From a virus: a stretch of 48,521 nucleotides of DNA. Below are positions 1 to 48,521 of this stretch, one piece after another (position 1 is the stretch's first letter; each line of letters opens with the position of its first letter). The position numbers and the translations under genes were made by a program. The DNA lies in the IMG/VR virus record IMGVR_UViG_3300042691_040002, positions 1-48,521 of that record, one strand, 5' to 3'. The notes under the pieces were generated by a model. That model did not search any database. It was not told the DNA's origin and saw only the letters and a program-made list of their open reading frames with translations.

Positions 1-3000
1 ATTGTTTCTTTGCGGAAGGTTTGTTTGACTGGGTCCTAAAGAATTTGCTCCTCGGCCGTCATTAGCTATATATGCTGGTGTGACTCTCCACATGGTGTTT
101 CTCACGCGACTCATGGTCTGCCCTAGATAAACTGAATAGTAGGCACGGATTCTACTCATAAAATACTCGCGATCCTGTGGAATGTCATCAACATCTTTAA
201 AGAAGAGTCTACGAGAAATCACTGAGTTAATGAGGACAGTATCAAACATGCCATGAACGGGGTTTCCTCTGTCAATTATCCCATAAGATACAGCCCCCCT
301 AACAGAGTCTACATTAAAAAAGTTGCCACCATCATTGTTGCCATATCCAAACGTTGGATAGATCCTACCATTTGGACCAGTTTCACCTTGGAAATATCCT
401 GCATCAATAAAGTTTCCTGTCCATGTTTGCGGCCAAGTACCAGCATCATTTAAGTTATTGTAATTAAAAAATGGGCTATCATAATAACTAGTATTTTCAT
501 ACCCATGACCAAATACATGTGAATTTGAATCCAGCCCTGATGTGGTATACAGCAATGGATTTGTGTCCATACCTACAACAGCTGATCCGGGTAACCAGTG
601 ACGGCATGAACTCCAGTTACTAAACCAAGGACCGTTTCCGTATTTGTTTTCGGTCCACCGATATTCGTTTCCGTCCGGAACCTCTCCAGAAAGGTCAAGG
701 TCAGCATTATAGTAAAATTTCAGTGCCTGTGTCATTCGTGGAACTCGTCCATCAATATACTCACCACCAGTTCCACCAATTATTGGATTATTTAATACTT
801 CTACCGTAATGTTATAATCAACAAGAACAAACTCGCTGTTAATTCGTTGAAAGCGGATTTCAGTAGCCTGTAGATTATCATTAAGCTGTTGTTTTCCCAC
901 CACGTCATCGTTCCAATTAGAATTATTGAATGATTGCCAAATTGAATAGTACTTATCAATGTTACGAGAAACGATAGCAACATCGCTCTGAATTCCCCCT
1001 CCTCCGGCTGTTTGCCCTACTAGCGCATCAACTCCATAAACCGCTCCCGTTCCTCCTGCATATGTAATTCCTGGCATAACCAGTCCGTGGGTTGGCATTT
1101 GCGACTTTTCTCCAAACTCACTAGACCCAAACCAGTCAATGACACCAGTGGGATTTAATTGCTTATTCCAATACTTAACGTATCCCATGTTAATTTGCGT
1201 GTTGCGTCTACCTGTGGTAACATCGGATGCGGCAGTAACAAAATTATTTCCCGGCGAAAGACTACCTGCTCCCGTGTAGCCCCAAACAAGTTCCATTGTG
1301 ACCACCTCCAACATTCGTAATTTATCAATTTGACCAACTGATTCAATTCCCATGTTTGACGTAAGTCCTGCCCATGTAAGCTGTCGATCAAAACCCGCGT
1401 CTTTTTCTTTACTTCCCATATGATCAGTAAAGACCATGATAGTTCCACCTGTGTTATCTGATTTTGGAATCCAATACTCACGCAATGCTGCTTCATTTTG
1501 TGCAGATGCAATAACGGTATTAACTTTTCGATACGGATCAGTACCAATCTGTATATTATTTCCTGCCCAATCAGGAAGAGCCCGTGATGCAATATCACCA
1601 ATAAGTGGAGGATTCTTTTCCAAGAAAGATAATACTAACTTAGGAGATTCTTGCCGTTTGTTCTTAATCATCCGCTGAGTATACGTAGTTGCATCACTAA
1701 GCGCTGGCTGATTGTAATTCCATTCAAACACTTGCCGTCCCTTTTCATTAAATGAAAATGTTATACCAGTAGTGCCAGGGAATCCAATGAAAAGATCAGG
1801 GGAAAGACCTGCAACTTGCCCACCTGATGATCCAAACCCGTAGCCTTCTCCGTAGACAAAGTTGTTTAATCGCACATTGGCACTTCCGCGAGTGTCAGGC
1901 GTAAAGATAATCTCACACCGCCAGTCGCTTCCTCCGGCATTCTCCCAGTTTAGTGTAGGATAGCTAGAAGATCTAGGATCTATAAGAAAATTTTCATTCA
2001 TTCCCCACCATTCAGCAGCGATTGCACCTGGTTGTGCAATAAAGCTACCAACTAATGATTGCAATGGCCCTCCGTCATTAAACTCTGTTGGATGTGGTAT
2101 GACAATTGCATCAAAGTAAACTGAACCAATATTACTCGGTGTAATGGAAGACGTTATGCTGGACAGGGTAAATTCAATAATCCGCCCTTCGCTATCCGTT
2201 GATATGCTCCATGTTGCACTAGCAAAATTTGGTGACAGAAGAGGTAGCGGACTCTTAAGTCTAATGTAGTTGGCAATAGGTAGCTTTCCTGCACGATTAA
2301 GATTAGGAGGATAGCCATATCCTTGCTTCTGCAAAGACCGTCCTTCTCGGCTCCAAGCTTTTTCCGCGGCAACTTCAAATCTTATGTAATCACTAATAGT
2401 TGCTGACCGATTAACTATTGCCGCTGGAGAAAAACTACTTGTTTCTGCTGGTATGCCAATGACTTGAGAAGTGTTGTATGTAGGATATCCAAAGCGACGG
2501 CTATTCCAGATACCAATATTGTTAGGGTATGAAACAACGCCTCCCGGAGCCGGTGATCCTGCTGTACCTGCTGCAATCTGACTGTAGCGAATTGGCGTAT
2601 ACAAAAGAAGACCAGTGTTTGGGTCTCTTTCCAAGGAACTATATGCATCGTAATCCCATCCTGGCTGATTGGAAATACCTACCGCGCCGTGAGAGTCAAC
2701 TATGAATTTTATCTGATTTAAGATGTCTCGTGTTCCCAAACCGCGCTGTTCCCATTGTTCGTAAGCACGCCCGCCGTCAAATCCGCGAGGAACTGTAGCA
2801 AAGCAGAGTTCTCCGTGCGATCCTAAGAAGATTGCGGCACCTCCGTTATTTCCGTTGTTTAAACCATTATCACCTTGTGTACCTAGCATCCATGTGGACG
2901 TTAACAAGTCGCCACCGCCATTCCCTGGTGAATCTGTTGATGAAAGATCCCTAAAAAGATTAAGCCCAATATATGAAGATGGCTCTAACCAAGCGTGCGC

Positions 3001-5982
3001 TGTTCCTCCGTGTTTATACGATCCATTAAAAGCAATGTTTGCTGCCGTGTCAGGATACGAGAAGTTGTTTCCGCTAGGACCGCCATAAGGTATACCATAA
3101 CGAGATGGCGCATAAAATTCTCGGTTAGGATAAACCGCTGAGTTAGGAGAAATAGTTCCAGTGGAATTTACATTTGACGTTGCTCCCCATGAATAGTATT
3201 GATACTCTTTAATACCCACAGGATAAGTGTAAGAATTTCCAATGTAATCAATGATTACCTGATTATTTGTCTTTGAGTTAACTGCGGTTAAACCATAGTA
3301 AGGATACGTAGAAGTTATTCCAGTAGAAACACTGTCTACGATAGAATATCCTGGTGTCCAAGTCTCTGCGCCGTACTCTGATTCATTATAGTAGTTTCTT
3401 CCAAAGAAGTGAGTCCGGGCGCGGGGATAGAGAGCATGAATACCTACACCTGCAATTTTACCTAATCCTGATTCTAGAGATCCAGTTGCTGTAACAATCA
3501 AGTTTGTTGTTAGCGGATGAATTGCAATTTGAAATTCATTTGCATATGAATTAACGGTGTTTCTTCCAATGGTTGTCGCTAATACAGAAGGTAGCGCTCC
3601 TAAACGTAATGTATTTAGTGAATAGCCATCCCAGCTTTCCGAGCGAATTGCGTTCTTGATACCATACTTATCCGTGAGATCGGATTCATTCATCGTGTTA
3701 ACGATGTTAACATTTGGTGATATTCTTTCGTATGGATATGGTGTTAATGTGCCTATTTGAATGTCAGTAAATCGGGAGCCTGCTCCGTCTGCAGTAAAAG
3801 CAGCAACCGCAAAAGAATCCGTAGGAACATTTGTGTATGTTCCCGTTCCTGCGGTTAATGACTTATAAATTGCATTTGGGTCATCGTCTAAATCAGTATA
3901 TTTGGCATGAACGTGCAATTTTGCCGACGGCTCTAATGGACCTATGTCATTGGATGCGGTTGGTCCGCCAGCAAATGTGCCAATCCCAATACTGCGGAAC
4001 GGTGATACGTATAGCGAAGGACGACTCTTATGATCGTTATCATTAGGATCAATTAAGTCGTTGGTTACCCCAACGCCATTAATTAGTTGATCAACGCTAA
4101 CACGGAATTGCGAAGTGTAAAAAATAAGCTCCGAATAGAAGTAGGTTCCGTCGGTTCCGGTGGTTCCACCTTGTGAAAGAAGATCTGTGTTATTAATTCT
4201 TCGTCCTCTTTCCATCATACCCGCAACTCGAATGTAGTCGTTTGTGCCGGGCGTGTTACCGTCCCAATCCGATGACTTTTCATTGAGAACCGAAGATCCA
4301 TACCAAGCACGACGCGTTTGCATACCCGCGGTTCCACTTTGTTGATCGTGTGTTCCACTGGTATATCCGCCCGCCGGCCCATTTATAGCTCCACCTAAGC
4401 CGTATTCCCAGAAATCTCCATAGTCAGGATCTCCTGTTAATGACTTTCCATTAATTGCAGAAATGTATCCTTGAAAAGTTCGATATGGATATAGATTAGC
4501 AAGGTCTGTGCTATTTTCATCAAATCTAGCGGGTCCTGTCTCTCGGTAATCAGAAGATAGCTTCATATCCGTAGGAAGTGAGCAGACATATTGATTAGAC
4601 GTGATTACTCGTCGGGTATCGAGAACAAGTTCCCCGTAATTTTTTGTTTTACTGCTGTCTAACGATTGATTGGTATAGAGAGGAAGTGGATCCGTTGAAT
4701 AACGAGAAGACATCACATGTAAAGTCCGCGATACATTATTATTTTCTATCTCGCCGCCGGTTCCATAAGGATCACCTGGTTGTCCTGGCACAGTGTTGTC
4801 AGCCTCATCGGTGGAAGTGTACATATAAAAACCTAGTGATCCGTATGTTCCAAAGCCCGCCCCATCAGATGGATCACGATGCGATAAAAAGAGGAGTGGC
4901 GAATAATTGCCAAGATTCACGTTGTATTGCGGCGAGGTCCAGTATGTTGTGTAACCGGAAATTACGCCATTTATCATTTGATCACCATTCTGATCCTGTG
5001 GGTATGCAGAAGACGGTGTTGGACTAAATGTTCCTGCGGTTGCACCTGAATACCCACGAGCAACAATATTTGAGAGGTACGGAAGACCGTCTATACTCAT
5101 CTTAAACAGCAAACGATCAACCCCGGCATTATTTCTACCCGGCTGAGGGCCATCATTAAGGCTTCCACTGCCATCCCCCCAATTTCCGATGGTTGACGTT
5201 TCTGTTAAATCACCGGAATCGGTAAGACCGTCATTTCCAGATGTTATCCAAACAGTTCCATATTTAGAGAGAAGGCGAGCGTTTGCAATTGTTAGCGGGC
5301 TAGGATCATTAAAATACGGACCAGCTACGTAAGGTCCACCGTTTGTTGGTGAAATTAGATATGTTGTATAATCGTTGGTCCAGACATCCCCTAAGTTACC
5401 GCCCGCGTTGCTATTTGCGGTTGACGGATACCAATACCATCCTGGGCCACCCCATCCGGCAGTAGCACCTAAATCAGGGTAAACCCCTGAGCCCGTGTAT
5501 GAGTAAGCACCACCCGAAGTGTAACCTCCGTCGCAAGTGGCTCCTTGATCATCTGGCGTTTCCAAGTATTGCCAGTAGCCGCCGTTTGCTGGATCTATGT
5601 AAAGCTCTTGATTTTGAGGAGGGTTGCCATCATAGCCTGCACCACCACTTACATGATAGTATTGCAGCCATTCCCATGAAGAGTACGGCCACGGACCCAC
5701 CGTTCCTATTGAAGGAAGGGAGTCAACTGCTGGACCTATTGCAGTAGGTCCTGTAGAATCAATGCACGCAAAAGGTACAATTCCTACTCCGCCAGCGGTA
5801 GCGCCAACAGGGCCGGTTGCTCCTTGTTGTCCTTGTTTACCCGGAAGCCCGGGAATTCCTTGTGCACCGCGAATTCCTTGAGGTCCTCCGTTGCTTAATG
5901 ATAATGATTGAAAATTTTGGTTCAGTTTAGCAACAACCGTTGATAAACTGTCACTCTCAAGCAGCTGTTGAAGTGTTAGCAT
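1..5982 (-). CDS. Giant collagen-like tail fibre protein, 3' end outside window
   Basis: One frame is open from the ATG at 5982 to the left edge (1994 codons, no stop), so the C-terminus is missing. I checked the frame at several points (about 4218, 2343, 1143 and 1-150). The N-terminus (residues 1-30) is a short helical segment ending in a hydrophobic/Asn-rich stretch, followed by ten uninterrupted Gly-x-y triplets (residues 33-62, GPQ GIR GAQ ...), as in trimeric phage fibres. The rest is rich in Gly, Tyr, Asn and Ser, as in beta-structured receptor-binding fibres. Near residues 658-692 is a GIGT ... PSAKLHV motif, familiar from Bacteroidota tail-fibre and surface proteins. The likely role is host recognition at the distal tail. 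It is the last visible gene of the block, 37 nt after the 2567-residue protein, with a GATATATAC motif in that gap. Whether a C-terminal chaperone/peptidase domain exists cannot be seen. Confidence 0.85.
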   Translation of the reverse strand, partial: MLTLQQLLESDSLSTVVAKLNQNFQSLSLSNGGPQGIRGAQGIPGLPGKQGQQGATGPVGATAGGVGIVPFACIDSTGPTAIGPAVDSLPSIGTVGPWPYSSWEWLQYYHVSGGAGYDGNPPQNQELYIDPANGGYWQYLETPDDQGATCDGGYTSGGAYSYTGSGVYPDLGATAGWGGPGWYWYPSTANSNAGGNLGDVWTNDYTTYLISPTNGGPYVAGPYFNDPSPLTIANARLLSKYGTVWITSGNDGLTDSGDLTETSTIGNWGDGSGSLNDGPQPGRNNAGVDRLLFKMSIDGLPYLSNIVARGYSGATAGTFSPTPSSAYPQDQNGDQMINGVISGYTTYWTSPQYNVNLGNYSPLLFLSHRDPSDGAGFGTYGSLGFYMYTSTDEADNTVPGQPGDPYGTGGEIENNNVSRTLHVMSSRYSTDPLPLYTNQSLDSSKTKNYGELVLDTRRVITSNQYVCSLPTDMKLSSDYRETGPARFDENSTDLANLYPYRTFQGYISAINGKSLTGDPDYGDFWEYGLGGAINGPAGGYTSGTHDQQSGTAGMQTRRAWYGSSVLNEKSSDWDGNTPGTNDYIRVAGMMERGRRINNTDLLSQGGTTGTDGTYFYSELIFYTSQFRVSVDQLINGVGVTNDLIDPNDNDHKSRPSLYVSPFRSIGIGTFAGGPTASNDIGPLEPSAKLHVHAKYTDLDDDPNAIYKSLTAGTGTYTNVPTDSFAVAAFTADGAGSRFTDIQIGTLTPYPYERISPNVNIVNTMNESDLTDKYGIKNAIRSESWDGYSLNTLRLGALPSVLATTIGRNTVNSYANEFQIAIHPLTTNLIVTATGSLESGLGKIAGVGIHALYPRARTHFFGRNYYNESEYGAETWTPGYSIVDSVSTGITSTYPYYGLTAVNSKTNNQVIIDYIGNSYTYPVGIKEYQYYSWGATSNVNSTGTISPNSAVYPNREFYAPSRYGIPYGGPSGNNFSYPDTAANIAFNGSYKHGGTAHAWLEPSSYIGLNLFRDLSSTDSPGNGGGDLLTSTWMLGTQGDNGLNNGNNGGAAIFLGSHGELCFATVPRGFDGGRAYEQWEQRGLGTRDILNQIKFIVDSHGAVGISNQPGWDYDAYSSLERDPNTGLLLYTPIRYSQIAAGTAGSPAPGGVVSYPNNIGIWNSRRFGYPTYNTSQVIGIPAETSSFSPAAIVNRSATISDYIRFEVAAEKAWSREGRSLQKQGYGYPPNLNRAGKLPIANYIRLKSPLPLLSPNFASATWSISTDSEGRIIEFTLSSITSSITPSNIGSVYFDAIVIPHPTEFNDGGPLQSLVGSFIAQPGAIAAEWWGMNENFLIDPRSSSYPTLNWENAGGSDWRCEIIFTPDTRGSANVRLNNFVYGEGYGFGSSGGQVAGLSPDLFIGFPGTTGITFSFNEKGRQVFEWNYNQPALSDATTYTQRMIKNKRQESPKLVLSFLEKNPPLIGDIASRALPDWAGNNIQIGTDPYRKVNTVIASAQNEAALREYWIPKSDNTGGTIMVFTDHMGSKEKDAGFDRQLTWAGLTSNMGIESVGQIDKLRMLEVVTMELVWGYTGAGSLSPGNNFVTAASDVTTGRRNTQINMGYVKYWNKQLNPTGVIDWFGSSEFGEKSQMPTHGLVMPGITYAGGTGAVYGVDALVGQTAGGGGIQSDVAIVSRNIDKYYSIWQSFNNSNWNDDVVGKQQLNDNLQATEIRFQRINSEFVLVDYNITVEVLNNPIIGGTGGEYIDGRVPRMTQALKFYYNADLDLSGEVPDGNEYRWTENKYGNGPWFSNWSSCRHWLPGSAVVGMDTNPLLYTTSGLDSNSHVFGHGYENTSYYDSPFFNYNNLNDAGTWPQTWTGNFIDAGYFQGETGPNGRIYPTFGYGNNDGGNFFNVDSVRGAVSYGIIDRGNPVHGMFDTVLINSVISRRLFFKDVDDIPQDREYFMSRIRAYYSVYLGQTMSRVRNTMWRVTPAYIANDGRGANSLGPSQTNLPQRNN

Positions 5983-6005
5983 CCTTAGTGTATTTTTGTT
6001 CTTTA

Positions 6006-6015
6006 GGTATATATC
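6006..6015 (-). promoter_or_regulatory. Candidate phage promoter motif upstream of the tail fibre
   Basis: The minus strand reads GATATATACC, ending 23 nt before the ATG at 5982, in the 37-nt gap after the stop of the 2567-residue gene. The same nonamer recurs before five other genes in this window (one with G in place of the final C). The promoter role is inferred from position and recurrence. Confidence 0.5.
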
Positions 6016-6019
6016 TTTG

Positions 6020-9000
6020 CTAGATTCTTTTCACATTGGCGCTCAAAGAGAAACCTGATGCAACTTTAGGGTCTAGCGTTTTTTCAATTTGATAAACAAA
6101 CGTTTCCAGTTTTTTGACAACGCAATCTTTATCAACTTTATAACCGCCGGTGACTTTTTCCAGCTCGGATAAATTAATGTCAAGCAGCTCAATGCCTTCT
6201 TGGTTTTTTACATAAAGTATAATGTCAGTGGTTTCATAAAGGTTTATGATATTTTTATCCAAATACTCACTTCGTAATTTATCAATATCAGCATTTGAAT
6301 AAGCATTCATAGGAGGCACATTATAACTACGTAATAATTCAAATTCATCGGTATTTACTCCGTTGGTCATTTCTTCTGTAAGCTGACGCTTAAGGCGTTT
6401 CCTTAAATCTACATTAATAATCAGCTTAGGTTTATCAGCATCTTGTTTGCTTTGATCTCTGACTGTCTGATTAGCCACTAAGTTATTGACACCAATTTCA
6501 ACAGCAGGTGCTATAAGCTGCGATGATACTTCTGCAGTATCAAAGGTATGAAACTCAAAAATCTTAGGAACATTCATTGCTTTAGATGCTAGGAAAGATT
6601 TTATTTCTTTCATTTCAACCAATCCTTCAACATCTGTAAAGTTTATGGTTGAAGCGTAATTGCGATAGAAGTCGTTATCCCACGATCCGTCTAATGAAAA
6701 ACAATTTCTTGTATCAACTGCAACTTCTCCAATTAGCGGATAGAGACTTTTATATGAAGAACCTCGAGAAATGTTAAGGATGTTACCGCTGGTAGACACT
6801 TTGTTAATTCCATAATTTTGAATAAGCAAAGAAAAATCAGACTTGCTGTTAATGTGTGTGTTACTTAACAAGTAGTCTTTTTCAAAATGGCGGGAAAATT
6901 CGTTATCCTCTCGTAGCCAAAATGATAAGATGTCTCGTGATTTAGGTTCATAATAACCACGGTGACGAAGCATGTACTCTTGTAAATTTGTGTCAACTAA
7001 ATTATAACCGATAAGTTCTGTGTTTAAGTATTCTTGCGGTTTGTCGGTGTCAACCGAGTAATGAAGAACATTAGTCTTTATTATTTGATCAGGGCTTACA
7101 AACTTAAATCTGTATTCAATAGTTTCTACCTTTTTTCCACCTTCTACTTTGTAGTATTTAATTGCAGAATCTTCACTATTAATTAATGAAGATATATTTC
7201 CAAATGTTAAGAAGTTTTTGATAGAAATAAATCCTTGTGTTCCTCCTTCGATAGCAGTAACCGATTTTTGGTATAGCGATCCGTAGGTAGTGTCAATAAC
7301 ATTTGTTGAGTTTCCAATAAGGCCCCAGAAATTTGGTGGATAAACTTCATTTGTTGGTGGAGTCACATTAAAAGAAATATTTTTTTGAGCTGAACCTAAT
7401 TGTATGTTAAGAGGAGTAATTACATCATTTGAAGATTGATTATCAACAACCGAACGCATGATAGTTCGTACATTCGTTTTTAATATAGAATGAATTGAGA
7501 ATAAGAAGCCATCTTGACCGTATTCTTTTGCCACAATAAATCCACTTAATCCAGTGTTATAGATAAAAGGGTAAGAAGTAGGAAACCGATAGCCATTTTG
7601 AATGGTTGTTAGTTCTTCTTGTAGATTAAATGGCACTGTGTTATTAATACCTTCAAAATTTGCGCTAAATACTGCGTTATTCCAGATAGGCTGGTTATTT
7701 ACATAATCTAGTAATCCCCCTAACTTTTTATTTCCTAATTGCAAATACCCTCCACCTAAAAATCCTTGACGAGGCCGAAGAATAGCATTACTTTCATAAT
7801 TACCCGATGAAAATGCCGTGAAGCCATTGCTGTATGGTAAAAAGTTTCTTAGTTGACCTGAGGTTTTTAAGAGTGGAAACGGGTTAAACTTTTTTTGCTG
7901 TTGATTTTGATTTTTCAGAATATCGTTCATGAAATACTGAATGGCATAATCATAATGGCCGTGCTGAGTTCGGTAATCTTCAAGTCTGACAGTAATGACC
8001 ATTAGAATTGACTTATACTTATCGTTTTTAATAAATTCTATTTCAACAGGTGTTTCCTTTTCATATGAATTGTATGAAGTAAACCGTGTAATTGCCGCAA
8101 ACTTGTAACTGTCCAGCCCTGTGGAATTTGTGATTTCAGGGTAATTAATTATTTGATACAATTGCGAAGTTTTGTCACCTGATGAAGGATTTGAAAGAGT
8201 TATTCTATTAGATGTAGGGTTTATCCCAATTACACGTGTTCCTATTGGTAATCCTTCGCCTACCACTTCATCACCTATTGCAATGTTACCTATAACATTT
8301 CCATTTACCAATGTTATGTAATCAAGTCCTTGCTGTGCATCAGCAAAGAAAGAAAGACTGGTTAATCCTAATGTGTTTTTTAGAATTCCTTGTATTTTTC
8401 CTCCTCTAAATAACGTTTGTGATCTTCCCAATCCTTGATTGTACGTAAAAAACGTATACCGCTCTTCACGAGATTTTGGCACAATTTCTCCAGCAAAAGT
8501 TTTTTCTGTAGGATAACCTACGGAGAAATACTTGGTAAACCAATCATTGCTATCATCTGTTGACATAAGATCGTACCATGACTTCCCACTATACGCAATA
8601 TCGCTCAACTTAGCAAACATATACGAACGTGAGAAATCTAAGCTTTCGTCTGGATAGTTTTTTGGAAATGAATCTAAGTAAGGAAATTCATGTGTCAATA
8701 CAGAGGTCTCAGCAAAATTAAGTTGATCATTAGGACTAAGGTTATTAATACCGAACGCTAATGAATTGTTTAATCTATAATAGTTGTCTCTTGCATCAGT
8801 GCCTTCTTGTACCCACTTATTAATGTAAGGTACTACTTTTGATTTAACCGCAAAATCTTTGTTAAAATTTTCTCGTAAACGATCGTATTCAGAAAGAAGA
8901 AGCTGGTAAGTAAACGCTTCAATGTACTTTCCTTGTTCTTTAAATGTTTGTATGTCATCTGCGTCTTGTATACCTTCAATATCCTGCAACCCGGCAAATC

Positions 9001-12000
9001 CGTTAAACAGCGGAAGGTCTCTATCTGTAGAATAATTGTAGTTTTCTATTTCTAGATAGTTAGTAAAAACAGTGCTAGGAATATACGTTATTCTAAACTT
9101 TTCCGGAAAGATATTAACAGTCTCACCGGTTGTAACATCATTAACAAGCAAATGTTTACGATTAAAATTTCGTTTCCCTACGCCTCTGAATTGATAGCTA
9201 TTAGAGTACGGGGATTCATTTGATACTGGAGTATAAGATCCATCTACTGAAAAAAGCGGATATTCGGTTTCATCATAATCATACAAAGGATAAAATGTGT
9301 TAAATATAAGCTGCGTTCCATCGCTTGCACTTTCTCTAACACGTAGCCATTCTACATTTACCCATGTTTTTTCTGCTGCATCATATGCTTCAACTTTTAA
9401 GGAATAACTATTATCTACTAAAGCCGAAATTCTTCTAGGTGATATAAGTTTACCGCCTGCGTCTTTTAATGATATTTGAAAGTTTTCAAAAAGAGGTAGC
9501 TCTACGCTTTCACCTGTTTTTAATGTTTCTTTAAAGAAATACGGTAATACTTCTAAAGTAGGAGTGTATGAATAGTCAGAAAATACAAAATCAAAGTCAA
9601 ATTCTTTAACAGGAAATATCGAAAATATACCTAAGATAGGACGGTATAACTTATATGCAACTATCCTATCATCAATTGATATAAAGAATTCCTGTGTTGT
9701 GTCTTCTAATTGAATGATAGAATAATCGTTTAAATCGGTAAACCCATTAAGGTATTCATCTTCATCATAAACAGGTTCTTCCAAGTAAGGCAAACTGTAA
9801 ATGTATTTTCCTTGCACTTTCCACGCTTTCATTCTACTATAAAGCCCCTTCTGTGCCTGATACCATTGTTGTGTCTGCAAAGAGCTATTAAGAATGCTAA
9901 ATTCTCCGTAAGAAAGCGTTACAGAATTTGTGGAGGCTGCCTCTTTGTCTATGATAACGCTGTTTGCGTTTACATCTACAATAGTAGCACCAATAGGTAT
10001 TCCTTTACCTACAACCGACGATCCAACATATAAGTTTTCTGTATTTACAGTGATAGTTTTTGATCCTGCTACAATTAATGAGGATTTCTTGATTCGTCGG
10101 TCAGAAAAATACTTTTGACCATTAGCAAAAGAAATCCTTGCTCGGTTACGATTTCTTTTTACGCCTCCTATGAAATTTTGTGATATTAAAGTAGCTCCGC
10201 TAACGGTATATGCAATTTCTACTCCGCTGTTCTCTGGTATTTGGCTAAGATCTAATGAAAGTGGAATTCCGTTTTCGGTAAAATACGGATCAGAAACAAC
10301 CCGCCATACTACAGTTCCCGTGGTAGTTGCCGATGCGTAAGTAGAAACATCTGCGCCTTTTCTACCAAAAATAACCCAAGAATTTGTGCCTCGAGAAATT
10401 GATAGATAAAAACTTACAGGTTTCGGGTCATCAATAGACTCTACAATGGCAGGCTTTAAATCAATAGAAGAATACGGAGATCCACTAAGTTGCTTAATTG
10501 CTAATTCCCTGTTTACATTACCGCTTTCATAAAAACCTAAGTTTGCGTATTCACTAGCATTTCTTAAAACACGTGTAATGACAATATCATTCCCATCTTC
10601 ATACAAAAGGTTTGACCTCATATAGACTATGTTTCCGCTGGCCCAAGCTTGAACTGGTGAATTTTCAAATGAATTGGCACATTTTGCAAGAGCCTTTGCT
10701 ACTTGTTCCGCCGTCCCTTCATTGGAAAAAGTAGAACGGTAATACGCGCCATCTGGATCATACACTGGATAGTCCCATGCGTCTCCCGGCTGTAAGCCAA
10801 CTCCGTTTGCGTCCATTACCCATGTAAATTGTTGATAGTCAGGTTTGTAAAAAGCATTTAAGTTATTCGATCCTGCTAAAAGAAATACCTCTAATGAAGG
10901 ATAATCAACTTCTACTCGCCACGCATCATTAATTACATACGGTGAAGAAAAATCTATTAAGCTAATGGTTAAATAATTATCTATGTTTAAGTAGCTGTTT
11001 AACGCTGTTAGCGTATATGTAGCGTCTCCTGTTTTATGAAATCCTACAAATGAGTCTGTAAGAACTGTAGCAGCAGGTAACGCGTTTCCTGGCAATCCTA
11101 AATTTTGCAAGGTTACCGATGTTGCAGTATTTACTTGTGATACTTTATAATACCCGCCGCCAATAATATAAACTTGTTCACCTGCGGAAAATATTGAACT
11201 GTCAATAACGCTTATAGTTACGGTTAATCCTACCGCAGGCTGTGTAAAGTTTGCTGTTAACTGCGTAACATCTTGATTTATTAAATATTCAACAGTTACA
11301 TCATTTCCAACAACAGATGTAACTTGTATGTAGTATGTGTTCTTTCTACCTGGATCGTTATATCTTCTAACTTCAAGACGAATTTCTTCATCATTTGCAA
11401 ATACGCCGGTTCCGTTTTGATCAATTATGTGAAGGCGTGTTTGCGATTTTCCTGAATTTAAAAGTTGCGCAGGAAACTGCGCTACGATTTCATTAACCCC
11501 GCCATAAGAACTTATGTCTTCTTGCGTATCAAAAAGCTGCAGCTGTGTTGCACGAATGTACTCAGATGAACCCGGCGTACCGTAATCGATTTCAGTTAGA
11601 CGATTAACTCTTTTAAAGATATCATTTCTGTCTTTAACATAAAAGAATCTTAAAGGATCGTCAACCATTGCTGGTAGAGGAAACTTGCCAGCTACTAATC
11701 CTTGATACTCAGGAATAATAGAGGTGTTATTCTGATAAGAAGCATTATGGTAATAGTGAACAGGAAGTTGAATTCCGTTAGGGTTGGTTTGAACAAAAGA
11801 ACGAGTACTATAAGGCTCTCCGTCAACTTTAGGTTTAGGTGAAGGCGTTTGATCAGCAATCTTTCCTAAAACCGTAGGCTCTATTTCAAACTCAGCAAGC
11901 TGATTCTCTGTTACATATAAACCATAATACCGATTGATTCCGTAAAGAGGTGCCTCTTCATCGTCAAAAAGAAATTCTAAGTTAACTAAGTTTGTACTGA

Positions 12001-13723
12001 TTATTCCGTTTCTTTCAAATCCGTTGGTTATGTATTCTTCTAACTCTTTAATTGGGCGATCTTCCTTAAAGAAATCGTAAAGAAATTCGCCTTTTCCTGT
12101 CATGGTGCCGTTTTGATAAGCAATGCCATTCCAATATGTTGCAATGTCGGTTTCCCATGATACCTCTAAAGGTCTCTCTTTAAATCTTGGATCGTTAACA
12201 AGATTTCTTAAGTAGCCGCCTAGCTTTGAAGAACTTCGCATATCGTAAGTCTTAACAATTCTAGCTTCTTTAAAGAAATCATTAATCTTTTCGTCTATAC
12301 TAACAGACTTATACGAATCTATGTTTACTGGACCATTGACACGGAAAATTATGAAGTAGTCAGGTATTGACTTTCTTAGCCAAATTGGAGCAAGAAAAGA
12401 AAAGTTTTCATCGTAAAACTTGCTATTTAACTGTTCAACACCGTAATTATAAAAGTTGTCATACTGTTGCGCAAAAGACGTCTTGTTATTTAAGTATTGA
12501 TCATCTTCTTGATAGAGTGCAAAAACAGTACTAGGTGGAGTAGTGCCTTCTTTAAAGAAAGTATAAAGATCTTTTTGATAAGTAGAATTTGCACTTACTG
12601 GAAACTTTTTATATGATGCATTTGATAACTCATCGTTAGCGCTAAATGAATTTAACCAGAGAGATCCTTTAGCATCAATAGTTAACTTAACGTTTCCACT
12701 TATTTTTGGATTTGTTTTAAGAAGAGCATACGACGATCTATCATCGTACAGAGTTTTTTCTAATGTATATGGTAACGATGCGTTATCTCTCGACGGTCTT
12801 ACGTAATCTTCACGATATCCAATGAAATGTATTTCTTGATAGTCGCTAGTATTATCACCGGTAGTTCTTGACTTTAATCCGTATGGCGTTATTGCTGGAT
12901 CCGCTGGAATTATTGAATTTGAATTATTTGTGTTATTTGGAAGAGCAAGAATTAAAAAATTTAGTTTTAAGTGGCTGTCAGTTAAACCATCATAGTCTAT
13001 TCGAAAAGTAGCTCCGCGCGTTTGTGTGTTATTAACATCATATTCTACACCAATCCAGCGGCCTGCAGTATTTCGACCAAATAAGCCGGTATCATCGCCA
13101 TAAGTGCCAAATATCGTTCCATCAAAAAGATTCGGTTGGGTTGTATCAAATGGAGTCCATAATATGTTGGACGAGTTATTCTCTGTGTTTGTTTGGTAAA
13201 GTGCATTGCCGCCGTTAACACGCCAGCTATTACCGTCAACTGCATATTCGCCTATTTCAAATGCGGTACCTATTGGATTAATGTTAACGGTTCCGCCAGG
13301 CGTAGTTATAGAAAATGTAGATGACGTGACGTTGCCAACAATTAACGGGGTATCAGGTGGCAACGCAGGATCTATGTCATACCAGTTTTTAACAATTGCT
13401 CCGTTAGCTATATGTGAAAACCCAGGAACCTGCCCCGAAAATGGTCCCACACCGCCGGTCGACCCAGGCACTCCGTTTTGCGTGTATGTAAAATTAACTA
13501 CCGGGCCAGGTATTGCCCCGGCACTTGGGTTAGGAACTGCAGATAAAACCGCTTGCGTTTCAAATGTGTTTGCTTGTATGTACGGAAGTATAAAAAGCGT
13601 ATCACTAGAACTTATTCCTCCAGCTGCGTCGTTCCTTGTAATTGTAACAAAGGAAGAACTTCTTCCTTGCAGTACAACCTCTCTTTCACAATCTATCTTA
13701 TAAAAATTAGGTATTGTAGGCAT
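6020..13723 (-). CDS. Giant tail/baseplate-associated structural protein (2567 aa)
   Basis: This is a single open frame of 2567 residues, beginning MPTIPNFYKI and ending in TAG. No enzyme motif is visible. The sequence is acidic, rich in Asn, Tyr and Ser, without signal peptide or membrane segment, as in large phage structural proteins. It contains small beta-rich modules also seen in the 2175-residue protein: VVGKGIPIGAT (about nt 9975-10060), VVGEGLPIGTR (about nt 8220-8300), and a related IIGGGYYKV ... LPGNALPA module (about nt 11080-11230). The C-terminal 200 residues are more charged and possibly helical. Its ATG overlaps the stop of the upstream 1204-residue gene by 1 nt (TAATG), implying coupled translation. 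Given the position between other tail proteins and the fibre, it probably forms part of the distal baseplate or a fibre network. The exact role is unknown. Confidence 0.75.
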   Translation of the reverse strand: MPTIPNFYKIDCEREVVLQGRSSSFVTITRNDAAGGISSSDTLFILPYIQANTFETQAVLSAVPNPSAGAIPGPVVNFTYTQNGVPGSTGGVGPFSGQVPGFSHIANGAIVKNWYDIDPALPPDTPLIVGNVTSSTFSITTPGGTVNINPIGTAFEIGEYAVDGNSWRVNGGNALYQTNTENNSSNILWTPFDTTQPNLFDGTIFGTYGDDTGLFGRNTAGRWIGVEYDVNNTQTRGATFRIDYDGLTDSHLKLNFLILALPNNTNNSNSIIPADPAITPYGLKSRTTGDNTSDYQEIHFIGYREDYVRPSRDNASLPYTLEKTLYDDRSSYALLKTNPKISGNVKLTIDAKGSLWLNSFSANDELSNASYKKFPVSANSTYQKDLYTFFKEGTTPPSTVFALYQEDDQYLNNKTSFAQQYDNFYNYGVEQLNSKFYDENFSFLAPIWLRKSIPDYFIIFRVNGPVNIDSYKSVSIDEKINDFFKEARIVKTYDMRSSSKLGGYLRNLVNDPRFKERPLEVSWETDIATYWNGIAYQNGTMTGKGEFLYDFFKEDRPIKELEEYITNGFERNGIISTNLVNLEFLFDDEEAPLYGINRYYGLYVTENQLAEFEIEPTVLGKIADQTPSPKPKVDGEPYSTRSFVQTNPNGIQLPVHYYHNASYQNNTSIIPEYQGLVAGKFPLPAMVDDPLRFFYVKDRNDIFKRVNRLTEIDYGTPGSSEYIRATQLQLFDTQEDISSYGGVNEIVAQFPAQLLNSGKSQTRLHIIDQNGTGVFANDEEIRLEVRRYNDPGRKNTYYIQVTSVVGNDVTVEYLINQDVTQLTANFTQPAVGLTVTISVIDSSIFSAGEQVYIIGGGYYKVSQVNTATSVTLQNLGLPGNALPAATVLTDSFVGFHKTGDATYTLTALNSYLNIDNYLTISLIDFSSPYVINDAWRVEVDYPSLEVFLLAGSNNLNAFYKPDYQQFTWVMDANGVGLQPGDAWDYPVYDPDGAYYRSTFSNEGTAEQVAKALAKCANSFENSPVQAWASGNIVYMRSNLLYEDGNDIVITRVLRNASEYANLGFYESGNVNRELAIKQLSGSPYSSIDLKPAIVESIDDPKPVSFYLSISRGTNSWVIFGRKGADVSTYASATTTGTVVWRVVSDPYFTENGIPLSLDLSQIPENSGVEIAYTVSGATLISQNFIGGVKRNRNRARISFANGQKYFSDRRIKKSSLIVAGSKTITVNTENLYVGSSVVGKGIPIGATIVDVNANSVIIDKEAASTNSVTLSYGEFSILNSSLQTQQWYQAQKGLYSRMKAWKVQGKYIYSLPYLEEPVYDEDEYLNGFTDLNDYSIIQLEDTTQEFFISIDDRIVAYKLYRPILGIFSIFPVKEFDFDFVFSDYSYTPTLEVLPYFFKETLKTGESVELPLFENFQISLKDAGGKLISPRRISALVDNSYSLKVEAYDAAEKTWVNVEWLRVRESASDGTQLIFNTFYPLYDYDETEYPLFSVDGSYTPVSNESPYSNSYQFRGVGKRNFNRKHLLVNDVTTGETVNIFPEKFRITYIPSTVFTNYLEIENYNYSTDRDLPLFNGFAGLQDIEGIQDADDIQTFKEQGKYIEAFTYQLLLSEYDRLRENFNKDFAVKSKVVPYINKWVQEGTDARDNYYRLNNSLAFGINNLSPNDQLNFAETSVLTHEFPYLDSFPKNYPDESLDFSRSYMFAKLSDIAYSGKSWYDLMSTDDSNDWFTKYFSVGYPTEKTFAGEIVPKSREERYTFFTYNQGLGRSQTLFRGGKIQGILKNTLGLTSLSFFADAQQGLDYITLVNGNVIGNIAIGDEVVGEGLPIGTRVIGINPTSNRITLSNPSSGDKTSQLYQIINYPEITNSTGLDSYKFAAITRFTSYNSYEKETPVEIEFIKNDKYKSILMVITVRLEDYRTQHGHYDYAIQYFMNDILKNQNQQQKKFNPFPLLKTSGQLRNFLPYSNGFTAFSSGNYESNAILRPRQGFLGGGYLQLGNKKLGGLLDYVNNQPIWNNAVFSANFEGINNTVPFNLQEELTTIQNGYRFPTSYPFIYNTGLSGFIVAKEYGQDGFLFSIHSILKTNVRTIMRSVVDNQSSNDVITPLNIQLGSAQKNISFNVTPPTNEVYPPNFWGLIGNSTNVIDTTYGSLYQKSVTAIEGGTQGFISIKNFLTFGNISSLINSEDSAIKYYKVEGGKKVETIEYRFKFVSPDQIIKTNVLHYSVDTDKPQEYLNTELIGYNLVDTNLQEYMLRHRGYYEPKSRDILSFWLREDNEFSRHFEKDYLLSNTHINSKSDFSLLIQNYGINKVSTSGNILNISRGSSYKSLYPLIGEVAVDTRNCFSLDGSWDNDFYRNYASTINFTDVEGLVEMKEIKSFLASKAMNVPKIFEFHTFDTAEVSSQLIAPAVEIGVNNLVANQTVRDQSKQDADKPKLIINVDLRKRLKRQLTEEMTNGVNTDEFELLRSYNVPPMNAYSNADIDKLRSEYLDKNIINLYETTDIILYVKNQEGIELLDINLSELEKVTGGYKVDKDCVVKKLETFVYQIEKTLDPKVASGFSLSANVKRI

Positions 13724-16700
13724 TATGATTTCAAGGTTTTAATAGTATCTTTCGTATAAACGATGTTTTGCAATTGTTTATTAACAGTAGGGGTTGCTGT
13801 AGCAACCACTTGGCTTAATGATGTTTTCTTATACACCGCGCTAACTTGTATGTCAAAAGAAAACGCAGCTTCGTCTTGTGCGTAAATGTCAATTCCAATT
13901 CTTCTTCCGTATGTAAGGTTGGTAGGTGCTGTTCCGTTAAACCATCCTCCAATAATTCCAGCACCTGCTCCACCCGGTGTACCATGATAATCTTCCATTC
14001 TAAATTGAAATATCACTGGTATGATAATAGAATTAGCGTCTCCGGTATTAACTGTTTTTGTAGATCTTGCATCTATTCCGTTAACGTTTAGCTGATTAAA
14101 TGTACTAGGAGCAAGGAACATATACGATCCGCATGTTTTTCGCCCAACCAAAAATCTATCATTATCAACAAACCCAAATTTTTCTGGTAGCTCATTGTAG
14201 CTACCTGGTGTGTATGATGAAGGGTAAGAGGTTCCTACTTTTGGGTTTCTTAATAAGTTTTGTCGATAATTTAATTGCGGAGAAAACCCTTTAACAGTGG
14301 ATATTTGATCGTTTACTCCATACGCATGTCGAAATGCACTAATTGCTTCATTAGAAGTCGGAAGGCCTGTTGCAGTGTCAACGGTTAATGTTGGGAACTG
14401 TAATGAAGCGAATGTGTAATTAGTAGTAGAAGTAAGAAGCGGATGATCGGTGTGAATGGAAAACTCATCCAATGTACCATTTCCTACTGGAGTGAAATTT
14501 ACAGCAGGCCCAACTGGTGCGGTAACACCGCCATTCCAAATCCATGAAACTGCACCGGCTGTAGGAGTTGGTGGAAACAAAGACCTGGTGGTAGGGGTAA
14601 CTTCTAGATAAAGATCATTTACTAAGCCAATATCTTTATACCTGCTAAAAATAAACTGCCCGGTTGATTGCCCACTTTGATAAAATGCGGTTGCGTACTT
14701 ATTTGCATTATTGGTATCAGAACTACCTACGGATGGCTGAACAATTGGTGTCTGATCGTATAGTCTAAAATTAGTGTAATCCGTATCAGATGTTTGAGGA
14801 AAAAGCGTTGTAAATTGATACGGCGAATTAGCCGTGTCAATAGGTGATGGGTAATACGCTGCCTGTTGTGTTGAAGTTAAAGTAGTTGGTAAAGGGCCTC
14901 CAATTCCACCTGGAAATCTAGAGACTAGCTGAAGTGGTGTTGCTTCTTCATTTTGAATCGAAATCTGATATGTTTTGCTAATGATAGCACCTCTTCGCTG
15001 ATTGACTGGTAAAAGAGTTGCGTAATCTAGGTAATACCCAGCAAAAAGCTGAATCACAGACGCATCTTTAATTGGGGTCTTGGTATTGTTATCAGGATCA
15101 ATAATATAAACTGAAAGAATACCCGCAACACGATTCAGTCGATCCTCCAGTTCTTGAATTCTCGTCTGCATTTCTTTCATCTTTTCATAAAGAGAAATTA
15201 CATTCCCCTCTGGTGTATAAAAGTTTGATGATATTACATCTGCATCATGCGCATAGTATTTTTCTATTGCATTAAATGAAGAGCTTAAGTGAATATCAAG
15301 TCCTTTTGCTGCTAAATCACTTTCTAGTTGTACACGAATGTTTTCGTTAACCGCTTCAGAAAGAGCAATTGAAGCCTCGTCTTCCGATGCAAGGTCATTA
15401 GGAAATTCTACAGTTATTACATTTGACGCAGCTGAAAGCAAAGGATTTTCTGGCCATCCAGCTTCAGATACCGAGACTACGTAAAACTCTACCTTTTCTC
15501 CTTTAGAAATAGGAATATCTATTTGATTGATGTTAACTGCATCTGGATTTTCGATGTCTTCTCCTGCCCAAATATACTTACCGGTTCCAATGTCATAAAC
15601 CTTCTTGCGGATTTCACTTTTAAGTTCTGTTAGATTAGAAAAAGTACCGCGTTTAATCTGGCCATTTTGATCAGCAAAGTCAAACTGCTTTACGTTGCTT
15701 TTACTTCCGTCAGGTCTTATGTAACGGTAATAAGTATAGAATTGTATAACATTCTGCAGACCTGTTTTAATGCTCTGTTTAGGGTTAGGAATGGAAAAGA
15801 AACCGCGAATTCGATACTTTGGTGCATCAAGCGCCGCTGGTTTCTGTTGTGCAATTACGTTGAGCTCTTTAACAATAGATGCATAGAGAGTAGACTTAGA
15901 ACTTTTTTCTCTGACAAGTGAATCAAGTTCATTTTTAACACCACGTCTTTCTGTTTCGCTGTTAAACTTACGCGAATTTAGCTCTTCTTTTTTCTTATCA
16001 ATGGATTTCTCTAATTCTGTGATCTCCGATTCCAGGGTTATCTTGTCTGACTGTTTCTTACGAACCGCTTCAATCTCTGCCTGGTCAAGCTTGTGATCAT
16101 TAATAAGAACTACTTTAAAGTTTGCGTTATCCAGCGTAGGTGCGTCAGGACTTAAACCGTCAACTGCCGATATCTTACCTTCTTTAGCTTGTGTTAACAA
16201 GATATTACCAAAGTCAAGAACATATTTTTGATAAAAGTCTTTCATTGAGAGACTTCCTTCAGTAGTATCAGTAACTAGGTCATTGGTATAAAAAGCAATT
16301 CCTGGTGAATACGTAGTGGAGATTAAGTTGTCTTCATCATTAATTGTTCTGAAGAAAATTACATCATACTCGTTAAACCCAATTCCTACATTAACCAACT
16401 TAGGAGAGAAAGTTTCTGAATAGAGGTTTACTGATTCGCCAACTATAAAAGAATCATATCCGTTAAGTCTTTTAACGCGAACATATTTCGTGCTAATGTC
16501 TATCTCGGTAATCTCGTAGGTGGTTTCTGCTTTTAGAAGACGGTCACCGACTTTAAGAATTAATGTATCTATTGAAAGTTCTAGGTTATCGCTGTATGTT
16601 AATTTGTCAAATAGATACCATCTTTTCTTTACAACAGAGCCATCAGGATTGGTTACTTCCCTGTCTTCATAATTAACTACGAGAAAATCTCCACGATAAC

Positions 16701-17337
16701 GAATAATTGATAGCGGAAGATCAATAACTCCTTCGTCTAAGAAATATGTTATGCTTCTTTTTTGCAATTCAACAAGAAGTTGAATATAGTCAAGATTGTT
16801 TTTTCCTTTTAAAGATTCATCAAAGTAAGCAAGCTTGTCTCGTGTATCAAGATTTAGCAGCATTCTTTTTACAAAGATCTTTGATTCTTGTTGTGGAATA
16901 AACGGCGTTACATTAAAACTAACTTTTAAAGCAGGGCTATAAAGATTCTCGAAGAACCAATTATTTTCAGCAAGAAATTTTGAAGGAACTGGTAGCTGTC
17001 CTACCGCTTGCGGATTTTTAAAAGTAACCGACTGGTATATTCTTTTAAATGTGCCATCGGGCATTCTAATGAATGCCTCGGTGCCATCAAACCCTAACAT
17101 CTTGGTTATTGTTTGGTCAATCCGTTCAATACTTCCTTTCAGATATCCAAAAGATGGAATTGTATAAGTAGTTGTAGTGCCATCATTGTTCTGTACACTA
17201 ATAGCTAATGTATCAGCGTTTGATGTGGTTGCCTGCTGAATTTTTTGTAAAGTCTCTAGCGAATTATTCTGTAGACGAATAAAGTTTGCAAGAATCGTGG
17301 AAAAACTATTCTGCGTGGTATTGGGATCTATTGCCAT
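13723..17337 (-). CDS. Large tail structural protein with coiled coils (1204 aa)
   Basis: ATG at 17337 is preceded by an A-rich leader without Shine-Dalgarno. The protein has two heptad-rich coiled coils: residues about 419-495 (many E/K/L, e.g. ITELEKSIDKKKEEL) and about 709-740 (MKEMQTRIQELEDRLNRV). Between them, residues about 507-642 look like a fibronectin-III-like beta-sandwich (FYVVSVSEAGWPENPL ... VITVEF). After the second coil the sequence turns Pro/Thr/Gly-rich and beta-like. The alternation of coils and beta modules suggests an elongated, probably trimeric fibre or connector. It lies 14 nt from the 717-residue gene and overlaps the 2567-residue gene by 1 nt, so the three are probably co-expressed and assembled together. 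No family is recognised with certainty. Confidence 0.75.
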   Translation of the reverse strand: MAIDPNTTQNSFSTILANFIRLQNNSLETLQKIQQATTSNADTLAISVQNNDGTTTTYTIPSFGYLKGSIERIDQTITKMLGFDGTEAFIRMPDGTFKRIYQSVTFKNPQAVGQLPVPSKFLAENNWFFENLYSPALKVSFNVTPFIPQQESKIFVKRMLLNLDTRDKLAYFDESLKGKNNLDYIQLLVELQKRSITYFLDEGVIDLPLSIIRYRGDFLVVNYEDREVTNPDGSVVKKRWYLFDKLTYSDNLELSIDTLILKVGDRLLKAETTYEITEIDISTKYVRVKRLNGYDSFIVGESVNLYSETFSPKLVNVGIGFNEYDVIFFRTINDEDNLISTTYSPGIAFYTNDLVTDTTEGSLSMKDFYQKYVLDFGNILLTQAKEGKISAVDGLSPDAPTLDNANFKVVLINDHKLDQAEIEAVRKKQSDKITLESEITELEKSIDKKKEELNSRKFNSETERRGVKNELDSLVREKSSKSTLYASIVKELNVIAQQKPAALDAPKYRIRGFFSIPNPKQSIKTGLQNVIQFYTYYRYIRPDGSKSNVKQFDFADQNGQIKRGTFSNLTELKSEIRKKVYDIGTGKYIWAGEDIENPDAVNINQIDIPISKGEKVEFYVVSVSEAGWPENPLLSAASNVITVEFPNDLASEDEASIALSEAVNENIRVQLESDLAAKGLDIHLSSSFNAIEKYYAHDADVISSNFYTPEGNVISLYEKMKEMQTRIQELEDRLNRVAGILSVYIIDPDNNTKTPIKDASVIQLFAGYYLDYATLLPVNQRRGAIISKTYQISIQNEEATPLQLVSRFPGGIGGPLPTTLTSTQQAAYYPSPIDTANSPYQFTTLFPQTSDTDYTNFRLYDQTPIVQPSVGSSDTNNANKYATAFYQSGQSTGQFIFSRYKDIGLVNDLYLEVTPTTRSLFPPTPTAGAVSWIWNGGVTAPVGPAVNFTPVGNGTLDEFSIHTDHPLLTSTTNYTFASLQFPTLTVDTATGLPTSNEAISAFRHAYGVNDQISTVKGFSPQLNYRQNLLRNPKVGTSYPSSYTPGSYNELPEKFGFVDNDRFLVGRKTCGSYMFLAPSTFNQLNVNGIDARSTKTVNTGDANSIIIPVIFQFRMEDYHGTPGGAGAGIIGGWFNGTAPTNLTYGRRIGIDIYAQDEAAFSFDIQVSAVYKKTSLSQVVATATPTVNKQLQNIVYTKDTIKTLKS

Positions 17338-17351
17338 CCTGCAATTATTTT

Positions 17352-19505
17352 TTAGAAAATATCAACAGCAAATTGATAGGTTGCTGGGTCGATACAAACA
17401 AGTTCAATAATAGGTGAATTACCCTTTTTGTCAAAATCCAAGTAAGTTACAAAACCTATCTCTGCGGAATAAGGAAATCCGGTGTTTAGCTTATCTGTTG
17501 CATCTGAGTAAATGATAAAATTAAACTTACCGTTAGTGTTATCTAGGTCAACGCCATTAACAAATGATATTCGATATACTTGGCCTTTTTCCCAAGTCTT
17601 AACCGTATCGTCAACGTAAATAATAACATCTCTGTCAACAATAAGAGGTGCATTAGGACTGCCGTCAGTAATTTTAAGATAATTAGTAAAGTCTTGTAAT
17701 CCCGTGATTAAACCATAATTTGTAGGATTGGCGGCAAAGTCATTAAGAACTGAAACCAGTGGTCGTGTTCCTAAATTAAATTGCTGGCTTGTATTGATTA
17801 TCTTAACCGAGCCGGAAGAATTCTTATCTAAGAATATACCTTGACCGTTTTGCAAGATGTCAAGATTGTATGACATTTCTACGCTGGTCTTATTTGCATA
17901 GATATTGGTAATCTCTTGGTAGTTTCGCTGAATAAGATTTAACAGATTCTTGGTATTAGCAAAAATTGCTGCGTTATCAACAATGCTGTCTTCTAAGCTG
18001 GCAACTTTTAACTTTAGTTCCTCAGCGCTAACGTCGGTTAAAATGTAGTCCTGTAATTCGTTAAACTTAATTTGTAATTCATTCACAAGCATGTTATTAT
18101 CCATAAGGATGGTAACCGCTTGATTCATCTCATTCAGTGCTTCCATGTAAAGCTGAAGAGAATATGGATTGTAATCGTTAATTGACGTTTCAATCGCAGT
18201 ATCTTGCGTGTTTACATCAAACTTTAAGTTAATACGAAACGCATAAGAATTACCGTTATCGCCGGTTAGTGAGTTTGGCTTATACTTAGTAAAACGTGGA
18301 ATAAATCCTCCACCCGCAGGAAGCGGATCAAAATTATCCAGGAAGAGCACTCCAAACAGATTGGTTGTACTATTTGAAGGGTTTGCTGGATCATAAAGAT
18401 CATAATAAATAAGAACCGCATTAAAATCAAAAGATTGCGCTGCAGCGGTTTCATTAAACTTACCAAAATCTACTAAACCCGTGGCTACATTATTAATACC
18501 AGCATAAACTTCTGGACGAAATTCCATGCTGATACCGTCAAGACGAGACCTGGTAAACTCGACCGACTTATTGATACTTTCAATTTTAAACTTATCGTTA
18601 GTTGCGTCGCCAAACGCGGCAGGCTCTAAGAAGTATGTGTTTGCAATAGGGTTTGCATACCACCATTGAAAACCTGGAAGACCTTCTTGAATATATGAAG
18701 CCGTGCCGGTATTGTAAGAATAGTATTCTGCAGTAGCTCCAAAAGGATCGCTAACCGTAAACGTAAATCCATCGCTGTCGTAAAAAGCTAATGTGCTTAA
18801 TCCAGCAGGTTGCTGTGTAGATGCATCACGTCCAAAAAGATATTCAGCCGCTAACGGATTTGCTGGTTGATTGGTAAATACTCGGTTAGGCGCATAGTTA
18901 GCATCACTAAGTGTATCAAAAAGAACGGTTGGTGTATTACCGTGAGATGTAGGAATGTAAATATAAACTTCGCTAAACGCGTTGAAATTATTTCTAACAC
19001 TATTTAGGATGTTAATATCACCAATGTAACGGACGACTCTTTTATATGTAGAGTTTTCCGCTTCTTCAACCCAGCGAAGACCGTAAATGGTTGAGCTGAT
19101 TTCTCCAACAGTTGCTTCACGAAAACGGATTGCACCGGTTTCTTTTAGCCATTTAAAGAATACACGCTCTGAAACCGTTCGGTCCACAGACGGGTCATAA
19201 AACTCATCTGATGATATGATGGATTCTAAGTTAAGGCAGTAATTCTGAAAAGACTCGGCAAAGTAATCATTAATAGTTTTGCCGCCGTCAATTTCTGCAA
19301 AAGCTCCTGGTGAATTTGATAGACCAATGAAGTTCTCTCCTAATGTCGGGTTTTTAACATCCGGTATATTAAGAAGAGCAAATTTGGAAAACTTAAATTT
19401 CTTTTGTGAATTGTTAAATGTTAGTCCAAGATCCTCCGAAGCCGATGAGAAAGTATAGAATGTACCTCCTTGTAGGCGAATAGGTTTGATCAATGGTGCG
19501 ATCAT
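17352..19505 (-). CDS. Tail/baseplate structural protein (717 aa)
   Basis: ATG at 19505, TAA stop at 17352. No enzyme motif, signal peptide or membrane helix is visible. The N-terminal half is beta-like and rich in Asn, Phe and Tyr. Residues about 455-545 (from LQLYMEALNEMNQAV to NLLNLIQRNYQEI) are strongly helical with heptad-like spacing, followed by another beta-like stretch to the C-terminus. This arrangement resembles fibre-attachment or fibre-shaft proteins. It lies between the 279- and 1204-residue structural proteins with 16- and 14-nt gaps, in one apparent operon. A structural role in the distal tail is inferred from context; no named family is recognised. Confidence 0.7.
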   Translation of the reverse strand: MIAPLIKPIRLQGGTFYTFSSASEDLGLTFNNSQKKFKFSKFALLNIPDVKNPTLGENFIGLSNSPGAFAEIDGGKTINDYFAESFQNYCLNLESIISSDEFYDPSVDRTVSERVFFKWLKETGAIRFREATVGEISSTIYGLRWVEEAENSTYKRVVRYIGDINILNSVRNNFNAFSEVYIYIPTSHGNTPTVLFDTLSDANYAPNRVFTNQPANPLAAEYLFGRDASTQQPAGLSTLAFYDSDGFTFTVSDPFGATAEYYSYNTGTASYIQEGLPGFQWWYANPIANTYFLEPAAFGDATNDKFKIESINKSVEFTRSRLDGISMEFRPEVYAGINNVATGLVDFGKFNETAAAQSFDFNAVLIYYDLYDPANPSNSTTNLFGVLFLDNFDPLPAGGGFIPRFTKYKPNSLTGDNGNSYAFRINLKFDVNTQDTAIETSINDYNPYSLQLYMEALNEMNQAVTILMDNNMLVNELQIKFNELQDYILTDVSAEELKLKVASLEDSIVDNAAIFANTKNLLNLIQRNYQEITNIYANKTSVEMSYNLDILQNGQGIFLDKNSSGSVKIINTSQQFNLGTRPLVSVLNDFAANPTNYGLITGLQDFTNYLKITDGSPNAPLIVDRDVIIYVDDTVKTWEKGQVYRISFVNGVDLDNTNGKFNFIIYSDATDKLNTGFPYSAEIGFVTYLDFDKKGNSPIIELVCIDPATYQFAVDIF

Positions 19506-19521
19506 TCAGTATTTAATCTTT

Positions 19522-20361
19522 TTAGTATGTTATGTCTCCTGCTACAGGTTGCGCTGTATTAAGAACCCTCCAACCAGTATGGTCAGCAAAAAGAGTTACT
19601 GCAAGTTTGCGAATATCAATTGATGTCACGTTTGTAGTATTACCCATAATAATGTTGGTATTGGCAACACCCGGTGTTAAAGTAGAATAATCTATTTGAA
19701 AGTCCAGCATTCCGCTTGTATTACCTGCTGGTGTATCAATGATTATTGTCAAGATTTGTCCGTATTGCACAGTAGTTCCAAAGCCGGAAACGCTAGGAAG
19801 AATAATTGTGTTGCAATTATCACTAGTAGTTGAGTCGTATGTTGACAAGTCTAAACGAATAACACTGTGCCCAATCACGCTATTAATTTGTCTAACGGGC
19901 GCTCCTGCTGGTGTTAAAGATTGCGGGTTTAATATTGGAGCCGATGCAATGCCGTCCCATAGCTGTAAGTTAGAAAAGTCTCTCTCAAAAGAGCTTTTCA
20001 CTTGCGAGGTAAACGATCCACCGCCAGTGGCTGCTCCAGACAAGACAAAGTTTCGTCCAACAGTTACATCAAGACCTGATGTAATACTTTGAGATACACC
20101 TAAATCAAGAGAAACGTTTAAGTTTCCTTGAAAAAGTCCAGTAGCTTCGCATGTAAAGATTTGCGAAGATGTAGGATTAGTGTACTTGCGTATCAGCGCG
20201 TTTCCTACATTCAGTGATCCTCCTGGATTAAAAGATGTATCAAGACGAGTTTCGATCGTGTTGATAGCATTAGTTAATCTCTTAAAGTTATCATTAATTG
20301 TTATGCGAGACCCTGATATGTTGTCTCCACCTAATATTTCTGTGATTGATATTACTGCCAT
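19522..20361 (-). CDS. Small tail fibre/adhesin-like protein (279 aa)
   Basis: ATG at 20361. The N-terminus contains a short amphipathic helix (NDNFKRLTNAINTIETRLD, residues about 24-42), followed by glycine-, serine- and threonine-rich beta sequence with periodic V/L/I, typical of trimeric beta-structured phage fibres. The N-terminal NDNFKRL motif resembles attachment segments in Bacteroidota phage fibres, and the big collagen-like fibre has a comparable KLNQNFQSL segment. A GATATATAC motif lies 25 nt upstream, directly after the glycosylase gene, so this gene may begin a transcript covering the fibre genes to its left. A virion adhesin or fibre-tip role is inferred. Confidence 0.65.
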   Translation of the reverse strand: MAVISITEILGGDNISGSRITINDNFKRLTNAINTIETRLDTSFNPGGSLNVGNALIRKYTNPTSSQIFTCEATGLFQGNLNVSLDLGVSQSITSGLDVTVGRNFVLSGAATGGGSFTSQVKSSFERDFSNLQLWDGIASAPILNPQSLTPAGAPVRQINSVIGHSVIRLDLSTYDSTTSDNCNTIILPSVSGFGTTVQYGQILTIIIDTPAGNTSGMLDFQIDYSTLTPGVANTNIIMGNTTNVTSIDIRKLAVTLFADHTGWRVLNTAQPVAGDITY

Positions 20362-20386
20362 TTCTATGACTTATTTTTCCTTTTTT

Positions 20387-20395
20387 GTATATATC
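20387..20395 (-). promoter_or_regulatory. Candidate phage promoter motif before the distal tail block
   Basis: The minus strand reads TAGATATATAC; the nonamer GATATATAC ends 25 nt before the ATG at 20361, and its first G is the last base of the glycosylase stop codon. It is followed by an A-rich stretch (AAAAAAGGAAAAATAA). It would let the fibre genes be transcribed separately from the repair genes upstream. The role is inferred. Confidence 0.5.
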
Positions 20396-21246
20396 TACGC
20401 CTTCTTTGTGCGATAAGATTCTGGGACATCTTTTTCCCACTTTTTGTCAAACCAGAACATTCTACCTGTTTTATCTCGAATTGACATCTTTTTCCCATAG
20501 CATGTCATCCATTGATCAAAATTTTCCGATGTCATGCCTTCAGGATTAAACCAGTCTTTAAGTTGCCCTCCTCCTAACTGATACGCATCCCTAACACAAA
20601 GATTGGTTACGTGAATTAGTTCTTTAAATTTTTCGGTTGAAAGCTCGTTTACCGCTTGAAACGGATTAACATTAATGCGGTCAATAATTTCAGCGCGAAG
20701 ATAATTACCTACTCCATTAAACCAACGCTGATTCATCATCAGCTCATTTAGCGGTTTATTAAAGTCTTTTTTCTTTTGCCAATTTGCTATTAACTCGTCA
20801 GAAAATTTTTCATATTCTGTAAGAGGACAAGAACCCCGATTTTGCGAGAAACCCGGAACCCATCTCCACTTAGCAAACCTACGTGGATCATAGAGAATCA
20901 ACCAATTTCCACGAGTTGAACGAATTCTTAAATGCCCGTGTTTAAATGCTTGTTCTAAGCGTGGACTATCTTTACGAATGAATATCCAATTTCCGCTCAT
21001 TCCCATGTTGCAGAGAAGATCCTTTGTTACAGCGCCCTGTATATCGCCTCCTACCAATTCGGTATGCAATAGCAATTCTTTACCTCGACAGATTGCACCA
21101 ATTGTAAATATGCCGCTTTCATACACATCAAGCTCAGTAGAAACTTTAGATACCTCTGATTTTTCAATCTTATCAAAGAAAGGCTCTTGTGCGACTACAT
21201 AATTAATAAAGTCACCCATCAATCGAACTTCTGCTAATTCTGGCAT
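20395..21246 (-). CDS. Fpg/Nei-family DNA glycosylase/AP lyase, apparently zincless
   Basis: Base-excision enzyme that removes oxidised bases and nicks the abasic site. The start MPELAEV places the nucleophile Pro2 and catalytic Glu3 exactly as in Fpg/Nei. Lys56 (RGKELLL), NMGMSG (80-85), DPRRF (120-124) and the helix-two-turn-helix stretch NQRWFNGVGNYLRAEI (172-187) match the family. The C-terminal region keeps a TGRMFWF segment with the conserved finger Arg (262), but the four zinc-binding cysteines are absent: Cys249 is the only cysteine after residue 217, and DKK stands where CPRC normally lies. This resembles the zincless finger of NEIL1-type enzymes. At 283 residues the length is normal. 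The gene overlaps the lipoprotein stop by 1 nt (TAATG). Substrate preference cannot be read from the sequence. Confidence 0.93.
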   Translation of the reverse strand: MPELAEVRLMGDFINYVVAQEPFFDKIEKSEVSKVSTELDVYESGIFTIGAICRGKELLLHTELVGGDIQGAVTKDLLCNMGMSGNWIFIRKDSPRLEQAFKHGHLRIRSTRGNWLILYDPRRFAKWRWVPGFSQNRGSCPLTEYEKFSDELIANWQKKKDFNKPLNELMMNQRWFNGVGNYLRAEIIDRINVNPFQAVNELSTEKFKELIHVTNLCVRDAYQLGGGQLKDWFNPEGMTSENFDQWMTCYGKKMSIRDKTGRMFWFDKKWEKDVPESYRTKKA

Positions 21247-21560
21247 TAGTTCTCGTCTTTAAATTTAACCTCAATTTTTGAATTTGGGTGTTTTTTTCGA
21301 ACAAACGCAATTAATTTTAATGTTTCGTCTTGTGCTGACATATCATATTGTATGAGTGAAAGTTCTTGAACTAATTTCCCTCTATAATATTCCCATTCAA
21401 TTAAGTTAAGATAAGCTATTTTTTCATTACGAAAATAAATAGTATCATTTTGAATAGAGTATTCAGCGGCTTCTTTACCAGTCATTTTAGGTATTCCTTC
21501 CTTATTTACATTACAAGAAAGAAAAAGAATTAATCCAATAAGGATGAGTAGTTTTTTCAT
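21246..21560 (-). CDS. Small predicted lipoprotein (104 aa)
   Basis: The protein starts MKKLLILIGLILFLSCNVN: two lysines, a hydrophobic stretch, then a lipobox LFLSC with Cys16 as the likely lipidated residue. The mature part (about 89 residues) is hydrophilic and charged, with no known domain. It would be exported by the host and anchored in a membrane after signal peptidase II processing. Phage lipoproteins near tail genes are known to block superinfection (T5 Llp is the classic case), so superinfection exclusion is a plausible role, but nothing in the sequence proves it. It sits between the exonuclease (4-nt gap) and the glycosylase (1-nt overlap), unlike the virion genes around it. Confidence 0.75.
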   Translation of the reverse strand: MKKLLILIGLILFLSCNVNKEGIPKMTGKEAAEYSIQNDTIYFRNEKIAYLNLIEWEYYRGKLVQELSLIQYDMSAQDETLKLIAFVRKKHPNSKIEVKFKDEN

Positions 21561-21564
21561 ATGT

Positions 21565-22251
21565 TTATACTAATGTAGGTGTGTTGTAGATATTGTAAAT
21601 TTTGTCCATCATAAGAATCATTGTCTTTACGTCTTTTTCGCAATATGTAATAATACGATCAATGTTGCCTTTCCAAAATTCTCCATGCACTTGGCTACCA
21701 TCAATATCATCTTTAGGCGATGGGACTCCCAAAGAATACGCAGCTTCTTCAAAGGTTACATCCAAGCTAGATAAAGATTTCCACATTTCTTTCATATCTA
21801 GAATGTTCATTTCCCAAGGTTTTTTCTCGTAAGAAGCTATTGATTGTGGAATTTGCAAGCCGTTCATTAATAGCTTTCTTACAACCCAAGGAACATCAAA
21901 GTTTTTAATATTCCAGCCAGTTGGTGTTAATCCATTAGCTCCTGCTTTGTGAAAAAGATTGGCAATATACTTCATCATTACAGACTCTTCATCTTGAATC
22001 GTTTTCACGGTAATTTCACCGTCTTTCCACAGACCGTAAGAAAGGCACACAATTTTTCCAAACTCTGGAAAGAGTGCTACTTTATCTGTATAACCGTTGC
22101 CAGCTGATTCATAACCTAAGCGATTAGCTTTCTTTTTCCAGATCTCCGCGCCGGCTGGATCTTTCTCCAAGAATTGATTAAAATCTTCGTGTTTTCCACA
22201 AGTTTCAATATCAAAAAAGAGAAGAGAGCTTAATTTTGATTGCGATATCAT
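21565..22251 (-). CDS. DEDD-type 3'-5' exonuclease, PolB-exonuclease-like
   Basis: The three exonuclease motifs are visible: Exo I FFDIETCG (Asp14, Glu16), Exo II in GWNIKNFD, and Exo III YCEKD followed by VKTM. The layout matches stand-alone 3'-5' exonucleases related to the DNA polymerase B proofreading domain. It probably acts in phage DNA repair, proofreading or degradation. I start it at the ATG at 22251 (228 residues, MISQSKLSSLLFFD), which puts Exo I near the N-terminus as usual. The longer frame to 22368 needs a TTG start and would run through a hairpin-bearing region between divergent genes; an ATG at 22296 is also possible. It is followed after 4 nt by the lipoprotein gene. Confidence 0.85.
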   Translation of the reverse strand: MISQSKLSSLLFFDIETCGKHEDFNQFLEKDPAGAEIWKKKANRLGYESAGNGYTDKVALFPEFGKIVCLSYGLWKDGEITVKTIQDEESVMMKYIANLFHKAGANGLTPTGWNIKNFDVPWVVRKLLMNGLQIPQSIASYEKKPWEMNILDMKEMWKSLSSLDVTFEEAAYSLGVPSPKDDIDGSQVHGEFWKGNIDRIITYCEKDVKTMILMMDKIYNIYNTPTLV

Positions 22252-22380
22252 AAGTTTTAATTTAATGTTATATACATTGTATAAAAATAGTTTCATAGCG
22301 AGAACTATTTTTAAAATCCGTATAAAACTATTACGGTTCTGTCCAGGGTGGATAAGAACTATAGACAAACTTAAATCATT
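22252..22380. promoter_or_regulatory. Divergent intergenic control region
   Basis: This 129-nt gap separates the leftward exonuclease gene from the rightward zinc-ribbon/SET genes. It is AT-rich and holds two inverted repeats (22282-22313 and 22318-22336) and TATA-like stretches on both strands (minus: TTTTATACAATGTATATAAC; plus: GTATAAAACTATTACGG). It lacks the GATATATAC nonamer found before structural genes, so its timing of expression may differ. Promoter positions are not resolved. Confidence 0.45.
22282..22313. repeat. Perfect 11-bp inverted repeat, possible operator
   Basis: TAAAAATAGTT at 22282-22292 is repeated in reverse complement as AACTATTTTTA at 22303-22313, with a 10-nt spacer. 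It lies between two divergent genes, so a terminator is unlikely; a protein-binding operator fits better. A second short inverted repeat (CCGTA at 22318-22322, TACGG at 22332-22336) follows immediately. Confidence 0.5.
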
Positions 22381-22647
22381 ATGTTAGATTCACAAAACAT
22401 GGGTGGCGGAGAGAATGAGCTTCGCGTTGACCCAAGAACACTTCCTTGGTTTACCTGTTCGGAAGGAATTCAAGTATTCGAACCTTCTTTTCTTTTTAAG
22501 AGAATTTCTCCAATCATCAGTCCGACTGGAAAAGAAGAACTTTACCCAGCAGAGATCATAGTCTGCAAAAAATGTAATAAGGTGCCAAAAGCAATATGGA
22601 ACAAATACCCTGATTTTCCCGATGAACTCAAAGCAACTTGTGACTAA
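22381..22647 (+). CDS. Small zinc-ribbon-like protein (88 aa)
   Basis: ATG at 22381, no Shine-Dalgarno. It has Cys62-x-x-Cys65 in IVCKKCNKVPK, plus Cys26 (WFTCSEG) and Cys87. The first pair expected of a zinc ribbon is degenerate (C-S-E-G), so metal binding is uncertain. The central FKRISPIISPTGKEE segment is the kind of conserved core seen in small uncharacterised phage proteins. It overlaps the SET-domain gene by 26 nt, the only co-directional neighbour, which suggests translational coupling and a linked function. The minus-strand frame on the opposite side looks like a shadow. Function unknown. Confidence 0.7.
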   Translation: MLDSQNMGGGENELRVDPRTLPWFTCSEGIQVFEPSFLFKRISPIISPTGKEELYPAEIIVCKKCNKVPKAIWNKYPDFPDELKATCD

Positions 22648-23068
22648 TCCTTTTATTGATGAAAGATTAGAAATTCGTTGGATTGACAGCATTCAAGGTT
22701 GGGGTGTTTTTACCAGTCAACTAATTAACTCGGGAGCTCTCATAGAAGTGGCTCCCGTTGTTGTTTATCCAAGAAAAATTGCCAACGTCTCATTGTGGGC
22801 TTGCCAAGCAGAAGGTATTCCTGATAAGGATCTCAAGATTGACCAGTACTCGTTAGAATGGCAAGGTAATAATGCGTTTCCTCTTGGATGGACAGGAATC
22901 TATAATCACAGTGACAATCCTAATTGTCGATTCTATGCTGATTATAAACTGTCGCTACTTGGAATAGTTACACTGCAAGAAGTTGCAGCTGACGCACAGC
23001 TGTTAATTAACTATGGTCAGACTTGGTTTGAATCGAAAAAGAGCTATATTACTATGTATTCTTTTTAG
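22622..23068 (+). CDS. SET-domain protein, probable lysine methyltransferase
   Basis: SET domains transfer methyl groups from S-adenosylmethionine to lysine side chains. The diagnostic pieces are present in order: GWGVF (26-30, the G-x-G cofactor loop), YNHSDNPN (94-101, matching NHSxxPN), and INYG (129-132) with the catalytic-type Tyr131. At 148 residues it is a minimal SET domain, without the pre- and post-SET cysteine clusters of histone enzymes, like small viral and bacterial SET proteins. Its substrate is unknown; host ribosomal, translation or nucleoid proteins are candidates only by analogy. It is on the plus strand between minus-strand genes, overlapping the small zinc-ribbon gene upstream and, tail to tail, PhoH by 17 nt. 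Confidence 0.85.
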   Translation: MNSKQLVTNPFIDERLEIRWIDSIQGWGVFTSQLINSGALIEVAPVVVYPRKIANVSLWACQAEGIPDKDLKIDQYSLEWQGNNAFPLGWTGIYNHSDNPNCRFYADYKLSLLGIVTLQEVAADAQLLINYGQTWFESKKSYITMYSF

Positions 23069-23807
23069 GCGGCACTAAGCTTTCTTCGTAATCATCAAAA
23101 ATACGCTCAATCTCAATGATCAGCTTATTTCTTACAATATCCTCGCGCGCAAACTCCATTACAGCAATCTCTTCGTGATCACCAAAAAGTTTAATAATCT
23201 TGCTTAAAGAACTAGCGTCTCTCTTAGAAATATCAATCTGTTTAGTATCACCCAACAAGATCATCTTAGAATTGTCTCCAATTCTAGTCATGGTTGAACG
23301 CATGTTCTTGAGAGTAATGTTTTGCGATTCATCCACAATTATAATGCTGTCATCGATACTCCGCCCACGAATGTAAGCAAGCGGAGTTATTTCGATTAGC
23401 TCGCATCTTTCTAATTCTTCAGTTAATGATTTGCCAATTATCTTATGAAAGTTATCCATAAAGGATATCATAATTGGTTCCATCTTTTCTTTCAGTGTTC
23501 CTTTAAGAAATCCAACTTCTTCTCCTTCCAGGACAGTAACGCTTTTTGCTACAATGATCTTTTTGTAAACACCTTTTGCTAAAAGTCGTAAAGCCTCTGC
23601 ACAAGCAACGTAAGTTTTACCTGTTCCTGCAGGACCTGCGCAAACTATGATTTGATTGTCATTAATTAGACGAACAAATTTCTTTTGATTTTCAGTTTTG
23701 CATTTAAAAGCAATCTTGATCTTTGTCAAGGCTTTCTGCTGTGGGTTAAGTTCATCGCGCTCAACGCGCTCAACTTTTTCTTTTGGGGGATTATTTCCTT
23801 TTTTCAT
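23052..23807 (-). CDS. phoH: PhoH-family P-loop ATPase
   Basis: Walker A GPAGTGKT (58-65) and Walker B IIIVDES (155-161) are intact, with the PhoH-type segment GEEVGFLKGTLKEKMEPI (95-112) and the sensor-like LLGDTKQID (184-192). The 251-residue length is the core ATPase without extra RNA-binding domains. PhoH is common in phages; it is a cytoplasmic ATPase linked to RNA or nucleotide metabolism, but its role in phages is unsettled. The N-terminus is Lys/Glu-rich. Its ATG overlaps the stop of the HAD gene by 4 nt (ATGA), so the two are probably translated together. Its 3' end overlaps the SET gene. Confidence 0.95.
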   Translation of the reverse strand: MKKGNNPPKEKVERVERDELNPQQKALTKIKIAFKCKTENQKKFVRLINDNQIIVCAGPAGTGKTYVACAEALRLLAKGVYKKIIVAKSVTVLEGEEVGFLKGTLKEKMEPIMISFMDNFHKIIGKSLTEELERCELIEITPLAYIRGRSIDDSIIIVDESQNITLKNMRSTMTRIGDNSKMILLGDTKQIDISKRDASSLSKIIKLFGDHEEIAVMEFAREDIVRNKLIIEIERIFDDYEESLVPPKKNT

Positions 23808-24388
23808 CCTACTTTTATTGTTTGAATTCTAACATCTTTTTCACCTTCTATTTCCTTGGCTAGTTCCAAATTTTCTTGGTTATCATCAAAGAAGATCAGA
23901 TCTTTGTATCCGCTGTCAACCAGCTGATGGATGGCTTCTTTTTTTCTTTCTGCAATTGATCCCTTAAAGCCGTACTTAGGGTCATTGACTGCAATAACTA
24001 AATCAGGATGTATATCTATCTTGTTTTCCAAGAAAAAGTCTCGTATTAGCTGCGATTTAGAACGCGCAGTAACAATTGACACATGAACACCTCTACGATA
24101 AAAGTCAAGTAACTTATTCACAACATCGGTAATAAAAGAAGATTTTCTTAATATCTCTGCATCTTCAAATTCATCAAATGAAAGTGTGTTTTTTGGATCG
24201 TGTGTATAGTGGTTGAACTCTTCCGGGGTTAATTCTATTATAGTTGATCCTGTTTTAGGATTTAGCACTTTAATTTTTGCTGCCGATATAATTAAAGTAT
24301 CATCCAAGTCAAAAATTGCTAGTCTTTCACTCTTTTTACCTTTAATTATAACTTCATTTAAATGCTTACGTAGTTTTCCGGACTCCAT
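23804..24388 (-). CDS. HAD-superfamily phosphatase
   Basis: HAD motif I FDLDDTL (nucleophile Asp27, acid Asp29), motif II SIVTARS (Thr107), motif III lysine around 149-150 and motif IV FFDDN (Asp168, Asp169) are all present, so an active aspartyl-phosphate phosphatase is likely. At 194 residues it resembles phage HAD proteins and the 3'-phosphatase domain of polynucleotide kinase, but there is no kinase P-loop, so substrate assignment (nucleic-acid 3' end, nucleotide or small molecule) is open. The ATG lies inside the end of the 463-residue structural gene (31-nt overlap), and it overlaps PhoH by 4 nt. Confidence 0.85.
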   Translation of the reverse strand: MESGKLRKHLNEVIIKGKKSERLAIFDLDDTLIISAAKIKVLNPKTGSTIIELTPEEFNHYTHDPKNTLSFDEFEDAEILRKSSFITDVVNKLLDFYRRGVHVSIVTARSKSQLIRDFFLENKIDIHPDLVIAVNDPKYGFKGSIAERKKEAIHQLVDSGYKDLIFFDDNQENLELAKEIEGEKDVRIQTIKVG

Positions 24389-25749
24389 ACGCTGTATATT
24401 TTATTTGATTCGTTAAATGTAGATGACACCGACCATGCCCACGTTGACCCTCCTGTTAAACCTGTTAACCCTGCTGGTATTTCTGCATCAATAAAAGCTC
24501 TTACTGTTGAAGGAATTGACTTAACTGCCGCAAGATTTTTTTGACCATAGCTTGAGCCGGTTCCTAATCGATAGACACCGTCATGAGTGGTTATCTTTTT
24601 GTTGATTAATGAATTCCCCCACGTGGATGTTATTACAACAGGTTGACCGGTTGCAGCATCAATAAGATCAATTTCAGTCTGTCTTGATGTAACAGTGGTA
24701 ATTGAAGATACTGCAAATACGGTAGTTGAACCTAACGCCGGAAGACCTCCTACGTAAGAAGATATGTTTGGAATTGGGTACCCTTGATACTCTTGCCGTG
24801 TTTTTTCCGAATATATCTTAATTGTAGAAGTGCCTACAATGTAATCATAAATTAAATACTCATTGATCAAAAGACGGCCTTCGTTATCTAACCGGGTTGC
24901 CCATTTTGCGCCAGTCCCAGATCCAATTATGTCAATTGATCGATTGCTGTTCATACCAATACCTTGACTATTAATCTTGATTGTAGAAATGTCAGTGGTA
25001 AGCAAACTACTATACGGTGTCAAAGATGTATTTGTATTTGCTGAATTTCCATAAACATCGATTATAAAGTACGTAGGATTTAATGAAGTATCTGCATCAC
25101 GAAGCATAATACGATGATTTCGTGCGTTTTGGTTAACATCTTGCCAATAAAAATAAAAGTTTCCAGCGTGACTAGCAGTTCCAGTTACTGGCATAAATGA
25201 GGAAGAAAGATTAATCGGAACGTACGCGTCATCAAAACTTTCTTTATCCGAAAATACTTGTCGTTTCCAAACAAAAGTATCAGCTGCACTAATTGTTACT
25301 GGATTTCCCTGATTAATTGTACAAAGAAGAGTATAAACATATTGATATGTTGTAGGATCTAGCGATGTTGCTGTTAAACCAGCTATCTTAGAAACTATAC
25401 CACGAACATAATCTTTGTTTGCGCTTTGCACAGCAAATGCATCGTTTTCTTTAATTAGTTCTGATCCATAAAACCCAGGATTAGTTGCAGTTGCTCCAGC
25501 AAAAGTTGCAGTGTACCCTACTTGTATCTCTGTACTGAAAAGATTACCTGTTACATCCTGTGATAAGCTGGCGCTGATGATTGACGCTGAATAGTCAACG
25601 CTATAATCATCATCAGTAGAAACTTCAGATGTAAAGATCTTCCCTTGCGGCTCTCCTGCTAGAGAATTACCATCCTCCACCGCAGGATTTCGCAGAGCAA
25701 GCTCTTGATACTTTAAAAAGACGTTTGGCGTATTCTTATCAAGACTCAT
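24358..25749 (-). CDS. Tail/baseplate structural protein (463 aa)
   Basis: ATG at 25749. There is no enzyme motif; the protein is rich in Ser, Thr, Ala and Gly with beta-like alternation, ending in short aromatic stretches (STWAWSVSSTF ... YSVWSPENYVSI). A central passage, RSIDIIGSGTGAKWATRLDN (20 residues), resembles repeated beta turns of fibre-like proteins. It follows the 2175-residue baseplate protein with an 11-nt overlap, so it is probably a baseplate or fibre-attachment subunit made with it. No named family is recognised. The downstream HAD gene starts inside its last codons, joining the structural operon to the enzyme pair. Confidence 0.65.
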   Translation of the reverse strand: MSLDKNTPNVFLKYQELALRNPAVEDGNSLAGEPQGKIFTSEVSTDDDYSVDYSASIISASLSQDVTGNLFSTEIQVGYTATFAGATATNPGFYGSELIKENDAFAVQSANKDYVRGIVSKIAGLTATSLDPTTYQYVYTLLCTINQGNPVTISAADTFVWKRQVFSDKESFDDAYVPINLSSSFMPVTGTASHAGNFYFYWQDVNQNARNHRIMLRDADTSLNPTYFIIDVYGNSANTNTSLTPYSSLLTTDISTIKINSQGIGMNSNRSIDIIGSGTGAKWATRLDNEGRLLINEYLIYDYIVGTSTIKIYSEKTRQEYQGYPIPNISSYVGGLPALGSTTVFAVSSITTVTSRQTEIDLIDAATGQPVVITSTWGNSLINKKITTHDGVYRLGTGSSYGQKNLAAVKSIPSTVRAFIDAEIPAGLTGLTGGSTWAWSVSSTFNESNKIYSVWSPENYVSI

Positions 25750-28700
25750 ATATTTCGAAGAAATCTTTTTTCTTGTATGAATTCTTATTACCGTTGCTAT
25801 CTCCTACTTCCAATTCAACAGTAAACTTTCCACCTCGGTCAAACCGCCATAAAAGAATTGGATCTATGACCTCTACTAAAATGCTATCATCATTATCGGT
25901 TATTCTCCAAAGAAAAGAAGTTTTCCCCGCTATTTTACTTGCATCGGAAGATAGCAAAACACTTGTACCTGACGGCACTTTAGAAGGCAATGTTCCAATA
26001 TAGGTTTCTTCCCATCGCCAGGCACCTCCAATAGCAGATTCGTAAGGAAGTTTATTTGACATAACTTCAGCTTCTGAAACGTTGCTAAATGCTGGCGGTT
26101 GAGGCATCGGATCATTAATTAGAAAACTGTAAGCTGGAGGTAAGTCAGCTGCTGGGTACCAACCTTTGGTTCCGCCTGCAGGATTAAGACCTTCGTAAAA
26201 ATAAATCTGCAAAGCTCTTTCATTAAGAAGGAATTCATTAATCCCTCCTTCAAATCCTCCAACATTTCCGTTTCCGTATTGAAATCTTTGGTACACATTT
26301 CTGATAGGATATGTATGGTAAATTGGAATGTTCTGTAAAAGAACCCAATCATAAAATTGAACCCCATTCTGTCCTATCAGCCATCCTAAGTGGTCGGTGC
26401 TCGGAGTTTTTGCATACGCATCTATACAGAAAGATCCTTGTTCGCTCAACTGAATAAAGCTAGATGAATTACCTGTTGGCGTGTACCACTCAATCTGATA
26501 CATGGATTGCTTATTTGTTGTTAAAGATGGCTCCGACAATCTAAGTTGTCTAACCTGTCCACCTGATGCAATAATTTCCAAAACTTTTGCCGGCGTACCT
26601 GGACTAACAGGAAGACCATCACCGGTTATAATTTCACCTACATAAATTTCCGATTCTAATAGACCTGTGATGTTTCTTAAGTAATAAGATCCTACTTTGG
26701 TATCAGCAATAAAGTTTAACTTCTTTTCTATGTTAGTTGCAAGGTATACATCAGAACCTACAATTGATGAAACTTCTATACCAGCACCTAGCGACTCACC
26801 TAAAATAACGTCAGCTGCTAGAATAGGAACAGCAGAGACCGTATTAAGAATTCTACTTGGGTAGCTATATGTATCAAGTTCACCTAAGAAGTAATTAACA
26901 TCAGACGGCGATGAAATACTTCCAATGTAATAGTAAAATCTTGATAGCCCTATTGATTCAGTGTTTCGTAATTCGTAAAGAGCATTAGCCCACTGCTGAG
27001 CAGGAGTCATGCTACCTAATACATTTTGAAAGTAAACCGGGATATCATTATTTAATTGTAGGTTACCGTTCTGTGCAATTTCAGAAATCCTAAAATTACA
27101 TCCTAAATTATTTTGGTAGTCAAGCGTATCCCATGTATGATAGCAAGATTCGTCCCAAAGAAGAGACCTAAGATTACCCCATACCGTGGTTAACGTACCA
27201 ATTTTTCTTTCAGCAAAGTCTTCATCAAAATTTTGTTGCGATGCTAAGAACGACGAGCTAGATCTTAACAGTTCTGATTGCGAATCGTCTACTGTTAAAA
27301 TTGTTCCGATTCCGCCTTTCCAATATCCAGTGTTAATTACCTGAAGACTGTATTCACCAGAAGCAATTCCATGATCATAATACCAACCGGTGTCATTAAC
27401 TGCGCTTGCTGGAAATTCCGTAGACTGTGCTAAAATAAATTCACCTGTTGCAGGATACATGTTAAAGTCCATGTAAATTTCCGCGTTTCCACTGTTATTA
27501 GATCCTAAATATGTTCTTGCGGGAAATACATCATATTCGTATTCAATCCAAATAGATGAGCCATTTGCATATTCTGTTGCAAGATACGCGTTAAGATCAT
27601 TAAGTGATCCACCGTCAATAGTTGCTATATCAACAATGTGAACCCCTTGATAATTTGTAGGCACACCACCCCATATATCGTAAGGATGACCAGTTGTACC
27701 CGCATCAAGAAACGCATGGATTGTTCGTAATCTTTGCTCATAAACTATCGAACCTATTGCGTCTCTAACGTAAAGTATAATGATAGTAAATCCTGGAACA
27801 ATTTCATCAGTTGGGTTTGCGGGTTGACATCCAATAGCAGGAGCTGCGTCTACAATAAACATTTTTCCGATATGATCATTAACTAATGGATCATTATCAA
27901 TTGATTGCTGAATTACCCACGTAGAAGACGATGGAGTTGGATCCCATATTAAATTGCCATTTGCGGCATTGTTACCTCTAAATCTATAAATCTGTCCTAA
28001 CTCACCTCCTTTGTAGTAAATAGAATCAGTCCCTCCTCCTTGTAAAAGAATGTAATTGGGTTGACCAATATAGTTATCTTTTGCTTGGATTCCTATTCGC
28101 TTTCTTTTAGGAATTGCATCGTCTCCGTAAAGACGGACAAACCGGTTTATGATAACCCCGTTTGGATTAGTGGTTTCATTATAAACTTGATCACCTGATA
28201 GAACAATGGTTCCGCCAATCTCTCGAAGAACTTCCCACACTGTAGGATTATTACGAAATGCTTCAGGTGGTGTTGATGCAAGTTCAACTAGAGTTATATT
28301 AGGTATTGAATAATCTGCTGATATAACCTCAATCTGATAGACAACACCACTTCTGCGAATGAATATCCAGTCATTAGGATTAATAACAGGTTGAATTTCT
28401 GGATAAGCACGCTGATTTTCTATTCTTATAGTAGGATTAACTGATGCGGGAGTGGTAAGATTATCGGTGTAGCCTAATACACGCCCTTCAACATTATCTT
28501 CTGGTGAAACCTGTAGAATTTCTATTTGCTTTTTTGGAGGAAGATTGTAGTTATTAACAATTGATGTGTTCCCTACATTAATATGGTCCCATGTAATTTT
28601 TGAATCCTCCCAAATCGCGGTTGAAAATGTTGGATTAACCCAACGGCCATTAGCATTTTCCCAATCGTAACGAATACCTTCAAAAACCGGTGGCGATAGC

Positions 28701-31700
28701 ACTCCCATTGTTGGTTCAAACTCTGGAATAGGTTCTTGATAAAACTCATCCCATGTATCTGCGCAGTCGGAAACATATCTTGCGGTAAAAGAAAACGCTG
28801 CTTCCGGGAGTACTGCTTCTAGGTAATCGTACTTAATTTCATTAGTGTAATTGTTATCTGTGTCATACACAATTAATTCAATCGTATACTTTCCAGCATA
28901 CGGTAAAAGAACATCATGCGTAATAAGATCATCAATAGGTCTTGGACCAACTGCGTAGTTAAACTGCTTAGTAGGATCCTGCGGCGATGTTAGAGAAACC
29001 TTCCATGACATTTGGTAAAAGTCGCCTCTTCCTAATTCATCCCATGTATAAAGATTACCCGATTGCCCGCCATTTGGCGAAACGATAGGTTCTTCCGTGT
29101 ACCCTCCCCCGTTATTAATTACATAGACTCCTTGATGAACTTGTATCTTGTCACCAACTGCAATTGTTGTAGTTACTGGAGATCCGTTACAGTTTGTTAG
29201 GTAAATCTCAGAAAAAGGAGGGTTGACGATTGACGTAATTGTCCCTGCCGGTATTCCTTTTCCTTTTACAATTCTACCTACGCTGATTGCATTAATACCA
29301 CCAGCAGGTAAAGCAGGACTTAATGTTAAAACATCTCCGGTGCCTACGCTATTACCTATGCTAGCAACTGTGTATTCAATAATTCTTAAAGATCCGTCTT
29401 TAATGTTTCCTCCGACTGTTCCTCCGTATCCACCGCCGCCAGCTACTTTAAAGTTTGGCGTAAATTTATATCCGCTTCCGGGTTTAATTATTTCAACGGC
29501 AAGCAATTGACCAGTTCCTGATGAAAGAGGATCAATATATGCTTTTAATGTTGCATCTTCACTTCCACCTATGTCTTGCCAACGATATGGAACTTCATCC
29601 CATGTTATGTCAAAACTTGTAGATACCTGTAGCGGAGCGCCAACAGGAATACCTGGTGCATCTACATAAGGCTCAATAATTGCTTTGTCATTAAAATAGC
29701 CTACCGGTGTTTGGCTGGTTGCTTTAAGATCCAACGCAGCAGAAATACCTCCAATACTAGGTGTGAATGCAGCCGAAGGTATTGTACTGTACTTTAATCC
29801 TTTATCATAAAGAAATACGCTTTCCGCTTCAAATGGGATGTCAGTTGCCAAACAATTAAATCCAAATGCATTAGCCACCACATATTGATTTCCATTAGGA
29901 CGAAGGACGATCGATTGAAAGAACCCACTTGGCATGGACGAATAATTGGACCCTTGATTAGCACCTGCGTCAATACCAAAATTTGTAACTTCTCCATTCG
30001 GACCTACCATGTTAATGGTTATTCGTATAGGATTTTCGTATGTTCCTCCTCCTAAAGTAATCACATCGCCAGGCTGATATCCTTCGCCACTTGGTGTAAG
30101 CGGGGCAATGATTCCAAGAGCCGCACCTCGCATTCTTACATTACCTTTTGCTTGCTGAAATGCTTGTCCAGGAAAACTTATTATCGGGATTTCTCCGTAA
30201 TATGGTCCGCCGGCATTACTAATAAGAGCTTTATTAATGTCGTACTTATAGTTATAGTTTCTAATTAGCTCATAGTAAGGTGGGGAAATAAGAGTGCTAT
30301 CAGGATCAAATGGTCTTGCATCAACTATCTGAATGCGTTTTCCATTTGTCTGAAAGTCAATTTGCCTTGTTAGATTAACTTCTAAAAGCGTTGACGGATC
30401 ACTCCAAGAATTAACAGCATATCTTTCATAATAAACACCTTCACCTGTGATATCAATAATTCTTGCATTTAGCGGCAAAAACTTGTCTTTTAAATATCGT
30501 TTAAGCGCAAATAACTTAATAAGAACTTCTTCATTAGTGTACTCAAAAGCATCTTCAGTCTCTGGAACACCAAAACTATCAGCTTCTCCGCTGTCTCTGA
30601 CAATATCGTAATAGAGTCCGAAAAGGCTGGTCTTCTTATAATGAAGACTAGGAAGTAGCGTTATTGCTTCGCTGTTCTTGGCTTTATCGCGTAACTGAAA
30701 AGGAACTTGCATCTGTCGATACTTCCCATAGTAATCGTCTTCTTGATTTACGTTTAGCCAGTATTCTTTAATTCTTACATCATAATAGCCAAACCAATTA
30801 ACAATGTTAACAAGACCACGATAAGATCCTACGTATGGCCAAATGTTATCACCTTCCAAGAGCATTTCTTTTCTCTTGGCATTTAAGAGTTCATAGTTTA
30901 TATTATCTTCATAAACATCTGATTCTCGAAGTATCAGCTCTTCAACCGGTGTTACGTCTCTTCCAAAGTTTTCTAATAGTTTCCCTAATCTTTCATCTTC
31001 GGCAATTGATTCACATTCATAAATACTGTTGAAGATGCGTTTAGCCGTAGGATATGTCACATCATCAATGACAATTGAAGAAACGTAAGATCCTTCCACT
31101 TCTGTTTGGAATCCTATATTGATCTGTAAAGATTCTTTAGCAATTCTTTCATTAACCGTTCTTTGATAAAGAAGATTTCCACCCGGCAAAGTGTCGGGAA
31201 CTACTGGTGAAGATGCGTCATTAAACTCAAAGAAAACTTCCTTCCTTTTTGTAATCGTAGGATAGTCCTCGTTATATGAAACGTCAAACAAAAAGAATTC
31301 TTCATCGCTTCCTCCACCAATATATGCACGATATATTGGTACAACGCCAAAGAAAAGATCGGTGGGAATCGTTGCTGGTATTTCACGAGCTAGCGCAAAG
31401 TATATCTTAGTTGTTCTAACCGCAGTAAGAACATGTAAGCCTTCGAGAGGATTGGTTCCGCTGCTGCTAAAAATTCTGATTGTATTCCCTTGTCTAAGAT
31501 TGTGTGCTGTGTATGCTTCTAACGATAATGTAACGTTTGGCGTTAATGTGTCTTTGGTTAATAAGATGTAGTTGTATGTTGTGTTAATTTCTTTAATAAC
31601 GGTTCCTAACACAATGTTTGAACCTGTCACATACATACCTACTTGTAAAGAAGATAACTGTGCTGGTGTTACACCAGTTATCTTATTTAGTTCTACAAAG

Positions 31701-32266
31701 TTAACGTGTCCAGTAACGGGATAGGTTTTTATACTAATTGACGCAATCGTTCCGTTTGCTGAATATTCCGTAATATCAAAAGGACCGTATTCTTCTACAC
31801 GTGGAAACGTGTAAGCTGTTTTACCTTCAGAATCATATACTTCTTCAACCATAAATATGTGGTCAGAAGATATTAGTCCAGTAGACACTGGTTCTAAAAA
31901 TTGGTTAACAAAGAGCTGCGTTGAAGGGTATGTAAACCCGGAATTCTCTAATGATGAAGGTATTGTGTATGAAAGTATTTCCCCAGAATTGGGATCGACA
32001 ATAAGCGCCGACGAATCAGTGACCCAGGTTTTTCCTACAATAATATCAGTAAAAACTAGATACGTACCAGGATCGTAAAGTTTTCCACTCTTAAGTATTT
32101 CTACGTGTGAAATTAAGCCGTTCTGATTTGTATATGCATTAATGACTGCTCCGTAACCTACACCTCCGTCTGGCTGAATTATTTCAACACTTAGAATTTC
32201 TGTAGGTTCGGGGTTTAGACCGTAGCCTTTCTTAGAAAAGAGTCTTAATCGGTTTGTTAGTATCAT
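25739..32266 (-). CDS. Giant baseplate wedge-type protein with PKD-like domains (2175 aa)
   Basis: The gene directly follows the gp6-like and 88-residue genes, the position of large wedge proteins such as gp7 in T4, though no sequence relation to gp7 is claimed. Visible pieces are repeated G-x-GY beta segments (VGYGAVINAYT near the start; PGSGYKFTPNFKVAGGGGYG), and four small modules of the type VxGxGIPxGT (about nt 31570-31680, 29160-29300, 26710-26840, 26540-26660). Two PKD-like stretches, AGKYTIELIVYDTDN (about nt 28770-29030) and GGKFTVELEVGDSNG (C-terminus), are also seen. There is no membrane or signal segment. The ATG overlaps the 88-residue gene stop by 1 nt. It is likely a large scaffold of the baseplate periphery that carries fibres. 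Confidence 0.75.
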   Translation of the reverse strand: MILTNRLRLFSKKGYGLNPEPTEILSVEIIQPDGGVGYGAVINAYTNQNGLISHVEILKSGKLYDPGTYLVFTDIIVGKTWVTDSSALIVDPNSGEILSYTIPSSLENSGFTYPSTQLFVNQFLEPVSTGLISSDHIFMVEEVYDSEGKTAYTFPRVEEYGPFDITEYSANGTIASISIKTYPVTGHVNFVELNKITGVTPAQLSSLQVGMYVTGSNIVLGTVIKEINTTYNYILLTKDTLTPNVTLSLEAYTAHNLRQGNTIRIFSSSGTNPLEGLHVLTAVRTTKIYFALAREIPATIPTDLFFGVVPIYRAYIGGGSDEEFFLFDVSYNEDYPTITKRKEVFFEFNDASSPVVPDTLPGGNLLYQRTVNERIAKESLQINIGFQTEVEGSYVSSIVIDDVTYPTAKRIFNSIYECESIAEDERLGKLLENFGRDVTPVEELILRESDVYEDNINYELLNAKRKEMLLEGDNIWPYVGSYRGLVNIVNWFGYYDVRIKEYWLNVNQEDDYYGKYRQMQVPFQLRDKAKNSEAITLLPSLHYKKTSLFGLYYDIVRDSGEADSFGVPETEDAFEYTNEEVLIKLFALKRYLKDKFLPLNARIIDITGEGVYYERYAVNSWSDPSTLLEVNLTRQIDFQTNGKRIQIVDARPFDPDSTLISPPYYELIRNYNYKYDINKALISNAGGPYYGEIPIISFPGQAFQQAKGNVRMRGAALGIIAPLTPSGEGYQPGDVITLGGGTYENPIRITINMVGPNGEVTNFGIDAGANQGSNYSSMPSGFFQSIVLRPNGNQYVVANAFGFNCLATDIPFEAESVFLYDKGLKYSTIPSAAFTPSIGGISAALDLKATSQTPVGYFNDKAIIEPYVDAPGIPVGAPLQVSTSFDITWDEVPYRWQDIGGSEDATLKAYIDPLSSGTGQLLAVEIIKPGSGYKFTPNFKVAGGGGYGGTVGGNIKDGSLRIIEYTVASIGNSVGTGDVLTLSPALPAGGINAISVGRIVKGKGIPAGTITSIVNPPFSEIYLTNCNGSPVTTTIAVGDKIQVHQGVYVINNGGGYTEEPIVSPNGGQSGNLYTWDELGRGDFYQMSWKVSLTSPQDPTKQFNYAVGPRPIDDLITHDVLLPYAGKYTIELIVYDTDNNYTNEIKYDYLEAVLPEAAFSFTARYVSDCADTWDEFYQEPIPEFEPTMGVLSPPVFEGIRYDWENANGRWVNPTFSTAIWEDSKITWDHINVGNTSIVNNYNLPPKKQIEILQVSPEDNVEGRVLGYTDNLTTPASVNPTIRIENQRAYPEIQPVINPNDWIFIRRSGVVYQIEVISADYSIPNITLVELASTPPEAFRNNPTVWEVLREIGGTIVLSGDQVYNETTNPNGVIINRFVRLYGDDAIPKRKRIGIQAKDNYIGQPNYILLQGGGTDSIYYKGGELGQIYRFRGNNAANGNLIWDPTPSSSTWVIQQSIDNDPLVNDHIGKMFIVDAAPAIGCQPANPTDEIVPGFTIIILYVRDAIGSIVYEQRLRTIHAFLDAGTTGHPYDIWGGVPTNYQGVHIVDIATIDGGSLNDLNAYLATEYANGSSIWIEYEYDVFPARTYLGSNNSGNAEIYMDFNMYPATGEFILAQSTEFPASAVNDTGWYYDHGIASGEYSLQVINTGYWKGGIGTILTVDDSQSELLRSSSSFLASQQNFDEDFAERKIGTLTTVWGNLRSLLWDESCYHTWDTLDYQNNLGCNFRISEIAQNGNLQLNNDIPVYFQNVLGSMTPAQQWANALYELRNTESIGLSRFYYYIGSISSPSDVNYFLGELDTYSYPSRILNTVSAVPILAADVILGESLGAGIEVSSIVGSDVYLATNIEKKLNFIADTKVGSYYLRNITGLLESEIYVGEIITGDGLPVSPGTPAKVLEIIASGGQVRQLRLSEPSLTTNKQSMYQIEWYTPTGNSSSFIQLSEQGSFCIDAYAKTPSTDHLGWLIGQNGVQFYDWVLLQNIPIYHTYPIRNVYQRFQYGNGNVGGFEGGINEFLLNERALQIYFYEGLNPAGGTKGWYPAADLPPAYSFLINDPMPQPPAFSNVSEAEVMSNKLPYESAIGGAWRWEETYIGTLPSKVPSGTSVLLSSDASKIAGKTSFLWRITDNDDSILVEVIDPILLWRFDRGGKFTVELEVGDSNGNKNSYKKKDFFEIYES

Positions 32267-32532
32267 TAGTTGAGATACTTGTAGTTTTTATCAGCTGTAT
32301 AATTAAAAGCTTTTTTGATACCGCTAGCTCGGTCCATTATGTAAACAAAGAAAATTTGGAATCTACCAATAATTGCTTCCCTCTTACTATCACTTAATAA
32401 GTAAGATGACAGTGAACGAGAAAACCCATTTTTTCTCCAATCAAACCCAGTGTTCTTTATGTCATCAAATTGATGATACATTGCATCGTAATAGCTGTCC
32501 CGCGTTAAGTATTGCCCTTTTCTAACCTTCAT
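32266..32532 (-). CDS. Small protein between wedge genes (88 aa)
   Basis: Short, basic, aromatic-rich protein (MKVRKGQYLTRDSYYDAMYHQF ends its first 22 residues) with a C-terminal segment FFVYIMDRASGIKKAFNY. No family is recognised. It is flanked by a 1-nt gap to the gp6-like gene and a 1-nt TAATG overlap with the 2175-residue gene; such tight packing supports a real, co-translated gene. A minor baseplate component or assembly factor is the likely role, from context only. Confidence 0.6.
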   Translation of the reverse strand: MKVRKGQYLTRDSYYDAMYHQFDDIKNTGFDWRKNGFSRSLSSYLLSDSKREAIIGRFQIFFVYIMDRASGIKKAFNYTADKNYKYLN

Positions 32533-32533
32533 C

Positions 32534-34234
32534 TTATGTGTTCTTTATATTGTCAACGTTAATTCTGTGAAGTTCCATGTTTAATGACTTTGGTGTATCT
32601 TTTGCTGAGAATGCAATGTTAATACTACCCGGCTTTGATTGATCTGAAGAATCATAGTAAAAATAGCCGGATCTATCGGGCCACCCACCACGAACAAGCG
32701 CGTATTCACCTCTCCCGATAACAACATCGCCAAACACATCAATACCTTTTTCTGGCAATGAGGCGTTTGCAGGATCGCTCTTAAAGACTTCATTTTCTTC
32801 GGAAACAAACCAAAGATTAACGCTGTCAACACCCTGAATATTTTCAATAATAGCAATTAAGTCGGATTTTGGAATTCTATCTCTTCTTCTGTTTTTCAAA
32901 AAGTAATCACTACATTTTGAAACAATATCTTGGCGAATTGCGTCTTTACTAAACCCTTCAAATGCAGTAATGTTAACGTTTAACACATACCGTTTAATCA
33001 CTGGCTCCAAAATCTTGATAATTGTGGTTAAAATCTTTTGACCGCTTTGCTCAATAAAATCATAGATTTTTTCTTTTTCATCAGCGGATAAAAAGAAAAG
33101 CGAAACTGGGACAGTAAAGTAGTCATCATTCTGGGCTTTTCTTTTATTAACATCAGGTATCAAGAAAAGATAGACCACGTTATCATCAGCTATGTAATCG
33201 TCGTCAAATGTACTGAAAGCATCAATAACAGAAAAAATGTTAAACTTTTCTAAAAAGTAAACATAAGAATCCGCATTTGCTAATACGTATGCTCTTGACG
33301 TTTTAGGAGAAAGAACTCGTGTTAGTTCAATAGGCTCGGGGTCAGAACCAAATATTACCGATTTTTTAATACTAATATCAATAACAGAACTTACAGTTAC
33401 TGAGTTACCTGCGGTGTCAAATACGTCATCAGTAAATTGAAATTGCGGAATTTCTCCTAACAGTATGTTTCCAGCATTGCCTGCGGTTGTTAAGTATTCA
33501 ACTCGAATTGACGATCCTAAGTCAGGGCGTTTTCCAAAAAACCCATTTCCAAAATACAAATCAATTCCTTCATTGATTCCCGTCTTTACAACTACACCTT
33601 TAGCCTCATAGGGCAAGTCATAAACCGAATCATAGAGTTTCCACTTTTCACTGTTAACATAAACGTTAATAAAAAAGTTATCAATCTGTGAGCCTTTCTT
33701 TGGCCTAATAGTATATGACTGTAAAGCTCTTCCTGTTCCAGTGACGGTTTGCGCTTCAATCGCACCTTGCGTTATCTTTACCTCGAGAGTGTTTTTCCCC
33801 GTAAGGTTCATGCGAATTTCCTCATTCTCCGCAGTAATCGTGTAAGTAAGACCTGTGGAATTGTCAACAAGACGAGTGAAATTAGGTATGATGATTGTGT
33901 TTCCGTAAATGTCTAGCGGGTTTCCATTATAAGTTAATAAGACCGTTCCCGATGCTGCAATCGCGCGAGTTGGATTATGACCAGCTATCCTAGAAAGGCT
34001 TCGAATCGATATATCGCGTGTTGCTGTATAAATGTTTAATTCTGTGATGCTATCTTCTATGTAATAAAAGATCAATTTGCCCATGTCAATCATTACATTT
34101 AGTAATTGACCATAGGCACTTGCAGGTGTAAATACATCACCTACCTGTAAAAACTTTGAAGTTAAGTAAGCTCTTGCATCATCATAGAGCTGATCGTAAC
34201 GAATTCGGTTAAGCTTAAAAATATCTAAAGCCAT
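32534..34234 (-). CDS. Baseplate wedge protein, gp6/J-like
   Basis: The N-terminal region, with LTSKFLQVGDVFTPASAYGQ and then RDISIRSLSRIAGHNPTRA (about residues 24-92), followed by an SGTVLLTYNG beta segment and an FGNGFFGKRPDLGSSIRVEY passage (about 225-245), matches the layout of J-like/gp6 baseplate wedge proteins. The C-terminal part (IQGVDSVNLWFV, then VRGGWPDRSGYF) fits as well. gp6-type proteins form the ring that holds wedges around the hub. At 566 residues it is close to T4 gp6 (660) rather than the shorter P2 gpJ. The gene follows the gp25-like gene by 9 nt, the usual neighbour of gp6/J in contractile tails. A GATATATAC copy lies 48 nt upstream inside gp25. Confidence 0.85.
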   Translation of the reverse strand: MALDIFKLNRIRYDQLYDDARAYLTSKFLQVGDVFTPASAYGQLLNVMIDMGKLIFYYIEDSITELNIYTATRDISIRSLSRIAGHNPTRAIAASGTVLLTYNGNPLDIYGNTIIIPNFTRLVDNSTGLTYTITAENEEIRMNLTGKNTLEVKITQGAIEAQTVTGTGRALQSYTIRPKKGSQIDNFFINVYVNSEKWKLYDSVYDLPYEAKGVVVKTGINEGIDLYFGNGFFGKRPDLGSSIRVEYLTTAGNAGNILLGEIPQFQFTDDVFDTAGNSVTVSSVIDISIKKSVIFGSDPEPIELTRVLSPKTSRAYVLANADSYVYFLEKFNIFSVIDAFSTFDDDYIADDNVVYLFLIPDVNKRKAQNDDYFTVPVSLFFLSADEKEKIYDFIEQSGQKILTTIIKILEPVIKRYVLNVNITAFEGFSKDAIRQDIVSKCSDYFLKNRRRDRIPKSDLIAIIENIQGVDSVNLWFVSEENEVFKSDPANASLPEKGIDVFGDVVIGRGEYALVRGGWPDRSGYFYYDSSDQSKPGSINIAFSAKDTPKSLNMELHRINVDNIKNT

Positions 34235-34243
34235 TCTGATGTC

Positions 34244-34606
34244 TTATTTTGCGACGACACCAAGATACTTTGTACCGTCTATGTATATATCAATGTAACA
34301 TAAATCCCTCACGGTTCCGGGAACAAAATTGACCTGTATATCTATGTTGTAATTAGGTGCTTCGGGAACATATTTTGCTATTTGCGCGTAAAAATCCTTT
34401 TGTATCTGATATGTATTTGCGTTAAACTCAAACAATAAATCATTTAGACTTAAACCTAAATCGGGCACACCGAGTACCTCACCTTTGTTGGTAAAAATAA
34501 TCATACGCAATTTTGTCAACAGCGCCTCCAAAGGATTATTGGTCTCTAGTATAGCATAGTTATACAGAGGATCATTTGCATTACGACAATAGATTTCCTT
34601 AAGCAT
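34244..34606 (-). CDS. Baseplate wedge protein, gp25/GPW-like
   Basis: At 120 residues it has the size of the gp25/GPW family, which joins the wedge to the sheath and hub. The diagnostic region is FTNKGEVLGVPDLGLSL (residues 38-54), equivalent to the family's R-x-GER...P-x-(F/L)-G stretch, then LNDLLFEF. The C-terminus (VNFVPGTVRDLCYIDIYID) fits the beta-strand end of the fold. Despite the old lysozyme name, no catalytic function is implied. It lies 9 nt before the gp6-like gene, which strengthens both calls. Confidence 0.85.
   Translation of the reverse strand: MLKEIYCRNANDPLYNYAILETNNPLEALLTKLRMIIFTNKGEVLGVPDLGLSLNDLLFEFNANTYQIQKDFYAQIAKYVPEAPNYNIDIQVNFVPGTVRDLCYIDIYIDGTKYLGVVAK
34283..34291 (-). 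promoter_or_regulatory. Internal copy of the GATATATAC motif
   Basis: The nonamer occurs inside the gp25-like coding sequence (codons for DIYI) and ends 48 nt before the gp6-like ATG. It may be an internal promoter or merely a coding coincidence; the longer spacing makes this the weakest of the seven copies. Confidence 0.25.
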
Positions 34607-34631
34607 TAATTAGGTAGTAATAGTTTTTATC

Positions 34632-35363
34632 TTAATGGAAAATGTAGAACCAATCTGGACTGTTCTCATCGTCAATTCTAGTCTTAATCTCTTCCAGCTC
34701 TTCTTTCCCTTCTTCTTTATAGAGGTCAGAATTAATAGCAATTCCGCCAGGAAGATTAAATTGAAACGCACCCAGTATTCTTCCCATCGAAATTTTTGCT
34801 TGTGCAACACACCAGCGCTGAAAGAACCAGTCATCGTATAGTCTATTCTCTTCAATCTTTACATATGTTTCCAAGAAAAGATTTTTCTTAGGGTCTCTAC
34901 CTGTGATCTTAAGACGATGCGTGTTTCGATTAAAATCATAACGAACTCTTTCTAAAATAAAAGCTTTAGTTAAATCCCAATAAGAATATTGTGCAGTCCT
35001 TAATACTAGGTCATCTGATGCAAATGGTGCAAGATAAATTTCTGCAGCAAGTAAGCGGTTATCAGAAAAATCTCGGTCAATGGTTCCTAAACGTCCACCG
35101 CCAGAAATTTCTTTACATTCATAAACCGTGATAACACATTCTGGGAGCAGCACGCTACGAGTCTTTTTAAACTCCGGATCGTTAAACCACTTTTTTTCAA
35201 TAACATAATATTGAGTTTCTACCGCAGGGCCGTAATTTACATAGAACCAATTTAGCGCTTGATTAATAATCCTTTCGGCTTCTCTCTCCGGAATTGAATA
35301 TGGAAGAGATCCGCTGCCAGTAATCTCGTCATTGACTTGTTGTATCAGTTCAGCTCTTGTCAT
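34632..35363 (-). CDS. Virion-associated protein, possibly neck/tail completion (243 aa)
   Basis: I start at the ATG at 35363 (MTRAELIQQVNDEI), 5 nt after the stop of the 77-residue gene; the longer frame to 35426 needs a GTG inside that gene. The protein is mixed helical/beta with an N-terminal helix containing EREAERIINQALNWFYVNYG, and it ends in an acidic helix with an aromatic tail (EEIKTRIDDENSPDWFYIF). No named domain is recognised. The place immediately before gp25 and gp6 suggests a tail or baseplate component. No signal peptide or membrane segment is present. Confidence 0.65.
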   Translation of the reverse strand: MTRAELIQQVNDEITGSGSLPYSIPEREAERIINQALNWFYVNYGPAVETQYYVIEKKWFNDPEFKKTRSVLLPECVITVYECKEISGGGRLGTIDRDFSDNRLLAAEIYLAPFASDDLVLRTAQYSYWDLTKAFILERVRYDFNRNTHRLKITGRDPKKNLFLETYVKIEENRLYDDWFFQRWCVAQAKISMGRILGAFQFNLPGGIAINSDLYKEEGKEELEEIKTRIDDENSPDWFYIFH

Positions 35364-35368
35364 AGCAA

Positions 35369-35602
35369 TTACCCAAGAACGTTTATCACGTTCACGTCTT
35401 TTTCTTTCGCTTGATTGATAGCCCACTTTTTAGCATCGCTATAGTTCATCGCTTTGTCTGTAAAAACTTCTTCTCCGCCAATTTCAAATGCCCACATGCC
35501 ATTTCCCTTAGGTTCTTTTCCGTGAACACCTTTATATTTTGATGTGCTAACAGTAATGCTTTCTTCAAATAAAAAGCTTTCAAATGTTTGTATGTGTTTC
35601 AT
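35369..35602 (-). CDS. Small protein with capsid-targeting-like N-terminus (77 aa)
   Basis: The N-terminus MKHIQTFESFLFEES resembles the capsid-targeting peptide of T4 internal proteins (MKTYQEFIAE), removed by the prohead protease after an (L/I)-x-E site; here LFE (residues 11-13) would be the cleavage point. The 98-residue protein at 46767 has a similar start. The remainder (SKYKGVHGKEPKGNGMWAFE, 20 residues, then YSDAKKWAINQAKEKDVNVI) looks like a compact alpha/beta domain and might be the mature internal protein. It overlaps the 43-residue GTG ORF by 23 nt. An AAAGGAAATG leader is present, but the purines are too close to the ATG for a normal Shine-Dalgarno. Being packaged into the capsid is an inference. 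Confidence 0.65.
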   Translation of the reverse strand: MKHIQTFESFLFEESITVSTSKYKGVHGKEPKGNGMWAFEIGGEEVFTDKAMNYSDAKKWAINQAKEKDVNVINVLG

Positions 35603-35711
35603 TTCCTTTCAGCTTATTTATGACTTCATCGTTCTTTGCAATCTGCTTAAGATTTTTTACGATGTTTTTACGATTACCTTTTGGTTTTCCGTTTTTCTTA
35701 CCTTTTGCCAC
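35580..35711 (-). CDS. Small lysine-rich ORF with GTG start (43 aa)
   Basis: GTG at 35711 shares its first G with the last base of the amidoligase stop (TAGTG), and the frame ends at TGA 35580, inside the next gene. The product begins (M)AKGKKNGKPKGNRKN and continues as a short lysine-rich helix (IVKNLKQIAKNDEVINKLKG). With about 13 Lys in 43 residues it could bind nucleic acid or an acidic partner. It fills the only gap in this stretch, and the stop/start overlap is the same type used by other genes here (e.g. 47693), which supports it. No family is recognised. Confidence 0.5.
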   Translation of the reverse strand: MAKGKKNGKPKGNRKNIVKNLKQIAKNDEVINKLKGNETHTNI

Positions 35712-37099
35712 TATTTCTTGGATTTCTTTTTACCTTCGTCTTTGTAAGATCCTGGCGACTCTGTAGGTTCAATAGCTTCAACCATCATAGTCTCTTTTGA
35801 TATCTTAGCAAGTTTTCCAATTTCACCGTTTCTAACAACACCGCGATTAACTTCGCAGTTAATTAGCATTGACTTGTTTTCAATAAAACAATCATTAAGA
35901 ACATTACCAATGTGAAGATCGCATTCGGTTACTTTAGAAAAATCCACGGTGTTTCCTTTCATAAAATGACTCTCTGTGATTCGAGAATTTTTTACTTTGC
36001 AATTAAAAAACCAAGATCTGGCGATAATTCCTTCAACTTCACAATTAATAAACTCAAAATCAGAAAGAGTACAGTCTTTTAATTTTGAATTCTTTAACTG
36101 AAACATTCCCGTGTCAGAATCATAATTAAACTCACCTTTTCGCATTTTTCCAGTAATGATTAAATCATATAGCTTTTCGTGAATTACGCCCCAAAGTGCT
36201 TGCAGGATTTGTGGGTCATTTTTTAAATCAATTGATACTTTAATATCAGGGAAGATTTTTACAAAAGCATCATACTTGACAAATCCTTCATACATTTCTT
36301 TATCAAGATCCATCATTTTTCGAAATGAGTCTTTCTCTTTCTCCGTGAATCCTTCAAAATTTAGCGTTTCGTAGAGATGAAGTCCAAAATATTCAATAAT
36401 GTCAAGAATTGTTTTTGTCTTCTTTTCATAATCAGCTCCACCTAAGTAACGATATTCTAAGTAGCCTTTTTCAGCTTTAAGAAAGTTAACGCCAAAGTAT
36501 TTTTCGCTTGCTGGAAGAGTTAAAGTTGACCGGCTAAATTCATCCAGTGTAGGTGAGTAAAAAAGAATACGATTAGGCCGAATTGATCGAATGCTTCTTG
36601 CATAAACGCTGTCTTTTCTTTTTGGAAATTTGTCAAAGATCACGTTTTCATCAAATGAAAGTATGAATTTTGGTATGTTAATGTTTTGTATTGTAAAATT
36701 TGTTGGAATGATATTGCCATCAATACTTATGTTCACGTGTATTGAACATCTTTCATTGGTATAACCGTTAGATCGTATCCATTCAAACATTTTAATCAAT
36801 ACGTTCCGAGCCTCTGAGTATTTCATAGGCCCGGTAACCAGTTCACACATCTTTTTCCCACCAGAGTAGTCAGGCTCTAACTTAAAGATAGCATCACTTG
36901 GCGCAACTGGCGAATGATATAGTGGCTTTGGCTCCCCAAGACTACTCAAAGAAAGCGGTACAACAACTCTCTTTTTTAAAAAAGATGCAATGTCACGCGC
37001 TGTCTTAAATACATCAAGTGAACTATAGAACTCAAATTCAAACCCGATTTTTATACCAGACAGAACCTCTTCCTTTGTGTAATTCTTTTTAACTTTCAT
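35711..37099 (-). CDS. Amidoligase-like enzyme with C-terminal beta-helix
   Basis: Residues 1-225 match the putative amidoligase family (glutamine-synthetase/ATP-grasp-related enzymes thought to form amide or peptide bonds): GFEFEF (19-24) with metal/ATP-type glutamates, CELVTGPM (85-92), CSIHVNIS (118-125) and YLEYRYLGG (213-221). Residues about 330-430 are a series of five-residue-type repeats (KLKDCTLSDFEF, INCEVEG, FFNCKVKNSRI, TECDLHIGNV, INCEVNRGVV), a probable right-handed beta-helix of pentapeptide type, followed by a Lys-rich tail. The fusion suggests an enzyme tethered to, or targeted by, a repeat scaffold. The substrate is unknown. It lies 19 nt after the S1-like gene and shares a TAGTG with a small basic ORF. 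Confidence 0.75.
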   Translation of the reverse strand: MKVKKNYTKEEVLSGIKIGFEFEFYSSLDVFKTARDIASFLKKRVVVPLSLSSLGEPKPLYHSPVAPSDAIFKLEPDYSGGKKMCELVTGPMKYSEARNVLIKMFEWIRSNGYTNERCSIHVNISIDGNIIPTNFTIQNINIPKFILSFDENVIFDKFPKRKDSVYARSIRSIRPNRILFYSPTLDEFSRSTLTLPASEKYFGVNFLKAEKGYLEYRYLGGADYEKKTKTILDIIEYFGLHLYETLNFEGFTEKEKDSFRKMMDLDKEMYEGFVKYDAFVKIFPDIKVSIDLKNDPQILQALWGVIHEKLYDLIITGKMRKGEFNYDSDTGMFQLKNSKLKDCTLSDFEFINCEVEGIIARSWFFNCKVKNSRITESHFMKGNTVDFSKVTECDLHIGNVLNDCFIENKSMLINCEVNRGVVRNGEIGKLAKISKETMMVEAIEPTESPGSYKDEGKKKSKK

Positions 37100-37118
37100 T
37101 TATGATTAAACTTCTATT

Positions 37119-38324
37119 TTAGCTTTCGGCAGGGATTGACAGAAAGATCTTGTCGTTATGAACACGATCTACTGAAACCATCACGGTTTCACCTACCGAA
37201 TAGATTTTCTTTTTTAATTTGATTTCCTTTTGCGAAATTAGGCCAACCATGTCTTTTTGAATTTTTACCAATGTCCCAAAAGGCTGAATTGAAATTACTT
37301 GTCCGTCGCGAATTGTTCCTAAAAACTTATCTTTAAAATCTTCAATTTCTTGACGACGAATTGACGGATCCTCGTCAGTTAAAATGATTTTCTTATCCGG
37401 CGTAATTTCCTTAATCCAAAAATCGACTTGCATGCCAGCGCGGTATTCTCCAGCAGCAACACCGTCTTTCATAGCAGGTGTCATTTTACTGCTGTGTATT
37501 AACCCTGTAAAGATTTCTTCAAATTCTACAAATATACCGTACTTAGCCATTCCAGTAATAACACCAGTGTATTTCTTATCAAGATCCAATTCGTCAAGCA
37601 TCCTAGGCATAATAGTGTTAACATACTTCTTAAACGAGAAAACAAAGGTTTCGCTCTCTTTTAAATAGTCTTCAACCATTACTTTAATTTCCTTGCCTAT
37701 CATTGAATCAAAGTCTCTAACAATGTTTGTTGCAGCAAGAGAGCCAGGTAAGAAACCGTTAATTCCCATAACGTTAATGATGAATCCGCCACCGTTCTTT
37801 TCCATGATTTTTCCATAGTACGCAGCAGTACATCCTTTAATCTGCTCAAAGAACTCTGAACGCATTTTCAATTCATGACCTTTTGAGATTGACCCTTTAA
37901 GATATGGCTTAACACTCTCAATGACAATATGGTATCCTTGCTCCAAGAACACGCTTTTACCGTCCTCGGTTTTTAACCATTCGACCAATTGCACTGGAGT
38001 CAGATTAAGCATATTGCAGAAATGCTTTTCATTTTTTGGATCTATGACTGCATCAACAAACCCATTTAAAGACACGTGGATGTCTTTTTCAGTGATGTAA
38101 GTTATATCTATAATCTTACGGTAGTCGCCTACACGTGGTTCTTTAGACTCAATTGTGGCTATTTTAGAAAGCTTTTCAAAATAATCAAGTGCATAAGCCT
38201 CATGATTACATACTGCTACGTTATACTTTTCCAAGATAGCTTTGTTAGGGCTCTTACGGTGATAACTTTCTAAAGTGTTCCAGTTAATTTCGTTTGTGAT
38301 GGACGTTTTTTGAATTGTTTGCAT
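37119..38324 (-). CDS. Ribosomal protein S1-like RNA-binding protein
   Basis: Three S1 (OB-fold) repeats are clear: about 160-235 (AAYYGKIMEKNGGGFIINV...GFLPGS), 250-318 (YTGVITGMAKYGIFVEF...GLIHSS) and 332-398 (FLGTIRDGQVISIQPFGTLVKI ends at 354...VGLIS). Residues about 66-145 may be a degenerate fourth. Host S1 has 4-6 repeats in about 550 residues; this 401-residue form is shorter, with a divergent N-terminus (MQTIQKTSITNEINW). It could compete with or modify host S1 on the ribosome, or bind phage RNA. A GATATATAC motif lies 13 nt upstream, after a 66-nt gap, so it may begin its own transcript with the amidoligase downstream. Confidence 0.88.
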   Translation of the reverse strand: MQTIQKTSITNEINWNTLESYHRKSPNKAILEKYNVAVCNHEAYALDYFEKLSKIATIESKEPRVGDYRKIIDITYITEKDIHVSLNGFVDAVIDPKNEKHFCNMLNLTPVQLVEWLKTEDGKSVFLEQGYHIVIESVKPYLKGSISKGHELKMRSEFFEQIKGCTAAYYGKIMEKNGGGFIINVMGINGFLPGSLAATNIVRDFDSMIGKEIKVMVEDYLKESETFVFSFKKYVNTIMPRMLDELDLDKKYTGVITGMAKYGIFVEFEEIFTGLIHSSKMTPAMKDGVAAGEYRAGMQVDFWIKEITPDKKIILTDEDPSIRRQEIEDFKDKFLGTIRDGQVISIQPFGTLVKIQKDMVGLISQKEIKLKKKIYSVGETVMVSVDRVHNDKIFLSIPAES

Positions 38325-38390
38325 ATTTGAGATTTTGGTATATATCCGAGTTATTCTTCTTTTGCTTTAATTTATTAAGTGATAATGGAA
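38325..38390 (-). promoter_or_regulatory. 66-nt intergenic gap with candidate promoter GATATATAC at 38338-38346
   Basis: The minus strand carries GGATATATACC, ending 13 nt before the S1-like ATG at 38324. It is one of the longest gaps in the minus-strand block, and the AT-rich run upstream of the motif contains no clear terminator hairpin. The motif fits the pattern seen at 6006, 20387, 42368, 46707 and 46743. Confidence 0.5.
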
Positions 38391-38858
38391 TTATTTTATC
38401 CCACCCATTTTAATAGGATCTAAGGGATCAAATGTTAATTCGATAGGTACTGGATTAGGAACAGCAGAAACACCTGCGCCTATCGTTACTGTACCAATAG
38501 GAAGGGTAATGTAAATCGAAGCCTTTTTAAGATGGCTATCAATAATGTCAGCAATCAGAGGTGCTAATACAGTTGCCATGTTATTTGAAACATCTCTGGC
38601 AATATGATCTGACAGCGAATCAGCCCAATCTATTGCAACTTCGGTCCATAATCTTTTCTTATAAACTTCAACGTCGAGTCCTGCTTGTTGAGGGTTTGCT
38701 CGTATCCATGTATCAATTTCTTCTTGTACCTCATATAGACTTTTAGTTCCTGATATTGGTGCTAATAAATGTGTGTTAAGATCAGCTTTAAGTGTAGGTT
38801 CTAATTTCTTAAAAGCATCAGCTAGTTCTAATGCAAGCGTGGGTGTAATTAACGGCAT
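38391..38858 (-). CDS. Baseplate-region protein of unknown function (155 aa)
   Basis: The N-terminal two-thirds is helical and acidic (LTPT-like start, LADAFKKLEPTLKADLNTHL), the remainder has a beta-like Pro/Val/Gly stretch (ITLPIGTVTIGAGVSAVPNP) ending PLDPIKMGGIK. No named family is recognised. It follows the spike gene after a single base, suggesting co-translation and a role linked to the spike or hub, for example a tip or chaperone protein. This is contextual inference only. Confidence 0.6.
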   Translation of the reverse strand: MPLITPTLALELADAFKKLEPTLKADLNTHLLAPISGTKSLYEVQEEIDTWIRANPQQAGLDVEVYKKRLWTEVAIDWADSLSDHIARDVSNNMATVLAPLIADIIDSHLKKASIYITLPIGTVTIGAGVSAVPNPVPIELTFDPLDPIKMGGIK

Positions 38859-38859
38859 A

Positions 38860-39666
38860 TTATTTTACTTTTGTTACAGGTGTAGCACCACGACCACTCA
38901 GCTGTGCTACTGTCATTGGTACAACAGGTGGTGTAGTAGGTGCACCTAAGTTACCTAAGTGCGTGTGCGTATTAAAAAGTGTCAAGAAGGTGTCACCGAG
39001 AATAACGCGTTCTTGCGCCCCTTCACCTAATTCAATTGTTGATGTTTGGTCAAGAACTATTGTAGGTGAAGTTACTTTAACTTCTTTTTGTGACACTATG
39101 TTAATTTGTGATCCTATCAGTTCAATGATACTCTCGGTACCTTTGTGTTCAATGGTAATACTGCTGTCAGGATTAATTATGATTTGTGAATCTTTATGAA
39201 AGAGTGTAAGACCTTTACCCGGAGTGTAAAAGATTTTCATCTCTTCATCTACATCATAAGCTAAAACATGGCTATTAAGATAAGAATCGGTAATCTCAGC
39301 CTGAACGTCAGGATTAATTGTTTGAATTGAAAAGTATTCTGGCGAGTAAATGCTTCCTTCGTTAAACCTGACTTGTACGTATGTACCTACTTTAGGAATA
39401 CTGATATCAGCAAAGCCGCCGTCTGGCCCACCTGCAAACATCTTTCGTCCACCAGGATGTGCCCATGGAACTGCTTCCGGGTTAACCTCTTTCTTTTCAA
39501 TTGCACCGGTTGGAGTGCCTTTTGGATCAACTTTAGATTCTTCAGATTCATAAAGACCATAAACCATGATCTTACAACGGCCTTCTCTCTCAGGATCGTC
39601 ATTATCAAGTATCTTTCCTAAAAAGTATTTTCCCGCGAGTGAATCTTTGCTTAGACTTTTGCCCAT
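38860..39666 (-). CDS. Baseplate central spike protein, gp5/VgrG-like, without lysozyme domain
   Basis: Residues about 10-120 form a gp5/VgrG N-terminal OB-fold (YFLGKILDNDDPEREGRCKI ends at 33; IPKVGTYVQVRFNEGSIYSP at 90-109). Residues about 140-220 show alternating I/V/S/T strands with IELIGSQINIVSQKEVKVTS (20 residues), the usual triple-stranded beta-helix of the spike. The C-terminus has the tip-type NTHTHLG ... APTTPP motif (232-247). At 268 residues there is no room for the lysozyme domain found in T4 gp5. It would puncture the outer membrane; a separate peptidoglycan hydrolase is not visible here. It is flanked by the 897-residue protein (3-nt gap) and the gp27-like hub. Confidence 0.85.
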   Translation of the reverse strand: MGKSLSKDSLAGKYFLGKILDNDDPEREGRCKIMVYGLYESEESKVDPKGTPTGAIEKKEVNPEAVPWAHPGGRKMFAGGPDGGFADISIPKVGTYVQVRFNEGSIYSPEYFSIQTINPDVQAEITDSYLNSHVLAYDVDEEMKIFYTPGKGLTLFHKDSQIIINPDSSITIEHKGTESIIELIGSQINIVSQKEVKVTSPTIVLDQTSTIELGEGAQERVILGDTFLTLFNTHTHLGNLGAPTTPPVVPMTVAQLSGRGATPVTKVK

Positions 39667-39669
39667 TCG

Positions 39670-42363
39670 TTATTCATTACCTAAGTTTGCTGAATTTCCT
39701 TTTGGCGGCTCCGATAGATTGCCTTTTCCAATATTATTTGTCGGCTCTTCCAGATTAATTATAGGTCCTTCAAGTCCTGCATTACCTACATTGTTTCCTC
39801 CTTTAATTATAAGAGGTTCTTGTAGTTTTTGATTTCCTAGGTCATCAGAATTTTTTTCTAGGTTTGTTTCTGCTCCTGAAAGATTGGAACTACCGAGAAG
39901 TATTTTCTTGTCATTGCTTTCACCGGTATTAAAAATTTCTTTTCCAAGAACCGATGAATTTGATTGGATATTTGAATCAGGGCCGGATAGGTTTGTATTT
40001 CCTGGGTCTGTAAATTCTGCCGGTGGGCCATCCAGTGTTACTTCACCCATTTTTCCTGGTACTACCGGTGCACTTTCTAATTTTTGATTTCCTATTATTC
40101 TGCCGTCAAGCCCACTTGCGGCACCTGATAGATTAGCTGACTTAGGATCAATATTGGTATCCGGACTTGCTCCGTCCAGTGTTATATTACCTGGCGTACC
40201 TGGCTTGGTTTCGGCTGACTCTAACTCGACAGCGGTCAGTTGTGCACCTTGCGGTTTAGCACCGTCCAGTGTTACACTCTTATTACCTAACGTATTAGAC
40301 ACAGCAGCTCCGTCCAATGCTACACTTCCTGCACTTCCTGGCTTGATTGGCGGAGATACAAGTGATTGCTCACCTAGTCCTTCTCCTGCGTTAATTGGCG
40401 GTCCTTCTAAATTAACAAACGGTTTGCCACTTAAGCTTGTCGGAGGAGGCGCTGCAAGTTCCACTTTACCTTGTGATCCAGCATTTGGTTCAGCGCTAAT
40501 AAGATTGACTTTACCTGGCGTAGGATTGCCTGCAGCTACGCCATCCAAAGTAACACTTCCACCAACTGTTGTTGGTTTAGGTGGTTCAACGAGATCAACT
40601 GTTGTTGTAGATATTGGAGTAAGAGGTCCGCTATTCAGAATAGTTCTTCCTAGATCTCCGTCTAGTGGTGAAGGAGCACCTATTGGCACTGAACTTCCTG
40701 GATCTCCTTCTAGTGGTGAAGTAGCACCTAGCGGCGATGAACTTCCCGGATTTCCTTCTAGCGGTGAAGGAACACCTATTGGTGCAGAACTTCCCGGATT
40801 TCCCTCTAATGTAGTAGAAGGCCCGGATAGAATAACGCTTCCACCGCCGCCATCCAAAGATCCTCCACCTGATTGAAAAAGAATCTGGCCTAGTGTAGTT
40901 GACATTATAGACGGTGCAATAAATGTTACCGAGCCAGGATTTGTTGATGCGTTTATTGCTCCTTGTAAAGGTTCTATTCCAGGTGTGCCAACAAGAGATA
41001 TGTCAGGTGAAGTTAAATATGCGTTTCCTATTCCACCTACTAAGTTTTGTGATGCGTTAATGTTGTTAATGATATCACCAATGCTTGAAGACTCTAGATT
41101 GCTTCCTGCCACAATTTGAGAAATTTCAGCAACCGACTGTGCTATCTGTGTTACCAACTGCACATCGTTGCCGGATAACTTGAGTCTTCCCAGAATTGCT
41201 TGTTCTGGTGGTTGGTTTAATGTGAAGTTAGATATTATTCCTTGAGCCGCAGATATCGGATTGTTTAAAATATTGCCCAGCTCATTACTTAACTGAGCAG
41301 GACTTAAATTGTAAACATTGCCCAAAAATGCACTATTTACAACATTTTCTAATGAAGACATTACTTGTGCCGATGCCGCCGCAGTAAGATTTCCAGTAAA
41401 CGCACTAAGTGCGTTTGTATATCCTTGTAGAGATGATGAAGCTCGCGACGAAATATTTTCACCGGTGGCATCTTGAATTGTTGTATTTGGTGTAAAGTTT
41501 TTAAGGCCTGCTGTTTTTTCTCGAGTTGCAATACCAACGGTATCTTGAAGTAAAGCTCCTAATAAGCCATACGTGTTAGATTCTCGAATCCGACCAATTT
41601 TAATACCCATTTTTACTTTTGTTGGGTCAGCACTTGCGTATCTTGCTTGATTTTCCAAGTATGCTAGTGATTCTTCTAAAAAGTTAAATTCACAATAATC
41701 AAAAGTAAACTTGACAAAAGTTGCAGGATCGGCCTGCGCTCCGGTTGCATCGCGTAAAGTCCGTATCTCCGTAACAATAAGTTCCATTGAAAAGAACCTT
41801 TGGGTTTCCGGCAGCATGTACCGCATGTAAGCATTATCCCATACAGCTTTTCGATAGAGATCTATGAGGTATGTCATCCTCATATTAATGCTTTCATTAC
41901 ATTCAAATGTAATTATCTTTTCTTTACCACGAAAATTATTCTTTGGATCAATCTTCCATATCTCTTCAAGCCCAGTTACCTTTTCAAAAACCCAAGGAGT
42001 CTTGGTAGACAAGTAAAGCATTCCTTCGCGGAATTCCTGCATCATATTTGCCCGGTAGTATTCGCCTCTTCTTTGCAAGAAGTTAATTGCTGAATCCGGG
42101 TGAAAAGAAGCGGATGGCGCTACTCCTCCACCTACATTATTAATTTGTTGAACTGCATTTTCCGGACCTAAAAAAAGACCTTGCGGAAGATAGTCAAGAT
42201 CATTGTTTGACTTATCATACACCGTGTCGTTAAGAAATCTGAAGTAAAACCCTGTATATGTAGGATCTTCAAACAGCCACCGATTTGATTCAGTGCTTCT
42301 TATTCCAGATGTCCAGTTTCCACGAAGGAAATTTTTGGTTATAGTATCTCTAGATTTAAACAT
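39670..42363 (-). CDS. Baseplate protein with long degenerate repeat tail (897 aa)
   Basis: The N-terminal ~260 residues are a globular domain (e.g. MTYLIDLYRKAVWDNAYMRY at about 162-181, then FFSMELIVTEIRTLRD and FVKFTFDYCEFNF), plausibly a tail-tube-fold baseplate subunit, given its place between the hub and spike genes. Residues about 260-480 are Ala/Ser/Asn-rich helices. From about 480 to the C-terminus, units of about 15-20 residues repeat a V-x-L-(D/S/E)-G-(A/P) ... G pattern (SVTLDGA, NLSGP, NQKLESAP, EVTLDGPP). Within it, a 16-residue/48-nt unit (PLEGNPGSSAPIG type) occurs three to four times in near-identical tandem. No family is recognised for the repeats. Confidence 0.75.
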   Translation of the reverse strand: MFKSRDTITKNFLRGNWTSGIRSTESNRWLFEDPTYTGFYFRFLNDTVYDKSNNDLDYLPQGLFLGPENAVQQINNVGGGVAPSASFHPDSAINFLQRRGEYYRANMMQEFREGMLYLSTKTPWVFEKVTGLEEIWKIDPKNNFRGKEKIITFECNESINMRMTYLIDLYRKAVWDNAYMRYMLPETQRFFSMELIVTEIRTLRDATGAQADPATFVKFTFDYCEFNFLEESLAYLENQARYASADPTKVKMGIKIGRIRESNTYGLLGALLQDTVGIATREKTAGLKNFTPNTTIQDATGENISSRASSSLQGYTNALSAFTGNLTAAASAQVMSSLENVVNSAFLGNVYNLSPAQLSNELGNILNNPISAAQGIISNFTLNQPPEQAILGRLKLSGNDVQLVTQIAQSVAEISQIVAGSNLESSSIGDIINNINASQNLVGGIGNAYLTSPDISLVGTPGIEPLQGAINASTNPGSVTFIAPSIMSTTLGQILFQSGGGSLDGGGGSVILSGPSTTLEGNPGSSAPIGVPSPLEGNPGSSSPLGATSPLEGDPGSSVPIGAPSPLDGDLGRTILNSGPLTPISTTTVDLVEPPKPTTVGGSVTLDGVAAGNPTPGKVNLISAEPNAGSQGKVELAAPPPTSLSGKPFVNLEGPPINAGEGLGEQSLVSPPIKPGSAGSVALDGAAVSNTLGNKSVTLDGAKPQGAQLTAVELESAETKPGTPGNITLDGASPDTNIDPKSANLSGAASGLDGRIIGNQKLESAPVVPGKMGEVTLDGPPAEFTDPGNTNLSGPDSNIQSNSSVLGKEIFNTGESNDKKILLGSSNLSGAETNLEKNSDDLGNQKLQEPLIIKGGNNVGNAGLEGPIINLEEPTNNIGKGNLSEPPKGNSANLGNE
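40646..40812 (-). repeat. 48-nt tandem repeat inside the 897-residue gene
   Basis: Starts at 40646, 40694, 40742 and 40790 are exactly 48 nt apart; the last copy is partial. Each copy encodes a 16-residue unit (consensus LEGNPGSSxPIGxPSP). The period and high identity indicate recent duplication within coding sequence, in frame. Confidence 0.8.
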
Positions 42364-42367
42364 TTAT

Positions 42368-42376
42368 GTATATATC
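42368..42376 (-). promoter_or_regulatory. GATATATAC motif just before the 897-residue gene
   Basis: The minus strand reads TAGATATATACATAAATG: the nonamer ends 4 nt before the ATG at 42363 and begins on the last base of the hub stop codon. If it is a -10 element, the transcript would start at or next to the ATG, giving a leaderless message. Confidence 0.4.
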
Positions 42377-43884
42377 TAGCCAGTAGACGGAACTGGCCAC
42401 TCTCTGCGTGCAAGTCGGAAAATTTGATACAGATTGGGAGGTAATTCCTTAGGAGGATCCTCGTAATTTGTGGATTCAGGTGACATGTTATACATTATCT
42501 TCATTCCGCTTACCATGTAAAACCCACTATAGAATTGATCAGCAACTGCAGGAGTTTCATTTGTTGGAATAGTTGATTCATTAGGTGTAGCATCAGAAAC
42601 TCTTTTTAGCGTATCATCTTGTGTGATTAGTATGATAGGAAGTTTTTCTCCTCGGTAGACATTGGGATTCCAGCGTTCAACGTTCGCTTCTATATACATC
42701 TTATTTAGCTCTTCACGATTTCGTGTATTCCAGAGTTCTGAATAAAGGTACTTATCATGAACGTCTCGATACTGTACACCTAGCCAATACTTTTTATTTT
42801 GTGTTATCCAAGAATCATCTTCCGCAGTGCCATCTGCTTTCTTAGGGTATGCTCTTCCCTTTAATAGAATCTTTTTATCCGCGCTTCCTTCAGAGACAAT
42901 AGGATCAACAAAGATATCCCAGGTTTTCCCACTTTTTTGATCAAAGAATTGCGCAAAACTGCGATATCCGTATCTACGAGAAATTTCCGAACTGTTATTA
43001 ACGACCCGATAGCTCTTGATGTACATATTGGTACCACTGACACTTGCCATATCAGTTAACAGTTTTTTTGTTTGCTGTTGGGTACCTTCTTCAAAGTTAT
43101 CATCACTATTAAAGTCTTTCATTCCTGTAATGTCAAGAATTGCGGCATTTAGTTTTTCTTCACCTTCTACTTGTGCATTAACATTAATAAAGTTTAAATG
43201 ATAATAGACATCAATAAAGCAATCATAAAAACATTTTTCGTCTTTCCAAGCGTGGTCTGTAACATGCCGTATGAAATTAAAAAGATTGTCACCTGCGCAG
43301 ATCCAATTCTGCGTATCGGTAGTGCTAGTTTCATTTGTAGCAAAACCCATTTTTAGTTTCTGCGAAACTTGTTTAAGAACATCAAACGAAGTACCATTAA
43401 AAGACTCAATAATTTCGTCTCGGAGATTTTTAATGTAGAGCTCACCTTCAATTAGAATTGTCGATCCTCTTCCTTCAATACCTCCACCGCTATCATTGAC
43501 ATTTGTTATCACATAATCATTGCGTATAGGTTTGAAAGCATCATTCTTGGCACGAATAAAGATTGACACAATATCACCGTCTTTTGGCATACTGTGCGAC
43601 TTAAAGACAGCTGTATCAGCTAAAAGAACTTTAAATCTTACCGTAGGAATAAATCCAGTAGCGTCAAGAAGAAACTCTAAGATTTCCTTCGTCTTAAAAA
43701 CATATCCGTTAACAGTGATTAGCGGATAGCTTGTTCCTGTGTCTTTTTGATACTGTCTTCCTTGTACACCCTTTTGATCGCCAAGCTCATCGCTGGTTCC
43801 CGTGAAAACATCTTCCAGAATAACATCATCTAGCTTAATTTCCGGTTTGACAATAGAACGAATTACACTTGATTCCTGAGACAT
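42376..43884 (-). CDS. Baseplate hub protein, gp27-like
   Basis: The 502-residue protein has the usual order of gp27-type hubs: a beta-rich start, a helical stretch (FDVLKQVSQKLKMGFATNE, about residues 168-186), then WICAGDNLFNFIRHVTDHAW (about 193-212), and a C-terminal beta domain ending FRLARREWPVPSTG. The hub joins the tail tube to the spike. It is followed by the 897-residue and spike genes, consistent with central baseplate assembly. It is separated from the 206-residue gene by one base. Confidence 0.75.
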   Translation of the reverse strand: MSQESSVIRSIVKPEIKLDDVILEDVFTGTSDELGDQKGVQGRQYQKDTGTSYPLITVNGYVFKTKEILEFLLDATGFIPTVRFKVLLADTAVFKSHSMPKDGDIVSIFIRAKNDAFKPIRNDYVITNVNDSGGGIEGRGSTILIEGELYIKNLRDEIIESFNGTSFDVLKQVSQKLKMGFATNETSTTDTQNWICAGDNLFNFIRHVTDHAWKDEKCFYDCFIDVYYHLNFINVNAQVEGEEKLNAAILDITGMKDFNSDDNFEEGTQQQTKKLLTDMASVSGTNMYIKSYRVVNNSSEISRRYGYRSFAQFFDQKSGKTWDIFVDPIVSEGSADKKILLKGRAYPKKADGTAEDDSWITQNKKYWLGVQYRDVHDKYLYSELWNTRNREELNKMYIEANVERWNPNVYRGEKLPIILITQDDTLKRVSDATPNESTIPTNETPAVADQFYSGFYMVSGMKIMYNMSPESTNYEDPPKELPPNLYQIFRLARREWPVPSTG

Positions 43885-43885
43885 A

Positions 43886-44506
43886 CTATGAGTTGTTTAA
43901 TCGATTCTTAACAATACGCGCAATGAATTCACTTTTTGAAATAGGACCTTCATCAGCTTCGCTGCTTTTTGTTACGTTAGGACCCATGTAAATTTTCCCA
44001 TTACGAACTTGAATTTCAGTATCACCAAAGTCAGCGTAGTTAGGAGGGAGCGAATTATTAGCTGGTCCAGAAACAGGCTTTCTTGCCGTGTCCCTCTTGC
44101 TAAACGACTGTAATTGAGGATCAATTTTTGATTTCTTTTCCGGTGTTAAATATTGTTGGCGTACATCTTCCTTATTTTTTGCGCTGTTATTAACCGCACG
44201 AACATTTCGACCAAGACTATACAGGTCATACGTTACCAAGATATCGCCTTCATCAATGGAAAAAGGATTACTGATACCGTTAAACTTTAATATCTTTTCT
44301 GCAGGATCTATGTAGCCATACATCTCGTTTGATATTAGATCAACTCTCATAGACGTATCTCTGTCAACAAGAAAGTAGCCGATTCCTGTTGGCGGAAGCG
44401 ACGCAGATTGAACTACAATATCTTTTTCTAAAAAATTAACAATTTGATTTCCATATCCATCTTTATAGAATGGCTTTGTATCTTGTGTTATCGGAAAAGT
44501 TATCAT
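43886..44506 (-). CDS. Baseplate wedge protein, gp53/LysM-like (206 aa)
   Basis: Residues about 49-92 (DTSMRVDLISNEMYGYIDPA, 20 residues, then LKFNGISNPFSIDEGDIL) fit the R-x-DLIS..(M/L)YG......NGI.(D/N)P(F/Y)...GD pattern of gp53/LysM-like baseplate proteins that help dock wedges to the hub. The middle (about 105-150) is charged and disordered, and the C-terminus (IAYMGP-type beta then SKSEFIARIVKNRL helix) is short. The ATG overlaps the stop of the 727-residue gene by 1 nt (TAATG). The match is by pattern only, so the exact gp number is uncertain. Confidence 0.65.
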   Translation of the reverse strand: MITFPITQDTKPFYKDGYGNQIVNFLEKDIVVQSASLPPTGIGYFLVDRDTSMRVDLISNEMYGYIDPAEKILKFNGISNPFSIDEGDILVTYDLYSLGRNVRAVNNSAKNKEDVRQQYLTPEKKSKIDPQLQSFSKRDTARKPVSGPANNSLPPNYADFGDTEIQVRNGKIYMGPNVTKSSEADEGPISKSEFIARIVKNRLNNS

Positions 44507-46689
44507 TATTTATCCATGTATTTTACGCCATGACTATACACTGAGTTTAGAACGTTTTTTACCTTTGGCGCAGTTGATTGCTTGTAATAGCCAAAGATCT
44601 TATTGACTTCTTGTGGATCACCTAATAGCGGATTATACGCTTTTCCTCCACCTTCGCCGCCTGCGTTACGTCCTTCTCCATTGCGATTAGCCTGAGCAGT
44701 TCCTATATTATTACTGTTAGAAGTTGACGAGTCAACCGCCGATGTTTGGGTTGATGAAAATGTATCTTCGTATCCTTTAGGTAAGGAATACATGCGTCCT
44801 CTTCCTTTGTTAAACATTGATTCAATTCCTGCCCGGTCACGAGGCATACCGTGCTCTAATGTAATAGTAGCCTTTAGTTCGGTTGGAAAATCGTCAGGAC
44901 CCAATTCATCGTTAAACTCAATTTTAATACCTGTGCAAATAAGATTACCTATCATCATCATGGGGTTTAGCGGGCTTCCAACAGTTAGATGCCATTCACC
45001 TACCGGTGCGCCTGTCAAGATAGAATGAATTCCTTGCATAAACCCTTTAGAACCGCCACTACTCAATTTCATGGCTGAACTAGCTGCGCCAGAGGCAATT
45101 GATTGTAGACCGCTAACTGGGTCATCAAGAAATTTACTAAAAACATCACCAAAGTTTTTTAACGCAGTAGTGAACTGCGTACTGAGTGCTTCAAAGAAAC
45201 CGCTAGGATTACCTTGAAGCCATGCTGCACGTCCAGCGTCGCCTCCTAAAAACGGTTCCAACGATCCACCTGCTCCTTGCGGCATATAACGATTCATCCC
45301 ACCCCAAAATGAAGCCTCATTATATGTTAGAATCATAAGATTACCTAAGATGTCCAAGAGAGCTGCCTTTGAATTAATACCGCCAATTGAGCGAGCTGAA
45401 TATTCAAATACAAGCGAAATTTCATGCTTAAATGTTATACCTCTTTCACGAGCTTGCGTGTTATCAACGACGGTTACGGGTCCTAAAATCTTATTTGCAT
45501 AAGGACCATTGTTATAGGGATCTGGTGGAGGACCTCCATCGCTAGGTTTAAGAGCATCCGCGCCACCTGTTAGAAACCCGAGTGCTTTAGCTAATCCAGG
45601 TAAAGGGCTGTCCGGATTTCCTGGACTGCCGCTATTACTAACTTCCCAAACATCAGCCTTAACTTCTTTCCATTTGAGTCCTGCTTCAATTGGTCCCATG
45701 ATTGTGGATATCTTGTTTCCTGGATCTTCACCAAGAAAAGTTATTGCTGTTGCAGCAGGTGTTAAATTCTTTTCTTTAACTTCTTTTTTAGCTTCTTGGG
45801 AACTTCCTACTGAATCCAAGACAGGAAACGTATACCGTCTTAAGGTAATCATATAGTTGAGAGGAACTTTCTTCCACCACTTTAAAAAGACAAAGTCTTG
45901 GTACTTATACGGAAATTTAATGTTTTCCGGCTGCTGACACCAATTGACCAACTCGGTAACCGTTAATTCACCCATTGATGATTGGTTCTCACCTTTTAGA
46001 GTTCCTTGTGAGGAAACATCATAAAAGCGAGGTTGATTCTCTCGATCAATTAGATATTGATTTCCTTGCTTTCCTGCTGCTGCTTGTAAGTTAATGTAAG
46101 CATTGTAGTTCATGATTGATGGAACCCCCCAAAACTCAGTGTACTTGCTTTTAGCCGCATCAGGTGTAATCTTAGAACTCGATGCAGAAGTTTGCGCTCC
46201 ACCCGGTCCTTCCACCACAAATCCATCAACAAGCGCAGCTTGTAAACTTTCCGTATTGGTAAAAGAATAGACAACTGATCCATCATCGCCAACAACGTAT
46301 ATTAGTCTAGGATCTAAAGGAACCTCCGTATTGCCGAAATTAATAGACGATGTGCTATCGTTGTTTGTTTGCTGCGACGGGTTGGTTTCATTACCTGGTG
46401 GTGAAATATCCGGCCAAACAGATTTACCCTGACTGCGTAATTGCGCTGGTGTTTCTAGCGTGGTAATAATTTGTGACCAACTCTTTTTCGGTCCAATACC
46501 TTCGCTGTATAAAAGCTGATCTTGTGATTTAAGTAAACCATAACTATGTATTAGGCCTATCTTAGCAATAAATTCATAATCGTACGGAGGGTTAATTGGA
46601 GGATTTTGCGATGCTTGACCTGCAACGCCAGCCTCTCCTGCATCATTCTCTCCTAGTTGTTCTTCCGCGGTCTCTCCAGTAGGTTCCAT
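44506..46689 (-). CDS. Baseplate/tail-tube junction protein (727 aa)
   Basis: The N-terminus is acidic and Pro/Gln-rich. The conserved part is near the C-terminus, residues about 556-636: GEWHLTVGSPLNPMMMIGNL (20 residues), FNDELGPDDFPTELKATITL and HGMPRDRAGIESMFNKGRGR. Such a segment is typical of large-phage baseplate proteins near the tube, perhaps counterparts of gp48/gp54. Gly/Ser-rich linkers follow (about 660-690). There is no signal peptide or clear membrane helix. It is the first gene of the minus-strand baseplate block, with a GATATATAC motif 17 nt upstream. Confidence 0.65.
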   Translation of the reverse strand: MEPTGETAEEQLGENDAGEAGVAGQASQNPPINPPYDYEFIAKIGLIHSYGLLKSQDQLLYSEGIGPKKSWSQIITTLETPAQLRSQGKSVWPDISPPGNETNPSQQTNNDSTSSINFGNTEVPLDPRLIYVVGDDGSVVYSFTNTESLQAALVDGFVVEGPGGAQTSASSSKITPDAAKSKYTEFWGVPSIMNYNAYINLQAAAGKQGNQYLIDRENQPRFYDVSSQGTLKGENQSSMGELTVTELVNWCQQPENIKFPYKYQDFVFLKWWKKVPLNYMITLRRYTFPVLDSVGSSQEAKKEVKEKNLTPAATAITFLGEDPGNKISTIMGPIEAGLKWKEVKADVWEVSNSGSPGNPDSPLPGLAKALGFLTGGADALKPSDGGPPPDPYNNGPYANKILGPVTVVDNTQARERGITFKHEISLVFEYSARSIGGINSKAALLDILGNLMILTYNEASFWGGMNRYMPQGAGGSLEPFLGGDAGRAAWLQGNPSGFFEALSTQFTTALKNFGDVFSKFLDDPVSGLQSIASGAASSAMKLSSGGSKGFMQGIHSILTGAPVGEWHLTVGSPLNPMMMIGNLICTGIKIEFNDELGPDDFPTELKATITLEHGMPRDRAGIESMFNKGRGRMYSLPKGYEDTFSSTQTSAVDSSTSNSNNIGTAQANRNGEGRNAGGEGGGKAYNPLLGDPQEVNKIFGYYKQSTAPKVKNVLNSVYSHGVKYMDK

Positions 46690-46766
46690 AACGTTAATCT
46701 ATTTTTGTATATATCAAATGAATTCAGCTCATCTTGTTTTTAGATATATAGAAAAACTCTTTTTTC
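46690..46766. promoter_or_regulatory. Divergent promoter region, two GATATATA motifs
   Basis: A minus-strand copy (46707-46715, GATATATAC) precedes the 727-residue gene by 17 nt; a plus-strand copy (46743-46751, GATATATAG) precedes the 98-residue gene by 15 nt. The two copies face away from each other and are followed in each direction by A-rich sequence (AAAAATAG and AAAAAC). This is the best evidence that the motif is a promoter element rather than a coding coincidence. Confidence 0.6.
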
Positions 46767-47063
46767 ATGCAACGAAACATACAAACATTTGAAGACTTTG
46801 TCAACACAACATTAAAAGAAGAGGCTGAAGGATCTATGTATAAACAAAAACTAGCAGATATCACAAAGACAGCTGCTGAACTAGAAAAAATGATTGCTGA
46901 TGAAGATGACCTAGAGGCTTGGGTTCAAGACAAGATTACCATTGCTGGTCATAACGTAAAAGCTATCCATGATTATCTTTCACAAGGAAAAGAAAAACCA
47001 GCGGATCTTATTCAAAGTAAACCGCTTTTTAGCGAAAAAGATAAGGATTCTGGAAAGAAATGA
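46767..47063 (+). CDS. Small acidic protein with capsid-targeting-like N-terminus (98 aa)
   Basis: The start MQRNIQTFEDFVNTTLKEEAE is close to that of the 77-residue protein at 35602 (MKHIQTFESFLFEES). Both fit the T4 internal-protein targeting pattern, a phenylalanine-anchored helix ending in an (L/I)-x-E cleavage site (LKE, residues 16-18). The rest is helical and charged (AELEKMIADEDDLEAWVQDK), with a Lys-rich tail (FSEKDKDSGKK). Packaging into the head as an internal protein or scaffold component is an inference. The gene overlaps the next by 4 nt (ATGA) and has a GATATATAG motif 15 nt upstream. Confidence 0.65.
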   Translation: MQRNIQTFEDFVNTTLKEEAEGSMYKQKLADITKTAAELEKMIADEDDLEAWVQDKITIAGHNVKAIHDYLSQGKEKPADLIQSKPLFSEKDKDSGKK

Positions 47064-47263
47064 AAAGACCTACTGAATTTACCAAAGATCTGATTCCTAA
47101 GGGAAAAAGACAAAAGAAGAATATCTTTACACGTACTCCTCGGATGAAAAGCCGAATGATTTTACGTGTAAGAGATTCCAATCAAAAGTTGATTAATGAA
47201 ATTAATGACCTGCAAGAAAAACTGCAGTCTACTGATGTAGATCCAACTGATCCAGACCAGTAA
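47060..47263 (+). CDS. Small basic protein (67 aa)
   Basis: The first half is very basic (KRPTEFTKDLIPKGKRQKKN, then TRTPRMKSRMILRVR), the second half acidic and helical (LINEINDLQEKLQSTDVDPT). It overlaps the upstream gene by 4 nt (ATGA), indicating coupled translation. A nucleic-acid-binding or core protein is possible; the pairing with a capsid-targeting-like protein is suggestive. No family is recognised. Its end overlaps the convergent 154-residue gene by 35 nt. Confidence 0.6.
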   Translation: MKRPTEFTKDLIPKGKRQKKNIFTRTPRMKSRMILRVRDSNQKLINEINDLQEKLQSTDVDPTDPDQ

Positions 47264-47693
47264 TGCTTTCATCGCTTAACCAAGCAACAGGATATGAATG
47301 GCATTCAATGATATGCACTTTCTTTGCCATCGGAAAAAACATGACCTCTTCAAATAACTCATAGTAGTCCTCGTTTTTGTCCTTTTCTGTTAGCAGAATA
47401 ACTTTGTCGATCTTTTTCAGATCTTGTGTATAATGAACAAACTCACGAATGATTTCGTCGTCCATTGTAGGGTTACTATAGATGATAGAAAGTAGTTTTC
47501 TTCCGTTGCTTCCTTCGCGGATCATCTTTTTTATTTCTTCGTTGATTATAAAAGATGAGCAAGAATCAATATTTGATGGCTGAAAGCCAAGGCGATCAAT
47601 AACTTCGTCGGTACTAATGACGAGATATTTCCGTAAATTGAGAAAACACTTCTTTATCTTACTTTTATCATCAAAAGTCAAGTAAAGATTCAC
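47229..47693 (-). CDS. Protein of unknown function (154 aa, GTG start)
   Basis: The GTG at 47693 shares its first base with the stop of the 111-residue gene (TAGTG), the same arrangement as at 35711. The protein is alpha/beta with alternating hydrophobic strands (KVILLTEKDK, VMFFPMAKKVHIIECHSYPV), suggestive of a Rossmann-like fold, but without a nucleotide-binding loop I can identify. The C-terminus overlaps the convergent 67-residue gene. No signal or membrane segment. Function unknown. Confidence 0.6.
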   Translation of the reverse strand: MNLYLTFDDKSKIKKCFLNLRKYLVISTDEVIDRLGFQPSNIDSCSSFIINEEIKKMIREGSNGRKLLSIIYSNPTMDDEIIREFVHYTQDLKKIDKVILLTEKDKNEDYYELFEEVMFFPMAKKVHIIECHSYPVAWLSDESITGLDQLDLHQ

Positions 47694-48028
47694 TATTCTT
47701 TGTGGTTTTTTTCTAGCTGCCGCGCACGGCGTTCGGCTAATTTTTCTAATCGGCGTTCCTTAATTTCACCGTTCTTCTTGGCCATTGCGTCAGCTTCTTC
47801 GTATGTCATACCGCTCTTCATCCACATTTGCAAGTTAGCTGCATACGCATCAGCCTCTACTTGTACATTTCGATTCTCTAATTCCTGTACGTTGTTTAAA
47901 TGGATTTGCTTTCCTGCGGCAATCTTTCTTTGCCGTATGTCTTCTTGTTGTTCAAAAGACATATTCTTAAACTTCTTTAAGAGACCTAGTTTCTTTTCTA
48001 ATTCTCTTCTTTCTTTGTGGTTATTCAT
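47693..48028 (-). CDS. Coiled-coil protein of unknown function (111 aa)
   Basis: Strongly helical and charged throughout: ERRELEKKLGLLKKFKNMSF near the start and IKERRLEKLAERRARQLEKN at the end, with a middle GMTYEEADAMAKKNG. It may be an RNA- or protein-binding helical adaptor, but no family is recognised. The ATG overlaps the Nudix stop by 4 nt (ATGA), and it is followed by a TAGTG overlap with the 154-residue gene, so the three genes are probably one translation-coupled operon. Confidence 0.6.
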   Translation of the reverse strand: MNNHKERRELEKKLGLLKKFKNMSFEQQEDIRQRKIAAGKQIHLNNVQELENRNVQVEADAYAANLQMWMKSGMTYEEADAMAKKNGEIKERRLEKLAERRARQLEKNHKE

Positions 48029-48480
48029 TTTCCGATAGCTTTAGCATACATATAATTAAACAGACGAACAAAAGATGCAAGCACTAAACTTTCATCTGAT
48101 GCAATTCCATTACTAACGTCAACCATTTCTAGGTAAGATTTAATCTCTTTTTCTGAGCCGTCACCGTTGGTTTCTTCTTGTGGAAGTCCAGTCACATCAA
48201 CGGCAAAGACAGGAATCACCTGATCACTGTTCTTGCTGATATAGATAGGACCTAAAAATAGCCATCTATTAAGAGAATCTTCAGGCATTGTAAATCCTCC
48301 TTCTTCGCGCAGTTCTCTTACAGCCGTGAATAGCAGACTATCATCTTCATATTCAATAGTCCCGGTAATCAAGGTATCAGAAAAATCGTTTTCTCTGAAA
48401 TTGTTAAACTCGTGCAATAGTCCAATCGTTGAAATAATTCCGTTGTCATCGGTACAATAGGGCATCACAGCAACTGACAT
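48025..48480 (-). CDS. Nudix-like hydrolase, 5' end uncertain
   Basis: The core AVRELREEGGF matches the Nudix R-E-L-x-E-E-x-G-(hydrophobic) signature with metal-binding glutamates. Upstream, the spacing from the usual first Gly (GTIEYEDD) is one residue longer than the standard box, and the first Glu is replaced by Asp or shifted, so activity is likely but not certain. Substrates may be modified nucleotides, nucleotide sugars or NAD-type cofactors. The ATG at 48480 gives 151 residues, but the same frame stays open to the right edge (VDINGQVGLKNKH before the Met), so the true start may lie outside the window. ATGA overlap with the next gene. Confidence 0.75.
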   Translation of the reverse strand: MSVAVMPYCTDDNGIISTIGLLHEFNNFRENDFSDTLITGTIEYEDDSLLFTAVRELREEGGFTMPEDSLNRWLFLGPIYISKNSDQVIPVFAVDVTGLPQEETNGDGSEKEIKSYLEMVDVSNGIASDESLVLASFVRLFNYMYAKAIGK

Positions 48481-48521
48481 ATGCTTATTCTTTAAACCTA
48501 CTTGGCCGTTAATATCAACTA

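Follow-up and report, generated by a model that had tools for sequence, protein, structure and literature searches.

The 48,521-nt stretch of DNA analysed here (the window) raises the question of what is done by a short AT-rich nonamer that recurs just before start codons, and of which polymerase might read it. Arguing by analogy with the T4 late element TATAAATA, the initial annotation had proposed a late-type promoter recognised by a phage polymerase or by an altered host enzyme. On the evidence assembled below, we consider it highly likely that GATATATA is the core of a gp55-dependent, T4-type late promoter of a large Bacteroidota-infecting myovirus. It is very probably a late-gene start switch, a re-spelled T4 late promoter common to a large group of giant phages, and this clade-wide extension goes beyond the claims originally made for the window.

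Copies of the element and their position before genes

An exact count over the whole window gives six copies of the 9-mer GATATATAC, all on the minus strand, which is the strand of their genes, and a seventh copy, spelled GATATATAG, on the plus strand ahead of a plus-strand gene. All positions given in the initial annotation were recovered, except that the first copy begins at 6007, one base from the 6006 reported. The elements, with the two baseplate genes around the internal copy, are as follows.

6007-6015, minus strand: GATATATAC element before a fibre-like gene, 5982-1 (at least 1994 aa, open at the window end)
20387-20395, minus strand: GATATATAC element before gene 20361-19522 (279 aa), overlapping the stop of an Fpg-like gene
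34283-34291, minus strand: GATATATAC element within the 3' end of the gp25-like gene, serving the gp6-like gene 34234-32534
32534-34234, minus strand: baseplate wedge (T4 gp6-like) gene (PHROG phrog_219, E 7e-29)
34244-34606, minus strand: gp25-like baseplate wedge gene with the internal element (phrog_261, E 5e-5; phrog_43, E 9e-5)
38338-38346, minus strand: GATATATAC element before gene 38324-37119 (401 aa)
42368-42376, minus strand: GATATATAC element before gene 42363-39670 (897 aa), overlapping the stop codon of the upstream gene
46707-46715, minus strand: GATATATAC element before gene 46689-44506 (727 aa); predicted +1 at 46702
46743-46751, plus strand: GATATATAG element before gene 46767-47063 (98 aa)

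Taken from 6007 upwards, the seven 9-mers stand 24, 25, 48, 13, 4, 17 and 15 nt from the next start codon, in agreement to within 1 nt with the distances reported earlier; the core GATATATA likewise has seven copies in the window, all of them 5-49 nt 5' of a same-strand start codon. When the core is set at -13 to -6 and +1 is placed by T4 geometry (PMC1524935), the predicted +1 is an A at all seven sites; for the 46743 element it falls at 46756, giving a leader of 11 nt. T4-like baseplate genes of the window comprise gp6 and gp25, and a neck/adaptor protein is also encoded. The giant fibre-like gene (1-5982, minus; at least 1994 aa) has collagen-like Gly-x-y repeats at its beginning. The orthologue in relative G008 of the gene at 37119-38324 (minus) contains three S1 RNA-binding domain stretches, which is odd for a virion gene block, and genes resembling Fpg/Nei DNA glycosylase, PhoH and polynucleotide kinase lie within the virion block as well (20395-21246 and 23052-24388, minus).

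The recurrence exceeds chance: the 9-mer is expected 0.43 times in the window, and none of 100 shuffles gave six copies. Enrichment upstream of genes is also present, GATATATA being the most enriched 8-mer in the 50 nt before window starts (6 of 7 copies, p 5.6e-11 uncorrected; here and below, starts were assigned by a simple ORF picker and p-values take no account of shared ancestry). Among related genomes it heads the ranking before starts in G003, and in G006, G008 and G009 only an overlapping word stands above it. In a pool of ten genomes, leaving out G009 (which overlaps G008), a same-strand start follows within 60 nt for 86 of 113 copies, as against 5% pooled over 280 same-composition 8-mers in an anagram control, with GATATATA the best of the 280. 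The same blind script, run on T4 as a positive control, placed TATAAATA first (19 of 32 copies). In AT-rich genomes (G008) unconstrained EM was drawn towards A-rich leaders, and its output was set aside. The window group also has an excess of TGAATATA before starts (36 of 118 copies), perhaps as a variant form of the element, perhaps as a signal in its own right.

Conservation and re-spelling in related phages

Ten relatives were obtained via the 1204-aa protein. Their proteins are 28-75% identical to those of the window, and the element is conserved at orthologous sites: it precedes 26 of 42 orthologues of motif-bearing window genes as against 4 of 147 orthologues of the others (Fisher p 5e-17). 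All nine relatives have the element ahead of the 279-aa gene, at 15-31 nt, although the flanks have largely diverged. The 6007 element is retained in G003, G004, G005, G007 and G008 and the 38338 element in G001, G003, G006, G007 and G008, while orthologues of the 897-aa gene have AATATATA 4-8 nt before the ATG in G001, G002, G006, G007 and G008. Copies had been reported on both sides of the divergent junction; this pair (46707/46743) is confirmed and is itself conserved, occurring exactly in G008 and G006 and as AATATATA variants, with A at -13, in G001. Taken singly, the 46743 element is retained before the orthologue in G008 and G006, and the 46707 element in G008, G002 and G003, with A at -13 in G001.

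The copy at 34283-34291 had been described as lying inside the gp25-like gene. It lies 48 nt 5' of the gp6-like start at 34234, and GATATATA is retained at this site in G001, G002, G003, G005, G006, G007 and G008. Because this copy precedes the gp6-like gene, in an arrangement kept in seven relatives, we count seven start codons served by the element: all six originally listed, with the gp6-like gene added. Eight genomes retain GAT ATA TAy within the gp25-like gene, although ATA accounts for only 19-39% of Ile codons, a point weakened by shared ancestry. Elsewhere, a GATATATAC copy at 190470 of G008 falls within the prohead protease-scaffold gene (L020:9221-11092, that is G008 189221-191092), and 25 nt further on there is an in-frame ATG at codon 217, which suggests a late promoter for a nested scaffold product.

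A megablast search against phage records gave no match for the window. Its annotated relatives are Sphingomonas phage PAU, Tenacibaculum phages pT24 and PTm1, Chryseobacterium phage MA9V-1, Flavobacterium phage MaF61, the Prevotella Lak phages and the metagenomic LR756500-504, of which LR756501 has 735 kb; these are jumbo or huge phages whose hosts are mostly Bacteroidota. The longest genomes (>634 kb), like the Lak phages, belong to the Mahaphage clade and have Bacteroidetes as their predicted hosts (PMC7162821).

Several of these lineages have their own spelling of the element enriched before starts: GATAAATA in MaF61 (13 of 22 copies), TATACATA in PAU (39 of 52), AATAAATA in Lak-A1 (33 of 79) and, ranked second after an A-rich word, AATATATA in LR756501 (63 of 139). 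The form NATANATA fits every lineage variant as well as T4 TATAAATA, with the changes confined to -13 and -9 and positions -12, -11, -10, -8, -7 and -6 kept; GATAAATA of MaF61 is a one-step intermediate between the T4 element and GATATATA of the window. Such a natural series of gp55/promoter pairs would allow the letters read by gp55 at -13 and -9 to be assigned.

A gp55-type sigma factor, late genes and alternative readings

The T4 late-sigma family, phrog_234, matches a 114-127 aa protein in G008 and G004, and has homologues also in LR756500, Lak-A1, pT24 and MA9V-1; a clade profile built from four members without T4 adds PAU, PTm1, MaF61 and LR756501, and weakly G006. Since profile A2 contained T4 gp55, which would have made the comparison circular, the PDB was searched with the profile lacking T4, and T4 gp55 (7d7c_F) came first (E 4e-4). 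Consistent with this, the best PDB match of an AlphaFold model of the gp55-like protein (pLDDT 84) is gp55 in the gp55-RNA polymerase open complex, 7d7c_F (TM 0.75, rmsd 1.4 Å, Foldseek probability 1.00, with an E of only 0.012), far ahead of bacterial sigma domains. Most of the homologues end in a conserved C-terminal tail, S[LI]...[IL]Y.[LI], resembling SLDFLYE, the tail of T4 gp55 that constitutes its clamp-binding epitope. The gp55 gene is seen in the relatives; the window, 48.5 kb of a larger genome, is without it. No match to T4 gp33 (phrog_254) was obtained in 11 genomes or records, though a diverged gp33 could escape such a search, and none to T4 gp45 (phrog_223, PF09116, PF02916) in the relatives, T4 itself being matched in one search; a gp44-like clamp loader is present in the relatives.

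The link between sigma factor and motif can be approached from the opposite direction. Eighty contigs were fetched by the clade profile on gp55 similarity alone, and in the 37 non-redundant loci analysed no 8-mer is more enriched before genes than GATATATA (73 of 113 copies, p 2.5e-89). Over the relatives and the gp55 contigs together, [GA]ATATATA occurs within 60 nt before 79 of 134 virion genes and 2 of 129 replication genes (p 1e-27, ignoring relatedness), the latter class comprising clamp loader, helicase, polymerases, gp46/47, RecA-like and other genes. Among virion classes, the element stands before 18 of 18 protease, 26 of 33 portal, 22 of 32 sheath stabiliser and 2 of 2 sheath genes. 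A few motif-positive genes are glycosyltransferases or homing endonucleases, which counts against the late-promoter reading.

The proposal of a late-type promoter thus gains support from site geometry, association with late genes, conservation and the presence of a gp55-type sigma in relatives. In the mechanism we envisage, a small phage sigma homologous to T4 gp55 would bring host RNA polymerase to GATATATA, and transcription would begin some 6 bp further on, most often at an A, without a -35 element; the element would thereby drive virion operons, among them divergent pairs, and in places would do so from within the preceding gene. We infer that gp55 recognises the element, that the polymerase is the host enzyme, where exactly +1 lies and that expression is late.

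A promoter for a host sigma factor (a -10-like element or the Bacteroidota -7 box), active early and late, would also account for a motif that is AT-rich and -10-like in phages whose hosts are mostly Bacteroidota. We regard it as unlikely: the Bacteroidota box, TAnnTTTG, is unlike the motif and is not enriched in the window group, no upstream -33/-35 element accompanies the sites, the motif is nearly absent before replication genes, and the relatives encode a phage sigma of the gp55 family.

Slightly less probable again is a signal acting at the RNA level in late mRNA leaders, whether a ribosome-binding, RNA-processing or regulator-binding site. The motif is nearly always 5' of start codons, and the hosts make low use of Shine-Dalgarno sequences, which leaves room for other leader signals. 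Against such a role, the distance to the ATG ranges from 4 to 55 nt, most genes are without the motif, gp55 co-occurs with it, and T4 TATAAATA, a known promoter, has the same main spacing in the same pipeline.

As to the polymerase, phages of the phiKZ type have promoters that are likewise short, AT-rich and without a -35 element, so that a phage-encoded enzyme (phiKZ nvRNAP-like or single-subunit) might be considered. This we judge very improbable. The beta-prime domain (PF00623) was silent in 15 genomes or records, while 14 of 14 controls matched; a search for single-subunit RNA polymerase gave no match, but its control was silent too, so that this search carries no weight. Because no multisubunit RNA polymerase domain was found, we favour a phage sigma acting on host RNA polymerase, so that of the two enzymes originally proposed the phage polymerase is the one disfavoured. 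Chance recurrence in AT-rich intergenic DNA, which the 38% G+C of the window and the AT-richness of gene-upstream DNA might invite, is refuted by the shuffles, the anagram control and site-by-site conservation, and can be dismissed as wholly implausible.

Site geometry and comparison with known systems

In keeping with a gp55-dependent late promoter, the information content of aligned sites reveals no -35 or other upstream element and an A-rich stretch at -1/+1. Spacings to the ATG, taken over 253 distinct sites, are bimodal, with the main peak at 15-28 nt and another at 4-9 nt. Most near-start copies of T4 TATAAATA lie 13-34 nt away, the same range as the main mode. The lower limit is sharp, with 1 of 253 sites closer than 4 nt to the ATG, which is consistent with a start of transcription about one helical turn beyond the element; in T4 none is closer than 13. 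Under T4 geometry a distance of 5 places +1 on the A of the ATG, and the 42368 element sets it exactly there for the 897-aa gene. Before the sheath-stabiliser-like gene (MGxFLHK...) a distance of 4-7 nt is kept in several contigs, with the next Met 21-51 codons on. The close spacing at this gene and at the 897-aa gene therefore leads us to predict leaderless late mRNAs wherever the element is 4-5 nt from the ATG, which would set these phages apart from T4 in a way that can be tested.

Resemblances to T4 late promoters extend to the 8-bp TATA element, the lack of a -35 element, the AT-rich downstream region, the gp55-family sigma, the position before virion genes and the main spacing to the ATG (PMC2988020). 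The differences are that the window group has G or A at -13 and T at -9 and does not use the exact T4 consensus, that the clade gp55 is shorter (114-130 aa, as against 185 aa in T4), that gp33 and gp45 are not recognised in the relatives, and that a subset of sites lies 4-5 nt from the ATG, whereas T4 has none. Lineage-specific re-spelling alongside a diverged gp55 has a parallel in Aeh1: late promoters of Aeh1 and other T4-like phages read CTAAATA, the Aeh1 change being at -12 (PMC1524935), whereas the lineages compared here keep -12 and vary at -13 and -9. The jumbo phages phiKZ and AR9 also have short promoters without a -35 element, but use their own multisubunit RNA polymerases, and the AR9 late promoter, AACA-6N-TA/G (PMC5312081), is unrelated to the window motif; no such polymerase was found in the 15 genomes or records searched. 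Mahaphages and Lak phages (PMC7162821) share with the window and its relatives homologous virion proteins, gp55 and variants of the NATANATA form (AATAAATA in Lak-A1, AATATATA in LR756501), but differ from it in the letters at -13 and -9. A search of openly licensed papers found no description of late promoters in these phages, Mahaphages and Lak phages included.

Drawing these features together, we tentatively advance a joint reading, to which we give somewhat less than even weight, in which Bacteroidota jumbo and huge phages of up to 735 kb share a minimal gp55 system (a sigma of 114-130 aa, with neither gp33 nor gp45 recognisable), with a promoter re-spelled at -13/-9 by lineage and some late genes leaderless through 4-5 nt spacing, e.g. 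the tail-sheath-stabiliser-like gene in several contigs. A gp55-dependent late promoter would in itself extend the T4 gp55 system to Bacteroidota phages, and the element offers a sequence by which to recognise late genes in the largest phages known, for which cultured models are few or lacking.

Other words are enriched before genes in parts of this group. The host-type Bacteroidota box TAnnTTTG was rejected as an early promoter of the window group, where it is without enrichment before genes; such enrichment is seen only in pT24 (L136-L145), Lak-A1 (L116-L125) and LR756501 (L096-L115). In PAU (loci L085-L095) a second motif, spelled AGTATAAT (25 of 50 copies) and TCGTAGTA/AGTACTAT, is strongly enriched before starts and is possibly another promoter class.
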